From a virus: a stretch of DNA of 42,542 nucleotides. The position numbers and the translations under genes are program-made. The notes below the pieces were generated by a model. It made no database searches. It saw nothing but the letters and a program-made list of their open reading frames with translations, and had not been told where the DNA came from. Shown here in pieces: positions 1-42,542 of this stretch. The DNA lies in IMG/VR virus record IMGVR_UViG_3300008450_009256, positions 1 to 42,542 of that record. One strand, given 5' to 3'. Within the stretch, counting starts at the first letter, position 1, and each line of letters starts with the position of its first letter.

Positions 1-72
1 CTCATCGCCAGCACGAGCGAATGCTACGGCGACCCGCTCGAGCATCCGCAAAAGGAAACCTACTGGGGGTAG
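1..72 (+). pseudogene. Host UDP-glucuronate decarboxylase / NAD-dependent epimerase, interrupted fragment
   Basis: Frame 1 reads LIASTSECYGDPLEHPQK then ETYWG and a stop at 70-72. This matches the conserved S-T-S-E-x-Y-G-D-P ... H-P-Q-x-E-x-Y-W-G segment of UDP-glucuronate decarboxylases and related short-chain sugar-nucleotide epimerases, including the catalytic Tyr of the YxxxK family region. In the family Y-W-G is followed by N-V-N-P and about 180 further residues; here it is followed by a stop codon and phage DNA. The family enzymes make UDP-xylose or other sugar nucleotides for surface polysaccharide in the cytoplasm. The most likely reading is a host gene broken by prophage insertion at about 64-72. 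Its 5' end lies outside the window. Alternatives are a related dTDP-glucose dehydratase or an assembly join. Confidence 0.8.
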
Positions 73-192
73 CGCCGCGCGCGATTTAAGACAGGTTTGC
101 AATGAGGTAAGACAGAGCGGCGAAAACCCGAAGCCCGTGGCGAAAGAAAATGGGATGCATCAGCCGTGCAGGACTGTTGCAGCGCCGGCGCT
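73..192. other. Presumed prophage left-end region
   Basis: There is no gene between the host fragment and the last late gene. A TTTGCAA word at 96-102, followed by TGAGGTAAGACAG, resembles TTTGCAACTGAATGAGACA on the opposite strand near the right end (reverse complement of about 42401-42419). Such inverted pairs are expected for transposase-binding sites at the ends of Mu-like genomes. A 12-bp palindrome AGCGCCGGCGCT (181-192) directly follows the last late stop codon. The assignment is inferred from position and this short similarity only. Confidence 0.4.
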
Positions 193-1425
193 TTAGGGCG
201 TGCCCATGCGATTGTTGCACCACGCTCCGCCGCCGGCGAAGACTGACCCGGCGGCGATCCACGCCACGCAGGCGGCGTAGCTCACAGTTAGGGAGGCGGG
301 CGCAGGCCCGGCTGGGACTGCGACGTGGGCCGAATAAACCAGCGTCCCGCTGGCGTCCACGGCCTGGGCTTCGACCGAGGAATACGGCGTGCCGGAGACG
401 AAGGCGGGCGCATTCACGGCCACCGACGACCCGATGCCTGTGGTGGTCGTGATGGTGCCGCGTTCTACGGCGGTGCATCCATCATCGTAATCCGGTGCTC
501 CATTCGACAATCCGTTTGAAAGGTCGAAGGGCGTGTTCCCGGTGTACCCACCAGTGCAATAGACAGTCACCGGCAGGACGATGACATGGCAGAGGCTTTG
601 CAGCGACACCGTGGCTTTGCCCGTCACGGTCGGGCCGCCGGCACGCCAGGCTGTGACGAATACCGTGAAGGTCTGCCCCGGTTGGCCCGTGATCTCGAAG
701 GTCTCGGCCAGCTCCTCGCCGACGATGGCCGTGGTGCGAGTGCCGGTGACAATGCCGTCCGGCGAGCCGTGCCGGAACGTCACGAACCAGATGTCGCCGG
801 GCTTGGCCCCCGTCCAGTCGTTCAGCGTCGCCGTCACCCCAAACTCATTGGTGATGGGATCATCCGACGTGCAGGCGTCGGACGTGAGATTGACCGCCGT
901 GACGGTCAGCGTCGGCTGCACAGTCGTCTTAGGCAGGCGTCGGCAGGCCGAGCCGTCCCAATACATCCCCTTCCCGCAGTCGTGGGAACGGCTCCCGTCT
1001 CCGCGTCCCGAGCCGCCACCGTAGCCGGTGCCATCGCCGCCGCTGGCGCCTCCGGATCCGCCACTGCCGCCCGTGCCGCCCGAGCCCGCGCCGCCGTCAG
1101 GCGTCGGGTTCAGCACGTCGTCATTGTCCTTCACCGGCGCGAGCGTGGTCCAATCCCCGGCCTCGTAGTCGGAGAGCAGCGCATCGAGGCTCTGTGCGAC
1201 CCTGCTCACGCTGTCCGCCGGGGCGGAGTAGGTGTAAAGGCCGCGCGCATACGTCACCCACGCGAGGACGTGGGCCGCGGCGATTTGCTCCTCTGTTGGA
1301 GCGGGCGTCTGGAGTGTCACGCCCCCATTCCACACGGCACGGCGGATGGCGTGGCCGGCGCGGCAATACTTCGCTGCAACGAGCAGGCCCATGCGAGCGG
1401 GCGGAGGGTAAGCGAGCTTGGTCAT
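193..1425 (-). CDS. Tail-tip / fibre-like protein with Gly-rich linker
   Basis: A 410-aa protein of unknown function at the distal end of the late operon. Residues 1-100 are mostly helical. Residues about 109-147 are a Gly/Ser-rich linker, followed by a Cys-containing segment (DCGKGMYWDGSACRRLP) and a long beta-rich C-terminal part with many Thr/Val and several Cys residues. Modular organisation and position after the tail genes suggest a tail-tip or fibre protein exposed on the virion; this is inference. The start ATG (1423-1425) directly abuts the stop of the upstream gene at 1426, so translation is probably coupled. No enzymatic motif was recognised. The stop is followed at once by the 12-bp palindrome at 181-192. 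Confidence 0.6.
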   Translation of the reverse strand: MTKLAYPPPARMGLLVAAKYCRAGHAIRRAVWNGGVTLQTPAPTEEQIAAAHVLAWVTYARGLYTYSAPADSVSRVAQSLDALLSDYEAGDWTTLAPVKDNDDVLNPTPDGGAGSGGTGGSGGSGGASGGDGTGYGGGSGRGDGSRSHDCGKGMYWDGSACRRLPKTTVQPTLTVTAVNLTSDACTSDDPITNEFGVTATLNDWTGAKPGDIWFVTFRHGSPDGIVTGTRTTAIVGEELAETFEITGQPGQTFTVFVTAWRAGGPTVTGKATVSLQSLCHVIVLPVTVYCTGGYTGNTPFDLSNGLSNGAPDYDDGCTAVERGTITTTTGIGSSVAVNAPAFVSGTPYSSVEAQAVDASGTLVYSAHVAVPAGPAPASLTVSYAACVAWIAAGSVFAGGGAWCNNRMGTP

Positions 1426-2439
1426 TTAGGCGGGATTCGGGATGATGTCGCGTTCGATCTGGAAGAGGAAGTTCGCGCTGCGCGAGATGACCAGGACGGC
1501 AGCGCCTCCCGTGTCGTGCTCGTAATACGTCCACCGCACTTCCGCGATCGCGTTGAAGAGCGTCTTGTCGTCCGTCTCGTAGTCGCCCAGGGCATTCGCC
1601 ACGTCCGCATCGTCGAGATCCACGAAGACGCGGAAGCCGCCGCCGAGCGCGTAGAACGTGCCATCCGTCACGTCGAGGATCTGCTCCGGCTCATACTGCT
1701 TGATGCCCAGCTTCATCTCCGTCACGTCCATGCTCACCGGCTGCCCCTGCTTGAGAAAAGTGACGGTCACGAACTTCTGCGACCCGTGCTTGCCGAAGAG
1801 CACCGCCTGTTTCTCGCCGGCCGCCGCGGGGGGGGTGCCCGCCAGCGTCCGCGTGACCTCGCCGGTCTCCACATCCACATTGATGCCCGAGGCGGAATCG
1901 ATCGCAAATCCGCTGTCCTCGATGCCGATGGGCACCGTGAGCGCGGCAGAGGTGCCGTCCGCGTTGGTCGCGGTGAAGATGAGGGCGTAGAAGCCGGACG
2001 CGGTAAACGTCCCCCTGAGCACCCCGGTCGCCGTGTCGAAAGTGAGCCCGAGGTCCGCGAGCACGACGGCCATCGTGTCCGCGTCGTAGCAGGCGCACGT
2101 CCACACGGCCGCGTTGATCACGCCCGCGGAGATGTCTGTGGTGAAGTTGATGGCCGATCCGCCCGCCGTGGCGGCGAGCTTGAAGCTGTCCGCTGCGGTG
2201 TCCCGCACGTAGTAGGTCGTGCCCGTGGTGAGGCCCGTTCCGCCGGTCTTCGCGGTGAACTTCACGCGCGTGCCATCCGGCAGGCCATGCGCGACGGCAT
2301 TGATGAGGTCCGTCGAGGCCGTGCCCGTGACGGCGATGACGCTGGCGGGCAGCCCCGTCGCCGCGAGCAGCAAGGCGAACGCCTGGCCGCGCGTGTAGAG
2401 ATTGAACGAGGTGATCGGTGTGATGACGGGGACGGACAT
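1426..2439 (-). CDS. Tail protein with Ig-like domain
   Basis: A 337-aa protein, probably a structural tail-tip or baseplate component. The N-terminal half contains the phage adhesion-type repeat HGLPDGTRVKF...GTTYYVRD...DSFKLA (about residues 51-95), also present in the upstream 856-aa protein. It is followed by a putative Ig-like fold around residues 130-172 (GLTFDTATGVLRGTF then ALIFTATNADGTS), typical of He_PIG-type domains. The C-terminal third is alpha/beta and ends IERDIIPNPA. It lies 2 bases after the preceding stop and abuts the next gene. No catalytic residues are seen. The structural role is inferred from domain type and operon position. Confidence 0.6.
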   Translation of the reverse strand: MSVPVITPITSFNLYTRGQAFALLLAATGLPASVIAVTGTASTDLINAVAHGLPDGTRVKFTAKTGGTGLTTGTTYYVRDTAADSFKLAATAGGSAINFTTDISAGVINAAVWTCACYDADTMAVVLADLGLTFDTATGVLRGTFTASGFYALIFTATNADGTSAALTVPIGIEDSGFAIDSASGINVDVETGEVTRTLAGTPPAAAGEKQAVLFGKHGSQKFVTVTFLKQGQPVSMDVTEMKLGIKQYEPEQILDVTDGTFYALGGGFRVFVDLDDADVANALGDYETDDKTLFNAIAEVRWTYYEHDTGGAAVLVISRSANFLFQIERDIIPNPA

Positions 2440-2441
2440 AA

Positions 2442-5012
2442 TTAGGAGATGCTGAGGCCAAGGACGCCAGACTCGGGCTTGAGGAGCTGCCAGCTCACCC
2501 AGCCGCGCGCGGTGGGGATGCTGTTCTCGGTATCGAAGTCCATGAGCCGTCCGCGCAGGGCAAAGTTCGCTGTCACGGGTGCGCCGGCGTCGGCGTTGAT
2601 GACCCGGTTGTAGAGCACGGCATTCGCCGTGATGGCGCTGGCGCTCCGCGCAATCACCGCGCCGATCTGATGCTTTGTGAGCGAGGGCGTGAGGAGGATC
2701 TGCTGACGCACGAGCGGCGCGGCGGTATCCCAGATCACATCGCGGAGGTTCAGCGCGGTGGCCACTGGCGCGAGCTTGAAGGTGTCGGTCGTCGCGTCGC
2801 GAACGACGTAGGCGGTGTTCGCCGCAAGGCCGCCGGGCAGCGTGGTGGTCGAGGACACCAGGATCACATCGCCATCCGCGAGGCCGTGCGCCGCGCGCGT
2901 GAGCACATTCGTGCTGGCGTTGGCGGTGAAGGTGCCGACTGTGCGCCCCGTCTCAGTCGTCGCCGTGTGCGTGCCGGTGCCAGTGGTGGTGATGTCAATC
3001 GCCGCCGCTGTCGGATCGGCTTCGCGCGGTGCGGTGCCCTTCTCGATCACGATCATCCACTGCGCATGGCTGCTTGCGGAGATGAGCTGGGTCGCGATCT
3101 CCATCTGCAAAGTCAGCGTCTTCCCCACGGCAAACTGGAGGTCGTTCACGAATGCGTCGAAGAGCAACACCTCGAACGGTTGCGGGAAGTAGCTGTCCGT
3201 CGTGCCGCGACGGCGGGCCGGCCAGATCATCCGGCCATCGCTCGCCACATGGCCGTCGTCCGCGACATGCGAGCTGCGGATGCCGTGCCCGCCGCCGGGG
3301 ATGAGCACGCGGTCGCCGGTCTCATTGATCCACACGCTGCCTGCCGCAGGCGCGGGCAGCGGGTCCGGCAGCGTGACGACGGATGCGTCTGTCACCGCAG
3401 GCAGCATGAAGGGCGCGCGAACCGGGAGCTTCGCCGTGTCCATTTCCGTCGTAAATAGCACCGCCTTCTTCTCGGGAAATTCAATGGTGAACGCACCCTG
3501 CGCCAGCGTCGTGCCGGCGGCGACCGTCGCTTGCGAAGGCAGCAGCGTGTTGAGCTGCTCCAAGTTCGCGCCGATCACGTCGAGCGCCGCGATCAGCCCC
3601 GTCACCTGCTCCATGCCGATGGTGAGATCCTCCGCGAAGTCCGCGACCGTCTCCGCGCTCATCACGATCACGAGCCAGGCAGCAGCCGCCGGTGCGCCGC
3701 CGATCGCGGTCACAGTCACCTGGTTCGCGCCGTCAATCACCACCGAGTAGTGCGTGCCCTCGATGAGCTGCGCGCCGGTGAGCTGGCTGTTCACGAAGGT
3801 CCGCACCACGAGCGTATCGAGCCCGTGCGCGATCATGAAGCTCGTCGCCGAGCCGTTGCCCACCGTGGCCGGGTAGAAGTGCTGCCCGACCAGCGTCTGG
3901 CTGGCGTCGTAGGGCACGTAGGTCTTCGGTGAGAGCGCGCGCAGCCAGTCCGTCTGCGGCGTCTCCTCCAGCTCCGGCATGATGAGCGCCTTGCGGATCA
4001 CCACGTCCTGCCGGAAGGCCACGATCTCGCTCGTGATCTCGTCTTCGGTCACGTTCAGCCGCACCTCCAGCGGCAGCGTCACCTCGGCGTCCGGCGAGTG
4101 GCGCAGGTAAGCCGCCAGCTCGTAGCGGTCGAGCGCGAGGGTAAAGGTGAGATCGCCCGGCGGGTTCGACGACACATGCACTTCGAGCAAATCCTGCGGC
4201 AGCCCTGCGAATTCGCCGACGAACTCGATGTTGCCCCGCTGGAAGAGCGTGCTCGTGACGGTGAAGCCGGTCCCGATCTTGTTCAGCGCCTCGGCCACCT
4301 GGTCCGGCCCGTCCGCGATGCTGAGCACTGCCGTCCGCGCGGAGCCGAGCTGGAGGTAATAGGTGCCGCGAAACTCGAACGGCACATGCAGCTCCTGGAT
4401 CTCATTCCAGGTAATCGGCGCGGTACCCCCGCCGCTTTGGATTCGCGTGATCTCGGGCTGCGCAGGCAGCACCGCCTCGGACGCGCTCGTGAAGGCCACG
4501 GGCGTCTGCGTGAGCCTCAGCTCGTGGATCCATTGATCGTCCCGCTCGTAAGCCGTCACGCGACCGAGGCTCACGGGCCAGAGCCGGTTGTCCACGACCG
4601 TCAGCTCCACGTTGCCGCCGCCTGCGAAGAGCACGAGCAGCGAGCCGTCCACCGCCACCACCTTCGCCGTGCCATGCTCGGCGGTGATGTCCGTGAGCGC
4701 ATTGATGGCCGCCTGCACCACGCTCGCCGAGGCATCCGCCTGCAGCAGCGCCGTCGTGTTCGCCTCGCTCTCCGCATCCGGGCCGAGCTTCAGCTTCCAC
4801 GTCCCGCCGCGAGGCCGCGCGTCGATCCCGCCGATCGCGGCCTTCATGCTGTTCACCACGGGCGCAGTCTCGATCACCGCGCCGCCGGAATTCTTCGTGA
4901 GGCGCAGCGCGATGGTGATCTGCTCGCCAAAGGTGAAGGCAGGCGGCGACCATGTGCCGGTGCCCTCGCCTGCGGTCTTCGTGCTGAGATTTGCGGTTAG
5001 AAGGAAGTTCAT
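2442..5012 (-). CDS. Large tail / baseplate protein
   Basis: An 856-aa protein. The frame stays open upstream to 5213, but the start is put at the ATG at 5010-5012 because it overlaps the upstream stop as ATGA and the extra codons are only the antiphase of that gene. The N-terminus (residues about 25-85, with GTWKLKLG) resembles the N-terminus of the 830-aa fibre encoded at 11434-13926, suggesting a shared virion-attachment module. A C-terminal segment carries the HGLADGDVILV...NTAYVVRD...DTFKLA repeat shared with the next gene. Size, beta-rich composition and position fit a tail-tip, receptor-binding or baseplate hub protein. No enzyme motif was found. Confidence 0.6.
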   Translation of the reverse strand: MNFLLTANLSTKTAGEGTGTWSPPAFTFGEQITIALRLTKNSGGAVIETAPVVNSMKAAIGGIDARPRGGTWKLKLGPDAESEANTTALLQADASASVVQAAINALTDITAEHGTAKVVAVDGSLLVLFAGGGNVELTVVDNRLWPVSLGRVTAYERDDQWIHELRLTQTPVAFTSASEAVLPAQPEITRIQSGGGTAPITWNEIQELHVPFEFRGTYYLQLGSARTAVLSIADGPDQVAEALNKIGTGFTVTSTLFQRGNIEFVGEFAGLPQDLLEVHVSSNPPGDLTFTLALDRYELAAYLRHSPDAEVTLPLEVRLNVTEDEITSEIVAFRQDVVIRKALIMPELEETPQTDWLRALSPKTYVPYDASQTLVGQHFYPATVGNGSATSFMIAHGLDTLVVRTFVNSQLTGAQLIEGTHYSVVIDGANQVTVTAIGGAPAAAAWLVIVMSAETVADFAEDLTIGMEQVTGLIAALDVIGANLEQLNTLLPSQATVAAGTTLAQGAFTIEFPEKKAVLFTTEMDTAKLPVRAPFMLPAVTDASVVTLPDPLPAPAAGSVWINETGDRVLIPGGGHGIRSSHVADDGHVASDGRMIWPARRRGTTDSYFPQPFEVLLFDAFVNDLQFAVGKTLTLQMEIATQLISASSHAQWMIVIEKGTAPREADPTAAAIDITTTGTGTHTATTETGRTVGTFTANASTNVLTRAAHGLADGDVILVSSTTTLPGGLAANTAYVVRDATTDTFKLAPVATALNLRDVIWDTAAPLVRQQILLTPSLTKHQIGAVIARSASAITANAVLYNRVINADAGAPVTANFALRGRLMDFDTENSIPTARGWVSWQLLKPESGVLGLSIS

Positions 5013-6319
5013 GAGTTGAGCAGCGATGTCGGGAATGAGACGGCGCGGAAGGGAAAGGGCGGGTCGAGACGCGCCGCTTTCAGCGCCCTTGCAGCGGCGA
5101 TGCGCTTGGCCTGCAAGCGTGCTGCCTTGTTCCATCCGTTCGCCTGTTTCGACGCGACGGGCACCTCGGCGGGAAACTCGCTCGTGGAGCCGCCGCCGGT
5201 CGTCGTCCACCAACTGCCCGCCATCGAATGCGCGGTGAGCATGTTCAGCGCGTTCTGCGTGAGATCGTTTGCCGCCGCCGAGTAGTAATTGACCGCGAAC
5301 GATGCCACGCCGCCTGCGAGCGCCTGCCCGAGCGAGCCGAGTGCGCCGAGCGCGTTGTCGAGCTGCGGCACCTCCAGCGCGGTGCGCGCGAGATAGGTGA
5401 GGTTCCAGAAAAGCGAGTGCTGCACGTAGGGCACCCAGCGGACGTCCGGCTCACTGCCGGGCAGCGTGTCCGGCGGACTCACGAGATACACCGTCGCGAT
5501 GCGCCGCTCGTCCCACGTCGGCTCCTCGTAGTCGCCGAGCAGCGGATTGATGCCCGCCGCGTCCGGCGGAGTCCACAGCGGCGTGGCAAAGACCTTCAGC
5601 CGGTCGCCCGGCGCGGCGCTGCGCAGTCCGAGCGTCTGCGATGCGTTGCTGATGCCCGTGACCGGCCCGGCGCCGTAGGTGATCGTCGAGGTGAGCGCGA
5701 GCCGGGGCTGATGCAGCACGATGTCCGCCGCGCGCAGCAGCCGGTTGCCCTTGGGCTGAGCCTGCTCAAACGACGCCACCGCGGACTCCGCGTTCGTGAA
5801 GCCATCGGTCACCGGCGTGGAGGAAGCACTCACTCCGAGGCGCTGGAAGAATGACGGCACGCCCGTGCCGTTGCCGCCGCCGCTGTCAAAGCCGAGCGCG
5901 CGGAAGGGAAGCTGGATCGGCGGATTGTTGTAGAGCCGCACGTCGAGCGTTCCGGCCTCCGGCACGTCGCCGCTCTCCCGCGCCAGCTCCGCCGCGCGCG
6001 CAATGTCCGCCGCGCCGCTGCGTGCGGTGACGAGGCCGTTGTAGAAGCGGCCCGCGAGCGACTTCACCAGCGCCGAGCGCGTGCGCACGATCGGCGCTTT
6101 GCCGTTCACGAATCCGGCGCGCACCGTCGCCACCCATTGCTTGCGGTCGCCGAGCCACCACAGCGAGGTCTGCCACGGATGCTGCCATTCCTTTCCCTGC
6201 CCGAGCGCCACGCTGAAGCCGCCCGGCCCGCGCGTGAGCGTGGCATTCGTGCCAGCGCGCGGCACATCCGACTGAGCACTGAGCACTGAGGACTGAGCAC
6301 TGGGAAAAAACGCACCCAT
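5009..6319 (-). CDS. Tail-tip protein, hypothetical
   Basis: A 436-aa protein starting at the ATG at 6317-6319, chosen because the upstream gene ends at 6321 and because codons 5' of it are antiphase. The N-terminal region (about residues 6-17, SAQSSVLSAQS) is encoded by a heptamer tandem repeat of the type ACTGAGC at 6273-6302. A segment around LYNNPPIQLPFRALGFDSGGGNG and later Ala/Leu-rich stretches follow. The C-terminus is basic and ends FPTSLLNS. Position between tape-measure-proximal proteins and the large tail protein fits the tail-tip/initiator set of siphovirus-like Mu relatives. No named family was recognised. Confidence 0.55.
   Translation of the reverse strand: MGAFFPSAQSSVLSAQSDVPRAGTNATLTRGPGGFSVALGQGKEWQHPWQTSLWWLGDRKQWVATVRAGFVNGKAPIVRTRSALVKSLAGRFYNGLVTARSGAADIARAAELARESGDVPEAGTLDVRLYNNPPIQLPFRALGFDSGGGNGTGVPSFFQRLGVSASSTPVTDGFTNAESAVASFEQAQPKGNRLLRAADIVLHQPRLALTSTITYGAGPVTGISNASQTLGLRSAAPGDRLKVFATPLWTPPDAAGINPLLGDYEEPTWDERRIATVYLVSPPDTLPGSEPDVRWVPYVQHSLFWNLTYLARTALEVPQLDNALGALGSLGQALAGGVASFAVNYYSAAANDLTQNALNMLTAHSMAGSWWTTTGGGSTSEFPAEVPVASKQANGWNKAARLQAKRIAAARALKAARLDPPFPFRAVSFPTSLLNS
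6273..6302 (-). repeat. C-type heptamer tandem repeat at a gene start
   Basis: ACTGAGC, ACTGAGC, ACTGAGG, ACTGAGC, ACTG with period 7 (plus strand), read on the minus strand as codons 6-16 of the 436-aa tail protein (SAQSSVLSAQS). Partial copies occur at 32548-32560 and 37953-37965. Confidence 0.9.
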
Positions 6320-6320
6320 G

Positions 6321-6932
6321 TCAGTAAAAGAGATGCTGCGCCGATCCCTTGCCCGGCGCAGGCGTGGTGCGGTGATAGCGCAGGTTGAAGAACGTGACGG
6401 GATAGATGCGCGCAGGGCCGGACGTGCTCCACACGATGAGCGCGAGCGGATGCCGTCCCGTGGCCTGGCCAAAGAGCGTCGGCGCGTTGCGATGCACGAC
6501 CTCGATCGTCACGCCATCCGCCCGCGCGCCAGTCGCATCGGCGAGCTTGCCCTCCTTGGTCGGCGTCACTTCGAGGCACACCCAGCTTTCGAGCGCCTTC
6601 GTGGCCACTGCGCGATCCAGCCGCAGAGTCGGCGGACCAAGCCGCTTGGCCGGGTCGCCGGAAATCGGCGTCGCCCTGCCGCCCTCGGTGATCGTCGGCT
6701 CGTAGCCTTCGGCCACGTCCCCGATCACCACACCCTTCGCGAGGCGCACGCCATCCTTGCCGACTAGCGCCGGACGCCACGGATGCGCGAAGCTGCTGCC
6801 GCCGCTCGGCGATCCGCTGATCACGAATCCAAACGGCGTGCTTGCAAGCCGCGAGTTCACGCCCGGCTGCGGGCGCGAGGACGGCGTGCGCTTCGGCGCA
6901 TCATCAGGCGGTGGTGGCGGCGGGACGATCAT
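6321..6932 (-). CDS. Hypothetical tail protein with Pro-rich N-terminus
   Basis: A 203-aa protein. The start at 6930-6932 gives MIVPPPPPPDDAPKR and overlaps the upstream stop as ATGA; an earlier ATG in the same frame falls in the upstream gene. A Pro-rich N-terminal tail of about 25 residues precedes a compact domain with VVIGDVAEGYEPTITEGG and ATKALESWVCLEV. No named domain was recognised. Its place after the tape measure gene suggests a minor tail protein. The next gene begins 2 bases after its stop. Confidence 0.55.
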   Translation of the reverse strand: MIVPPPPPPDDAPKRTPSSRPQPGVNSRLASTPFGFVISGSPSGGSSFAHPWRPALVGKDGVRLAKGVVIGDVAEGYEPTITEGGRATPISGDPAKRLGPPTLRLDRAVATKALESWVCLEVTPTKEGKLADATGARADGVTIEVVHRNAPTLFGQATGRHPLALIVWSTSGPARIYPVTFFNLRYHRTTPAPGKGSAQHLFY

Positions 6933-7702
6933 TGCCGTTTTCCATAGACCGGCTCGGGCCATCCGCCCGGCCCGGAGAGCCAATACAGCTCGGTGATGTC
7001 CTTGATGGTGCCCTTCTGCCGCCACGGGGCCGGCACGGCGAGCCAGTTGCGATCCCCATCCACCGGCGGCGGTTCGCCGGGCAGATCCTTTGTCTCCACG
7101 ATCGTGCCGTCGCGAGATGAGAATCCGGCGGGCAGCTTCTTCGCCGCGTATCGGAAACGATACGTGCCCTCCATTCGGAAGAAATCCTGCACGCCAAACA
7201 TCGGGTTAGTCTTCGCTTGCGCGGTGCCGCCGCCCCATCCGCTCGCGATTCCCGTGATCGCATTGCCCACCGCAGCGGCCACGGCCGAGTCGGGAGTCTC
7301 CGTGGGCCAGATCACGCGCGCGCCGTCGTTGTCGGGGTAGCCGCCATAGGTGTCGAGCAGCTCCTGGAAGTGCCCGATGAGCTGGATGGGCACCTGCGCG
7401 AAGCCCGGCTCGAATCCGTAGTCCCGCGACTTTTCCCGGTCCTTGAACGTGACACTCTTTCCGTCCCCATTCACGCCCTGGAACGTCCACGTCGTCTGCA
7501 TCGCGCCCTTGCTCGGCAGCGTCTGCTCGCCCACGAGGATCACGCCCTCCGGCACCTTCGGCGGCTCCGGCTTCTCGGTGAGCGCGGCCAGCGGCTCGCT
7601 CGTGCTCGGATCCCAGAGTTGTGAGAGGATGAGCACACGGATGCCGATGAGGTCGGTCGTGTCATTGACGATGGTGATCCGCTTCTTGTTGCCGTAGATC
7701 AT
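6929..7702 (-). CDS. Hypothetical minor tail protein
   Basis: A 257-aa protein beginning MIYGNKKRITIVNDTTD. It overlaps the tape-measure gene by 4 bases (ATGA at 7699-7702) and the following gene by 4 bases. It has no signal peptide, membrane segment or catalytic motif that I recognise. The middle holds a Gly-rich turn (GWGGGTAQAKTNPMFG) and the C-terminus is aromatic-rich. The tight coupling directly downstream of the tape measure suggests a distal-tail or tail-tip subunit. This is inferred from position only. Confidence 0.55.
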   Translation of the reverse strand: MIYGNKKRITIVNDTTDLIGIRVLILSQLWDPSTSEPLAALTEKPEPPKVPEGVILVGEQTLPSKGAMQTTWTFQGVNGDGKSVTFKDREKSRDYGFEPGFAQVPIQLIGHFQELLDTYGGYPDNDGARVIWPTETPDSAVAAAVGNAITGIASGWGGGTAQAKTNPMFGVQDFFRMEGTYRFRYAAKKLPAGFSSRDGTIVETKDLPGEPPPVDGDRNWLAVPAPWRQKGTIKDITELYWLSGPGGWPEPVYGKRQ

Positions 7703-8946
7703 TTGACGCTGTGGTCCTTCAGCCGGTTGGCACGATCCGTCTCATCCATCTTGGTCACGATGCGATCGAGCCGCTTCACCATCTCGCTTTCATTCGGCGT
7801 CACCTGTCCGCCCCAGCGCGCCGCCGCGGCGATGTCGCCCGCGCCGCTGCGCGCATCCACGAGCGATGCACCCGCCTTCACCTGCCGGTCGCGCAGGCTG
7901 TTCGTCATGTCGAGCTGCGCGGCTTCGTTCTGCTCCGCTTCCGACGCGCCCTGCCCGCGCATCTGCCGCTTCACGCCGCGCGCCTTCGCGAGGTAATCAT
8001 CCATGAACGCCTCGCGCGCGCCGGACTGCGTGCGCTTCGATCGCTGGCGCAACGCATCGAGGCCGAGCCCGCCCTCCTCGTTCGCGAATTTCTCGCGCTT
8101 CAGCGCACGCGCCGTCTCGATGTCCTCTTGGGTCTTCTTCTGCTTCTTGTCGTCTTCGGTGAGTTCGCGCTGGCTCTCCCACGTCTGCTTGTTGCCAAAC
8201 CACCGCAGCGGGTTATACCACCGACGCTCGCCCTTGCGCTCCAACTCGGCACGGTTGGCTGCGCGCTCTTCGGACTGCTGGGTCAGATCGTCCTCTTTCG
8301 ATTGCGCCTGCCCGGAGGTGCCGCGCACGCCGGCCATCACCCCAAACTCGTATTTGCTCATCCGCCGCGCCGCCTGGTCGCGCAGCTCGATGCCGCGGCG
8401 CTCATGCACATCCTTGGAAATCTCCTCCACGAGCTTGCCCACGGCCACCGCGCCGATTGCCGCGACTCCGGCCATCATCCCCGGCCCGGCCATTCCTGCA
8501 AGCGAGCCGATGCCGCCGCTCAGCGAACCGCCCTGCACGGCTTGCATCCCGAGATTCATGCCGATGCGACCGAAGCGCTGACGTTGCGTCTCCTCCTGGT
8601 GCATCTCCCGCTTCACGGCCCGCTCATCCGCTGCCGCAGCGCGGTCCTCGGCGCGCTGCGAGCGCAGGTGCCTGGCCTTCTCATCGCGGGCGGACTTCTG
8701 CTCCGCCTTCTCCTCCGCGAGGAATGGCCGCTCCAGTCGGTTTGCCTCGCGCTCCCGCGTGGTCGCCTCGGAGCGCGCGGACTTCGCGCGCGAATCCTCA
8801 AAGCCGTATTTCTCGGCATACTTGCCTGCGGCCTTCCGCAGGTCTTCCGCCTCGATGCGCAGCTCGTTGATCTTCGCCTTCGTGCGATCGAGCGCGCCGG
8901 TGTCGGCCTCGGCGCTGATGCGCAGCTTCACATTCTCCTCAGCCAT
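7699..8946 (-). CDS. Tape measure-like protein (short)
   Basis: A 415-aa protein. Residues about 20-130 are strongly charged and helical with long Glu/Arg/Lys runs consistent with coiled coil. A Gly/Ala/Met-rich hydrophobic segment follows at about 140-175 (GSLSGGIGSLAGMAGPGMM), then a further charged helical region to the C-terminus. This helical-hydrophobic-helical pattern and the place after the tail tube and chaperone-position genes are what identify tape measure proteins. It is short: many siphovirus tape measures exceed 800 residues, so the tail would be short if length scales as usual. Overlaps with both neighbours (7699-7702 and 8939-8946) indicate coupled translation. Confidence 0.65.
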   Translation of the reverse strand: MAEENVKLRISAEADTGALDRTKAKINELRIEAEDLRKAAGKYAEKYGFEDSRAKSARSEATTREREANRLERPFLAEEKAEQKSARDEKARHLRSQRAEDRAAAADERAVKREMHQEETQRQRFGRIGMNLGMQAVQGGSLSGGIGSLAGMAGPGMMAGVAAIGAVAVGKLVEEISKDVHERRGIELRDQAARRMSKYEFGVMAGVRGTSGQAQSKEDDLTQQSEERAANRAELERKGERRWYNPLRWFGNKQTWESQRELTEDDKKQKKTQEDIETARALKREKFANEEGGLGLDALRQRSKRTQSGAREAFMDDYLAKARGVKRQMRGQGASEAEQNEAAQLDMTNSLRDRQVKAGASLVDARSGAGDIAAAARWGGQVTPNESEMVKRLDRIVTKMDETDRANRLKDHSVK

Positions 8947-9529
8947 TGGATGCCTCCTTTTCTTCGTCCGGCATCACCGGCTGCAGCACGTCCCGCTGCG
9001 CGTAGCTCGCGCCGGAGGGCATCCAGCCGCGGTTGCGCTTGTCGGCGGCCAGCAGCGCGAACGCTTCACCCACCGGCGTGCTGCGCGCGTCGGTGCGCGA
9101 CATGCGGAGCTGCGCGATGAGTGCGGCGTAGATGGGCAGCCAGTCGCCGAAGCCACCGGAGAGGCTCATCGTGCCACCGCCATCGTCGCACGGCGGATTC
9201 ATCGGCAGCGACATCCCGAAGGCGGCGTCGATCGCATCGCGCATCATCACGCCCAGGCCCACGGCTTCCTCGGCGGAGAGATCCACCGGGCCGCAGGCAA
9301 AGGCATCCACCGCGTCGCTGATTTGCTCCGCCGTTTCGGGGAGCCTTCCCTCGATCAGCGGCGAAGAGCACGCATCGAGATCGATCCACGTCTGCATCGT
9401 GAAGACCAAGGCCCCCGCGCCCGGCGTGGCAAATGCACGCGCGATGCAGCGAGGCTGCCACGCACTTTGCTCCACCGCGGCAAGGTCCGCCGCGAGCGAG
9501 CGCAGTTGCTGTTCTTGGGCCTCAGTCAT
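8939..9529 (-). CDS. Putative tail assembly chaperone position protein
   Basis: A 196-aa protein between tail tube and tape measure, the usual place of the tail assembly chaperone. It is acidic in its N-terminal two thirds and contains ...MSLPMNPPCDDGGGTMSL and a C-terminal segment ending EEKEASNG. I see no programmed-frameshift site, so a G/GT-type arrangement is not supported. It overlaps the tape measure start by 8 bases. Its leader (9530-9566) is a heptamer tandem repeat that lies immediately before the ATG. Function is inferred from position. Confidence 0.5.
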   Translation of the reverse strand: MTEAQEQQLRSLAADLAAVEQSAWQPRCIARAFATPGAGALVFTMQTWIDLDACSSPLIEGRLPETAEQISDAVDAFACGPVDLSAEEAVGLGVMMRDAIDAAFGMSLPMNPPCDDGGGTMSLSGGFGDWLPIYAALIAQLRMSRTDARSTPVGEAFALLAADKRNRGWMPSGASYAQRDVLQPVMPDEEKEASNG

Positions 9530-9566
9530 TGGACGTTGGACGTTGGGCGTTGGGCGTTGGGCGTTG
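9530..9566 (-). repeat. B-type heptamer tandem repeat, leader of chaperone-position gene
   Basis: GGACGTT, GGACGTT, GGGCGTT, GGGCGTT, GGGCGTT with period 7 (plus strand). In the transcript it is CAACGCCCAACGCCCAACGC and touches the ATG at 9529. Confidence 0.9.
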
Positions 9567-9570
9567 CCGC

Positions 9571-10332
9571 TTAGTCGGTGTATGGCGGGATCCAGCTCGC
9601 GGAGATGGCGAACATCTTTCCGCGCGAATCTTCGAGCGTTTGCTCGCAGTCGGTGATCCGGTAGTCGCTCGCGTGTCCCGGTGCGCCGCCGATCGTCAGC
9701 ACGTCAGTCGGCGCGAGCGCGTCGCCGGTGGCCAGCAGCAAGAGCCGGATCATCCGCTCATACGCGTGCCCCTGCGCGCCGAGCAGCTTGCCGTCCGGCG
9801 AAGGCTCGTCATCGGTGAGCTGGAGGATCTGTTCGATCGTCAGCTCATGCACGATGCCTTCGGCGTGCGTGAGGCCGTGCGTCGAGTAGGTGAGCAGCCC
9901 GGCGGGGAACACGATGCCGATGCCATCCTGCGCCGGGGTGAACACGCTCAGCGTCGCCGCGGCGGCGGCCGTGTTCGTGCTCGGCATGTCCGGGTAGTGC
10001 GTGGCGGAGATGCTCGCGGTCTTCGGCTGCATGAGCCGCCACGTCTCGACCGCGCGGCTCACGAGCACCTGCCCGCCCGATACGCCGTCCACGGTGATGG
10101 CGCATCCGTCGCTGATGTCGAGGAAGTCCGTCGAGCCGCTCGTGATCTTCGCGGTGAACTGGATCGCGGCCTTCCGCGAGTGGAGCACCTGGGCGATGTT
10201 GTCGCCCGCGGCGCCGGTGATGTTCTGCTTGGTCACGCCGTCGCGGTAGCTGTAGCTCTGGCGTTCGCCGGTGAAGAGGGCGGGCGCGGAGAGCGGGCCC
10301 CAGATGATTGTTTGTCCGTAGCGGTTGCTCAT
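9571..10332 (-). CDS. Putative tail tube / major tail protein
   Basis: A 253-aa protein. Residues about 45-115 contain a beta-rich block (QFTAKITSGSTDFLDISDG ... VLVSRAVETWRLMQPKTASI) of a kind I associate with phage tail tube or tube-like proteins; the C-terminal part returns to beta strands with DYRITDCEQTLEDSRGK. Position between tail terminator and tape measure genes agrees. The gene is flanked upstream by a 70-base spacer containing an A-type heptamer array directly before the ATG and a hairpin at 10384-10418, and downstream by a B-type heptamer array, which may set its expression apart from neighbours. A baseplate protein is an alternative. Confidence 0.5.
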   Translation of the reverse strand: MSNRYGQTIIWGPLSAPALFTGERQSYSYRDGVTKQNITGAAGDNIAQVLHSRKAAIQFTAKITSGSTDFLDISDGCAITVDGVSGGQVLVSRAVETWRLMQPKTASISATHYPDMPSTNTAAAAATLSVFTPAQDGIGIVFPAGLLTYSTHGLTHAEGIVHELTIEQILQLTDDEPSPDGKLLGAQGHAYERMIRLLLLATGDALAPTDVLTIGGAPGHASDYRITDCEQTLEDSRGKMFAISASWIPPYTD

Positions 10333-10379
10333 GGTGAGTGGTGATTAGTGACTGGTGACTGGTGAGTGGTGACTGGTGG
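10333..10379 (-). repeat. A-type heptamer tandem repeat, leader of tail tube gene
   Basis: GGTGAGT, GGTGATT, AGTGACT, GGTGACT, GGTGAGT, GGTGACT with period 7 (plus strand), directly upstream of the ATG at 10332 on the minus strand. The sense strand is CA-rich. Confidence 0.9.
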
Positions 10380-10383
10380 CGAA

Positions 10384-10418
10384 GCCGCGTGGCCGCGTTT
10401 AACGCGGCTTTTACGCGG
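10384..10418. repeat. Interspersed palindrome, copy 1 (before tail tube gene)
   Basis: GCCGCGTGGCCGCGTTTAAC followed by GCGGCTTTTACGCGG folds as nested arms CCGCGT/ACGCGG and GCCGCG/CGCGGC. It contains the TAA of the gene ending at 10411. Same orientation and frame of parts as copies 2 and 3. Confidence 0.65.
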
Positions 10419-10908
10419 GGTTGTTGATCTGAAGGACTGCGTTGAAGACGACATCGGCGACGCGGAGGAACTTGCCGTCGTAGGGCATCCCGGCGGCGGA
10501 GGCCGTGCCCTCGATCATCTCGACGGGCCTGCGCGCGATCTGCAGCGGGTGTGCGAGGATGCCGGCGAGCGGATTGTCCTGCGCCTTCGGCTGCCAGTGG
10601 AGCGCGAGCGCGACGGCGTCAATCAGCTCGTAGGTATCCGCGCCGGTCGTGTTCATCTGCGGCAGCTCGATGATGCGCACGCGCACCTCGTAGCCGTCGA
10701 AGAACACGAAGGACACGCCCTGCACCGCGCTTGTCGGCACCGGTGGCATGACGAAGATGCACAGCCCATTCGTGACCGCCGCCCCGGCATCGAGGTCGCT
10801 CGCCATCTCCTTCTCACGCCGCTTGAGCACCGGCGCAGCGACCGGCAGCGCGCCCGGCGCTTCAAGCAGCGCAGCGATTGCGGACTGGATGTCGGCGGAG
10901 GCGTTCAT
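10411..10908 (-). CDS. Tail terminator / gp37-like completion protein
   Basis: A 165-aa alpha/beta protein: an N-terminal helix (ADIQSAIAALLEA), a strand region (GLCIFVMPPVP, FVFFDGYEVRVRIIELP), a helix (DTYELIDAVALALHW) and a final strand region. This order is usual for tail terminators and Mu gp37-like proteins that cap the tail or join it to the head. It sits between a fibre module and the tail tube gene. The stop codon TAA lies inside the left arm of the hairpin at 10384-10418. Family assignment rests on fold-like pattern and context. Confidence 0.5.
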   Translation of the reverse strand: MNASADIQSAIAALLEAPGALPVAAPVLKRREKEMASDLDAGAAVTNGLCIFVMPPVPTSAVQGVSFVFFDGYEVRVRIIELPQMNTTGADTYELIDAVALALHWQPKAQDNPLAGILAHPLQIARRPVEMIEGTASAAGMPYDGKFLRVADVVFNAVLQINNPA

Positions 10909-10911
10909 GGC

Positions 10912-11430
10912 TCAGATTGCCTCCACCGCCTGCACGCTGCCTGCGGCGGCTACGGCGGCCTGCCGGGTGAGCAGCGCGGCGCGGGCAGCGCCGATGGCTT
11001 GGCCGTAACCGAGCACGAGCGCGAATGCCTGCGCGACGGTCATGTCGTGAGCGGAGCCATCGGCGGCGATGATGGGGCCGGCCACGGCGGAGAGCTGCAT
11101 GGCGAGGAATGCGGCGCGGTGAGAGTCGTCGGGCTGCGCGTCTCGTGCGAGCTGGAGCAGCGTGGCGAGACCGGTGAACTTGGCGATGGTCGCATCATCT
11201 GAGCTGAGATGCAGCGAGCCGACGGCCACAGGGGCGGCGGCGGAGCGGGCGATTGCGGCGAGCTTCGTCTCGCGGGCGATGTAGAGCGCTCGCGGTGTGA
11301 GATGGAGCGCAGCGGCAAATGCGGCTTCGTTGGCGAAGTCAGCGCCGTGCGTGCTTGGCGAGACGGCGACGGTGGCCCCGGCCTTGGTGATGTAGCCGCC
11401 TGCGGCGGATGGAGTGACGGTGAATTTCAT
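10912..11430 (-). CDS. DUF4376-like fibre-associated protein
   Basis: A 172-aa, Ala-rich protein. After about 45 N-terminal residues with few features it shows the DUF4376-like layout: a basic helix (ALYIARETKLAAIARSAA), a short strand, a helix, then (MTVAQAFALVLGYGQAI) and a C-terminal helix with R and A repeats. DUF4376 proteins are commonly encoded next to tail fibres and may help fibre assembly. Here it is 3 bases downstream of the 830-aa fibre gene, which supports that link. No catalytic residues are seen. Confidence 0.5.
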   Translation of the reverse strand: MKFTVTPSAAGGYITKAGATVAVSPSTHGADFANEAAFAAALHLTPRALYIARETKLAAIARSAAAPVAVGSLHLSSDDATIAKFTGLATLLQLARDAQPDDSHRAAFLAMQLSAVAGPIIAADGSAHDMTVAQAFALVLGYGQAIGAARAALLTRQAAVAAAGSVQAVEAI

Positions 11431-11433
11431 GGG

Positions 11434-13926
11434 TTAGGGATAGTTGGAATACTTCCACTTGCGCACGCAGGTGCTCGTCATCACACGGTTGGTGCCGTCG
11501 TAACAAACGGCCGCAAATACGCCGAGTTGGGGCGACCATGTGATACCTGCCCAACTGTTCGCAGCGGCTGCACTGCGCGAAGTCCAAGTGATGCCGTCGG
11601 GCGAAGTCATCACCCGGTTGGTGCCAGATTCGGAGATGGCGCAAAAGATACCGAGTTCGGACGACCACGTGACGGCTACCCAACTGTTCGCGGCGGCTGC
11701 ACTGCGCGAAGTCCAAGTGATGCCGTCGGGCGAAGTCATCACCCGGTTGGTTCCGTCGCGCGACACAGCGCAGAATATACCGAGTTGGGGCGACCACGTG
11801 ACGGCTGTCCAAGTGTTCGCGGCGGCTGCGCTGCGCGAAGTCCAAGTGATGCCGTCGGGCGAAGTCATCACCAGGTTGGTGGCGGCGTCGCGCGCCACCG
11901 CGCAGAAGATGCCGAGTTCGGGCGACCACGTGACGGCTATCCAACTGTTCGCAGCGGATGCACTGCGGGCAGTCCAAGTGATGCTGTCGGGCGAAGTCAT
12001 CACCCGGTTGGTGCCGTCGCGCGCTACAATGCAGAAGATGCCGAGTTGGGGCGACCATGTGACGCCCCCCCAAGTGTTCGTTTCTGGCGTGCTGCGGGCG
12101 GTCCAAGTGATGCCGTCGGGCGAAGTCATCACCCGGTTGGCGCCGCTGAAGGCCACGGCGACAAACAAACCGCGCTCAGGCGACCACGCAATGTCATCCC
12201 AACTGCCAGAAGGGGTGCTGCGGGCAGTCCAAGTGATGCCGTCGGGCGAAGTCATCACCCGGTTGGTTCCATCTATAGCAACCGCACAAAGCAGCCCAAG
12301 CTCGGGCGCCCAGGCGATGCCTGCCCAGCTATTAGCTTCGGATGCACTGCGGGCAGTCCAAGTTGCGACGGCGCGGGTGGCTGCGCTGGCGAGGATTTGC
12401 CCACCCGTGGCCCCCGTGGCCCCCGTGGCACCCGTGGCACCCGTGGCCCCCGTGGCCCCCGTGGCCCCCGTGGCACCCGTGGCACCCTGCGGGCCTGTGA
12501 TGTTCAGCGCGAACGTCCACCCGCTCTCGTCGCGGTGGTAGAAGTTGCCATTGTTCAGATCGACGTAGCCATTGCCCTCCGAGCCGATGAGATTGGTCGG
12601 CGCTCCGTAGCCGCTGAGAAAGTCCACGGTGTCGCCGATGCCCTTGTAGCCAGCCGCATTCCCTAGTTCTTCGACATCGGTGACGAGGAATGTGCCGGGG
12701 GGCAGGCCGTCGTAGTCGGCTTGCGTGACGGCATACTCTGTCCACTCTGGGGGCACGCCTCCGCCTGGGGAGTTTTCGCGCAGCGCCCACGTTCCATCGC
12801 CGTTGTAGCCACCGGATGTGGGCAACAAGCCGAGCGTGCTGCTCGTGATGGTGACCACGTTGCCCGCTGCGCTGGCGGTGCAAGTCAATCCGCCGGAGTT
12901 GATCGCAGATGAGAGAGCAGACGCGGCGTCCTCTTTAGTCGCCCCGGCATTACCGAGCGAGCACCATGCGGTCGCGTTGTTCTCGTCGGTCAAGCCCAGC
13001 TCGTAATAGGTCGCGTTCGCTCCCTCCTGCGTGACCGCGAGCGTGGCGTCGGCCTGATTGTCGAGGCCGCCCGCATCGAGAGCCCATGCGCTGCCGAGTG
13101 CGCCGGGGCTGGAGCTGGTGATGGTGACCACCGCGCCGGTCGCGGTGGCGGTGCAATTCAGGCCAGCACCCGTGATGGCAGCCGCAAGCGCCGTGGCCGC
13201 GTCCGCAGCGGTCGCGCCGGCCGTGCCGAAGTCCACGAGTGCCTGCGAGGAATACTCGTCGCGGAAGGCGATGCCGTAACCGCCCGCGTCGGAAGGCACC
13301 GAAGCATTGAACGTGACGGTGGCGATGCGAGTCGCGAGCGTGGCGAGGATGTCGTCCGGGAAGGTGACGGTGGCGACACGGGGCAGCGAGTCGCCGCTTT
13401 GCGCAATGATGTCGCCGAGCTTCCAGCCCTCATGGTCGGCGGTGTAGCGGTTTGGCACGCTGCGGCGCACGATGCGCGCGAGCAGCAGCGCATCCACTTC
13501 GGCTTCGGTGTAGTAGTGCGGGCCGCTCTGGCTGTTCGGGTCGGAGGGGATGACGCGCGATTGCACCGGCACGGTGAAGGACGGCGCGACCTGCATCTCG
13601 CCGGCCACCGTCCACGCGACTTCGCAGCCCATGTTCACGGTGCCCTTGCCCGCCATGAATGCGACCAGGCGCTCGTCGTTTGCGTCGAGCACGCCGGTGA
13701 AAGTGTGAGTGTTCTCGGCATCGAACTCGTCGAGATACGCCTTGAGCACAGGCGGCGTGGCATCGGTGCCGAGGCCCAGCTCAAATGCGGGCGATGCGCC
13801 GGGCGAGGTCGGGGTCGCACCGCGCGTCGTGGTGATCGTCACCGGCACGCTGGCTCCGGCTTTGATCGTGATGGCGCTCGCGAGCTTCGCGAGGCCGGTG
13901 TCGAGATCGAGGGTGATGTTCAGCAT
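11434..13926 (-). CDS. Fibre with collagen-like stalk and seven-repeat propeller
   Basis: An 830-aa protein starting at ATG 13924-13926 (the upstream stop is at 13929; earlier codons are antiphase). Order: N-terminal attachment module (about 1-130); two tandem alpha/beta repeats (about 190-400) each with ...AAITGAGLNCTATATGAVV-type motifs; a linker with GPQGATGATGATGATG-type collagen-like triplets (about 500-530); then seven repeats of about 43 residues with consensus SW..(I/V)(A/T)WSP.LG.FCAVA.DGTNRVMTSPDGITWT(A/S)RS. Seven short beta-repeats of this kind usually close into a seven-bladed propeller, often a glycan-binding head. Role: host recognition. It is encoded between head-completion and tail genes rather than at the operon end, so a head fibre is possible. 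Confidence 0.75.
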   Translation of the reverse strand: MLNITLDLDTGLAKLASAITIKAGASVPVTITTTRGATPTSPGASPAFELGLGTDATPPVLKAYLDEFDAENTHTFTGVLDANDERLVAFMAGKGTVNMGCEVAWTVAGEMQVAPSFTVPVQSRVIPSDPNSQSGPHYYTEAEVDALLLARIVRRSVPNRYTADHEGWKLGDIIAQSGDSLPRVATVTFPDDILATLATRIATVTFNASVPSDAGGYGIAFRDEYSSQALVDFGTAGATAADAATALAAAITGAGLNCTATATGAVVTITSSSPGALGSAWALDAGGLDNQADATLAVTQEGANATYYELGLTDENNATAWCSLGNAGATKEDAASALSSAINSGGLTCTASAAGNVVTITSSTLGLLPTSGGYNGDGTWALRENSPGGGVPPEWTEYAVTQADYDGLPPGTFLVTDVEELGNAAGYKGIGDTVDFLSGYGAPTNLIGSEGNGYVDLNNGNFYHRDESGWTFALNITGPQGATGATGATGATGATGATGATGATGATGGQILASAATRAVATWTARSASEANSWAGIAWAPELGLLCAVAIDGTNRVMTSPDGITWTARSTPSGSWDDIAWSPERGLFVAVAFSGANRVMTSPDGITWTARSTPETNTWGGVTWSPQLGIFCIVARDGTNRVMTSPDSITWTARSASAANSWIAVTWSPELGIFCAVARDAATNLVMTSPDGITWTSRSAAAANTWTAVTWSPQLGIFCAVSRDGTNRVMTSPDGITWTSRSAAAANSWVAVTWSSELGIFCAISESGTNRVMTSPDGITWTSRSAAAANSWAGITWSPQLGVFAAVCYDGTNRVMTSTCVRKWKYSNYP
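11455..12365 (-). repeat. Seven ~129-bp direct repeats inside the fibre gene
   Basis: The propeller repeats are also repeated as DNA. The core GTGATGCCGTCGGGCGAAGT (plus-strand reading) begins at 11588, 11717, 11846, 11978 (with one change), 12107 and 12233, spaced 126-132 bp, with a diverged seventh unit ending near 12365. Spacing is always a multiple of three, so unit gain or loss would preserve the frame. Similarity is strongest around the MTSPDGITWT coding part. Confidence 0.9.
12405..12490 (-). repeat. Collagen-like triplet repeat in fibre gene
   Basis: Consecutive 9-bp units reading (plus strand) GTGGCCCCC or GTGGCACCC encode Gly-Ala-Thr triplets on the minus strand. Near-identical tandem units of this kind are prone to slippage in multiples of three residues. 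They form the stalk between the N-terminal part and the propeller. Confidence 0.85.
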
Positions 13927-13928
13927 GG

Positions 13929-14516
13929 TCAGTTGAGCGCGGTGCGCAGGTAATTCTTGGCGCCGTCCGCGGCGGCGCGTTCCCATTGCGCCTCGCTCGG
14001 CAGGAGCGCGCGGTTTTGCGGCTGCGTGACGCTGCGGCGGAGCAGCCACATCACCTTGATCTGGTTGCCCTGGCGCATGGCGATGAAGCCCTTGCCCTTC
14101 GGAATGAAGAGGCCCAGCTCGGCCCAGCAGTCGCGCGGGGAGCGGCCCACGGCGAGGCGGTCCATCGGGATGGCGAGCGCCTTGGCGTTCACGGGCACGA
14201 CGGTGATCGTGCGGAATGCGCGGCCCACGCCGGGCCAGTTCAGCGTGAGCGTCGCGGCATTGCCGTCGCTTGCGAGCGCGGCGGGAGATTCGGTGCGCTC
14301 GGCGGCGTGCTTGTAGAAGTTCGTCGGCGCGGCTCCGAGCTTGGAGAGCAAAGAATCCGGTGAACGCTCCAGCGCGCCGACGTGCGACGCGGTGACTTGC
14401 TGCACTTCCGTGCCCATCGCAGCGTGCAAATCAATCCGGCCCTGGCCGTCGAGCCCGCGCACGAGTTTCGCGATGGCTCCCTGCGGGTCGTAGCTGAAGG
14501 AGACGTGGACGTTCAT
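13929..14516 (-). CDS. Virion morphogenesis protein (gpG / head-tail joining-like)
   Basis: A 195-aa protein. N-terminus MNVHVSFSYDPQGAIAKL leads into a helix, then a central beta region (AATLTLNWPGVGRAF) and a C-terminal basic helix with ALLPSEAQWERAAADGAKNY. This helix-strand-helix layout, the length and the position directly after the F-like minor head protein match the Mu G / HK97 gp10-like group of head-tail joining or tail-completion proteins. It overlaps the F-like gene by 4 bases (ATGA at 14513-14516). Assignment is by context and pattern; no catalytic role is expected. Confidence 0.5.
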   Translation of the reverse strand: MNVHVSFSYDPQGAIAKLVRGLDGQGRIDLHAAMGTEVQQVTASHVGALERSPDSLLSKLGAAPTNFYKHAAERTESPAALASDGNAATLTLNWPGVGRAFRTITVVPVNAKALAIPMDRLAVGRSPRDCWAELGLFIPKGKGFIAMRQGNQIKVMWLLRRSVTQPQNRALLPSEAQWERAAADGAKNYLRTALN

Positions 14517-15919
14517 TCGATGCCCTCCGTCATGGCCTTCATCCGCGCGCGGTGAACGGCCTGCACTTGCGTGGCGCGCGAGATCCGTTCGTCGCGCACG
14601 GCGCGCTGCGTGGCCTCGTGCTGCGCCTGCGTGCGGTCGAGGAATGCGCGATCGGTGCCGGTGTTCAGCTCGCGCTCCAGCTCGGCGCGCAGGTCGGGTG
14701 AAAGTTTCTCGAATGCGGCGCGCACTTCCCTCTCGCCGGGCGAGAGCTGTGCATCGGTGCGGCGCGGCGATTCATCGCCGGTGATGAGGCCGAGCGAGAC
14801 GCACCGGTCGCGGCGCACGGGCTGCCACGCCATGCCGCTGCGGAATGCGAAGGGCGGGTATGGATTGCCGAGCGTGTCTGTGTAGTCGCCCGCGCCGTCG
14901 CCGAGCGCCTGCCAGATGGGTGAGTCTTTGCGAGCCACCATGTCCGGCACGGCGCGCACGCGCTCCAGCACGCCCTCGTCATTCACGGCCTCCGCGGCAT
15001 CCGCCCAGCGCTGCGGCCAGCCGATGCTCTTGCTCTCCGGCGATCCGCGCGGCACGTCGCGCACAAAGCGCCGCACCAGCTCCCAGGCGGGATAGGCGCG
15101 CAGCGCGTAGGGCGTGTTGCCCGCGAGATGCTGCGCGTAGTTCGAGGCCATGCGCACATTCGTCTCGATGATGAGATCGAGCCGCTGCGTGCTGGAAAGG
15201 TCTTGCAGCGAACCGGCCTCGGCGGGCGGGATGTTCGCCATGTCGCCGGGGAAGCCGAGCATCGGATCGTAGCCGAGCTGCTTGAGCTTGCGCTGCAAGA
15301 CCCAGCGGCCCTGCGCCATGTTCGTCTTGCCCGCGAGGATGTCATCCACGGCCGTCGCGACTTCGCTGAGGAATTCCGCATTCGTCACGCGGGCGGAGAA
15401 GATCGAACGGTTCAGCAGCTCGCGGGAGAAGCCGCGCAGCTCCGCGCTGCCGAGGTCCGTCTCGAAGACTTCACGCGAGCGCCACTGCTTGAGGGCCGAG
15501 GTCACGGTCGGCTCGCTGTCCACCGTCACGGCGTTGGCCGTCTGTGACTGGTCGCTGGCGTTTCCGGTGCGTTCGAGCACCGAAGGATCCGCTACGGCCG
15601 CGGCCATCGCGCGGGCCAGCTCCGCGCCGAGCGCTGGCTTCCGGTTCGCTTCGCGCAGCAGAAAGGGGAGCATCTTGCGCAGGTGTCCCAGGGCTTCGGT
15701 ACTGCCATCGTGCAGCGCCGTTGCAATCGCGCTGCGCACGCCCTGCATGTCGTCTTCCCAGGACTTCGCACAGTCCGCCGCAAACTCATGCCCGTCGTCC
15801 TGCGCCGCGTTCGCGGTGCGAAGCTGCGCGAGCAGTGCCGCGGCCTCGGCGCGCGCGGCGGGCGTCATCAGCGGCAGGGCGATTGACGCGATGGACAAGA
15901 TGGACGGACGGATGCTCAT
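14513..15919 (-). CDS. Minor head protein, Mu gpF / SPP1 gp7-like
   Basis: A 468-aa protein. The C-terminal half has the family landmark RLDLIIETNVRMASNYAQ (about residue 246 on), followed by PAWELVRR, DSPIWQALGDGAGDYTD and YPPFAFRSGMAW, which corresponds to the T-N-x-R ... D-x-x-W ... PP-x-x-x-x-C/S-x-C pattern of head morphogenesis proteins. These join the portal and scaffold during procapsid assembly. The first 150 residues are helical and Ala-rich. Unlike Mu, where F lies between portal and protease, this gene comes after the major capsid and gp36-like genes. It overlaps both neighbours by 4 bases. Confidence 0.65.
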   Translation of the reverse strand: MSIRPSILSIASIALPLMTPAARAEAAALLAQLRTANAAQDDGHEFAADCAKSWEDDMQGVRSAIATALHDGSTEALGHLRKMLPFLLREANRKPALGAELARAMAAAVADPSVLERTGNASDQSQTANAVTVDSEPTVTSALKQWRSREVFETDLGSAELRGFSRELLNRSIFSARVTNAEFLSEVATAVDDILAGKTNMAQGRWVLQRKLKQLGYDPMLGFPGDMANIPPAEAGSLQDLSSTQRLDLIIETNVRMASNYAQHLAGNTPYALRAYPAWELVRRFVRDVPRGSPESKSIGWPQRWADAAEAVNDEGVLERVRAVPDMVARKDSPIWQALGDGAGDYTDTLGNPYPPFAFRSGMAWQPVRRDRCVSLGLITGDESPRRTDAQLSPGEREVRAAFEKLSPDLRAELERELNTGTDRAFLDRTQAQHEATQRAVRDERISRATQVQAVHRARMKAMTEGIE

Positions 15920-16362
15920 AGCCCGCTGGTCCTCCTGCGCCCGGTGAGGCGCGGCTCCACGTTCACTGCGGCAATCTTCATGCCCGTCTCGCTCACGCTG
16001 GCCTCGCTCTCCGGATCGTCGGCGCGTTCGACCTTCGTCTTGTTGTCCGAGATCGTCTGCAGCTCCTTGCGCGCATCGCGGACCTCATCCGTCATCGCGG
16101 TGGTGAGCGGGATCGGAATGCGGCCCGCGAGCGTGGCGATGGCGAGCAGCACGGCGACATCTTCTAGGCTGCCGGGGATCTTCGTCGCGTCGGCATCGAG
16201 CACATTGCCCGGCGCGACCGCACGCCGCACGCGCGCCGTCACCTTCACGATCGCCTGGTCAACCGGATCAATGCCACCCACGGCCGCCGTGCGGGCGCGA
16301 TCGATGATCGCGCCGTGTCCGGCGGCCTTGAGGTGATCGGCAGTGATGGTGATCCAGCGCAT
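15916..16362 (-). CDS. gp36-like head completion / connector protein (DUF1320-like)
   Basis: A 148-aa helical protein. Segment DQAIVKVTARVRRAVAPGN followed by LEDVAVLLAIATLAGRIPIP and a long charged helix (DEVRDARKELQTISDNKTKV) fits the Mu gp36 (DUF1320) group, connector proteins encoded just after the major capsid. An A-type heptamer array (16370-16402) lies in its leader 8 bases before the ATG, preceded by a strong hairpin that separates it from the capsid gene. It overlaps the F-like gene by 4 bases. Confidence 0.6.
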   Translation of the reverse strand: MRWITITADHLKAAGHGAIIDRARTAAVGGIDPVDQAIVKVTARVRRAVAPGNVLDADATKIPGSLEDVAVLLAIATLAGRIPIPLTTAMTDEVRDARKELQTISDNKTKVERADDPESEASVSETGMKIAAVNVEPRLTGRRRTSGL

Positions 16363-16369
16363 CGGGAAG

Positions 16370-16402
16370 GTGATTGGTGACTAGTGACTGGTGATTGGTG
16401 GG
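16370..16402 (-). repeat. A-type heptamer tandem repeat, leader of gp36-like gene
   Basis: Plus-strand units TGATTGG, TGACTAG, TGACTGG, TGATTGG repeat with period 7. In the minus-strand transcript the array is CA-rich (CCAATCACCAGTCACTAGTC) and lies just before the start codon at 16362. Confidence 0.85.
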
Positions 16403-16409
16403 CTCACTG

Positions 16410-16437
16410 CCGCCGCCCCGGTTTCCCGGAGCGGCGG
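16410..16437 (-). terminator. Strong hairpin after major capsid gene
   Basis: Arms 16410-16421 (CCGCCGCCCCGG) and 16426-16437 (CCGGAGCGGCGG) pair over 12 positions with one G-T and a 4-base loop. It starts 17 bases after the capsid stop. There is no T-run, so it may attenuate read-through or protect the capsid mRNA 3' end rather than terminate fully. Confidence 0.6.
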
Positions 16438-16453
16438 AATGTGAGCCGTGTGG

Positions 16454-17482
16454 CTAGCTGGCGGTGACGCTGAGCGTGCGCACGCCGAGCGTGGTCGCGG
16501 TGAACTCGGTCTCGTAGCATTCCACCACGATCTCCCACTGCTTCACGCTGAGCTGGCGGACATAGACGGCAAACCGTCCACCCTGCTGCGTGTTGGCGAT
16601 GGCCGTCTTGAAGTTGCTCGGGTCCACCGTGCTCGTCGGCGAGCTGGTGAAGAGGAGCACCTTCGCGCCGGTGATGCGGGTCTTGCTCGTGCCGCTCTGG
16701 TAGCGGGACTCGTCGAGGTAGCCCTTCAGACCTGCGATCTGCGAAGCCTGCACGACGGTCATCGCGCGGCCCGCCACGGCTTTCGCCGCGTTGGTCGCAC
16801 CATACGTCTGGAGGCGCAGGAGCTGCGCGCCGAGGCCCCATAGGGCGCTGTTCGGCGTGATGCCGCTCGCGTCGCCGGAGATCTGCACCTGGTTGGCCAG
16901 GTCATAGTCCGGGTCCGCCGCGCCGGCGGCATCCCACACGAGCGGGACATCCGTGGCGGCGGCGATGGCGAGCGCATACTTGCGGCGGGCCGCGTTGCGC
17001 TTGATGCGCTGCATGAGCATCTGCGTGTAGAACTCCTGCCAGTTCGGCTGGTTCTTGATGCGGTCGTAGTCGAGCACGATGCGCAGTCCGCGATTGGGCA
17101 CGGTGCGGGTCGTCTTCGACTGCGTGTAGTCCACGGCCTTGAAGTCGCCGCCGATGGCGCGCAGGTCGTCGTCGCCGTTCACGTCACTCAGGAATGCTTC
17201 CGCATTCGGGTAGGTGATGTGCTCGTAGCGTTCGCCGGTGCCGGGCAGCGTGGGTGCGAGGAATTCGCACAGCGCGTCGAGGTTCGCGGGGTCGCGCCAG
17301 CCGGTGGCGTAAGTAGTGAGCGGCTCGGAGAAATGCGCCTGCACAAACAGGCTGGCATTCGCCGTGGTGATGCCCTCGTGCGGGGTGTCCTGCCCGAGGA
17401 TGAAGGGCCGCGGCTGCGCCGATGCCATGATGGAAGCGGCGAGTGCCGCGTTGGCCGTGCGGCCGATGAGTGTGTCTTTCAT
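16454..17482 (-). CDS. Major capsid protein
   Basis: A 342-aa protein in the position of Mu gene T, after protease/scaffold and decoration-type genes and before the gp36-like gene. It shows the usual HK97-fold run: a helical N-terminus, a strand/loop part with YDRIKNQPNWQEFYTQML, a spine-helix candidate (QRIKRNAARRKYALAIAAAT), then an A-domain-like region and C-terminal strands (RFAVYVRQLSVKQWEIVVEC). Length agrees with capsid proteins of this phage group. Its leader contains a hairpin (17519-17545) and a CA-rich stretch with no Shine-Dalgarno, and a strong hairpin follows the stop; both suggest separate control of this abundant product. A short N-terminal extension is not evident. Confidence 0.75.
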   Translation of the reverse strand: MKDTLIGRTANAALAASIMASAQPRPFILGQDTPHEGITTANASLFVQAHFSEPLTTYATGWRDPANLDALCEFLAPTLPGTGERYEHITYPNAEAFLSDVNGDDDLRAIGGDFKAVDYTQSKTTRTVPNRGLRIVLDYDRIKNQPNWQEFYTQMLMQRIKRNAARRKYALAIAAATDVPLVWDAAGAADPDYDLANQVQISGDASGITPNSALWGLGAQLLRLQTYGATNAAKAVAGRAMTVVQASQIAGLKGYLDESRYQSGTSKTRITGAKVLLFTSSPTSTVDPSNFKTAIANTQQGGRFAVYVRQLSVKQWEIVVECYETEFTATTLGVRTLSVTAS

Positions 17483-17518
17483 GTGTGTCTGATTCGTGGT
17501 TGTGTGTGTGGTGGCAAA

Positions 17519-17545
17519 GCCGCGTGGGCGCTTCGCCTTTACGGC
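17519..17545. repeat. Interspersed palindrome, copy 2 (before capsid gene)
   Basis: GCCGCGTGGGCGCTTCGCCT ending in TTACGGC: nested arms GCCG/CGGC and GGCG/CGCC. It overlaps the TAG of the gene ending at 17545 and precedes a CA-rich capsid leader. Related copies are at 10384-10418 and 34743-34772. Confidence 0.6.
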
Positions 17546-18207
17546 TAGGTGAGCACCTTGACTTCCGCCGGCGTCGCGAGTGCGGCGCCGAGCGCGGCCA
17601 CATCGGCCTGGAGCGCGTTGTAGGAGACCTTCAGCGCATTGGCCAAAGTCTGCGTGGTGCCGGCGTCACTGCCGTTGGTGGTCGCGTTCTGCGAGCTGGT
17701 CAGCGCGGCGATGATGACGACTTTGATCGGCGCATGCGTGACGGCATCGATGACGTAGTTGCTGCTGCCCTCCTGCACGGCCAGCGCGCTGGAGCGGCCG
17801 ACGCGCCAGTAGGTGCCTGCGACGGTGGGCTCGGCCTGCACGAAGCCGTTGGCGGCCGTGTAGAGGTCGATGTTCGCCGCGAGCGCCGTGGCGCAGCGCA
17901 GCCGCCGCGAGCTTTCGGAGCGGTTGAGCGGGTTGACGTGGACGATGTCTTCCGCGGCATCCGGCGAATCGGTGGTGCTGCCGATCGGACGATCGGCTGC
18001 GCCACAGACGGCGGAGTGGAACGCATCGGTGCCCGACTTGACGAGCAGGTGCGTGTAACTGAGCGCAGCGTCGGCGCGGCGCGTATAAACGGTGTTCGTG
18101 CCCGTGGCGGTCTCGGCGTTCGCGGTGGCGAATGTCTCGCGCAGTCCGCCGACGAATAGGCCGGCGAAGGCGAGCAGGATGACTTTGATTCGTTTGAATG
18201 GATTCAT
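17545..18207 (-). CDS. Putative capsid decoration protein with hydrophobic N-terminus
   Basis: A 220-aa protein; start at ATG 18205-18207 because codons upstream are heptamer leader. Residues 3-22 (PFKRIKVILLAFAGLFVGGL) look like a signal or membrane segment, which is odd for a virion protein. The rest is beta-rich (GTYWRVGRSSALAVQEGSSN, HAPIKVVIIAA) and resembles capsid-stabilising/DUF2190-type proteins in composition; it lies directly upstream of the major capsid gene as such proteins do. The following 88-aa gene product has a similar basic-hydrophobic N-terminus, so the pair may share a targeting or scaffold-like feature. Function is inferred. Confidence 0.5.
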   Translation of the reverse strand: MNPFKRIKVILLAFAGLFVGGLRETFATANAETATGTNTVYTRRADAALSYTHLLVKSGTDAFHSAVCGAADRPIGSTTDSPDAAEDIVHVNPLNRSESSRRLRCATALAANIDLYTAANGFVQAEPTVAGTYWRVGRSSALAVQEGSSNYVIDAVTHAPIKVVIIAALTSSQNATTNGSDAGTTQTLANALKVSYNALQADVAALGAALATPAEVKVLT

Positions 18208-18212
18208 GGTCG

Positions 18213-18242
18213 TGATTGGTGACTGGTGATTGGTGACTGGTT
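18213..18242 (-). repeat. A-type heptamer tandem repeat, leader of decoration gene
   Basis: Plus-strand units TGATTGG, TGACTGG, TGATTGG, TGACTGG with period 7, a few bases upstream of the ATG at 18207 on the minus strand. The sense strand is CA-rich. Confidence 0.85.
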
Positions 18243-18250
18243 GGCGTCGG

Positions 18251-18517
18251 TTACTTCTTCCCCTTCTTCGCCCCGGCGGTGCGCTCGTTCTCGGCCTTCT
18301 GGCTGATGGCGGCCTGCACGGCTTGATCGAGATCAAGACCGGCCTGCACGCGCCAGCGCACGTCCTCGGGATCGACTCCCGCGCCCTTGCATTGCAGGGC
18401 GAGCGGGCTGGTGGTGTCCGTGGCTTCGGCCTCGGCGGTATTGGCGGTGCAGAAGCCGGCGGGCCGTCCGAAGACGAGCGCGAGCAGGCTGAGCACCACG
18501 AGTTTGAGTTGTTTCAT
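18251..18517 (-). CDS. Small protein with signal-like N-terminus
   Basis: An 88-aa protein. MKQLKLVVLSLLALVFGRPA is a typical basic-hydrophobic signal or anchor, followed by FCTANTAEAEATDTT and a charged C-terminus ending in Lys-rich AGAKKGKK. The segment WRVQAGLDLDQAVQAAISQK is predicted helical. A Cys after the hydrophobic stretch does not fit a strict lipobox. It sits between protease/scaffold and decoration-type genes; no known counterpart was recognised. The leader is CA-rich (AACACACCAACAGACCACAC in sense) with no Shine-Dalgarno. Confidence 0.5.
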   Translation of the reverse strand: MKQLKLVVLSLLALVFGRPAGFCTANTAEAEATDTTSPLALQCKGAGVDPEDVRWRVQAGLDLDQAVQAAISQKAENERTAGAKKGKK

Positions 18518-18568
18518 TGGTGTGTGGTCTGTTGGTGTGTTGGTTTGCTCTTTCTGTGGTGCTCAGGC

Positions 18569-19831
18569 TCAGGCTTTCGCCGGGTCCTGCATCGCGGCGA
18601 AGAGGCCCGCGAAATTCTTGTCGCCCTTCACGCGCGCATAGGCGGTGTCGTAGTCGCACCCGTCGTCTTTCATGCGCTTCGCGACGGCGTCCTGCAGCGC
18701 GCCTTGGCGGGCGTTGGCCGTGGAGATGTCCAGGCGCGTGCCATTGATCTCGACGCTATGCGTGTTCATCGCGGGCTTGCGCGTCGCGAGTTCGGTGAGC
18801 GCGGCAGCGGCAGTGTTCGCCGTGGTGAGGCGCGTCTTGAAGTCGGCGCTCTCGGCTGGCGTGATGATCCCGCGCTTCTCGACGGCGGCGAGCAGGCCGG
18901 TGACGAGCGCATCGCGCTCAGTCGTCAGCGCGGTGTTCGCGGTGCGCAGGTTGTCGCGCTCGGTCGTGAGTGCGGCGTGCTGCGTGCGCAGCGTGTCGCG
19001 TTCGGCGTTGAGCGTGGTGACTGTGGTGTTGGCGGTGTTCAGGGCGCTGTCGCGCTCTGCGAGGGTGACGACGGCGGCGTTGGCCGTGGTCGCTCCGGTA
19101 ATGATGGCGCTGGCGTCGGCATTCTCGGGGAGCCCGAGCGCTTTCCGCAGCGCGGCGATCTGTTCAGGTGTCATGCTGTTGTGTGTGTTGGTTGCGGTTG
19201 GTTCTGCCTGCGGATTGCCGGCGAGAGGGTTGAGAGTGTTCGCCGTCCACGCGGGGACGGTGCGGATGTTTGGCGTGCGCGTGAGCGTCACGCTCTCGAC
19301 GTGCTCGGGATAGACGCGGCCCGCGGCGTCCGCGCGCTCGTGCCACCAGTTGATCGATGGATGCAGCGGCCCGCGCTCGCGGTCGCCGCGGCGGGCGGCG
19401 TCGCTCCACACGACCTTGCCTTCGAGCGCATTGGCCGTGGCGCGCAGCTCGGTGATCTCGCCGATGATGGGGAGCTTCGACCAGTCGGACGGATCGAGAT
19501 CCGGATGCGCCGCGCCGGGCGGCGCATCGAAGACGGGCATCGAGAGCGAGGGCTTCAGCCGGTGCCTCACATTCTTGAGCCAGCGGAACGAGCGGCCCGC
19601 GATGCTGTTCCAGCTCCGGATCATCGCATCCGCCTGGGACGCGCCGAAGACCTGCACGTAGCGCCCGCCCGGCTCCGGGAATTCGCCGAACGGCGCGAGC
19701 ACATGCCAGCCATCCGCGAGCGCCTCGGGCAGCGCATTCGCCGTGGCGATGCAGTCGAGCGCGAGTCCCTCGGGCGCGTCGGAGACGGCGGAGTTGGCGG
19801 TGCGGGAAAGGGTGAGTGTGCGCGGATTCAT
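18569..19831 (-). CDS. Prohead protease / scaffold, Mu I-like
   Basis: A 420-aa protein. The start chosen is ATG 19829-19831; another ATG at 19864 would overlap the portal gene and lengthen it by 11 residues. The N-terminal 220 residues match Mu I-like proteases in layout: GEITELRATANALEGKVVW, then LHPSINWWHERADAAG and HVESVTLTRTPNIRTVPAW, the conserved substrate-proximal motifs of that group. After a linker (PTATNTHNSMTPEQ) comes a long coiled coil (about 255-330: TLAERDSALNTANTTVTTL onward), the scaffold part. One gene therefore carries protease and scaffold. The C-terminus (KGDKNFAGLFAAMQDP) may be the processed tail. Confidence 0.7.
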   Translation of the reverse strand: MNPRTLTLSRTANSAVSDAPEGLALDCIATANALPEALADGWHVLAPFGEFPEPGGRYVQVFGASQADAMIRSWNSIAGRSFRWLKNVRHRLKPSLSMPVFDAPPGAAHPDLDPSDWSKLPIIGEITELRATANALEGKVVWSDAARRGDRERGPLHPSINWWHERADAAGRVYPEHVESVTLTRTPNIRTVPAWTANTLNPLAGNPQAEPTATNTHNSMTPEQIAALRKALGLPENADASAIITGATTANAAVVTLAERDSALNTANTTVTTLNAERDTLRTQHAALTTERDNLRTANTALTTERDALVTGLLAAVEKRGIITPAESADFKTRLTTANTAAAALTELATRKPAMNTHSVEINGTRLDISTANARQGALQDAVAKRMKDDGCDYDTAYARVKGDKNFAGLFAAMQDPAKA

Positions 19832-19835
19832 GCGA

Positions 19836-22025
19836 TCAGGGTTTGTGTTGGGTTGCCGCTTCATCGGCCCGGCGCTGCGGGATATGGGCGTGGACGCGCC
19901 AGATCTTGACCTGTGTCGGCAACAGGTTTGTGCCTTGGTTCACCTTGGCGTCCTCCGTCGTCTCGACGATTCCGCGGACTTTATAGACGCCGGTCTTGTT
20001 CAGTAGCATCGCCGCCTTGTCCGCGTGCTCGCGGCTTGCTGTCGTGATCACCGCCTGACTGCCATAGACGTCGGCGTCTCTAACGTGTACGCCTGCGGAT
20101 TGCAGAAGCTCTCCCATCTTGTGGGAATGGATCTGGCGTTTCGTCCAAGGCACACCGCCGGTGCTGTATTGATTCCCGTGAAACTCATGCCCCACAGCGG
20201 GCACATGATCCGGCGCGTGCTTCACGTTCCACCCGGCTGGCTTTCCATCGACGATGCTCTCCTCCACCCATGTGCCTGGCTTTTCAGCGGCGAATTGTTC
20301 CGCTTCCTTCTTGGTGGCGAATGGCTTCGTGAGCCAATTCACGCCTTCCCGTTTCGGCTTCGGAGCTACAACGGGCGGATGGGTCAACTCGCCGGCCTTC
20401 ACCATCTTTCGCTTCCCGTCTAGCCATCCGTGAATCAACACGTCATCCCCGTCTGCCTCGACGATTGTATGCGGCTTGCCTTTGTGCATGGCGTGTTGGC
20501 CATTCGTCCACTTCCCATCCGCATCCCGCGCTTCGTTCGGATCGTAGTTCGCCGTGCGGAGTGCCTCCTCGACGAGCTGCTGCAGTCGCGAGAGCCGCGC
20601 GGTGTTCGCTGTGCTGTCCGTAGTCCCGCCTTTAGGCGGAATGGGCGAGCTGGTTCCGCCTGAAGGCGGGACTACGTGCGCCCCGACCGGCTGCAGCACG
20701 TCGTCTTCGTCCGCAGTCTCGTCGAGCATCGGCACGCCGAGGCGGTCGGCGACGTTCTCCAGGTCCACGCGGCCGCCGCGGTCGGCAATGAAGCCGGCGC
20801 TGTCGCGGAGCTGCTGCGCGTCCTCGTTGTCCATGTCCGGCAGGCCGAACCACGCGAGCGGCTCGACGCCTTCGCCAAAGCAATAGCGGATGACGGCGCG
20901 ATCGATGAACGTCCGGCACGCGCTGGCGATGTTCGCGCAGTGGGCCATCTCCAGCGCCTCGCATTCGTTGATCTGCGAGGAGATGCCCTGTTCGTTCTGC
21001 TGGCTGGCGATGTTCGCCTGGCCGCCGCCGCGGAACATCACGGTCATCTTCTCATCCTGCCGGTCGAGGAACCGCTCGAAGACATCCACGCTCGCCGTGC
21101 CTTCCGGGCCGAGCAGCGAGATGGGCGGCTTGTCGGTGCTCTGGCACTCATGGAGCGCGATGCCCATGTCGCCATTGAAATCCTGCACGATGCTCGTGAG
21201 CGCGCGGCCGGCGTCGCTGTCGGCGCGCGCGGTCGTCATGCCGATCACCTTCTGCTGGCCGTAGCGTTCGTTGTAGATCGTCCAGTCCTGGAAGGTGAGC
21301 CGCTTAAAGATGTAGCACCCGGCGGCGGCGAACATCATGCCCTCGCCGCTCGTCACCATCCATTCGCCCTCCCAGTTGCAGTCCTCGCCGATGCCGCCGT
21401 AGCCGCCGTGGCGGAGCAGGCGCAGCGTGCCCGAGGTGTTCTCGAAGAACCACAGCGGCACGTATTCCATCTCGGCGGAGAGCGCGGGCACGGGTGCGCC
21501 GCCCTCGACTTCGATCGTCTTGCCGGACGGCTTCCAGACGAAGTGATGCACCGCGTAGCGCATGGCGTGCGCGAGGCCCATCTGCTTGAGCAGCAGGTGC
21601 CGGTCGCCGCGGATGTTCTTATCGAAGGCATCCACGGCCGTGACGTTGTCGTAAAAGTATTGCAGTGCCGCAGCGTGGCGTGCCGCCTCGATCGGATCGG
21701 CGTCCTTGCGCTTCTGCACGCCCCAGGGCTTTTGCGCGACGGCGTTCTGGAGCTGGGGCACGACGAAGCTCAGCGTGTCATCGCGCCGGATCATCGCATC
21801 CCAGAACAGAGCGCCTTGCCACAGGTAGCCGAGATCGAAGTGATCGTGTGCCGCCGCGAGGTTCTCCGGCGAGACCATGCGGAGCGGGTTGAAGCGCATC
21901 CGGCGTGCCAGTTCGACTGTGGAGGCCGAGAACGCGGAGCCGGTCTGCGGCATGGAAACCGCGGCGCTCGCGGCGGGCGCGGCGAGGGATTTCCCGTTCG
22001 TGGGCGCTTTGGTCTGCTTTTTCAC
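19836..22025 (-). CDS. Portal protein, Mu gp29 / DUF935-like, with C-terminal extension
   Basis: A 729-aa protein. Start is put at the GTG at 22023-22025, preceded by a good Shine-Dalgarno (AAGGAGG in sense, 22033-22039) and overlapping the stop of the small upstream ORF as GTGA. Residues about 25-450 match DUF935 portals (DWTIYNERYGQQKVIGM, then SIVQDFNGDMGIALHE). The C-terminal ~280 residues hold NYDPNEARDADGKWTNG and VGHEFHGNQYSTGG, motifs that recur in phage head proteins. Between them, at about residues 450-469, an interspersed palindromic element is read through in frame. The portal forms the dodecameric DNA channel and binds terminase. Confidence 0.8.
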   Translation of the reverse strand: MKKQTKAPTNGKSLAAPAASAAVSMPQTGSAFSASTVELARRMRFNPLRMVSPENLAAAHDHFDLGYLWQGALFWDAMIRRDDTLSFVVPQLQNAVAQKPWGVQKRKDADPIEAARHAAALQYFYDNVTAVDAFDKNIRGDRHLLLKQMGLAHAMRYAVHHFVWKPSGKTIEVEGGAPVPALSAEMEYVPLWFFENTSGTLRLLRHGGYGGIGEDCNWEGEWMVTSGEGMMFAAAGCYIFKRLTFQDWTIYNERYGQQKVIGMTTARADSDAGRALTSIVQDFNGDMGIALHECQSTDKPPISLLGPEGTASVDVFERFLDRQDEKMTVMFRGGGQANIASQQNEQGISSQINECEALEMAHCANIASACRTFIDRAVIRYCFGEGVEPLAWFGLPDMDNEDAQQLRDSAGFIADRGGRVDLENVADRLGVPMLDETADEDDVLQPVGAHVVPPSGGTSSPIPPKGGTTDSTANTARLSRLQQLVEEALRTANYDPNEARDADGKWTNGQHAMHKGKPHTIVEADGDDVLIHGWLDGKRKMVKAGELTHPPVVAPKPKREGVNWLTKPFATKKEAEQFAAEKPGTWVEESIVDGKPAGWNVKHAPDHVPAVGHEFHGNQYSTGGVPWTKRQIHSHKMGELLQSAGVHVRDADVYGSQAVITTASREHADKAAMLLNKTGVYKVRGIVETTEDAKVNQGTNLLPTQVKIWRVHAHIPQRRADEAATQHKP
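20619..20676. repeat. Palindromic repeat element inserted in frame in portal gene
   Basis: Arms 20619-20641 and 20654-20676 are inverted copies matching at 22 of 23 positions (outer part CGTAGTCCCGCC, inner part AGGCGGAA), separated by 12 bp. Each arm is itself nearly palindromic. On the minus strand it encodes VVPPSGGTSSPIPPKGGTT without breaking the portal frame. I recall such peptide strings in proteins of many environmental genomes, consistent with a dispersed REP/MITE-like unit. Confidence 0.85.
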
Positions 22026-22144
22026 GGTTGCGCCTCCTTTCCAGCCGCGCTGCATACGCGCGGAAACGCGCTGCATAGGCCGCGGAGCGCCGGATCGCGG
22101 GTCGGAACACCCGGAAACTGAATTTGGGGCGTATAGCGCGTCAT
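22022..22144 (-). CDS. 40-aa ORF coupling terminase and portal
   Basis: ATG at 22142-22144 overlaps the terminase stop as ATGA; its TGA (22022-22024) overlaps the portal GTG as GTGA. The peptide is MTRYTPQIQFPGVPTRDP followed by ALRGLCSAFPRVCSAAGKEAQ and P. I do not recognise it. The exact coupling at both ends suggests that it is translated, either as a small protein or as a leader that feeds ribosomes to the portal start. Confidence 0.5.
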   Translation of the reverse strand: MTRYTPQIQFPGVPTRDPALRGLCSAFPRVCSAAGKEAQP

Positions 22145-23784
22145 AGCATCCCTCCGATTTGCCGGCCCATCGCCGCGCCGCGCCCGGTGCGGTCGTTGCC
22201 CCGGATCGCGACGCTGCTGCCGACCGCCGCGCCCGGCGCGTGCAGGCCGTATTCCGCGGCCCCGCCGCTGGCGAAGCTGTCGCCGTGCGCGCCGTCGCTG
22301 CTGTCGGGCGTGCATTCGTAGCGGCCCGCGTTCTTCACCGTCATCCGTTGGTCCTTCTTGAAGTATTCGCCGCCCGGCAGCGCGTAGCGGTTCTCATTCA
22401 CCGCGGCGCTGTAGAGGTCGCCGAGGAAGGTCTTGAAGTTGATCGTGTCCTGGTAGCCGGCGGGCTGGGGCTCCACGTTCTGACTCTCGATGATGAGCCG
22501 CACGGGGACGATCGCGCGGAGGTCGTCCGCCACGAGGTCGGCAAAGTAGCGCTCGCTGGTGGCGAGGATGTTCAGCGACATGGCCGCGCCGCCTTCCGGG
22601 CGGCGTGCAATCGCCATGCAAAGCCGGCGCAGGCGATCCATCACCACGGCCGCCTTGCGTTCCTTCCAGAAAAGCACGAGCCGCTGTGCGCGATCGCCGC
22701 CGGTCTGTTCGGTGATCGTCACAGCGGTCGGGTTGCTCGTGGCCTTCGTGGTGGTCGCCGGGTCCATGCCGATGGAGACGCGTCCGCCGCGGAGGTTCGC
22801 CGCGAGCGCGGAGAGCGCGCGCTGGAAGTCCACCTCGTCGTCAATGAACGCGCAATGGCATTGCCCGATGCCGCGCTGTTGCGCCGTGAGCATCGCGAGA
22901 AGGTCGATGGCCGCGGTGCCGCCGCTGATATGGAGGAGATCGTAGTTGTAGGGGAGCTGCCCTTTGTTGCCCGGCTCGCTGCGGAATTCCTCGATCGTCA
23001 TCGGCTCACCCCGGTTGTCGTAGAGCACGTGGCCGGCCTCGTAGGCATCCGCCAGCGCGACGCGGTGAATGAGGATGCGGTTCTCGCCCCGGTAGAAGTG
23101 GCCCTTCGCGTCCGGCGCGAAGTCGGCATCCGGCGGCGGCATCGTCATCGTGAAGAACGGATGCCGGTCATCGCGGCAGAGGTTGCTCGCGTAGATCATC
23201 TTCAGGTCCGGCACGTCGCGGAAGATGGGGTCCACCGCCTCGCGCAGGGCGAGTTCGAGATTCACCGGCGTGAAGCCCGCCTCGTCGCGCAGCACCGTGC
23301 CGCGCCAGCCGCGCGCCGTCGCCGGAACGGGTGCAATCACGAGCTGGCGGCTGTAGCTCGTCTTGTCGAAGTAGAGGCGCATCTCCAGACGCTTGCTCTT
23401 GTAGAGATCCGCGAAGTCCTCGCGAGTGAGCGTGCCGTATTCCTTGCCGCTCTCGGCGTCGGCACACTTGAAGTCGAGCTTTCCCGCCTCCGCCTGCGCG
23501 GTGAAGAGGCTCTGCTGTGCCTCGGCTTCGTTCTGCACGAGGATGGCCGCTTCAATCGCGCTCACGCTCATGTTAATGAGTTCCGTGCCGAGCAGCAGCG
23601 ACGCGCTCGCGGCGATCACGGTCTGCCCCGGTGCCTTGCTCATCTCGTCAAAGGCAATCGCGCCGAGGTTCGTGCTCTTGCGGCAGCGCCGTGCCCAAAA
23701 CATCACGACGACGCGTTCCTTCCGCACCGCTGCGAGCAGTTGCTTCTCGTATTCGCGACGGCCGCCGGTGCGCTGGTGGATCAT
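22141..23784 (-). CDS. Terminase large subunit, Mu gp28-like
   Basis: A 547-aa protein; the ATG at 23782-23784 overlaps the small terminase stop, and codons further upstream are antiphase. ATPase: a degenerate Walker A around residues 31-38 (ARRCRKST) and Walker B GTVLRDEAG (162-170, D167-E168). Nuclease: RNase H-like strand RVSIGMDPATTT with D341, and acidic CAFIDDEVDF (311-320). It cuts and pumps DNA into the prohead; in Mu relatives packaging starts in phage DNA and runs into host DNA. Followed by a 40-aa ORF and the portal gene with overlapping stop/start codons. Confidence 0.8.
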   Translation of the reverse strand: MIHQRTGGRREYEKQLLAAVRKERVVVMFWARRCRKSTNLGAIAFDEMSKAPGQTVIAASASLLLGTELINMSVSAIEAAILVQNEAEAQQSLFTAQAEAGKLDFKCADAESGKEYGTLTREDFADLYKSKRLEMRLYFDKTSYSRQLVIAPVPATARGWRGTVLRDEAGFTPVNLELALREAVDPIFRDVPDLKMIYASNLCRDDRHPFFTMTMPPPDADFAPDAKGHFYRGENRILIHRVALADAYEAGHVLYDNRGEPMTIEEFRSEPGNKGQLPYNYDLLHISGGTAAIDLLAMLTAQQRGIGQCHCAFIDDEVDFQRALSALAANLRGGRVSIGMDPATTTKATSNPTAVTITEQTGGDRAQRLVLFWKERKAAVVMDRLRRLCMAIARRPEGGAAMSLNILATSERYFADLVADDLRAIVPVRLIIESQNVEPQPAGYQDTINFKTFLGDLYSAAVNENRYALPGGEYFKKDQRMTVKNAGRYECTPDSSDGAHGDSFASGGAAEYGLHAPGAAVGSSVAIRGNDRTGRGAAMGRQIGGML

Positions 23785-24398
23785 GCCGGCAGCTCCACTT
23801 TGGTTGCATCCACGTCCGCAAAGTATGCCCTGCGGATGGCCGCGATCTTCTCCGCCTGCGGGATCGTGCTCTCGGCGATCTCCGTCACCTTCTCGCGCAG
23901 TGTCCTGTCGAGCAGCTTCGCCGCCGTCTGCTCCTCGAACTTCTCCCGATCCAGCGAGAGCTTGAGCAGCGCGATTTGCTGATCCTTCTTCTTCAGCTCC
24001 GCCTTCGTGCGCGCGGACTCGTCCGCGATCATCAGGTAGCGGGCCTGCTGATAGTCCTCGTGTTTGTCGTCCGCTGCGAAGATCTCCGCCATCCGGCGAT
24101 CCAGCGCGGCCATTCGCTGCTGGGGTGTGTAGCCTTTCTCCTGTGCCTCGGACTCGATCTGCTCCAGTGCCTTCGCCCGCACGCGGTCCCGGCGTTCCTC
24201 GCTCTCCCAGAATGCCAGCGCCGCATAGAGCGCCGACTTCCCGCACTCGATGTGGAGCTGTGTGGCAATCCGCTGCAAGCACGCCTGCCAGCCATCCGAT
24301 TGCAGCCAGCCAGCCACGAGCCTGCGATCCTTTTCGGGCAGGCCGAGGAGCTTCGCGTCGCGTCGGGGTTTGCGTGGGAATTTGGGATTGGCACTCAT
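23781..24398 (-). CDS. Terminase small subunit, Mu gp27 / DUF3486-like
   Basis: A 205-aa, mostly helical, charged protein directly upstream of the large terminase with a 4-base overlap. N-terminal basic part (KFPRKPRRDAKLLGLPEKDR) and an early helix-turn-helix candidate (QRIATQLHIECGKSALYAAL) fit DNA recognition; the remainder is coiled coil (KAELKKKDQQIALLKLSLDR), as in small terminases that oligomerise. Assigned by position and pattern to the Mu gp27-like group. Its leader (24403-24438) is a B-type heptamer array immediately before the ATG. Confidence 0.65.
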   Translation of the reverse strand: MSANPKFPRKPRRDAKLLGLPEKDRRLVAGWLQSDGWQACLQRIATQLHIECGKSALYAALAFWESEERRDRVRAKALEQIESEAQEKGYTPQQRMAALDRRMAEIFAADDKHEDYQQARYLMIADESARTKAELKKKDQQIALLKLSLDREKFEEQTAAKLLDRTLREKVTEIAESTIPQAEKIAAIRRAYFADVDATKVELPA

Positions 24399-24402
24399 TC
24401 AC

Positions 24403-24438
24403 TGGACGTTGGGCGTTGGGCGTTGGGCGTTGGACGTT
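24403..24438 (-). repeat. B-type heptamer tandem repeat, leader of small terminase
   Basis: Plus-strand units GGACGTT, GGGCGTT, GGGCGTT, GGGCGTT, GGACGTT with period 7. In the minus-strand transcript this reads CAACGCCCAACGCCCAACGT and ends 4 bases before the ATG at 24398. Confidence 0.9.
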
Positions 24439-24444
24439 GCGGGT

Positions 24445-24702
24445 TCACTGTGCCTGTGCGCGGTTGCGGCCCTTGGGCGTGAGGAAGTAGGACATGAGCT
24501 TGTGCCCGGCATCGTCCTCGCGGGCGCCGAGCGTCGCGGTGAGCTGTCCCTTTTCCTCCAGCCGCGTGAGCGCGGTCTCCACATCCGCCAGGCTGTGGCG
24601 CTGGCCGGTGAATTGCAGCAGCTCGCGGCGGATCTGGTCCGCATAGACGGGGTCGCCCGATGCGGCGAGGATGGCGGTGAGGATGGCGAGTTCAGTGTTC
24701 AT
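24445..24702 (-). CDS. Small winged-helix protein
   Basis: An 85-aa protein with a compact winged-helix pattern: helix 1 (NTELAILTAILAAS), helix 2 (YADQIRRELLQFTG), recognition helix (SLADVETALTRLEEKGQ) and a wing (LTATLGAREDDAGHKLMSYF LTPKG in two parts). This resembles PadR/Arc-like small phage winged helices encoded just upstream of terminase. It may bind DNA during packaging or regulate late genes. It overlaps the upstream membrane-protein gene by 4 bases. Confidence 0.6.
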   Translation of the reverse strand: MNTELAILTAILAASGDPVYADQIRRELLQFTGQRHSLADVETALTRLEEKGQLTATLGAREDDAGHKLMSYFLTPKGRNRAQAQ

Positions 24703-25469
24703 GCCGTGGCTTTCTTTCCTTCGAGCCGACCGATGAGCCGGTTCAGGCTGTCGCTCATCGCGTCCTGCTTGGTGACGACTTCGATCAGCCGCTCTCCGTT
24801 GGCGTCACGAATGGCCGTGTTTGCCGCGAGCGTCTCGCTGTGCAGGTGCTGCTGATGCTCGATGCGAAGCAGCACGCCGCGCATCGCATCCAGCTCCTGC
24901 TCGATCTTCTTCTTGGGGATGATCTGGCTGCGCAGCGTCTCCAGCTCGACATGGATGGGAGGCGTGCGCCCGAAGATGATGCGCACCTTCTCGATGCCCG
25001 CGAGCAGGAAGAAGATCACGGCGAGCACCTTCAGCATGTCGGTGAACCACGGGCCGAGCGTGGGCGAGCTGAGGTCGGGCAGGGAGTTCGCCAGCCGCGT
25101 AAAGGACGAAGCGTCCCACGCGGCGAGCCGCGCATTCCACGGGAGCGGGAATGCGATGAGGCCGCGCACCTGAGTGGCGGCGGTCGCGGCGTCCACCTTG
25201 CGGATGGCGGCGACGGGAGCACACGGCGGCGGCCCCATGTCCGCGACACCCATCGCGTCCACCGCCGCCGTGGCGTTCCCTGCCCCTAACAAAACGAGAA
25301 GAAGGATCGCACCGCGAAGCAGCGAAGCAGCGAAGTGGGACGCGGTGAATGGCCGGCGGGGGGAATGTGCGGTCACATCCCGATTGCCGGCACGCGCGGG
25401 GATCGCTGTGTCCGCGGCGCAACTCTTGCCTTCCTTCGCTGCTTCGCTTCTTCGCGGTGAAAAGATCAT
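24699..25469 (-). CDS. Membrane protein with two TM segments and coiled coil
   Basis: A 256-aa protein from ATG 25467-25469, overlapping the amidase stop. The first ~45 residues (MIFSPRRSEAAKEGKSCAAD onward) derive from an inverted-repeat element (25304-25467). A hydrophobic segment follows (RGAILLLVLLGAGNATA), then a periplasmic-like loop, a second TM (MLKVLAVIFFLLAGIEKV) and a C-terminal coiled coil of about 80 residues. Position next to amidase and holin-like genes suggests a lysis role such as a second holin, antiholin or spanin-like protein. No family was recognised. The true start may be later if the inserted part is not translated. Confidence 0.5.
   Translation of the reverse strand: MIFSPRRSEAAKEGKSCAADTAIPARAGNRDVTAHSPRRPFTASHFAASLLRGAILLLVLLGAGNATAAVDAMGVADMGPPPCAPVAAIRKVDAATAATQVRGLIAFPLPWNARLAAWDASSFTRLANSLPDLSSPTLGPWFTDMLKVLAVIFFLLAGIEKVRIIFGRTPPIHVELETLRSQIIPKKKIEQELDAMRGVLLRIEHQQHLHSETLAANTAIRDANGERLIEVVTKQDAMSDSLNRLIGRLEGKKATA
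25304..25467. repeat. Imperfect inverted repeat element
   Basis: A left arm (25304-25334: GATCGCACCGCGAAGCAGCG and on) and a right arm (25432-25467: CTTCGCTGCTTCGCTTCTTC and on) are inverted copies of about 30 bp with few differences, 100 bp apart. Both contain 8-bp steps CGAAGCAG. The block supplies the first codons of the 24699-25469 gene, consistent with insertion of a dispersed repeat near a start codon. Confidence 0.6.
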
Positions 25470-26131
25470 TGGCGGAACACCTCCGGGAGTCCTTTGAAGC
25501 CGCACGCCTCGCGAAGTTCGCGCATCGGAAACGCCGGGCCGGGATCGTCTTTCCGCCAGGATGCGATGCAGTCGTGGCCTGTCACGTCGTCGAGATTGTA
25601 GCGCTTCACGAGGGCGAGCGTCACGGCCGTCACAGCCTCCATTTGCGGCGCGGGGAAACATTCCCACTCCATGACTGGCCCGCCGTTGCGGTGCCTGCCC
25701 CGGAAGGACTGGAAGCCCTTCTGCTTCCTCGCCCAGGTGAGCGCTCCAAGGTCGCTGCCCGCGTTCGCGATCTCGATGCCGATGGCGCAATCGTTCCCTC
25801 CCTGTTTCGCAGCGCTGCTGTAAATCTTGCCGTCGCCGGGATCGCGCCAGCGGCTCGGGCCAGCGTGCCACGCCTTTTGATTAAAGGCCACGCACTGGAT
25901 CACCGTGCCATCGCGATCGATGACCACGTGGGCCGACAATCCGCGATCGCGCATGGCATCCACCGCGCTGTAGGCATCCTTGACGTGATCACCGTCCGTG
26001 TCGCCGTCGCCATCCGCGCCGCCGGTGAAGTGCTCCACCACATAGCGGCGGACCCGCATCGCGCCGCGCGGCGGCAGCGGCACGCGCTGCACGCCTTCCA
26101 GCCAGTGATCCTTGCCAATGCGGAAGATCAC
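25466..26131 (-). CDS. N-acetylmuramoyl-L-alanine amidase endolysin (Amidase_2-like)
   Basis: A 221-aa enzyme that would cleave the lactyl-peptide bond of peptidoglycan during lysis. GTG start (26129-26131) overlaps the upstream stop as GTGA. Amidase_2/AmpD motifs in order: VVEHFTGG (H34), SAHVVIDRDGTVIQCVAF (64-83), KAWHAGPSRW (H89), CAIGIEIANAG (E120) and VTGHDCIASWRKDDPGPAF (H186, D196). H34, H186 and D196 are in the usual zinc-ligand positions. There is no signal peptide, so export depends on a holin, consistent with the holin-like gene upstream. Length is typical for a single-domain phage amidase. Confidence 0.85.
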   Translation of the reverse strand: MIFRIGKDHWLEGVQRVPLPPRGAMRVRRYVVEHFTGGADGDGDTDGDHVKDAYSAVDAMRDRGLSAHVVIDRDGTVIQCVAFNQKAWHAGPSRWRDPGDGKIYSSAAKQGGNDCAIGIEIANAGSDLGALTWARKQKGFQSFRGRHRNGGPVMEWECFPAPQMEAVTAVTLALVKRYNLDDVTGHDCIASWRKDDPGPAFPMRELREACGFKGLPEVFRQ

Positions 26132-26580
26132 TCGGCGCTCCTCTCCGCCGTCTCGAAGCTCACGCGGGGCGCGCTCTCCGTCTGGCACAGCTTGATGAGT
26201 TTGCCCGCCTCCACCTTCGGCAGCAGGGCGCGGGCTTCGTCGCGGAAATTCGGCGCGGGCTTGTAGCTCACGCTGGGCAGGAAGAGGCGCGTGAATACCG
26301 GCCCCGCGAGCGCCTTGATCTTCTCGATGGCCTTGCCCTCGCCGTCGATCTTCCCCTTCAGCGTCTCCGCCGGGAAGCTCACGCGGGCGATTGCGCCATC
26401 CTCCGCCGTGGCCGTCCACCGCGTGCCGCCGCCGTCGCCGGGCTCGTGCTCATCGGCGCGCGCTTCGGCTTCCTCGATGAGCAGCTTCTTGATCTCCTTC
26501 TGCCGCTCGGCGAGATCGTGCAGGGCGCGATCGTTCGCGACGGCTTCGGCGATGAGGGCTTGGAGCTTGGGTGTAGTCAT
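26128..26580 (-). CDS. Hypothetical protein in lysis cassette
   Basis: A 150-aa protein. The first 40 residues form a charged helix (DLAERQKEIKKLLIEEAEAR), followed by a strand-rich core (TRWTATAEDGAIARVSFPAE) and a C-terminal half ending SAPRVSFETAERSAE. No named family was recognised. It overlaps the amidase start by 4 bases and follows the holin-like gene by 16 bases, so it is probably cotranscribed with lysis genes, but its sequence does not suggest a membrane or cell-wall role. A DNA- or nuclease-related early function placed here is an alternative. Confidence 0.5.
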   Translation of the reverse strand: MTTPKLQALIAEAVANDRALHDLAERQKEIKKLLIEEAEARADEHEPGDGGGTRWTATAEDGAIARVSFPAETLKGKIDGEGKAIEKIKALAGPVFTRLFLPSVSYKPAPNFRDEARALLPKVEAGKLIKLCQTESAPRVSFETAERSAE

Positions 26581-26596
26581 GTGCGGAAGGCGTGGA

Positions 26597-27205
26597 CTAC
26601 TTCGCGAAACCCTTGTTGCGGCGGGGCAGCGGGAGATCCACTTGCCCGCCGACGTTGCTGCCGTTGAAATTCAAACCACCCGCGACGCGGACGCTCTTGC
26701 CGTCCGTCGTCACGTCGAGGCTCTTCTCGCCGTCCGCGTAGTTGAAGCCCGCGCGGATTCCGTTCTGCGCGCAGCCGGAGAGCGAGAGGAGCGCGAAGAG
26801 CGCGAGCGCGGTGGCGGCTGCCGGTGCGGGCGAAGTCGGCGCGGGCGTGGGCACCACGACCGCGGGCTCAGTGCCGCCGCCGAGGACTTTCTCCTGCGGA
26901 GTCTCGATGATGTGATCGGCAATCGTGCGCAGGCCGTTCAGCAGCGCGTCGGCCTGCGAAGATTTCTGCGTGCCGCGCAGGACGTGGTAGCCGAGCGCGC
27001 AAAGGCCGGTGATGATGCCGGCGGTGCTTGCTGGCAGCTTGTCGAGCAGCGCGAGGAGCTGCGGCATGATTACCGCAATGAGCGCGACCCAGAATTCCGT
27101 CGTGCGGATTCCAGTGCGGAAGCTCGCGAGCAGGGTGACGAGGGCGGTGAACGATGACTGCGCGGGGTGTGCCGCATTGACAACGGGCTTGGGATTTGGT
27201 GTCAT
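26597..27205 (-). CDS. Holin-like protein fused to a lipoprotein-type C-terminal module
   Basis: A 202-aa protein, first gene of the late operon. N-terminal half: TEFWVALIAVIMPQLLALL and ASTAGIITGLCALGYHVLRG, two hydrophobic segments with the arrangement of small phage holins. A Pro/Ala/Thr linker (PTPAPTSPAPAAA) leads to ALALFALLSLSGCAQNG, a near-perfect lipoprotein signal with lipobox L-S-G-C, and then a beta-type tail (FNYADGEKSLDV, GGLNFNGSN). Holins and o-spanin lipoproteins are normally separate. Either this is a real fusion or an internal start yields a separate lipoprotein; I see no obvious internal ATG before the lipobox. The ATG lies in a 20-bp dyad (27203-27222). Confidence 0.6.
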   Translation of the reverse strand: MTPNPKPVVNAAHPAQSSFTALVTLLASFRTGIRTTEFWVALIAVIMPQLLALLDKLPASTAGIITGLCALGYHVLRGTQKSSQADALLNGLRTIADHIIETPQEKVLGGGTEPAVVVPTPAPTSPAPAAATALALFALLSLSGCAQNGIRAGFNYADGEKSLDVTTDGKSVRVAGGLNFNGSNVGGQVDLPLPRRNKGFAK

Positions 27206-27222
27206 GCGAGAGGTATCGCATG
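27203..27222. promoter_or_regulatory. Dyad over the first late-gene start codon
   Basis: CATGCGA (27203-27209) and TCGCATG (27216-27222) form a perfect inverted repeat with a 6-bp spacer. It covers the ATG of the first late gene, so it could be an operator or a translational hairpin. Confidence 0.4.
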
Positions 27223-27296
27223 GCTCCCGATGGCCCGCAGAATTGCAGCGCGGTGAGGGGACTTAGAGGGCGGAAATGAGCGGGGATTGCTGCCAG
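27206..27296 (-). promoter_or_regulatory. Presumed late-operon promoter region
   Basis: This 91-bp spacer lies between the end of the repressor operon and the first gene of the 27-kb late operon, so a late promoter is expected here. I see no convincing -35/-10 pair, which would fit a promoter that needs an activator. Inference from position only. Confidence 0.3.
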
Positions 27297-27851
27297 TCAC
27301 TTCTCACCAGTCACCGCGGGGGAATGTGACTGGTGACTGGTGAAAGGTGACTGGTGTTCAGCGCCGCTTCGCCTCGCGTTTGCGCGCCTCGTCGCCGCTT
27401 TGATCGCGGCACGTCCCGCATGAGCCCTTGCCCGTCTTCGGGTGGCAATACTTGCACGCGCTGCAATCCCGGCACACCGGGCACGGATCCTTGCCCGTGC
27501 AGCGCCGCCCGCTCCCCGGCCCGCCCGCGCTGCATAGCGCGTGCAGTGCGAGGGAAACGAGGATGCAGAGGGTGCGGTGCATTCCTGGGATGCCGGAGGA
27601 AGCCCGCGCAACTTGCGCTGCGCCTCATCGCGGAGCTTGATCAGGTCCATTTCCCGCAGGTGATTGTCGTAATTGTAAACGCCGAGCATTCCTCCCCAGA
27701 GGATGACCCACACGATGATGAATGGCCTCTTGCTCCGGCAAAAGAACCAGGCAATCAATCCAGCGATGATTCCCGTGACGACGGCAGCGCCTGCAAGATC
27801 GGCTTCGCCATCGTGGATGACGGTTACGGCTGCTAGTGCTATTGCGATCAT
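27297..27851 (-). CDS. Membrane protein; C-terminal half doubtful
   Basis: A 184-codon frame whose ATG overlaps the stop of the RHH gene (27848-27851). Residues 1-65 look real: AGAAVVTGIIAGLIAWFF and RPFIIVWVILWGGMLGVYN are two membrane segments, followed by a charged helix (REMDLIKLRDEAQRKLRG). Beyond residue ~90 the sequence is Arg/Ala-rich low complexity, lies antiphase to the Cys-rich ORF at 27358-27582, and ends in heptamer-encoded HQSPFTSHQSHSP. Either two genes overlap, or the membrane protein once stopped earlier. The membrane part may act in superinfection exclusion or lysis control; this is a guess from its place in the repressor operon. Confidence 0.5.
   Translation of the reverse strand: MIAIALAAVTVIHDGEADLAGAAVVTGIIAGLIAWFFCRSKRPFIIVWVILWGGMLGVYNYDNHLREMDLIKLRDEAQRKLRGLPPASQECTAPSASSFPSHCTRYAARAGRGAGGAARARIRARCAGIAARASIATRRRARAHAGRAAIKAATRRANARRSGAEHQSPFTSHQSHSPAVTGEK
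27304..27336. terminator. Hairpin built from opposed A-type heptamers
   Basis: TCACCAGTCAC (27304-27314) and GTGACTGGTGA (27326-27336) pair over 11 bp with an 11-base loop. Further heptamer units flank both arms (27293-27357). It lies just downstream of the Cys-rich ORF and may end the repressor operon before the late operon. Confidence 0.5.
27358..27582 (-). CDS. Small Cys-rich protein with signal peptide, nested ORF
   Basis: A 74-aa ORF in a different frame inside the distal half of the 27297-27851 frame. MHRTLCILVSLALHALCSAG is signal-like. Eight cysteines follow, in DPCPVCRDCSACKYCHPKTG and KGSCGTCRDQ, a CxxCxxCxxC-type array suggesting disulfides or metal binding. It ends REAKRR. The Cys spacing looks selected, whereas the overlapping frame is low complexity, so this is more likely the real product of this stretch. 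Nested signal-bearing ORFs recall spanin pairs, but the lipobox is poor. Confidence 0.5.
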   Translation of the reverse strand: MHRTLCILVSLALHALCSAGGPGSGRRCTGKDPCPVCRDCSACKYCHPKTGKGSCGTCRDQSGDEARKREAKRR

Positions 27852-28180
27852 GGGCGTGGTTTCTTGCGTGGTTTTTTTGCGGCGGAGTAAGTGACGGGTT
27901 TGTGCGGGAGTTTGCCGGTCGCAGATTTGCCGGGCGTCTCCGCTGCGCGCAGCGCCTGAATCTGCTGCTGCGCGTAGGTGCGGCCGTCGAGGCCGTGCAT
28001 GATTGATTCCCAGTCGTGCGGCAGCGCGGAAAACCCGCCTTGCTCGAACTTGTCGAGGAAGGTGCGCAGCAGAAATTTCGCGAGCGCCGAGCGGTTTGTG
28101 CCCATGCGTTTCGCTGCGTGGTCGAGGCGCGGCAACTCGCTTTTTGCGAGGCGTAGCATGACGGGCGTGGAATCGGACAT
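27848..28180 (-). CDS. RHH-type repressor candidate (leftward)
   Basis: A 110-aa protein starting at ATG 28178-28180. Residues 1-45 fit a ribbon-helix-helix domain: strand TPVMLRLAKSEL, helix PRLDHAAKRMG, turn, helix NRSALAKFLLRTFLDKF. A C-terminal tail of about 60 residues is basic (AAKKPRKKPRP). It faces a second RHH gene across a 71-bp region with a 19-bp palindrome. The place between late and early operons corresponds to the Mu c/ner switch, so this is the best candidate for the prophage repressor. Its putative -10 (TACAAT in sense, 28186-28191) lies only 5 bases before the ATG, predicting an almost leaderless mRNA. Confidence 0.65.
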   Translation of the reverse strand: MSDSTPVMLRLAKSELPRLDHAAKRMGTNRSALAKFLLRTFLDKFEQGGFSALPHDWESIMHGLDGRTYAQQQIQALRAAETPGKSATGKLPHKPVTYSAAKKPRKKPRP

Positions 28181-28251
28181 GAGCGATTGTAATGCACTCA
28201 GAAAAAAACTTCTACTTTTTCTTTGACAGCTTTTGTAATGCAGTGCATTAC
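28181..28251. promoter_or_regulatory. Divergent switch region with 19-bp palindromic operator
   Basis: TGTAATGCAGTGCATTACA (28234-28252) is a perfect 9+1+9 palindrome that reaches into the ATG of the rightward RHH gene. The half site TGTAATGCA recurs at 28188-28196, 46 bp away, over the leftward -10. Rightward promoter: TTGACA (28223-28228), 17 bp, CATTAC (28246-28251). Leftward: TACAAT (antisense of 28186-28191), no clear -35. Binding at these sites would block both promoters. Confidence 0.65.
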
Positions 28252-28440
28252 ATGAGCACGATGAAACTGAAACGACCAAAGACCACGCCGATGATGGTGC
28301 GGCTGGAAGACGAACTGGAGGCGCGTCTTCGCCGAGCGGCGAAGACGATGGGCTCGAACAAATCTGCGGTGTTCCGCTTCGCGCTGCTCAATGAGCTTCC
28401 GCGGATCGAGCGCGGCCAAATCAACATCCCCGCACTATGA
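28252..28440 (+). CDS. RHH-type early regulator (rightward)
   Basis: A 62-aa protein, first gene of the early operon. Strand KTTPMMVRLEDELEARL, helix RRAAKTMGS, helix NKSAVFRFALLNEL form a ribbon-helix-helix domain similar in order to the divergent gene product, suggesting an ancient duplication. By position it equals Mu Ner/lambda Cro. Start choice: ATG at 28252 lies inside the operator; a second ATG at 28261 would be closer to the expected transcription start (~28258), so the mRNA could be nearly leaderless. The stop overlaps the next ATG. Confidence 0.65.
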   Translation: MSTMKLKRPKTTPMMVRLEDELEARLRRAAKTMGSNKSAVFRFALLNELPRIERGQINIPAL

Positions 28441-28688
28441 CGCTCGAAGAAATCGAATGCTCGGATGCGCGGTGCAACGCGGCGGCGGGCCAAATGCGTT
28501 CTCTTTGCCTCGACTCCGAACTTCCGGGAACGGTGCTCCACCGAGTCACCGCGATCATGCGGGAGCTTGCAGAGCTGCGTGGCTACTTCGCGGCACTGGC
28601 GGATGTCGCCCGCGCTGATGATCTGAAGGTGAAGCCGCGCCGCGATTATCGGCGCGACGCAAAAGCAAAGCTGGAGGCCGCACGATGA
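28437..28688 (+). CDS. Hypothetical early protein
   Basis: An 83-aa helical protein starting with an ATGA overlap with the RHH gene. Helix VLHRVTAIMRELAELRGYFA and an Arg/Lys-rich C-terminus (KVKPRRDYRRDAKAKLEAAR) are the visible features; the basic tail could bind nucleic acid. The N-terminus has three Cys residues (CSDARC...CLDS) without a recognisable metal site. No family was recognised. It overlaps the next gene by 4 bases. Confidence 0.55.
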   Translation: MTLEEIECSDARCNAAAGQMRSLCLDSELPGTVLHRVTAIMRELAELRGYFAALADVARADDLKVKPRRDYRRDAKAKLEAAR

Positions 28689-28891
28689 TCCGGCGCACTG
28701 CATCCTTTTTCCGTGCGCTGATGGCGCAGGCGCCCGCGCTGGTGATTCCCTTCGGCGATGGCGAGCCGCGGCTCGTGCCGGCAGATCGCGTGGCCGCGGT
28801 GACGAGCGGCATCATCACGCTGTCCCCCTTCGCGATCTTCCTCCTCGAAGTGCGCTTCATCTGGGAACGTCTGAACGGAGGCGCACGATGA
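28685..28891 (+). CDS. Hypothetical small early protein
   Basis: A 68-aa protein overlapping both neighbours by 4 bases. N-terminus MIRRTASFFRALMAQAPAL, a central VTSGIITLSPFAIFLLEVRF that could be a short membrane or buried segment, and a C-terminus WERLNGGAR. No family was recognised. Existence is supported mainly by the exact stop/start overlaps. Confidence 0.5.
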   Translation: MIRRTASFFRALMAQAPALVIPFGDGEPRLVPADRVAAVTSGIITLSPFAIFLLEVRFIWERLNGGAR

Positions 28892-29439
28892 GCGCGACGC
28901 AACTGCCGGATCTTCGGGAGCTGATGGAAGACGTGCGCATTCACACTGTCTCGCTGCGTGCGAAGTGCCAAGAGCTGGAGGCCGCGCTGCTGGCGGACCT
29001 CGCGGCTGGCGAGGCGGCGTGGGCCGAGTTGGAGAATGAGCGGGATGCGGCCTTGGCGCGGATCGCAGAGCTGGAAGCCAGTCACCAGTCACCAGTCACC
29101 AATCACATCGGCGACGCCGGCGTGAACACGCAGAGCGCGGAGGATCGCGAATACAATTCCTACCTCGATTGGACGTGCGAGCACGGGCTGCCGGCGCTGA
29201 GCATCGAGCAGTGGCGCGAGGTGGAGACGAGCGTGGCGTCGCAGGATGCGGCGCGCGGGCTGCACGCGGACTTCGACCTGTATCGCGAGGGGAATGGCGA
29301 GCAGGGATTTCCCGCGGTGCCGCTGGAGAAATTCACGGCGGGCTGGCTGCGCATCAAGCACGGCGGGCTGTCGCCTGCGCAGGCGCGCGAGCTGATGGCC
29401 GAGATCGAGAGCGAGCACTTTTGCCGCACGGCACTTTGA
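28888..29439 (+). CDS. Hypothetical early protein with heptamer-encoded insert
   Basis: A 183-aa protein. Residues 1-63 form a charged helix or coiled coil (ELMEDVRIHTVSLRAKCQEL to ARIAELEA). Residues about 64-71 (SHQSPVTNH) are encoded by an A-type heptamer array, read through in frame. The C-terminal 110 residues form a separate acidic domain (EYNSYLDWTCEHGLPALS, AGWLRIKHGGLSPAQARELM). No family was recognised. The heptamer insertion looks like a linker gained between two existing parts. Confidence 0.5.
   Translation: MSATQLPDLRELMEDVRIHTVSLRAKCQELEAALLADLAAGEAAWAELENERDAALARIAELEASHQSPVTNHIGDAGVNTQSAEDREYNSYLDWTCEHGLPALSIEQWREVETSVASQDAARGLHADFDLYREGNGEQGFPAVPLEKFTAGWLRIKHGGLSPAQARELMAEIESEHFCRTAL
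29077..29106 (+). repeat. A-type heptamer tandem repeat within a coding region
   Basis: Four units of CCAGTCA/CCAATCA with period 7 are read in frame as SHQSPVTNH. The sense strand is the CA-rich one, the same orientation bias as in the leader copies. Confidence 0.85.
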
Positions 29440-29464
29440 GACTTTCACCCAAACCCACACACCC

Positions 29465-29908
29465 ATGATCACAGACACCACAAAGCTATTCCCGCCATCG
29501 AAGCCTCGCGCGGGCCTGAACTGGGCCGAGCTGCAACGGCTCTCCGACCTCCAGCGCGCAAGCGCGAAGCTGCGCGCAACCGTGGAGGCCGGCACGGCAG
29601 AGCTGGAGCGTGCGCGGGCCGCGGGGCCCTACACGGCGGATGATGTCGCCGCCTTGCGGCCCGCGCCGAAATTCCGCCATGCCGAGCGGCTGCTGGCGCT
29701 GTTCGGCGGCATCGCGATTGCGCTGCTCGTCGTCGTCGCGAGCTTCGGCGATTCGCTGACGTTCGACACAGCCTGCGACCTCTGCGTGGTCATGGTCGCG
29801 GCGGCGTTCACCGCGCTCGTGATGCTCGCGCTCATCGTCGTGGACGATTGCCGCGCCCGCCGCGCCCGCCGCGATCTCCGCGGTAACAAGGAAGGCGGTG
29901 CGCTGTGA
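29465..29908 (+). CDS. Hypothetical membrane protein
   Basis: A 147-aa protein. An N-terminal coiled-coil part (LQRLSDLQRASAKLRATVEA) precedes two hydrophobic segments (LLALFGGIAIALLVVVASF and VVMVAAAFTALVMLALIVV) and a basic C-terminus (CRARRARRDLRGNKEGG). It should sit in the inner membrane with both ends in the cytoplasm. Leader CCCAAACCCACACACCC is CA-rich with no Shine-Dalgarno. Role unknown; exclusion or host-takeover functions are typical of such early membrane proteins but not shown here. Confidence 0.55.
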   Translation: MITDTTKLFPPSKPRAGLNWAELQRLSDLQRASAKLRATVEAGTAELERARAAGPYTADDVAALRPAPKFRHAERLLALFGGIAIALLVVVASFGDSLTFDTACDLCVVMVAAAFTALVMLALIVVDDCRARRARRDLRGNKEGGAL

Positions 29909-30117
29909 AGTGCGGGGCGGACATTGACAAGCGGCGCAATCATTTCTCCGTGGATGTCGGCACGGGCGGGCACGGCGCGGCGGGACGTTTGAACATCCAT
30001 GAGATCGATCTCGCGTGCCGCGCTTTCCTGGAGAAGCGCGGCCTGCGAACCGCGCAGGAGATGGCGTCGCAAGAGCGGATGACGCGGATCAACCAAGAGC
30101 GCCGTGCGCGCCGCTAA
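29905..30117 (+). CDS. Hypothetical small early protein
   Basis: A 70-aa protein from a GTG start that overlaps the preceding stop as GTGA. It reads MKCGADIDKRRNHFSVDVGT and ends with a basic helix (RMTRINQERRARR). It has no recognisable family; the basic C-terminus would fit nucleic-acid contact. Support is the overlap and the absence of an alternative frame. Confidence 0.45.
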   Translation: MKCGADIDKRRNHFSVDVGTGGHGAAGRLNIHEIDLACRAFLEKRGLRTAQEMASQERMTRINQERRARR

Positions 30118-30136
30118 ACCCCACACAGGACATTCC

Positions 30137-30298
30137 ATGAAACGTGATTTCTCCAATGTTCCGACGACGCGGCAGCGCGTGAAGCTCGTGCTCGCGGAGC
30201 TGTTTTTCCAAGTGCTCGGCTTTGTGATTTTTGCCGTGGCGATGCTGCTGACGGCAATCGCCGTGGGCGGGTTTCTCTCACTTCTTTTTTTCCGCTGA
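30137..30298 (+). CDS. Single-pass small membrane protein
   Basis: A 53-aa protein starting at ATG 30137 after a CA-rich leader (ACCCCACACAGGACATTCC). A basic N-terminus (MKRDFSNVPTTRQRVKLVL) is followed by about 30 hydrophobic residues (FQVLGFVIFAVAMLLTAIAV), enough for one or two membrane passes. Function unknown. It is 2 bases before the next gene. Confidence 0.5.
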   Translation: MKRDFSNVPTTRQRVKLVLAELFFQVLGFVIFAVAMLLTAIAVGGFLSLLFFR

Positions 30299-30300
30299 AC

Positions 30301-30816
30301 ATGATCACCGCCGCACCCACATCCCAGGCGCAGGGCGCGCAGCTCGATTTCCTCTCGGCGCTGTTTCAGCCGATGGTGAACGTCCAGGCTGCGGCTTCGA
30401 TGCTCGGATGCAGCGTGCAGCATGTCGTGCGCATGGCGGAGGCTGGCGAGCTGGTGGCGTTTAATGTCGCGGTGGAAGTGGAGCGCGGCGACGAGGCGGT
30501 GGATGAGCGCGCGAAGGAGCGGATGCTGCGCATCCTACTGCAGAGCGTGCTTCGCCTCGCGCTGCCTGCGGCGCGCGGCAAGTGCGCGGTGCCCACAGTC
30601 GCGCAGGCGATGGACAGCGCGAGGATGCGCGACCCGTGGACGCGCCGCGAGATCGCACACTTTCTCGACTGCTCGGATGACCATGTGCGCCGCCTCACGG
30701 AGGCGAGGCTGCTCACCGGCCCGCTCCTCACGCAGACCGGCAGCGGCCGGCTGCAACACATTTCCCGCGCGTCGCTCGGCGCGTTCCTCACCGCCCGCGA
30801 CCTCTCGAACCTCTGA
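30301..30816 (+). CDS. Protein with two excisionase/MerR-like helix-turn-helix domains
   Basis: A 171-aa protein. Two winged-helix-like segments: residues about 27-58 (VQAAASMLGCSVQHVVRMAE AGEL in two parts) and about 118-150 (TRREIAHFLDCSDDHVRRLT). Each has the A-A-x-x-L-x-C-S/D-x-x-x-V-x-R pattern of excisionase/MerR-type DNA-binding motifs. It probably binds DNA as a bidentate regulator or transposition accessory factor. It is one of three consecutive helix-turn-helix proteins upstream of the transposase; targets are unknown. Confidence 0.6.
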   Translation: MITAAPTSQAQGAQLDFLSALFQPMVNVQAAASMLGCSVQHVVRMAEAGELVAFNVAVEVERGDEAVDERAKERMLRILLQSVLRLALPAARGKCAVPTVAQAMDSARMRDPWTRREIAHFLDCSDDHVRRLTEARLLTGPLLTQTGSGRLQHISRASLGAFLTARDLSNL

Positions 30817-30821
30817 ACCCC

Positions 30822-31301
30822 ATGAGCCTGAACTACGAAGAACCCGCAGTCACCACCCCGCTGCACGAGCATCTCGCGCAGGCTCCGGCGCAGCGCGAGA
30901 TGAGCTTTGAGACGCAATCCGAAGCAAGCCCGGCGAAGACGCTGCGCGTGCGCGAGGATGCCGCCAGGCTGGAGGGGCTGTTGCGCACCGCGTGGATCGG
31001 CGGGATGCCGTGGATGAGCGCGGCGCAGATCGGCGGGCGGCTCGGATGGAATGAGCGCCGTGTGCGCGACGCGGCGAGCGAAAGCCTCGCCATCGCAAGC
31101 GGTCCCGGCTCGCCCGGCTACGCGCTCGCGGAGGCCGCGACGCCCGAGGCGCTCATGCACATCGGCAACGCGATGAAGTCGCAGGGCGAGCGCATGTTTG
31201 CCCGAGGCCAGCGATTCGTGACGGCAGCGCTGCTGCGCACGAAGGCCGCGGAAATCACCGCACCAGTCACCAGTCACCAGTCACCAGTCACCTCCCTCTG
31301 A
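30822..31301 (+). CDS. Winged-helix-like DNA-binding protein
   Basis: A 159-aa protein. The central part (about 47-90: EGLLRTAWIGGMPWMSAAQI, GGRLGWNERRVRDAASES) fits a winged helix with an IGGRLGWNERRVRDA recognition element, followed by a wing-like GPGSPGYALAEAAT. The last residues (PVTSHQSPVTSL) are encoded by a heptamer array which at the same time forms the leader of the next gene. Position in the early operon suggests replication or transposition control. The stop overlaps the next ATG (TGATG). Confidence 0.55.
   Translation: MSLNYEEPAVTTPLHEHLAQAPAQREMSFETQSEASPAKTLRVREDAARLEGLLRTAWIGGMPWMSAAQIGGRLGWNERRVRDAASESLAIASGPGSPGYALAEAATPEALMHIGNAMKSQGERMFARGQRFVTAALLRTKAAEITAPVTSHQSPVTSL
31261..31292 (+). 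repeat. A-type heptamer tandem repeat before HTH gene
   Basis: More than four units of CACCAGT with period 7, ending 8 bases before the ATG at 31301. It encodes the C-terminus of the preceding protein and serves as leader for the next. The CA-rich strand is in sense. Confidence 0.9.
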
Positions 31302-31789
31302 TGCACGCGCGATCGAAATTCCAACCCACCAGCCTGAGCGCGTCGGCGCTCGCGGACTACCGCGCCGGGGTGCCGCTGGCGGAGCTGCTGCGCACGCACG
31401 GGATCAATGCGTCGAGCCTCTACCGGCACCTGAAGGCGCGCGGCCTGCCGCGCCGGAACAACTACGGCGCCAACCGCCTGGTGCTCTCGGCGGAGGATGT
31501 GGCGTCGTATGCGGCCGGGCGCGACACCTCGGCCTCGCTCGGCGCGCGGCTCGGCGTGTGGCCTCACGAGGTCACGCGGGCACTGCGGAGGCAGGGCGTG
31601 GCATTGCGCGCGCAGGGGCCGCGTCCTGGCCATGTGTTTGCGGATGGCTCCGGGCAGCGGAAGCTCACGCAGGAGCAGGAGGCGAAGATCGCACGCCTGC
31701 TGGAAGATCGAATCACGCACGCGCGCATCGCGGAGATGATGGGCGTGACCCGGCAGCGCATCTCGCAGCTCGCCGCGCGCAGGCACTGA
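31301..31789 (+). CDS. Protein with several helix-turn-helix motifs
   Basis: A 162-aa protein with three homeodomain-like HTH candidates: residues 15-50 (ALADYRAGVPLAELLRTHGI), 60-95 (LSAEDVASYAAGRDTSASLG) and 121-158 (EQEAKIARLLEDRITHARIA then EMMGVTRQRISQLAARRH). Tandem HTH of this sort resemble the resolvase/Hin-type modules and the DNA-binding regions of MuA relatives. It lies two genes before the transposase and could assist end recognition; this is inferred. No catalytic domain is present. Confidence 0.6.
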   Translation: MHARSKFQPTSLSASALADYRAGVPLAELLRTHGINASSLYRHLKARGLPRRNNYGANRLVLSAEDVASYAAGRDTSASLGARLGVWPHEVTRALRRQGVALRAQGPRPGHVFADGSGQRKLTQEQEAKIARLLEDRITHARIAEMMGVTRQRISQLAARRH

Positions 31790-31802
31790 ACCGCTGAATT
31801 TT

Positions 31803-32543
31803 ATGAGCCAACTAACCACCCAAACCCCACCCACCCTGCTCGCCGACACTGCCCGGCGAGATCTCGCACAACAGCTCGATTCCATCGAGCAACTGACTCA
31901 GCAGCGCAACTGGCATATCGCCAAGTTCTACTGCATGGTCCTCGTGCTTCGAGAGGAGGCGGAGGCATTTGATTCTCACGGTGAGAATCAAATCCAGCGC
32001 GGACGCGGAAACATCTCCAAGCCCACAGACCTGAAGTCCATTTTCGCCGCGGCGGGCATCGCGGTGGAAAAGCACAAGTCGGCATACCGCTGGTTCGCCA
32101 AAGGCGAGGAGATGCACGCTGTGTATGCGCGGAGCGTGGGAGCGAAGTTTGCGAAGGCGATGCCGATGGCGGAGCTGGTGAACACGCCCGCGTCGGAGCT
32201 GGCCGCGGAGGCGCGGGAAAAGCAGCAGACGTTCTTTGATTTCCTCGCGGCAGAAGGGGAGCCGAAGCCGCGCAGGCAGCTCGGCGGGGACACGACGCCG
32301 AAGGATGGCACGGTGCGACCGCGCGCGGACAAGGCGGACCAGGCGCAGGCTCATTTCCACGGGCTGCAAGAGCTGCTTTTCCGCTGCATCTCGCCGACAT
32401 CCATTGCGCTGACACCCTTCCTGCCGGCGATCACTGATGAGCCGGACAAGGTGGCGAGCCTCACGCATCTGATCGAGTTCACCAGCACGCTGAAGACCGC
32501 GCTGCAAGATGCGCTGAAGATCGTGAAAGGCCGGACGAGCTAA
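31803..32543 (+). CDS. Hypothetical protein upstream of transposase
   Basis: A 246-aa protein beginning MSQLTTQTPPTLLADTARRD. N-terminal helical part, then EAFDSHGENQIQRGRGN (about 54-70), whose codons form a perfect 27-bp palindrome, and a motif of the type ...FAAAGIAVEKHKSAYRWFAK that recalls the DNA-binding segment of ParB/KorB-like proteins but is not sufficient to assign it. The C-terminal 80 residues are helical. It is 26 bases before the transposase start and therefore belongs to the transposition module. Confidence 0.5.
   Translation: MSQLTTQTPPTLLADTARRDLAQQLDSIEQLTQQRNWHIAKFYCMVLVLREEAEAFDSHGENQIQRGRGNISKPTDLKSIFAAAGIAVEKHKSAYRWFAKGEEMHAVYARSVGAKFAKAMPMAELVNTPASELAAEAREKQQTFFDFLAAEGEPKPRRQLGGDTTPKDGTVRPRADKADQAQAHFHGLQELLFRCISPTSIALTPFLPAITDEPDKVASLTHLIEFTSTLKTALQDALKIVKGRTS
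31967..31993. promoter_or_regulatory. Perfect 27-bp palindrome inside a coding region
   Basis: Arms ATTTGATTCTCAC (31967-31979) and GTGAGAATCAAAT (31981-31993) are exact inverted copies around one G. Such length is very unlikely by chance, and the AT-rich outer arms stand out in GC-rich DNA. It may be an operator, an enhancer-like transposase or host-factor site, or an inserted small palindromic repeat. Confidence 0.7.
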
Positions 32544-32569
32544 CCACGGAGAGCACTGAGGACACGCAC

Positions 32570-34717
32570 ATGAACGAAGCCATCACCACCACTGACGCCG
32601 GGGCCGAAGATGCCGCCCTCGTGCCGCAGACCCGCGCGGAGAGCTGGCCTTTCATGGCGGACCCGGACTTTGCCGGCGAGAAGCCGGGGGCGCAGGCGGA
32701 GGTGCGGTATTGGTGGCCGATCATGGAGGCACTGCACGCGGCGACGAACAAGCGCGAGGCGATCGCGGCGCTGGCGCGGGCGAATCACCAGAGCATCTAC
32801 ATGGTCAAGCGAATGTATTACGGGATGCCGCACAAGGCCGGATGGATGAAGACGGGGCACTTCAGCTCGCTCATCAATCGCGGGAAGTATCCCGACCCGC
32901 GGGATGCGTCGCTGCCCTCGGCCTTTGCGGATTTCCTCTGCACCCGGCACGATGCGAACCAGCGGGCGCTCGTGGGCAAGCGCGCGATTGATGCGGTGAT
33001 GGCCGCGCTCGCGGCGTGGGAGCGCGAGCCGGGCAATCCCGATCTCGCCATCCCCGGCTTTACCGCGCCGCCGAGGCGCAACGCGATCACCGGGCACCCG
33101 GATGGATGGAGCGAGGATTCCCTCTACCGCATCCTGCGCAAGCACAGCAATGCGTACACGAAGTCGCTGCGCAAACAGGGGAGCAAATTTGCGAGCATCT
33201 ATCTGCCGAAGGTCCACAGCACGCGGGCGGAAATGTATTTCGGCGAGGTGCTCTACTTCGACGATTTCGTGATTGACAACTACGTGAACCTCACCGGGCG
33301 GAACTCGCAGGCGATGCGGCCGCTCGGCTTCGGCTGCATGGAGTCGCTCACGGGAAGCATCTTGGAAATGGGCTTCAAGCCCGAGCTGGAGAAGCGCGGC
33401 GCGGACGGCTCGGTGAACGGCAAGCGGCAACTGAACCAGGATGATTTCTTCTGGTTCGTGATGTGGAATCTCAACCGGCACGGATACAGCCCGAAGGGCA
33501 CGGCGCTCGTCTTTGAGTGGGCGACAGCGAACGTGGACAAGCGCGACCGCGAGACGCACGAGGATCACTTCGACAATCTCATCCGCAAGGTGACGGGCAA
33601 CTGTGTGCGAGTGGAGCGCAGCGGCCGGTTCCGCAATCCGGCGTTCCGCGACATGCTCTTTGGCAGCAGCGGCTCGGGCAACTTCCGGTTCAAGGCGATG
33701 CTCGAAAGCTACTGGAATCTGTTCAAACAATACGCGGGCTTCCTCGCCGCGCCGAGCGGGCGCAACCCGGACTTTGCGCCGGAAGAAAACCACGGCCTCG
33801 TGGCCTACAATGACCGAATGCTGAAGGCGATCGACCGCCTGCCGCGCGAGCGCTTCCTGGAGCTGCGCCGGCCCGTGTGGGAGTGGGAGCAGATGCGGTG
33901 GGCGCTCCAGCTCATCACGGAGATCGTGGACCACAGCCCGGACCATTCGCTTGAAGGCTGGGAGAAGCTGCAATTCCGCAAGCAGAGCTACCGGCTCGAC
34001 ACCGCGAGCGATGTGTGGATGAGCGAGGATGCCTACCTGACGCTGCCGGACAGCCAGCGCGCGATCTACGATCACATCGTGAGGCAGCCGGGCTATTTCC
34101 AAAGCCGCCGCCTCTCGCGGCGCGAAGCCCGTGAGAAGATGGCGAAGGAGCAGCCGCTGCGCTCGCTGCCCTCCTTCCTCATCCCGCAACTCGCGCCGCC
34201 GCGCATGTGGAAGCCGTGCAGCGTGCGGCAGGATCTTGAGATCCATCTCGATGCGGCAAACGAGGAGGAGTTTGTGGATACCGACACGATGATCTTCCTC
34301 GGCAAGGTGCGCAACTCGCACGGGCACGAGATCAACCTGGAGCGCGGGCGGAAATACTTCCGGCTGCTGAACGTCTTCGACCCCACGCAGCTCTGGATTG
34401 CCGAGGCGGACGGCTCGCAGCGCGGGCGATTCATCGGCCTTGCACAGCGTGTGCAGATGGGCGGCAAGTTCGATGCAGAGAAGACGCTCGCGCAGCTCGG
34501 GGCCGTTCACCACATCCAGACCGTCGAGAGCGCCACAGTGCGCGCCCGCGTGACGGCGAGCGCCGTGGATGCCCGGCTGGCGATGAAGGAACACAACGCC
34601 CATGTGTTCGACGGCACGACGCCATCCGACCGCGCGGAGTCGCGCCGAGCCGACACCCGCCGCGAGAGCGCGCTGGATCGCATGGCCGCTGCGCACGGCG
34701 CCGACGATGAGGACTGA
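32570..34717 (+). CDS. MuA-like DDE transposase
   Basis: A 715-aa transposase that would bind phage ends, cut and join them to target DNA. N-terminal ~200 residues hold Mu-type DNA-binding parts (ANHQSIYMVKRMYYGMPH). Catalytic core: EVLYFDDFVIDNYVNLTG with D231/D232; second acidic site GTALVFEWATANVD with E316, where most DDE enzymes have D; third GNFRFKAMLESYWNLFKQ with E379. The ...NPAFRDMLFG...GSGNFRFKA...ESYWNLF run is the family hallmark. The rest (about 430-600) includes the beta-barrel and the C-terminal part that in MuA contacts MuB. The stop overlaps a possible ATG (34717) as TGATG. Length is close to MuA (663 aa). Confidence 0.85.
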   Translation: MNEAITTTDAGAEDAALVPQTRAESWPFMADPDFAGEKPGAQAEVRYWWPIMEALHAATNKREAIAALARANHQSIYMVKRMYYGMPHKAGWMKTGHFSSLINRGKYPDPRDASLPSAFADFLCTRHDANQRALVGKRAIDAVMAALAAWEREPGNPDLAIPGFTAPPRRNAITGHPDGWSEDSLYRILRKHSNAYTKSLRKQGSKFASIYLPKVHSTRAEMYFGEVLYFDDFVIDNYVNLTGRNSQAMRPLGFGCMESLTGSILEMGFKPELEKRGADGSVNGKRQLNQDDFFWFVMWNLNRHGYSPKGTALVFEWATANVDKRDRETHEDHFDNLIRKVTGNCVRVERSGRFRNPAFRDMLFGSSGSGNFRFKAMLESYWNLFKQYAGFLAAPSGRNPDFAPEENHGLVAYNDRMLKAIDRLPRERFLELRRPVWEWEQMRWALQLITEIVDHSPDHSLEGWEKLQFRKQSYRLDTASDVWMSEDAYLTLPDSQRAIYDHIVRQPGYFQSRRLSRREAREKMAKEQPLRSLPSFLIPQLAPPRMWKPCSVRQDLEIHLDAANEEEFVDTDTMIFLGKVRNSHGHEINLERGRKYFRLLNVFDPTQLWIAEADGSQRGRFIGLAQRVQMGGKFDAEKTLAQLGAVHHIQTVESATVRARVTASAVDARLAMKEHNAHVFDGTTPSDRAESRRADTRRESALDRMAAAHGADDED

Positions 34718-34742
34718 TGCTTTCCCCAAACACCCAAACCCT

Positions 34743-34772
34743 GCCGCGTGAGGGCAACGCCCTTTTACGCGG
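34743..34772. repeat. Interspersed palindrome, copy 3 (between transposase and ATPase genes)
   Basis: GCCGCGTGAGGGCAACGCCC followed by TTTTACGCGG folds as a nested hairpin (CCGCGT/ACGCGG outside, GGGC/GCCC inside). It is flanked on both sides by copies of CCCAAACACCCAAACCCTG-like CA-rich sequence (34725-34743 and 34780-34799). Confidence 0.65.
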
Positions 34773-34800
34773 ACCCAAACCCAAACACCCAAACCCTGAA

Positions 34801-35790
34801 ATGAAGAACGAACCCGAAGACCCCACGCAGCGCGACGAAGACAAAAAGCTGATCGCGCGGCTGGCTGAATTGCAGATCCGGCTCGGCGATCCGAGTGACG
34901 CGAAATTCTCGAAGCGCTGGCTGGCCGGCGCACACGCGACCACCTGGCTGCGGCTGAAGGATGGCACCTACGCCGCGGAAGACTGGACGCCGATCATGAA
35001 GCGCGTCGCCCTCGCCGTTCACGCGGTGGAGCAGTTCCTCGAAACGGCGACGCTGCACGGCGGGCTGCTCAAGCTCTCGCATGTGAACTCGGCAATCACC
35101 GCGTGCCGCACGGCCGTGAAGCAACTGCGCGACCGGCTCGTGGTGGTGCTCATGCCGAGCGGCGGCGGGAAGACAAGCATCGTGCCGCTGCTGCGGCTGG
35201 AATTCCCCGAGGGCGTCGTGGCGTGCGAGGCCACGGAGACGTGGCGCGATAGCTACCTCGCGGCGCTCATGGGCATCGCCGAAGAACTCAAGCTCGAAGT
35301 GAAAGGCACCTCGGCACGCGTGGTGGAAAGCGCGGTGCTCACCGAGCTGAAGGAACGGCCCCGCAAGCTCGTGATTGATGAGGCACACTACCTCGGCCAG
35401 CCGACGCTGAACCTCGTGAAGGCGATCCTGAACAAGACGATGAGCATCGTGATCCTGCTCGCGATTCCCGAGCTGTGGAAAAGGATCTCCGCGAAGGCAT
35501 CGCCGGAACTCGCGCAGCTCCGCGCGCGGACGTGCTCGCGGATCGAGGCGAAGGAAATGGATTCGGGCGATCTGGAAATCTTCCTCGCCGCGCGCATCCT
35601 GCGCTGGGAGGAGATGCCGCCGGAGGCGCGCAAGGCCGCGAAGTCCGCGGTGCGCGCCGAGGGCGAAAAGCTCGGCATGTGGGACACGGCATTCCAGATG
35701 TCGTCGCTCGTGAACAGCAGCTCCGAGGGCAAGGTACCCGCCGTGGAAGACTTCACCGAGGCCGCGAAGGACATCGCGGTGATCCGATGA
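34801..35790 (+). CDS. MuB-like AAA ATPase, target selector
   Basis: A 329-aa protein; the ATG at 34801 is preferred over 34717 because codons between them are the CA-rich leader and palindrome copy 3. Walker A MPSGGGKTS (about 118-126) and Walker B KLVIDEAHYL (about 189-198), followed by a sensor-1-like ILLAIPELW. This matches MuB/TnsC-type AAA ATPases, which bind target DNA non-specifically, activate the transposase and give target immunity. It follows the transposase as B follows A in Mu. Length is close to MuB (312 aa). Confidence 0.85.
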   Translation: MKNEPEDPTQRDEDKKLIARLAELQIRLGDPSDAKFSKRWLAGAHATTWLRLKDGTYAAEDWTPIMKRVALAVHAVEQFLETATLHGGLLKLSHVNSAITACRTAVKQLRDRLVVVLMPSGGGKTSIVPLLRLEFPEGVVACEATETWRDSYLAALMGIAEELKLEVKGTSARVVESAVLTELKERPRKLVIDEAHYLGQPTLNLVKAILNKTMSIVILLAIPELWKRISAKASPELAQLRARTCSRIEAKEMDSGDLEIFLAARILRWEEMPPEARKAAKSAVRAEGEKLGMWDTAFQMSSLVNSSSEGKVPAVEDFTEAAKDIAVIR

Positions 35791-35954
35791 GCGACAAGGT
35801 GAAGAAAATTCAGCAGGCGCTGATGACCGCGCTCGACGACCACGGCATGAAGCTGTCGCGATCGGAGTGGCGTGAGCTGCTCGAAGATGTCGAGGACGGC
35901 GTGAAGGCGCGCATCGAGTGCATGGACGAGGAGGACGAAGCCGATGAGCGCTGA
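35787..35954 (+). CDS. Small acidic early protein
   Basis: A 55-aa protein that begins MSDKVKKIQQALMTALDDHG and ends with an acidic run (ECMDEEDEADER). The ATG overlaps the ATPase stop as ATGA, and its 3' end overlaps the next gene by 11 bases. Probably a single helical hairpin. No family was recognised. Confidence 0.5.
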   Translation: MSDKVKKIQQALMTALDDHGMKLSRSEWRELLEDVEDGVKARIECMDEEDEADER

Positions 35955-36336
35955 CACCGCCACGCCGCCGACGCTCGTGCAACGGCTCGACGCGATGCTC
36001 GCGGGCATCCGCGCGGACGAGGCGCTGCGGCGCGTGCTGGCGAATCCGCACCGGGTAAATCCGATGCTAGCGGCGGCAATGGGCGGCGACGCGCGGACGA
36101 TCGCGGAGCTGCGCGCCGCGAACGGCGAGCTGGCCCGCGAGGTGGTCGCGCTGAAGGAGGAGCTGTGGAAGGCGTGCCGCACGAATGCGGCGCTGGCCAG
36201 CGACCTAGCGTGGCTGATGGGCGACGGGCTGTGGCAGGAGCGGCTCGGCGCGGACGACCAGCCGCGCGACGGCTACCAATTCGCGAGCGAGGAACTGCGG
36301 GCAGGATTGCCCGCGTTACAAGAAGGAGGCGCGTGA
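35944..36336 (+). CDS. Hypothetical early protein with coiled coil
   Basis: A 130-aa protein. Residues 8-30 (TLVQRLDAMLAGIRADEALR) and a coiled coil (IAELRAANGELAREVVALKE, ELWKACR) precede a C-terminal part with WLMGDGLWQERLGADDQPRD. No family was recognised. The 3' end carries a clear Shine-Dalgarno (AGAAGGAGG, 36321-36329) for the following gene, which starts within its stop codon (TGATG). Confidence 0.5.
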   Translation: MSADTATPPTLVQRLDAMLAGIRADEALRRVLANPHRVNPMLAAAMGGDARTIAELRAANGELAREVVALKEELWKACRTNAALASDLAWLMGDGLWQERLGADDQPRDGYQFASEELRAGLPALQEGGA

Positions 36337-37097
36337 TGAACGCCTCCGTAAACATCATCGAGCGGATCAAGAAGCTGCTGCGGCTCGGGGCGGATGCGCG
36401 CGGGAATGCGCACGAGGCGGAGCGCGCGATGGCGTTGGCCTTTGAACTCGCGGAGAAGCATCGCGTGGATGTGGAGAGCCTGAGCCTGGACGATGAGACG
36501 GCGCGCGCGGTGCATGAGCGCTGGCACATGGGGCGGAGGTTCGACCGCGTGCGGCGCGGGGTGTTCGGGCTGCTGCAGAAGTTCTTCCATGTGACGGTGT
36601 GCGTGAGCGGCGCGGAGATGATCGTGGTCGGGCGGGCGCAGGATGTGACGATCGCGCGGTATGTGCATGATTTCCTCCTGCGGGCCGCGCGCGAGTGTCT
36701 GCGCGCCTGGGAGGCCGCGGAGAAGGCGGAGCGCCGCCGCGTGACGCTGAACAAGCGGAGCAACTACATCACCGGGTTTTTCTGGGGCGTGAGCAGCAAG
36801 CTGCACAAGAGCCGCGAGGCGATGCCACTGACAGACAAGCAGGGTGCGCTGGTGGTCGCAGAGAAGGCGGAACGCGATGCGGTGATGGACGGCCTCGCGC
36901 CGGGCCGCAAGACGCTGCCGGCGCTGGAGGCGCGTCGGCACCTGGGCGCGCTGTGCTCGGGCCTGCGCGATGGCGAGAAGACGAACATCCACACCCCGCT
37001 CGGCGCGACGCCAGGCGCGCAGCTCGCGCTGGTAAAAGCGGCCATCGGCGGGAACGATGAAATCCAGCAACCGGCGGGGGAGGCGCGCCGCTCGTGA
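36336..37097 (+). CDS. DUF2786-like phage protein
   Basis: A 253-aa protein with a strong Shine-Dalgarno 7 bases before the ATG at 36336, rare in this phage. N-terminus IIERIKKLLRLGADARGNAH then EAERAMALAFELAEKHRVDV is the DUF2786 signature (K-I-x-x-L-L-x-L-A ... N-x-x-E-A-x-x-A). The following part (FGLLQKFFHVTVCVSGAEMI, VHDFLLRAARECLRAWEAAE) fits the associated DUF7168-type domain. Such proteins are common in the early region of Mu-like phages; their function is not established. It is the last gene before the hairpin at 37120-37145. Confidence 0.7.
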   Translation: MNASVNIIERIKKLLRLGADARGNAHEAERAMALAFELAEKHRVDVESLSLDDETARAVHERWHMGRRFDRVRRGVFGLLQKFFHVTVCVSGAEMIVVGRAQDVTIARYVHDFLLRAARECLRAWEAAEKAERRRVTLNKRSNYITGFFWGVSSKLHKSREAMPLTDKQGALVVAEKAERDAVMDGLAPGRKTLPALEARRHLGALCSGLRDGEKTNIHTPLGATPGAQLALVKAAIGGNDEIQQPAGEARRS

Positions 37098-37119
37098 TGC
37101 CGCCCGTCCAAATGAGAGC

Positions 37120-37145
37120 GGCGCGCAGCTCGAAAGCTGCGCGCC
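37120..37145. terminator. Strong hairpin between converging operons
   Basis: GGCGCGCAGCT (37120-37130), loop CGAA, AGCTGCGCGCC (37135-37145): a perfect 11-bp stem in the 82-bp gap between the rightward operon (ends 37097) and the leftward gene (ends 37180). There is no T-run, but position and stem fit a bidirectional terminator. Confidence 0.7.
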
Positions 37146-37179
37146 GGTTTGCTGCGATGCCTGGTTCTTTCTTGCTCGG

Positions 37180-37350
37180 TCAAATTACCACGGGCGCGGG
37201 ATCGGGAGTGCCTCTTGGAGCGGGCGGAGTTCCCCGCTTTTTCCCCTTCGGCCATCCGCCTTTTTTGGCGTTGCGCCGTGCGGCCTTGGCCTTGGCCTCG
37301 GAGGTCGCGAGACCTCCGAGGCGTCCGAGTGCTTGTGCGGCCTTATTCAT
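37180..37350 (-). CDS. Small basic protein (Lys/Gly-rich)
   Basis: A 56-aa protein from ATG 37348-37350: MNKAAQALGRLGGLATSEAK followed by AKAARRNAKKGGWPKGKKRG and TPPAPRG... The A-x-x-L-G-R-L-G-G ... A-R-R-N-A-K-K-G-G pattern recurs in small bacterial and phage proteins of unknown function and suggests nucleic-acid binding. It overlaps the upstream gene by 8 bases. With that gene it forms a minus-strand island between two rightward operons. Confidence 0.55.
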   Translation of the reverse strand: MNKAAQALGRLGGLATSEAKAKAARRNAKKGGWPKGKKRGTPPAPRGTPDPAPVVI

Positions 37351-37546
37351 TGATGAGTTCGGCTTCGGCTCCCGATCCAATCCACGCGACGACTTCGGCG
37401 GCTTCCGACTCGGTGTATTCGATGGCGGATTCGCGGCTTCCAGTGTGGACGTTGGGCTTGCCATCAGATTCTTGGATGATGCGGGTGACGGGCTCGCCGT
37501 GGAGGGTGACGATGTGGGTGTTAGCGGTTTTGGTCGTGGTGTTCAT
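37343..37546 (-). CDS. Hypothetical small acidic protein
   Basis: A 67-aa protein starting at ATG 37544-37546: MNTTTKTANTHIVTLHGEPV with an acidic second half (SESEAAEVVAW-like, ending EAELINE). Leader AACAACCAAAAAACAAA is CA-rich. Upstream is a promoter candidate (TTGCAA/TATTGT in sense, 37620-37593). The acidic product followed by a small basic protein might suggest a pair, but no toxin or antitoxin fold was recognised. Confidence 0.5.
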   Translation of the reverse strand: MNTTTKTANTHIVTLHGEPVTRIIQESDGKPNVHTGSRESAIEYTESEAAEVVAWIGSGAEAELINE

Positions 37547-37896
37547 TTTGTTTTTTGGTTGTTCGTCGGATTGATTTCCTTCGATACGGGACACAATAGC
37601 GAACCGCTTGGGTATTGCAAGAGAAAAGTGAAATTTCTTTTGGGCGGCGGGGGTGGCTCGGAAAACCTCCATCGGCACTCTGCAAAAAAGAACGATGGAA
37701 CTCAACGAGCGCGGGGGCCGGAGGACGTTCGATGAGCACGCTGACCGCCATGCCCCCGCGATTCGTTGCAGTGACTGGTTGTATTTTTTGGCCCGAATTT
37801 CACGACGCGCTTTCGCCTCGGAGCGGAGTGGGGGGCGGTGCGGAGCACGGGCAAATTAGCACTTGCAATCATGTAGCGTCACGCTACATTGCAAGA
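37547..37896. promoter_or_regulatory. Divergent intergenic region with two promoter candidates
   Basis: A 350-bp stretch without a convincing gene. Leftward promoter: -35 TTGCAA (sense of 37615-37620 complement), 16 bp, -10 TATTGT (complement of 37593-37598). Rightward promoter and operator lie at 37863-37890. Between them are only weak short frames (for example 37653-37859), which lack overlap, leader or family support. Confidence 0.5.
37863..37896 (+). promoter_or_regulatory. Promoter with 19-bp palindromic operator, leaderless
   Basis: -35 TTGCAA (37863-37868), 16-bp spacer, -10 TACATT (37885-37890), then 6 bases to ATG at 37897. The palindrome ATGTAGCGTCACGCTACAT (37871-37889) fills the spacer and overlaps the -10; TTGCAA words flank it on both sides in inverted order. 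The XRE protein of this operon is the natural candidate to bind it. Confidence 0.65.
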
Positions 37897-38169
37897 ATGA
37901 ACACCGAACAAATCGAAGCCCGAAAAGAATACCGTGAGTGCCGCCGGACGCTGAGCACTGAACCCGTCGCCGTCGCCTATTCGCTGCTTCTGGAAGCGCG
38001 CGAATGGCGGCGACTCATGCGGATCGCTGCGGCGCGCGGCGACTCGATGGAAGCAATGGAACGCCGCTGGCACGCGCAGGAATGCTATCGCCACGCGTGG
38101 GACTTGACGCGCGATCGGAAAGGCGGCGCGTGCCTGCTGAAAAAAAACGGAGCGAGAATGGCACCATGA
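37897..38169 (+). CDS. Hypothetical protein, first gene of second early operon
   Basis: A 90-aa, mostly helical protein: MNTEQIEARKEYRECRRTLS, then VAYSLLLEAREWRRLMRIAA and a basic C-terminus (DRKGGACLLKKNGARM). The expected transcription start coincides with the ATG. A remnant C-type heptamer (CTGAGCACTGAAC, 37953-37965) is read in frame. The stop overlaps the XRE gene start. It may be a partner of the XRE protein, but no toxin fold is evident. Confidence 0.5.
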   Translation: MNTEQIEARKEYRECRRTLSTEPVAVAYSLLLEAREWRRLMRIAAARGDSMEAMERRWHAQECYRHAWDLTRDRKGGACLLKKNGARMAP

Positions 38170-38432
38170 CCGGCGCACGCTACAAGACCCTGCGGCTGAT
38201 GCTCGGCACGCAAAACGAAGTGGCCGAAAGGCTCGGCGTTCATCGTGTGACCATCGCAAAACGCGAGGCTGGAACCATCCCGATTACCACTGAGGCGGCG
38301 CTTGCAATACTGGCCCTTCCAAAACACGTCGCGGAGCGGAAGAAAGTGGCGGCGGTGGGGGCGAAACGCTCGTGCCCGAAGCGCAAAAAATACAACGAAT
38401 CAAGCTCTGCGACGCGCGAGGAAAGGCCATGA
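38166..38432 (+). CDS. XRE/Cro-like regulator
   Basis: An 88-aa protein. Residues 4-50 hold a Cro/cI-type HTH: YKTLRLMLGTQNEVAERLGV followed by HRVTIAKREAGTIPITTEAA. The C-terminal ~35 residues are basic (KRSCPKRKKYNESSSATREE). It likely autoregulates this operon through the palindrome at 37871-37889. Overlaps of 4 bases with both neighbours place it in one transcript with the recombinase and nucleotidyltransferase genes, so it may control them. Confidence 0.7.
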   Translation: MTGARYKTLRLMLGTQNEVAERLGVHRVTIAKREAGTIPITTEAALAILALPKHVAERKKVAAVGAKRSCPKRKKYNESSSATREERP

Positions 38433-38788
38433 GCGAACAAACGATAAGGTGCCCTCAGTGCAACGGTTCGGCGTGGGTATCGCCGTCGAATGTCCCAGGA
38501 CTGATGAAGTCGTGCTGGAGGTGTAAGGGCACCGGGCGGATTTCGACAACGGGTGAGTCGGAGGATGAAAAGCGTTCGCAGCAGCGCGCTGGTTCTGCGC
38601 TGAGAGCGGAAATTGACCGAAGGAAAGAGGAAGCGCGACTGGAGATGAAGGTTGCCAGGGGTATGGGCAAATCTTACGCGCTGATCCTCAACCACGGAAA
38701 GAGAGTCGCGCTGGTCGGATTAGAAAAATGGTTGGACGAAAAGCAAACGCTTCAACCAGCGCAGAACGCTGGCGATCAGCAACGATGA
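38429..38788 (+). CDS. Zinc-ribbon-type protein
   Basis: A 119-aa protein. MSEQTIRCPQCNGSAWVSPS leads to SCWRCKGTGRIS: two CxxC pairs (C8/C11 and about C29/C32) in the CPxCxGxG...CxxCxGTG layout of DnaJ-type zinc centres. Residues 40-75 are a charged helix (AEIDRRKEEARLEMKVARGM), and the C-terminus is VGLEKWLDEKQTLQPAQN. The zinc ribbon probably mediates nucleic-acid or protein contact. Target unknown. Confidence 0.6.
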   Translation: MSEQTIRCPQCNGSAWVSPSNVPGLMKSCWRCKGTGRISTTGESEDEKRSQQRAGSALRAEIDRRKEEARLEMKVARGMGKSYALILNHGKRVALVGLEKWLDEKQTLQPAQNAGDQQR

Positions 38789-38825
38789 CGAGCAACCCGG
38801 TCTTTCAACTCGAACCACAAACCAC

Positions 38826-39125
38826 ATGAACACACCCGAAAACCCAAATCCAACCGGCGGCACCGAAGCAAGCAAACCAGTGACGCCACCCATCGACCCG
38901 CCGCGTTCTGGCGAGGAAATCGTTTGCTGCATCGGCTTGTTCGAGAGCTTGGCGAAGATCGCCGAGCGGAGTGCCGTGTCCTGCCGCGTGAGCAGCGGGA
39001 GCAATCCCGACTACTCAATCGCGTTCTGGACCGCTGGCATCGTGTTGGACGGAATCACAGCGGAGCTTCGAGCGGAGATAGAAAAGCTCTCGAACAGTAA
39101 ATTCAACGAACGGGAGTCTGCCTAA
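38826..39125 (+). CDS. Hypothetical protein upstream of recombinase
   Basis: A 99-aa protein: Pro/Thr-rich N-terminus (NTPENPNPTGGTEASKPVTP), then a globular helical part (IVCCIGLFESLAKIAERSAV, AELRAEIEKLSNSKFN). Leader CGAACCACAAACCAC is CA-rich. The stop TAA overlaps the recombinase ATG (TAATG), so both are translated together. It could be a directionality or accessory factor, but no HTH is visible. Confidence 0.5.
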   Translation: MNTPENPNPTGGTEASKPVTPPIDPPRSGEEIVCCIGLFESLAKIAERSAVSCRVSSGSNPDYSIAFWTAGIVLDGITAELRAEIEKLSNSKFNERESA

Positions 39126-40111
39126 TGTCACTGCGCGCGATGTTTGAGGAGGCGGCGGATTTTGTGGGCCTCGCCGAGCGTTCACGGGAGACGTATTGGA
39201 GCTGGACCGGGACTTTTTTCCGGGCAGTGAAGAAGCCGGCGAGGGAGTGGCGTGGGGCGGATTGGGAATTTTTCGAGCGGTGGCTGATGGCTCAGCGACC
39301 GGCCTATTCGGTGGCGGCGCGCAAGCAGGCGCGGTCGGCGGTGAATTTCATTTTCCGGCATGTGCTGAAGCTGGAGGTGGGGCGGCTGGAGTTGCCTCAT
39401 CTGCCGAAGCCGGAACCGGCGCTGGTGGTGGTGCCGACGCGTGAGGAGTTGGTGCGGCTGTTCGCGGGCCTGCGCGGGCAGGATTGGCTGGCTTGTCGGA
39501 TCATGCACGGGTCGGGCACGCGGGTGGAGGAGACGTGCAGGATTCGCGTGCAGGATGTGGACATCGAGAAGGCTCGGCTGCGCGTGTGGGATGGCAAAGG
39601 GGAGAAGAATCGCGTGACGGTGCTGCCGGTGAATTTGCTGCCAGCTCTGAAGCGTCAGATCGACTGGCGCAAGGCGGTGCATGAGCGTGATGTGGCGGAG
39701 GGAAACGGCTTTGTGGAGCTGCCAGGCCGAGTTGGGCGGAAGTGGAGGGGTGCGGCGCGTGCGCTGGGATGGCAGTGGCTGCTGGCGTCCGGCGATGTGG
39801 TGAAGCAGCATCGGTGGTATCACTCGCCGGGGTGTGTGCAGCGGGCGCTGAAGTGCGCGCGCGAGGCCGCGGGGATCGTGAAGCGGATCGTGCCTCATTC
39901 GCTGCGCAAGGTGTTTGCGAGCGAGCTTCAGCAGGCGGGGATGCCGGCGCGGGAGATTCAGGGGCTGCTGGGGCACGCGGATCTGAATACGACGGCGACG
40001 CATTATCTGGAGGCGAATGCGGAGGGTGCTTTTTCTCCGGCGGATGTGCCCGCGGCGGCTTTGCAACGGCCCTGGGCGATTGAGCGTAAGGAGGCGCTGC
40101 GGCTGCGATGA
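39125..40111 (+). CDS. Tyrosine recombinase of the integron-integrase (IntI-like) type
   Basis: A 328-aa tyrosine recombinase. N-terminal SAM-like core-binding domain (about 1-95). Catalytic set: R133 (GSGTRVEETCRIRVQDVD), K158 region (GKGEKNRVTVLP), H258-x-x-R261 (VPHSLRKVF), H284 (LLGHADLNTT) and Y294 (THYLE). Between the K motif and HxxR lies FVELPGRVGRKWRGAARALG then WQWLLAS and ...CVQRALKCAREAAGI, which aligns with the IntI1 stretch [24 protein letters not shown]...FQRAFKRAVEQAGI, including the integron-specific extra helix. Xer and lambda integrases lack this insert. The nucleophile is one residue later after H284 than in IntI1. Length matches IntI (320-340). It follows a phage gene with TAATG overlap and overlaps the next gene by 4 bases. 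Confidence 0.85.
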   Translation: MSLRAMFEEAADFVGLAERSRETYWSWTGTFFRAVKKPAREWRGADWEFFERWLMAQRPAYSVAARKQARSAVNFIFRHVLKLEVGRLELPHLPKPEPALVVVPTREELVRLFAGLRGQDWLACRIMHGSGTRVEETCRIRVQDVDIEKARLRVWDGKGEKNRVTVLPVNLLPALKRQIDWRKAVHERDVAEGNGFVELPGRVGRKWRGAARALGWQWLLASGDVVKQHRWYHSPGCVQRALKCAREAAGIVKRIVPHSLRKVFASELQQAGMPAREIQGLLGHADLNTTATHYLEANAEGAFSPADVPAAALQRPWAIERKEALRLR

Positions 40112-40554
40112 CACCGGAACAATTCGTGAGGCACTGGCACGCGGTGGCGAAGATTGGGGCGCCGCGTTTTTTTCCCGATGGATGGCTTCGGCAGGCGGAT
40201 GTGCTGATGAGCAAGGGCATCACGGCAGAGGATCTGACGGTGGTGGCGAATTGGATGCGGTCGCAGATGGCGCGGTCGCAGAACCGGGAGCAGAACTCGG
40301 TGGCGTTCAATGCGGCGAGCTTCGGCTGGGTGAAGATGTTCGGCGAGTTCGGCGCGAGCAATCAGCATGAGACTTTCATCGCTCGGCTCACGCTGGCGGA
40401 GGCCGCTCGCAAGCCCGCGGCTAGGGCCGTGCATGATCCGCGCACGGCGGCTGCACATCCGGTGAATGAGGAGGATCTGGCGAAGATGCGCGCGGCGAAT
40501 GCTGCGGCTCTGGAGGAATTTGAGATGAAGATGCGCGGAGGACCGGGGCGATGA
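40108..40554 (+). CDS. Hypothetical early protein
   Basis: A 148-aa protein beginning MTPEQFVRHWHAVAKIGAPR and overlapping the recombinase gene by 4 bases. Helical, with WLRQADVLMSKGITAEDLTV and ANWMRSQMARSQ; the C-terminus is MRAANAAALEEFEMKMRGG. The pattern recalls small helicase-loader or primosome-type early proteins but no motif confirms this. It overlaps the next gene by 4 bases. Confidence 0.5.
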   Translation: MTPEQFVRHWHAVAKIGAPRFFPDGWLRQADVLMSKGITAEDLTVVANWMRSQMARSQNREQNSVAFNAASFGWVKMFGEFGASNQHETFIARLTLAEAARKPAARAVHDPRTAAAHPVNEEDLAKMRAANAAALEEFEMKMRGGPGR

Positions 40555-40889
40555 GCGATCCTGTCGTGCCACAACACACGGCTCCGGGCGTGCAGGCGGA
40601 CCAGCGCACGCTGGGCTTCATTCGGGAGTGCGGCCTGACCGTGGAGATGGATGCGAGGGCGCTGCGGCGTCTGCACGCGGAGATCGAGAAGGTGCTGGCG
40701 GCGGCGACTTCGCCGGTAAGCACGATCCGCGAGAACTGCGGCAGCGATCCGGCGTCGCTGCCCGGCCAGCTCGTGACGGTGCTGCAAATGGGTGTCGGGT
40801 ATTTCCGCGCGGCGGCGGATACGATCAAGGCGCTCTTTAAGGCGCGGAATGCGGCGCGGCGGTCGCACAGGAAGAAAGGAGACAAGTGA
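40551..40889 (+). CDS. Hypothetical early protein
   Basis: A 112-aa protein. Central helices LRRLHAEIEKVLAAATSPVS and VTVLQMGVGYFRAAADTIKA, and a strongly basic end (RNAARRSHRKKGDK) suggesting nucleic-acid contact. No family was recognised. Coupled on both sides by 4-base overlaps, downstream with the nucleotidyltransferase through GTGA. Confidence 0.5.
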   Translation: MSDPVVPQHTAPGVQADQRTLGFIRECGLTVEMDARALRRLHAEIEKVLAAATSPVSTIRENCGSDPASLPGQLVTVLQMGVGYFRAAADTIKALFKARNAARRSHRKKGDK

Positions 40890-41545
40890 ACGAGACGCGG
40901 AACCTGATCGAGATGGAGACGACTGCGGAGAAGGTGAAGTATCCTCGCGCGCAGGCGCTCCGGGTGGCCAGGGAACTCTGCGATGTGCTCGGGCCGCTGT
41001 GCGAGACGGACGATGCCGGTGTGCCGTTGCTGAAGGTGTGCGGTTCGCTGCGGCGGATGAAGGAGCAGGTGGGCGATGTGGAGATGGTGTTCGTGCCGAG
41101 GACGCGGTCGCTGTGCGCGGAGGAGCGCGACCTTTTCGGCGTCGTGACGCGCCCGGCGAAGACGGTGTATGAGACGCACCTGGTGATGGATCATCTCGTG
41201 TCGCACTGCGCGCTCTCGCGCCGGCTGAAGTGCGACGGCTCGCAGACGTGGGGGCAGTGGATTCGGCTCGCGGTGCATGTGGCGTCCGGCGTGCCGGTGG
41301 ATTTTTTCGCCTGCTCGCGCGCGGCGTGGTGGAACATCGTGGCGTGCCGCACAGGTGGGGCTCGGAGCAATGTCGCCGTCGCGAGTGCGGCGATTGTGAA
41401 GGGCTGGCGCTGGGACATGGGGCCGGAGTCGCCGGGCTTCTGGCGTCCGCAGGGCCTTGGTCGGGAGTATCACGCGGTGCGCAGTGAGGCGGAGGTGTTT
41501 GAATTTGTGGGGATGCCCTGCAAGAAGCCGGAGGAACGCGAGTGA
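40886..41545 (+). CDS. PolX/DNA polymerase beta-type nucleotidyltransferase
   Basis: A 219-aa protein from GTG (40886). KVCGSLRRMKEQVGDVEMVF (50-69) is the pol-beta G-S-x-R-R ... G-D-x-(D/E) motif: G53-S54, R56-R57, D64 and E66; GVPVDFFAC supplies D139 as third metal ligand. Then ACRTGGARSNVAVASAAIVKGW corresponds to the thumb TGS...A...KG stretch, and EVFEFVGMP...PEERE to the usual LGL-x-x-x-P-P-E-x-R-E end. Pol beta uses D-D-D; here the second residue is E, as I recall for other phage members of this group. The lyase and helix-hairpin-helix parts of full PolX are absent. It may add or fill nucleotides at ends or gaps, perhaps in repair of transposition junctions (inference). Confidence 0.75.
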   Translation: MNETRNLIEMETTAEKVKYPRAQALRVARELCDVLGPLCETDDAGVPLLKVCGSLRRMKEQVGDVEMVFVPRTRSLCAEERDLFGVVTRPAKTVYETHLVMDHLVSHCALSRRLKCDGSQTWGQWIRLAVHVASGVPVDFFACSRAAWWNIVACRTGGARSNVAVASAAIVKGWRWDMGPESPGFWRPQGLGREYHAVRSEAEVFEFVGMPCKKPEERE

Positions 41546-42084
41546 GCTTTTCCCGCGCACAGCAGCCGGAGTTTCGCAAGCTGGTGAAGCTGGCATGGGC
41601 GGCGCATTGCCGCATGGAGAGCTTGGCGGAGACGGACAAGGCCGGCGAGCGGGCTTGGTATGAGGCGCAGCTTTTCGAGGCGACGGGGAATTCGACGAGC
41701 CGCGCGTGCAATGCGGGGCGCGATTACGACCGGGCGATGGCGCATTTTGAGACGGTCGCGGGCTCGGGGGTGAAGTGGAATCTGCGGCTGTTTGGAGGGG
41801 ATGCGAAGCGCATCCTGCATCAGCTCCGCGAGGTGAGTGACGAGCATCAACTCGACGAGGAGTATCTGCGCGGGGTGGCGAGGCGGATGCTGAATCGTGA
41901 GTATCTGCCGGAGCTGCACACGCTGTCGCGCGAGACGCTCATCACCATTCTGGGTGAGGTTAAGCGGCACATTCGCCGGGCGCTGAAACGCGGCCCGGCC
42001 GAGCAGGACGAGGTGGTGCCGTCCGTGAGCGGATTTCACCGGGTGCGGCGTGGGGTGGTGAGCCCGGAGAATTGTCCGTTCTAA
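41542..42084 (+). CDS. GemA / Mu gp16-like regulatory protein (DUF1018-like)
   Basis: A 180-aa protein from GTG (41542), overlapping the preceding stop. The pattern KLVKLAWAAHCRMESLAETD, AWYEAQLFEATGNSTSRACN and DYDRAMAHFETVAGSGV follows the gp16/GemA family order (K-x-x-I-x-x-A, L-D-x-x-x-Y-R-x-x-L-x-x-x-T-G-x-x-S-x-x-x-x-x, ...). The C-terminal part ends with RVRRGVVSPENCPF. GemA-type genes lie near the end of the early region in Mu-like phages, which agrees. Its role in Mu is modulation of host gene expression and DNA topology, and is not well defined. Confidence 0.55.
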   Translation: MSFSRAQQPEFRKLVKLAWAAHCRMESLAETDKAGERAWYEAQLFEATGNSTSRACNAGRDYDRAMAHFETVAGSGVKWNLRLFGGDAKRILHQLREVSDEHQLDEEYLRGVARRMLNREYLPELHTLSRETLITILGEVKRHIRRALKRGPAEQDEVVPSVSGFHRVRRGVVSPENCPF

Positions 42085-42088
42085 GCCG

Positions 42089-42316
42089 ATGAAGACGGTG
42101 GCGAAGTTGCGGGCGTTTCTGACGAGCGACGAGGCCAAGCTGCTGATGCGCACGAATGATCGAGCGCTCGCGGAACTGGTGCTGGAGGCGTTGCGCCTAG
42201 ATGCCGCTGGGAAACAGAACGGGGCGCTGGCTCTGAGCGAGGCCGGGGCGATTGCGTTCCGGGCGCGGCAGCCGGAGCGGGAGGAACTGGTGGCTGCGAT
42301 GTTCCGGCTTGCGTGA
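42089..42316 (+). CDS. Small protein at prophage right edge
   Basis: A 75-aa helical protein: MKTVAKLRAFLTSDEAKLLM, RALAELVLEALRLDAAGKQN, and a C-terminus ending EELVAAMFRLA. It starts 4 bases after the GemA-like stop and is the last gene before the right-end region. In Mu the Mor activator follows the gem region; this protein is too short and lacks a Mor/C HTH, so I do not assign it. The last codons contain TTCCGGCTTG, a word repeated in the right-end region. Confidence 0.5.
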   Translation: MKTVAKLRAFLTSDEAKLLMRTNDRALAELVLEALRLDAAGKQNGALALSEAGAIAFRARQPEREELVAAMFRLA

Positions 42317-42542
42317 TGGCGGCGATGATCGGCGTGTTTTTCGGAGGCTTGCAAGACCTTTGCATCGGGGCTGCTAAGCTCGAATCGGACGGCGGAGGTG
42401 TGTCTCATTCAGTTGCAAATGTTGCCGCAAGCGGTCTTCGCAGGCTCACATTCACTTTCCGGGCTTGGCCACGCCGCGGGTCTCTTTACTTCCGGGCTAT
42501 TCCGGCTTGTTCCGGTGTTCTCAATCCTAGTGCAACAGATCA
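42317..42542. other. Presumed right-end region with TTCCGG repeats
   Basis: Non-coding, 226 bases to the window end. TTCCGG words start at 42457, 42490, 42500 and 42510; the last three are exactly 10 bp apart (TTCCGGGCTA, TTCCGGCTTG, TTCCGGTGTT), a helical-phase array. Further TTCCGG words occur at 42257 and 42302 in the last gene. TTGCAA-type words (42413-42418 and near 42351) resemble one at the left end. The final bases read as TGATCTGTTGCAC on the minus strand, compatible with a 5'-TG transposon terminus, but no right host flank is available to prove it. Confidence 0.45.

Follow-up and report, generated by a model that had tools for sequence, protein, structure and literature searches.

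Tandem heptamer repeats as possible Shine-Dalgarno-independent leaders of genes in a Mu-like phage

Heptameric tandem repeats have been noted in bacterial genomes for decades and, to our knowledge, no function has been agreed upon for them. The viral DNA analyzed here, a 42.5-kb virus record from IMG/VR that we call the window (G+C 66%, coding density about 0.92), carries a series of such arrays, some of them directly in front of start codons. Do they help the phage to start translation, as the initial annotation of this DNA suggested, or do they merely occupy the borders of its genes?

The window belongs to the Mu-like transposable phages, having the MuA transposase, MuB ATPase and Mu-type portal by which such phages are recognized. 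The portal was identified by a profile match (Portal_Mu, PF06074, 7.7e-29), and a MuA-like gene (32570-34717) and a MuB-like gene (34801-35790) lie in tandem; both features are common to this type of phage. Further matches were to the DNA transposition protein phrog_296 (1.6e-13) and, weakly, to the transposase phrog_310 (8.8e-5). A head maturation protease is also encoded, and the gene at 16454-17482 is major-head-like by a weak match (4.7e-4). Unlike other Mu-like phages, this one additionally has, alongside its transposition genes, a tyrosine integrase gene (39125-40111; PF00589 with an N-terminal SAM-like domain). Its tail-fibre-like gene (11434-13926) contains a 129-bp repeat in 5.8 copies and CCCGTGGCC in 9.3 copies (repeats at 11522-12267 and 12404-12487). 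A megablast-level search of INPHARED with positions 20000-42000 of the window revealed no related phage DNA, and a MuB query against viral contigs found no relative.

Seven arrays of period 7 were found by a strict criterion and nine by TRF, the additional two being the imperfect arrays at 16369 and 27326. Under the same strict criterion, periods 4, 5, 6, 10 and 11 gave no array in the window, and 50 first-order Markov resamples of it gave none of period 7. These are bacterial heptamer tandem repeats of the STRR type: the 7-bp unit exceeds chance, other periods are not enriched, and every array apart from that at 29078 is located at a gene junction or in a gap. The units, read on one strand, are CACCAGT (type A), CAACGYC (type B) and CTCAGTG (type C). 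The initial annotation had the coordinates, the period and the three unit types right; missing from its list of leaders were the array at 27326-27356, with its inverted partner, and a type A array on the plus strand within an open reading frame (29078-29106, in ORF 28888-29439).

Six arrays of types A and B stand just before gene starts, on both genome strands. On the minus strand, a type B array (CAACGCC/CAACGTC) at 9529-9566 overlaps gene 8939-9529 by one letter, its last A being also the first letter of the ATG; a type A array (CACCAGT and variants) at 10332-10378 abuts the ATG of gene 9571-10332; type A arrays at 16369-16400 and 18212-18241 end 6 nt before the ATG of a head-tail adaptor-like gene (15916-16362) and 4 nt before that of gene 17545-18207; and a type B array at 24403-24439 is separated by 4 nt from the ATG of gene 23781-24398. 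On the plus strand, a type A array at 31261-31292 ends 8 nt before the ATG of a gene for an HTH DNA-binding protein (31301-31789). A search for GGAG or GAGG before these six starts found neither, and in all six cases the CA-rich strand is the sense strand, so that both the absence of a Shine-Dalgarno (SD) sequence and the strand rule are borne out for every leader that had been named. On its own, such a result from a single genome (six out of six, p = 0.03) carries little weight. The gene starts are predictions; for four of the six genes the start position is kept in orthologues (76-84% identical) of a relative, G001, whose aligned DNA is about 80% identical. The type C array on the minus strand at 6271-6302 (CTCAGTG in the sense direction), which lies upstream of or overlaps the start of gene 5009-6286, was rejected as a leader of this kind: it is not CA-rich, and in relatives type C precedes genes in both orientations.

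How, then, could ribosomes recognize such starts? In seven related contigs, we compared spaced junctions (a gap of at least 15 nt) with those of overlapping or close cistrons. SD sequences precede 6 of the 113 starts at spaced junctions (control 3/113), in contrast to 43 of the 114 at overlapping or close ones (control 7/114). The difference is highly significant across the seven contigs (Fisher 1.3e-9), although some of these are orthologous to each other and the rows are therefore not all independent; it persists in the window and G001 alone (p = 0.0008). The frequency of SD sequences at close junctions indicates that the phage does use them, namely for cistrons whose ribosome-binding region falls within the preceding gene or adjoins it. 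The spaced leaders have a distinctive composition (C 0.41, A 0.27, G 0.19, T 0.14 in the seven contigs), and it extends, as had been claimed, to SD-free leaders that contain no repeat at all. Examples in the window are 17483-17517 on the minus strand, in front of the major-head-like gene, whose leader is CA-rich and repeat-free in G001 and G239 as well; 18518-18552 on the same strand, in front of gene 18251-18517; and, on the plus strand, 34772-34800, which follows a palindrome (34741-34771) and precedes the MuB-like gene.

Predicted folding separates these leaders from coding sequence. From -35 to +15 around the start, the mean minimum free energy (MFE) is -3.1 kcal/mol for leaders with an array, -8.0 for those without one and -14.9 for coding sequence, which makes the array-bearing leaders the least structured class. 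Five copies of CACCAGT fold with 0.0 and of CAACGCC with -0.8 kcal/mol, as against -13.5 and -13.3 for their complements; over all five-copy A and B units the predicted range is 0 to -4.5 kcal/mol in the CA-sense and -13 to -15 in antisense. The suggestion that the leader repeats are unstructured is thus upheld by prediction, and it is this difference in predicted RNA folding between the two strands that could account for the strand preference of the A and B arrays. On these calculations the leaders are of the SD-independent, unstructured kind, with no SD sequence above background and low predicted structure at the start codon. Such leaders have precedents: initiation without an SD sequence is reported to be permitted by the absence of local structure (PMC3121790), and ACA motifs enhance translation in enterics (PMC3879156). 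Like those sequences, the phage leaders are CA-rich and weakly folded at the start codon; the published ones are unique sequences of characterised genes, whereas here tandem arrays would supply such a sequence.

It is also conceivable that the arrays act by forming structure, either as hairpins of inverted pairs that would serve as terminators or processing sites or as G-quadruplexes on the G-rich strand. The window does contain an inverted pair of type A sequence (27305-27356), in a 642-bp non-coding gap, with a strong predicted hairpin (27290-27370, MFE -39.9 kcal/mol, z -5.6), and G008, a MAG of Verrucomicrobiota in which each of the three families of units occurs, has eight convergent and eight divergent inverted pairs, some of the convergent ones followed by T runs. 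The leader arrays, however, occur singly, and most of their bases are predicted to be unpaired. For quadruplexes the precedent lies in the chromosomal heptamers of Xanthomonas (GGGAATC) and Nostoc (GGGGA(C/T)T), whose G-rich strand is reported to be the antisense one in the 50 bp preceding ORFs and which are favored as G-quadruplex candidates (PMC4692102). Those repeats share with ours the arrangement of heptamer arrays between aligned ORFs, the C-rich strand in the sense direction and the occurrence of inverted pairs, but they are chromosomal and of a unit suited to quadruplexes. The GGGCGTT form of type B could in principle form them too; type A and CAACGTC units, in contrast, have no run of three Gs on either strand. 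Runs of at least three Gs in at least four units of one strand were not found: GGG occurs in GGGCGTT only, and no array in the window has four successive GGGCGTT units uninterrupted by GGACGTT. With GGG confined to one unit subtype, we rejected the quadruplex as a common cause, and consider a structural role of either kind very improbable.

The divergent pairs of G008 flank a REP-like element of about 80 bp (GCCCCGCGCAGCGGC..GCGCCTGCGGCGGGCC) and comprise several unit types (L162, L164, L169, L177, L178, L179). Another element recurs at phage gene ends. It is a palindrome of the form CCGCGTAAA..stem..CACGCGG, present in the window at 10379-10417 and 34741-34771 and also in G239, G240, G246, G247 and G008; one form occurs 10 times in the latter genome. 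The first copy (CCGCGTAAAAGCCGCG..CGCGGCCACGCGG, minus strand, about 10379-10418) provides with its TAA the stop codon of gene 10411-10908, and its stem is predicted to lie upstream of a single-stranded type A array. As in the window (10411), the TAA also terminates the preceding gene in G239 (21562) and G240 (2460). At the MuA-MuB junction (34718-34800), two copies of CCCAAACACCCAAACCCTG flank the palindrome, as if the leader had been duplicated.

The strongest alternative to a function in translation is passive tolerance: chromosomal arrays would persist at gene borders as filler, in the least harmful orientation, whose RNA neither folds nor brings in stop codons or additional start codons, and would enhance nothing. 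Orthologous junctions bear on this question. In the window, a type A array leads into gene 15916-16362; at the same junction G239/L205 have an array of type B, and G001 has a plain CA-rich sequence, AAGCCAAACACCACCACACC, the encoded proteins being 31% and 84% identical, respectively, to that of the window. At the site of the array at 18212, L140/G001 have a degenerate form of the type A array. At 9529 the window is longer than G001 by 24 nt, the extra sequence being the type B array, which is absent from G001; at 10332 the junction measures 78 nt in the window (palindrome plus type A array) and 3 nt in G001. At orthologous junctions, then, the composition of the leader is kept and its sequence is not. 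That CA-rich sequence of a different origin has taken the place of an array at one junction is less readily explained by passive filling, as is the CA-rich and SD-free character of leaders that have no array. The proposal that the repeats spread by duplication proved too simple: there are gains at two junctions, but one arrived joined to a palindrome, and the ends of the arrays are phased. Of 27 phage type B arrays, 21 have AACG as their first letters and 13 have AA as their last, and for this reason we rejected slippage from arbitrary phases as a complete explanation.

In the close family (the window, G239/L205, G240 and L017), the distinct A and B junction arrays, deduplicated by hand and counted without L018 and G246, whose gene calls are doubtful, number 15 in the CA-sense and one in the G-sense; when the three that are translated are set aside, the ratio is 12:1. 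More distant phages show an independent trend: arrays no more than 41 nt away from a start are CA-sense in 12 cases and G-sense in 7, in contrast to 2 and 15 for arrays further away (p 0.002, with paired arrays in G257 that are not independent). Arrays of types A and B inside ORFs of the phage panel are likewise mostly CA-sense, which would be expected if the G-sense were purged from any transcript, and the TGGTGAC strand of type A gives TGA stops in every frame; type B, on the other hand, has no stop codon in either orientation. Some phage arrays are simply translated (G239 10113 and 18012; window 29078 and 31261), and this, like the lack of any orientation rule for type C, counts against the leader account. 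The array at 31261-31292 also encodes the C terminus of ORF 30822-31301, which lies upstream; if inverted, the array would introduce TGA stops into that ORF. On this evidence, passive tolerance is a serious alternative, though on balance an unlikely one. In G239, type B arrays at 10113-10149 and 18012-18048 are translated near N termini, each after a good SD sequence, as Arg-Pro-Thr-Ser-Asn-Val-Gln repeats.

Outside the phages the strand rule breaks down. The initial annotation had staked its interpretation on a genome-wide orientation bias, and the Verrucomicrobiota chromosomes contradict it: in G008 the arrays near starts occur in both orientations without bias (9:5), and in four other genomes of its order (G149-G153) type B within 40 nt of a start is about 25 times G-sense and 4 times CA-sense. 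In these last genomes (L322-L361) no type B array was found in a convergent gap. Chromosomal arrays before starts being mostly of the opposite orientation, the arrays as such are not leaders. The leader interpretation holds for this phage family, with its SD-less and CA-rich starts, its 15:1 orientation and its replacements, and fails as a general rule. In other phyla too, a general orientation rule for CACCAGT was rejected, the arrays near starts being mixed (CA 6, G 10). Arrays of four CACCAGT units are present in many cyanobacterial genomes, and the STRR heptanucleotide repeats of filamentous cyanobacteria resemble ours as period-7 tandem arrays in intergenic DNA, but the cyanobacteria sampled have no such start-codon rule.

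The same chromosomes suggest where the phage lives. Its host phylum is probably Verrucomicrobiota, because G008 holds the unit families and the palindrome and because a genome of the same order, G068, encodes a portal 57% identical to that of the window. Type B arrays occur in 56 of the 213 genomes of this order, and the palindrome of the type seen at phage gene ends (CGCGTAAAAGGGC..GCCCTCACGCGG), present in G008, in 3 of the 213. A portal match was sought in G008 and none was found; G068 had no array in the 391 kb sampled and was rejected as their source. Some Verrucomicrobiota are SD-scarce with an intact anti-SD (PMC10783764), which fits a host in this phylum.

The nearest published parallel is that of the marine Beggiatoaceae, where direct repeats of TAACTGA lie near SD-less starts and a translational hypothesis has been put forward (MacGregor 2015, PMC4679880). 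There, as here, heptamers mostly of one orientation end a few nucleotides from starts without an SD sequence; this pattern is found for the six arrays of the window and at 15:1 in the close family, and not in the related chromosomes. The TAACTGA unit itself was not found, the units here being CACCAGT, CAACGYC and CTCAGTG. Furthermore, the Beggiatoaceae repeats are chromosomal and of a single A/T-rich unit, whereas ours are in phages, have several interchangeable C/A-rich units and take the opposite orientation in related chromosomes. The TAACTGA repeats also offer a precedent for another reading, in which a regulator that binds RNA or DNA would recognize the arrays as multi-copy sites and so coordinate the downstream genes. 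Several identical units precede functionally diverse genes in both phage and chromosome, and the phased ends are what such sites might show; but unrelated units or plain CA-rich sequence substitute for one another at orthologous starts, and relative to the gene the arrays are not oriented in the phage as they are in chromosomes. We regard a regulator as improbable.

The reading that we somewhat favor is that chromosomal repeats have been co-opted in this phage as interchangeable, unstructured, SD-independent leaders. Heptamer repeats of the kind found in Verrucomicrobiota chromosomes would have come to occupy the gene junctions of a Mu-like phage, where a cistron spaced from the preceding one has a leader without an SD sequence. 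A stretch rich in C and A that folds only weakly and precedes the ATG would allow the 30S subunit to load at the exposed start codon, and type A or B arrays in the CA-sense could supply such a stretch interchangeably with CA-rich sequence that is not repeated. Because the CA-sense arrays are predicted to leave the RNA unfolded where the usual ribosome-binding signal is lacking, they probably help ribosomes to start; such features would then increase translation and may have been favored by selection for that effect. A broader and much more tentative proposal, which we consider doubtful at present, is that the heptamers are portable, sequence-unspecific ribosome-loading modules, which the phage collects and keeps in the orientation that replaces an SD sequence, some forming a cassette with a stop-codon palindrome, the other orientation being retained in related cells, where it would serve another purpose.

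Two of these features have been published before: repeats in front of starts that lack an SD sequence, in Beggiatoaceae, and a preference for the C-rich strand as sense, in Xanthomonas and Nostoc. Our literature search found no paper on phage heptamer leaders, and four features appear to be new: that the arrays are in a phage, that units replace one another at orthologous junctions, that related chromosomes differ in orientation, and that arrays are combined with a stop-codon palindrome. In the phage, the strand rule is explained by predicted RNA structure. A phage in which different units serve at the same gene start, and in which the strand rule is reversed relative to related cells, allows the leader idea to be tested directly, and the answer would bear on how translation starts in SD-poor bacteria, such as some Verrucomicrobiota.

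Follow-up and report, generated by a model that had tools for sequence, protein, structure and literature searches.

Paired ribbon-helix-helix proteins at the probable lysogeny switch of a transposable phage

The proteins that make up phage lysogeny switches are usually of the helix-turn-helix (HTH) type. The CI and Cro proteins of lambda are divergently encoded HTH repressors that act on common operators, CI carrying an S24 domain, and the c and ner genes of Mu are likewise divergent. In P22, Mnt and Arc are expressed from divergent promoters, and their operators are distinct. The P22 immI region is described as encoding these two small ribbon-helix-helix (RHH) repressors, of about 40% homology and associated with lysogenic versus lytic phase, and as a secondary immunity region that controls the antirepressor, the primary repressor c2 being separate (PMC7549136); a second account likewise assigns a pair of RHH repressors to the immunity region of P22 (PMC8022706). 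For the transposable hankyphage, a CI-like HTH master repressor, RepC-HP, is reported to occupy the place that c has in Mu (PMC12135933). Elsewhere, an Arc-type RHH protein of phage SPbeta, YosL, has been tied to the management of lysis and lysogeny (PMC10516654), and in the RHH protein AmrZ three alternating strand residues are described as contacting bases (PMC3325190).

The locus studied here belongs to a transposable (Mu-type) phage, represented by one IMG/VR virus record of 42,542 bases that was analysed whole and is called the window below (G000 in comparisons). The Mu-type hallmark, a MuA-type transposase together with a MuB-type ATPase, is present in it by PHROG matches (Table 1). Genes left of ~28,180 run leftward, including those for portal, head protease and amidase, and those right of 28,252 run rightward. 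Lysis and structural genes are located in the left arm and the transposase and ATPase in the right arm. A spacer of 71-80 bp is the only point of divergence between structural and transposition functions. A Mu-like protease match (PF10123) reaches 22.1 bits, under its cut-off of 25.2, and PHROG 328, head maturation protease, matches with E 6e-8. P0001 is encoded by the gene that opens the structural arm and P0002 by the one that opens the transposition arm, and we propose that this pair is probably the lysogeny (immunity) switch of the phage, two paralogous RHH repressors replacing the usual HTH pair.

Table 1. Features of the window at and around the divergence of the two arms.
Feature	Position	Strand	Basis
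Left (structural-arm) RHH protein P0001, 110 aa, C-terminal extension and basic tail	27848..28180	-	RHH-like; similarity to P0002; model
Right (transposition-arm) RHH protein P0002, 62 aa from ATG 28252 or 59 aa from ATG 28261	28252..28440	+	RHH_1; model
Candidate operator palindrome TGTAATGCAGTGCATTACA on the early-gene side, its two GTAATGC half-sites spaced by 10 bp	28234..28252	.	Exact match
Single half-site TGTAATGCACT (11 bp), adjoining the start of the left gene	28188..28198	+	Exact match
-35-like TTGACA, rightward putative promoter	28223..28228	+	Consensus match only
-10-like TACAAT, leftward putative promoter, overlapping the half-site	28186..28191	-	Read from sequence; 5/6 consensus; -35 partner poor
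Next left-arm gene, hydrophobic N-terminus by eye	27297..27851	-	4-nt overlap with left RHH gene
Transposase (MuA-type role), right arm	32570..34717	+	PHROG 310 E 8.8e-5, partial; relatives
ATPase, DNA transposition protein (MuB-type role)	34717..35790	+	AAA_22 E 9e-10; PHROG 296 E 1.6e-13

The window holds several other features of note. A tyrosine integrase (39125-40111, + strand; Phage_integrase E 2e-26), with a relative 44% identical in record G003, coexists with the transposase and transposition ATPase, and the right arm also encodes a DUF2786/DUF7168 protein (36165-37097, + strand; PHROG 421 E 1.6e-31). The product of the next left-arm gene has an N-terminus resembling that of L053:12310-13143. 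Arrays of a 7-bp unit (CCAGTCA or CCAATCA) lie at 10332-10378, 16369-16400, 18212-18241, 27293-27356, 29078-29106 and 31261-31292, the unit being observed 23 times against 0.86 matches expected. In either arm they follow the direction of transcription, a portion of the array at 27.3 kb being the exception, and their 10-base core is missing from 116 of 118 loci, including every locus of the closest relative, G003; they resemble short heptad repeats that certain bacterial genomes contain. Further heptad arrays occur at 9529-9566 and 24403-24439, where TTGGGCG and TGGGCGT are one unit in different phase, and a leftward open reading frame (11434-14049) contains an imperfect 129-bp tandem repeat at 11477-12267 (5.8 copies, 82% match).

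That both divergent genes encode RHH proteins had been put forward in a preliminary description of this DNA, and several lines of evidence now bear this out. P0002 passes the Pfam RHH_1 cut-off (21.6 bits against 20.5); P0001 stays below it at 14.4 bits, and no HTH family exceeds its own cut-off with either protein (HTH_28 scores 12.0 bits against 25 for P0001). The two proteins are paralogues, 42% identical over 48 residues by sequence comparison (E 3e-10 for the pair). AlphaFold models, computed from a 12-row alignment, show in each an extended N-terminal segment and then two helices, the RHH-like order, at residues 15-26 and 30-52 in P0001 (mean pLDDT 76.0) and 20-33 and 37-53 in P0002 (90.7). 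DSSP assigns no strand in either monomer model, as is expected when the dimer partner is absent. Most of the leading Foldseek chains belong to RHH proteins (CopG, Arc, PutA, AmrZ and antitoxins), with no match at E <= 0.001; P0002 aligns with CopG 1b01 at a TM score of 0.84 of the target, and VIA-align 2 ranks for it PutA (Z 6.6), CopASO (6.3), AmrZ (6.0) and CopG (6.0). An RHH fold for both is supported by the family profile, by their likeness to each other, by the models and by the PDB chains that they match.

A relative with the same divergent pair, L002 (IMGVR_UViG_3300006102_000005), confirms that both genes are coding, as dN/dS is below 1 in each (~0.27/1.13 for the left gene, ~0.13/1.08 for the right); the L002 orthologue of P0001 is 66% identical. 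In L002 the first start position of the right gene is TTG and ATG is found only at the second, so the gene in the window may begin at 28261 instead of 28252, and the overlap of the palindrome with the true ATG is accordingly uncertain. This bears on the earlier proposal that a perfect palindrome covers the rightward -10 and the ATG: the palindrome is present and perfect, but the -10 assigned to TTGACA (CATTAC) agrees with consensus at only 3/6 positions and the overlap with the start codon is in doubt. The second site proposed, a half-site over the leftward -10, is found 46 bp left of the palindrome and over TACAAT. A sigma-70 scan of 27800-28500 returned no promoter above threshold, so both promoter positions are deduced from TTGACA and TACAAT.

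The palindrome has no second site within three mismatches in the window, nor did any of 100 shuffles yield one. Perfect palindromes with 9-bp arms number three in the whole window and zero to five in each of 30 shuffles, and at that scale the claim of rarity for the palindrome was dropped; it was kept for the 80-bp spacer, where such a palindrome arose in 24 of 20,000 shuffles. The 11-bp word shared by the two sides of the spacer was equalled in 0.2% of shuffles (n=500). At L002 the sites occupy the same places as the palindrome and half-site, with a different sequence that has changed in step.

Relatives of the pair are sparse by direct search. P0001 or P0002 alone recovered at most one viral relative, L002 (found with P0002), and none in phages; a profile of the left protein added L004 (IMGVR_UViG_3300044971_003862), two scans of genome contigs found no relative, and the plasmid matches of P0003 are weak (E at least 0.01) and fall on RHH proteins, some of which adjoin replication genes. 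An alignment of a head protein was more productive, leading to 37 loci in 37 records, two of them already known, which with the window make 38 (G000-G037). Among 35 of these records the window's RHH families, A5 and A6, have no clear relatives: at E <= 0.05 A5 matches none and A6 two (G029, E 2.5e-4; G015, weak, E 0.006). Yet the closest structural relative, G003, whose head protein is 71% identical and whose structural genes are collinear, holds in the syntenic place a divergent RHH pair of another subfamily, missed by both families and found by reading. A local profile from that pair led to G029, and G025 was found from an RHH_1 match, two weak local matches and reading of the syntenic place. 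An all-against-all test for divergent similar open reading frames gave z > 10 only in the window, G001 and G002; high raw scores elsewhere came from low-complexity frames with z < 7 and were set aside.

In 6/38 records (G000, G001, G002, G003, G029 and G025), a divergent RHH pair thus stands where the structural arm meets the transposition arm. In 11 others (G004, G005, G008, G010, G011, G016, G020, G021, G023, G030 and G036) the same slot holds an HTH protein on the structural-arm strand, as judged from transposase and ATPase positions and HTH_3 matches, with the caveats that HTH_3 is below the Pfam cut-off in G036 and that G005 has no transposase match and a weak ATPase match. The remaining 21 are fragments or unclassified, G019 among the latter because its frame is not convincing. 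The slot proteins of G004, G005 and G020 join HTH to Peptidase_S24 (LexA/CI-type), as classical phage repressors do. Six early-side partners of HTH slots, compared with family libraries, gave five weak HTH or repressor matches and none over a Pfam cut-off, that of G004 having PHROG matches only (best a repressor family, E 0.0056). RHH and HTH occur together in no slot. HTH proteins, which the preliminary description had called usual in Mu-like phages, fill the slot in these 11 relatives; five further relatives have, like the window, an RHH pair there.

Since the slot is filled by HTH repressors in 11 relatives, three of them S24-type, a lysogeny switch is the best reading of the RHH pair, as the preliminary description had suggested, and the slot is the chief argument for it. 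The layout is of the switch type, with divergent putative repressor genes at the arm boundary and words in common, the domain being RHH where HTH would be looked for. We consider it unlikely, though deserving of attention, that the pair instead times early and late expression, balancing the divergent arms during lytic growth while an HTH protein at 38.2 kb controls lysogeny. Every structural gene follows on the strand of the left RHH gene, which in the window, G001, G002 and G003 shares 4 nt with the gene that comes next in the left arm, and as the left gene is thus co-directional with the lysis and structural arm it may regulate late genes instead. The window moreover encodes, near the integrase, a protein (38004-38432, + strand) whose HTH_3 match at 38208-38315 exceeds the Pfam cut-off with 30.2 bits, and because of this extra protein, the chief caveat to the argument from the slot, the RHH pair falls short of a proven master switch. 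It has no divergent partner, however, the other five RHH records contain no HTH_3 match anywhere, and the 11 relatives combine the same slot and left-arm orientation with HTH repressors. The 38.2-kb protein is possibly a second regulator.

The preliminary description had named the comparison of spacers among relatives as a way to examine its shared operator. At all six RHH loci matched operator-like words lie beside both start codons, and the word differs from phage to phage. The spacers of the window and L002 can be aligned throughout, with the -35-like TTGACAGCTTTTGTA conserved. All three half-sites of the window read GTAATGC and all three of L002 GTATATC or GTATAGC; over the same step the strand residues go from PMMVR/PVMLR to PIPVR/PIPIR, so that the central strand position changes from Met to Pro in both proteins while the half-sites change from GTAATGC to GTATA(T/G)C. 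The more distant L004 has PIPVR in both proteins and GTATATC at all three sites. In G025 both proteins carry FIGxWI, and the spacer contains an inverted repeat, exact over 11 bp, GTTTAACACCC/GGGTGTTAAAC; the words of G029 are TTATACACC/GGTGTATAA, and those of G003 are GTATAA with a 10-bp period, a 10-bp repeat marking the early-side sites of G000-G003. A -35-like element precedes the early-side sites by 6-12 nt (start to start) at all six loci.

Words shared between left and right sides sum to 53 over the six spacers against a permutation mean of 38, a value reached by 2 of 720 assignments with kinship ignored. Individually, four of the six spacers beat their shuffles at p <= 0.02 (G000 0.002, G002 0.01, G029 0.02, G025 0/500), G001 (0.114) and G003 (0.562) not being significant alone. 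As a control, HTH-slot spacers gave a shared word at p <= 0.05 in 2/9 (G011 and G036); these are nine of the 11, G016 and G020 being omitted as their predicted starts overlap.

The proteins follow the same pattern. Three DNA-facing positions were set by analogy with AmrZ Lys18/Val20/Arg22, on an alignment of AmrZ to P0001 that we assume to be correct, and the facing residues (structural/early protein) are PMR/PMR in G000, PPR/PPR in both G001 and G002, VAS/LAK in G003, QAA/MAW in G029 and FGW/FGW in G025. Partners agree at 14 of 18 positions against 5.2 when re-paired, which 4 of 720 assignments reach with kinship ignored; matched identity in the helices is 65 against 52.8 re-paired (10/720), and two five-locus subsets give 2/120 for the strand. 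These permutation tests cover six loci, of which G000-G002 form one group. Strand identity is 0.57 with the partner against 0.21 with same-role proteins of other phages, while for the helices the values are 0.32 and 0.30. In the window and G001 the helices are closer to the orthologue (0.69 and 0.80) than to the partner (0.40 and 0.37), and the strand is closer to the partner (0.71) than to the orthologue (0.57). G003 and G029 fit most poorly, one of three facing residues being common to the partners. Because within a phage the strand of one protein follows that of the other and the helices do not, both proteins of a pair most likely read the same sites; judged from sequence comparison, the shared operator of the preliminary description thus gains support, word and DNA-facing strand appearing to change together across the six loci.

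This pattern also weighs against a reading that we regard as improbable, namely that each protein represses only its own promoter, as in P22, where the operators of Arc and Mnt are distinct, the common half-sites being left from duplication. P22 offers a precedent, Arc and Mnt being described as about 40% similar with separate roles (PMC7549136), but residual ancestry would not produce a common word and strand that every phage has renewed even as its helices drifted apart. That the genes are RHH antitoxin or partition-type genes with no tie to a phage switch is scarcely credible: weak RelB-like and BrnA matches, far below cut-offs, and the many antitoxins among the Foldseek matches point that way, but no toxin gene is seen beside P0001 or P0002, for which reason antitoxin identity was rejected, and the divergent layout is conserved at the arm boundary in six phages.

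Taking the pair as a lysogeny switch, a mechanism can be outlined. Dimers of P0001 or of P0002 would read the same half-site through the same three strand residues (Pro-Met-Arg). The early promoter would have two such half-sites, spaced by one helical turn, and the left promoter a single one. Bearing an additional C-terminal part, P0001 would shut the early promoter in the prophage in the manner of c or Mnt; at the single half-site it would curb its own production. P0002, like ner, Cro or Arc, would be made first in lytic growth, damp both promoters and keep P0001 off. This is the most likely assignment of roles, in which we infer the promoter positions, the partner that maintains lysogeny, binding, and the competition for common sites or mixed dimers; the latter may occur as RHH dimers pair strand to strand. 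The C-terminal part is longer, with a basic tail, in five of the six left proteins, and could supply the asymmetry needed by two readers of one site. Given the 4-nt overlap, the region just downstream of the left gene would be expected to hold genes that the prophage expresses together with the repressor.

More speculatively, and with doubts that prevail for the present, there may be a class of transposable phages whose primary immunity depends on one recognition code kept identical in two proteins, strands and operators co-evolving while the rest drifts. Mixed dimers might then form, their ratio setting the decision, and each strand/operator pair would be an immunity type. If so, the loci would give a natural RHH code, Pro-Met-Arg for GTAATGC, Pro-Pro-Arg for GTATA(T/G)C and Phe-Gly-Trp for GGGTGTTAAAC.

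In 6/17 records with a readable slot, the unrelated RHH fold takes the place that HTH proteins otherwise fill, and the two opposing putative repressors keep one DNA-reading strand in common. The loci supply several natural strand/operator pairs for the RHH recognition code, which is poorly known, and offer a model, open to test, for the joint evolution of repressor, counter-repressor and operator towards new immunity types.

The nearest known system is P22 Arc/Mnt. The window resembles immI in having two paralogous RHH proteins on divergent strands, and differs in that its pair lies at the primary switch position and apparently has one half-site for both, the same word being found on both sides of the spacer where P22 has separate operators. 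PF03374 (ANT), the one antirepressor domain sought, occurs in none of the six RHH records. Among the literature matches listed, which are no proof of absence, we found no divergent RHH pair serving as primary switch of a transposable phage with a co-evolving operator. As in Mu c/ner and hankyphage RepC, the putative repressor heads the genes of a transposable phage, but those are HTH systems, and in the window the structural arm starts from the repressor side and points away from the switch. Two divergent putative repressors with common operators recall lambda CI/Cro, which are again HTH proteins, whereas no Peptidase_S24 domain is present in any of the six RHH records. With AmrZ, CopG and Arc the window proteins share the RHH fold; those are single regulators, and here the strands are matched within a divergent pair. 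SPbeta YosL, too, is a single gene, in a phage with another master repressor (MrpR). An RHH pair in an immunity region is therefore known from P22, and what we rate as new is such a pair at the primary switch position with an operator that appears to be shared and to co-evolve with it.
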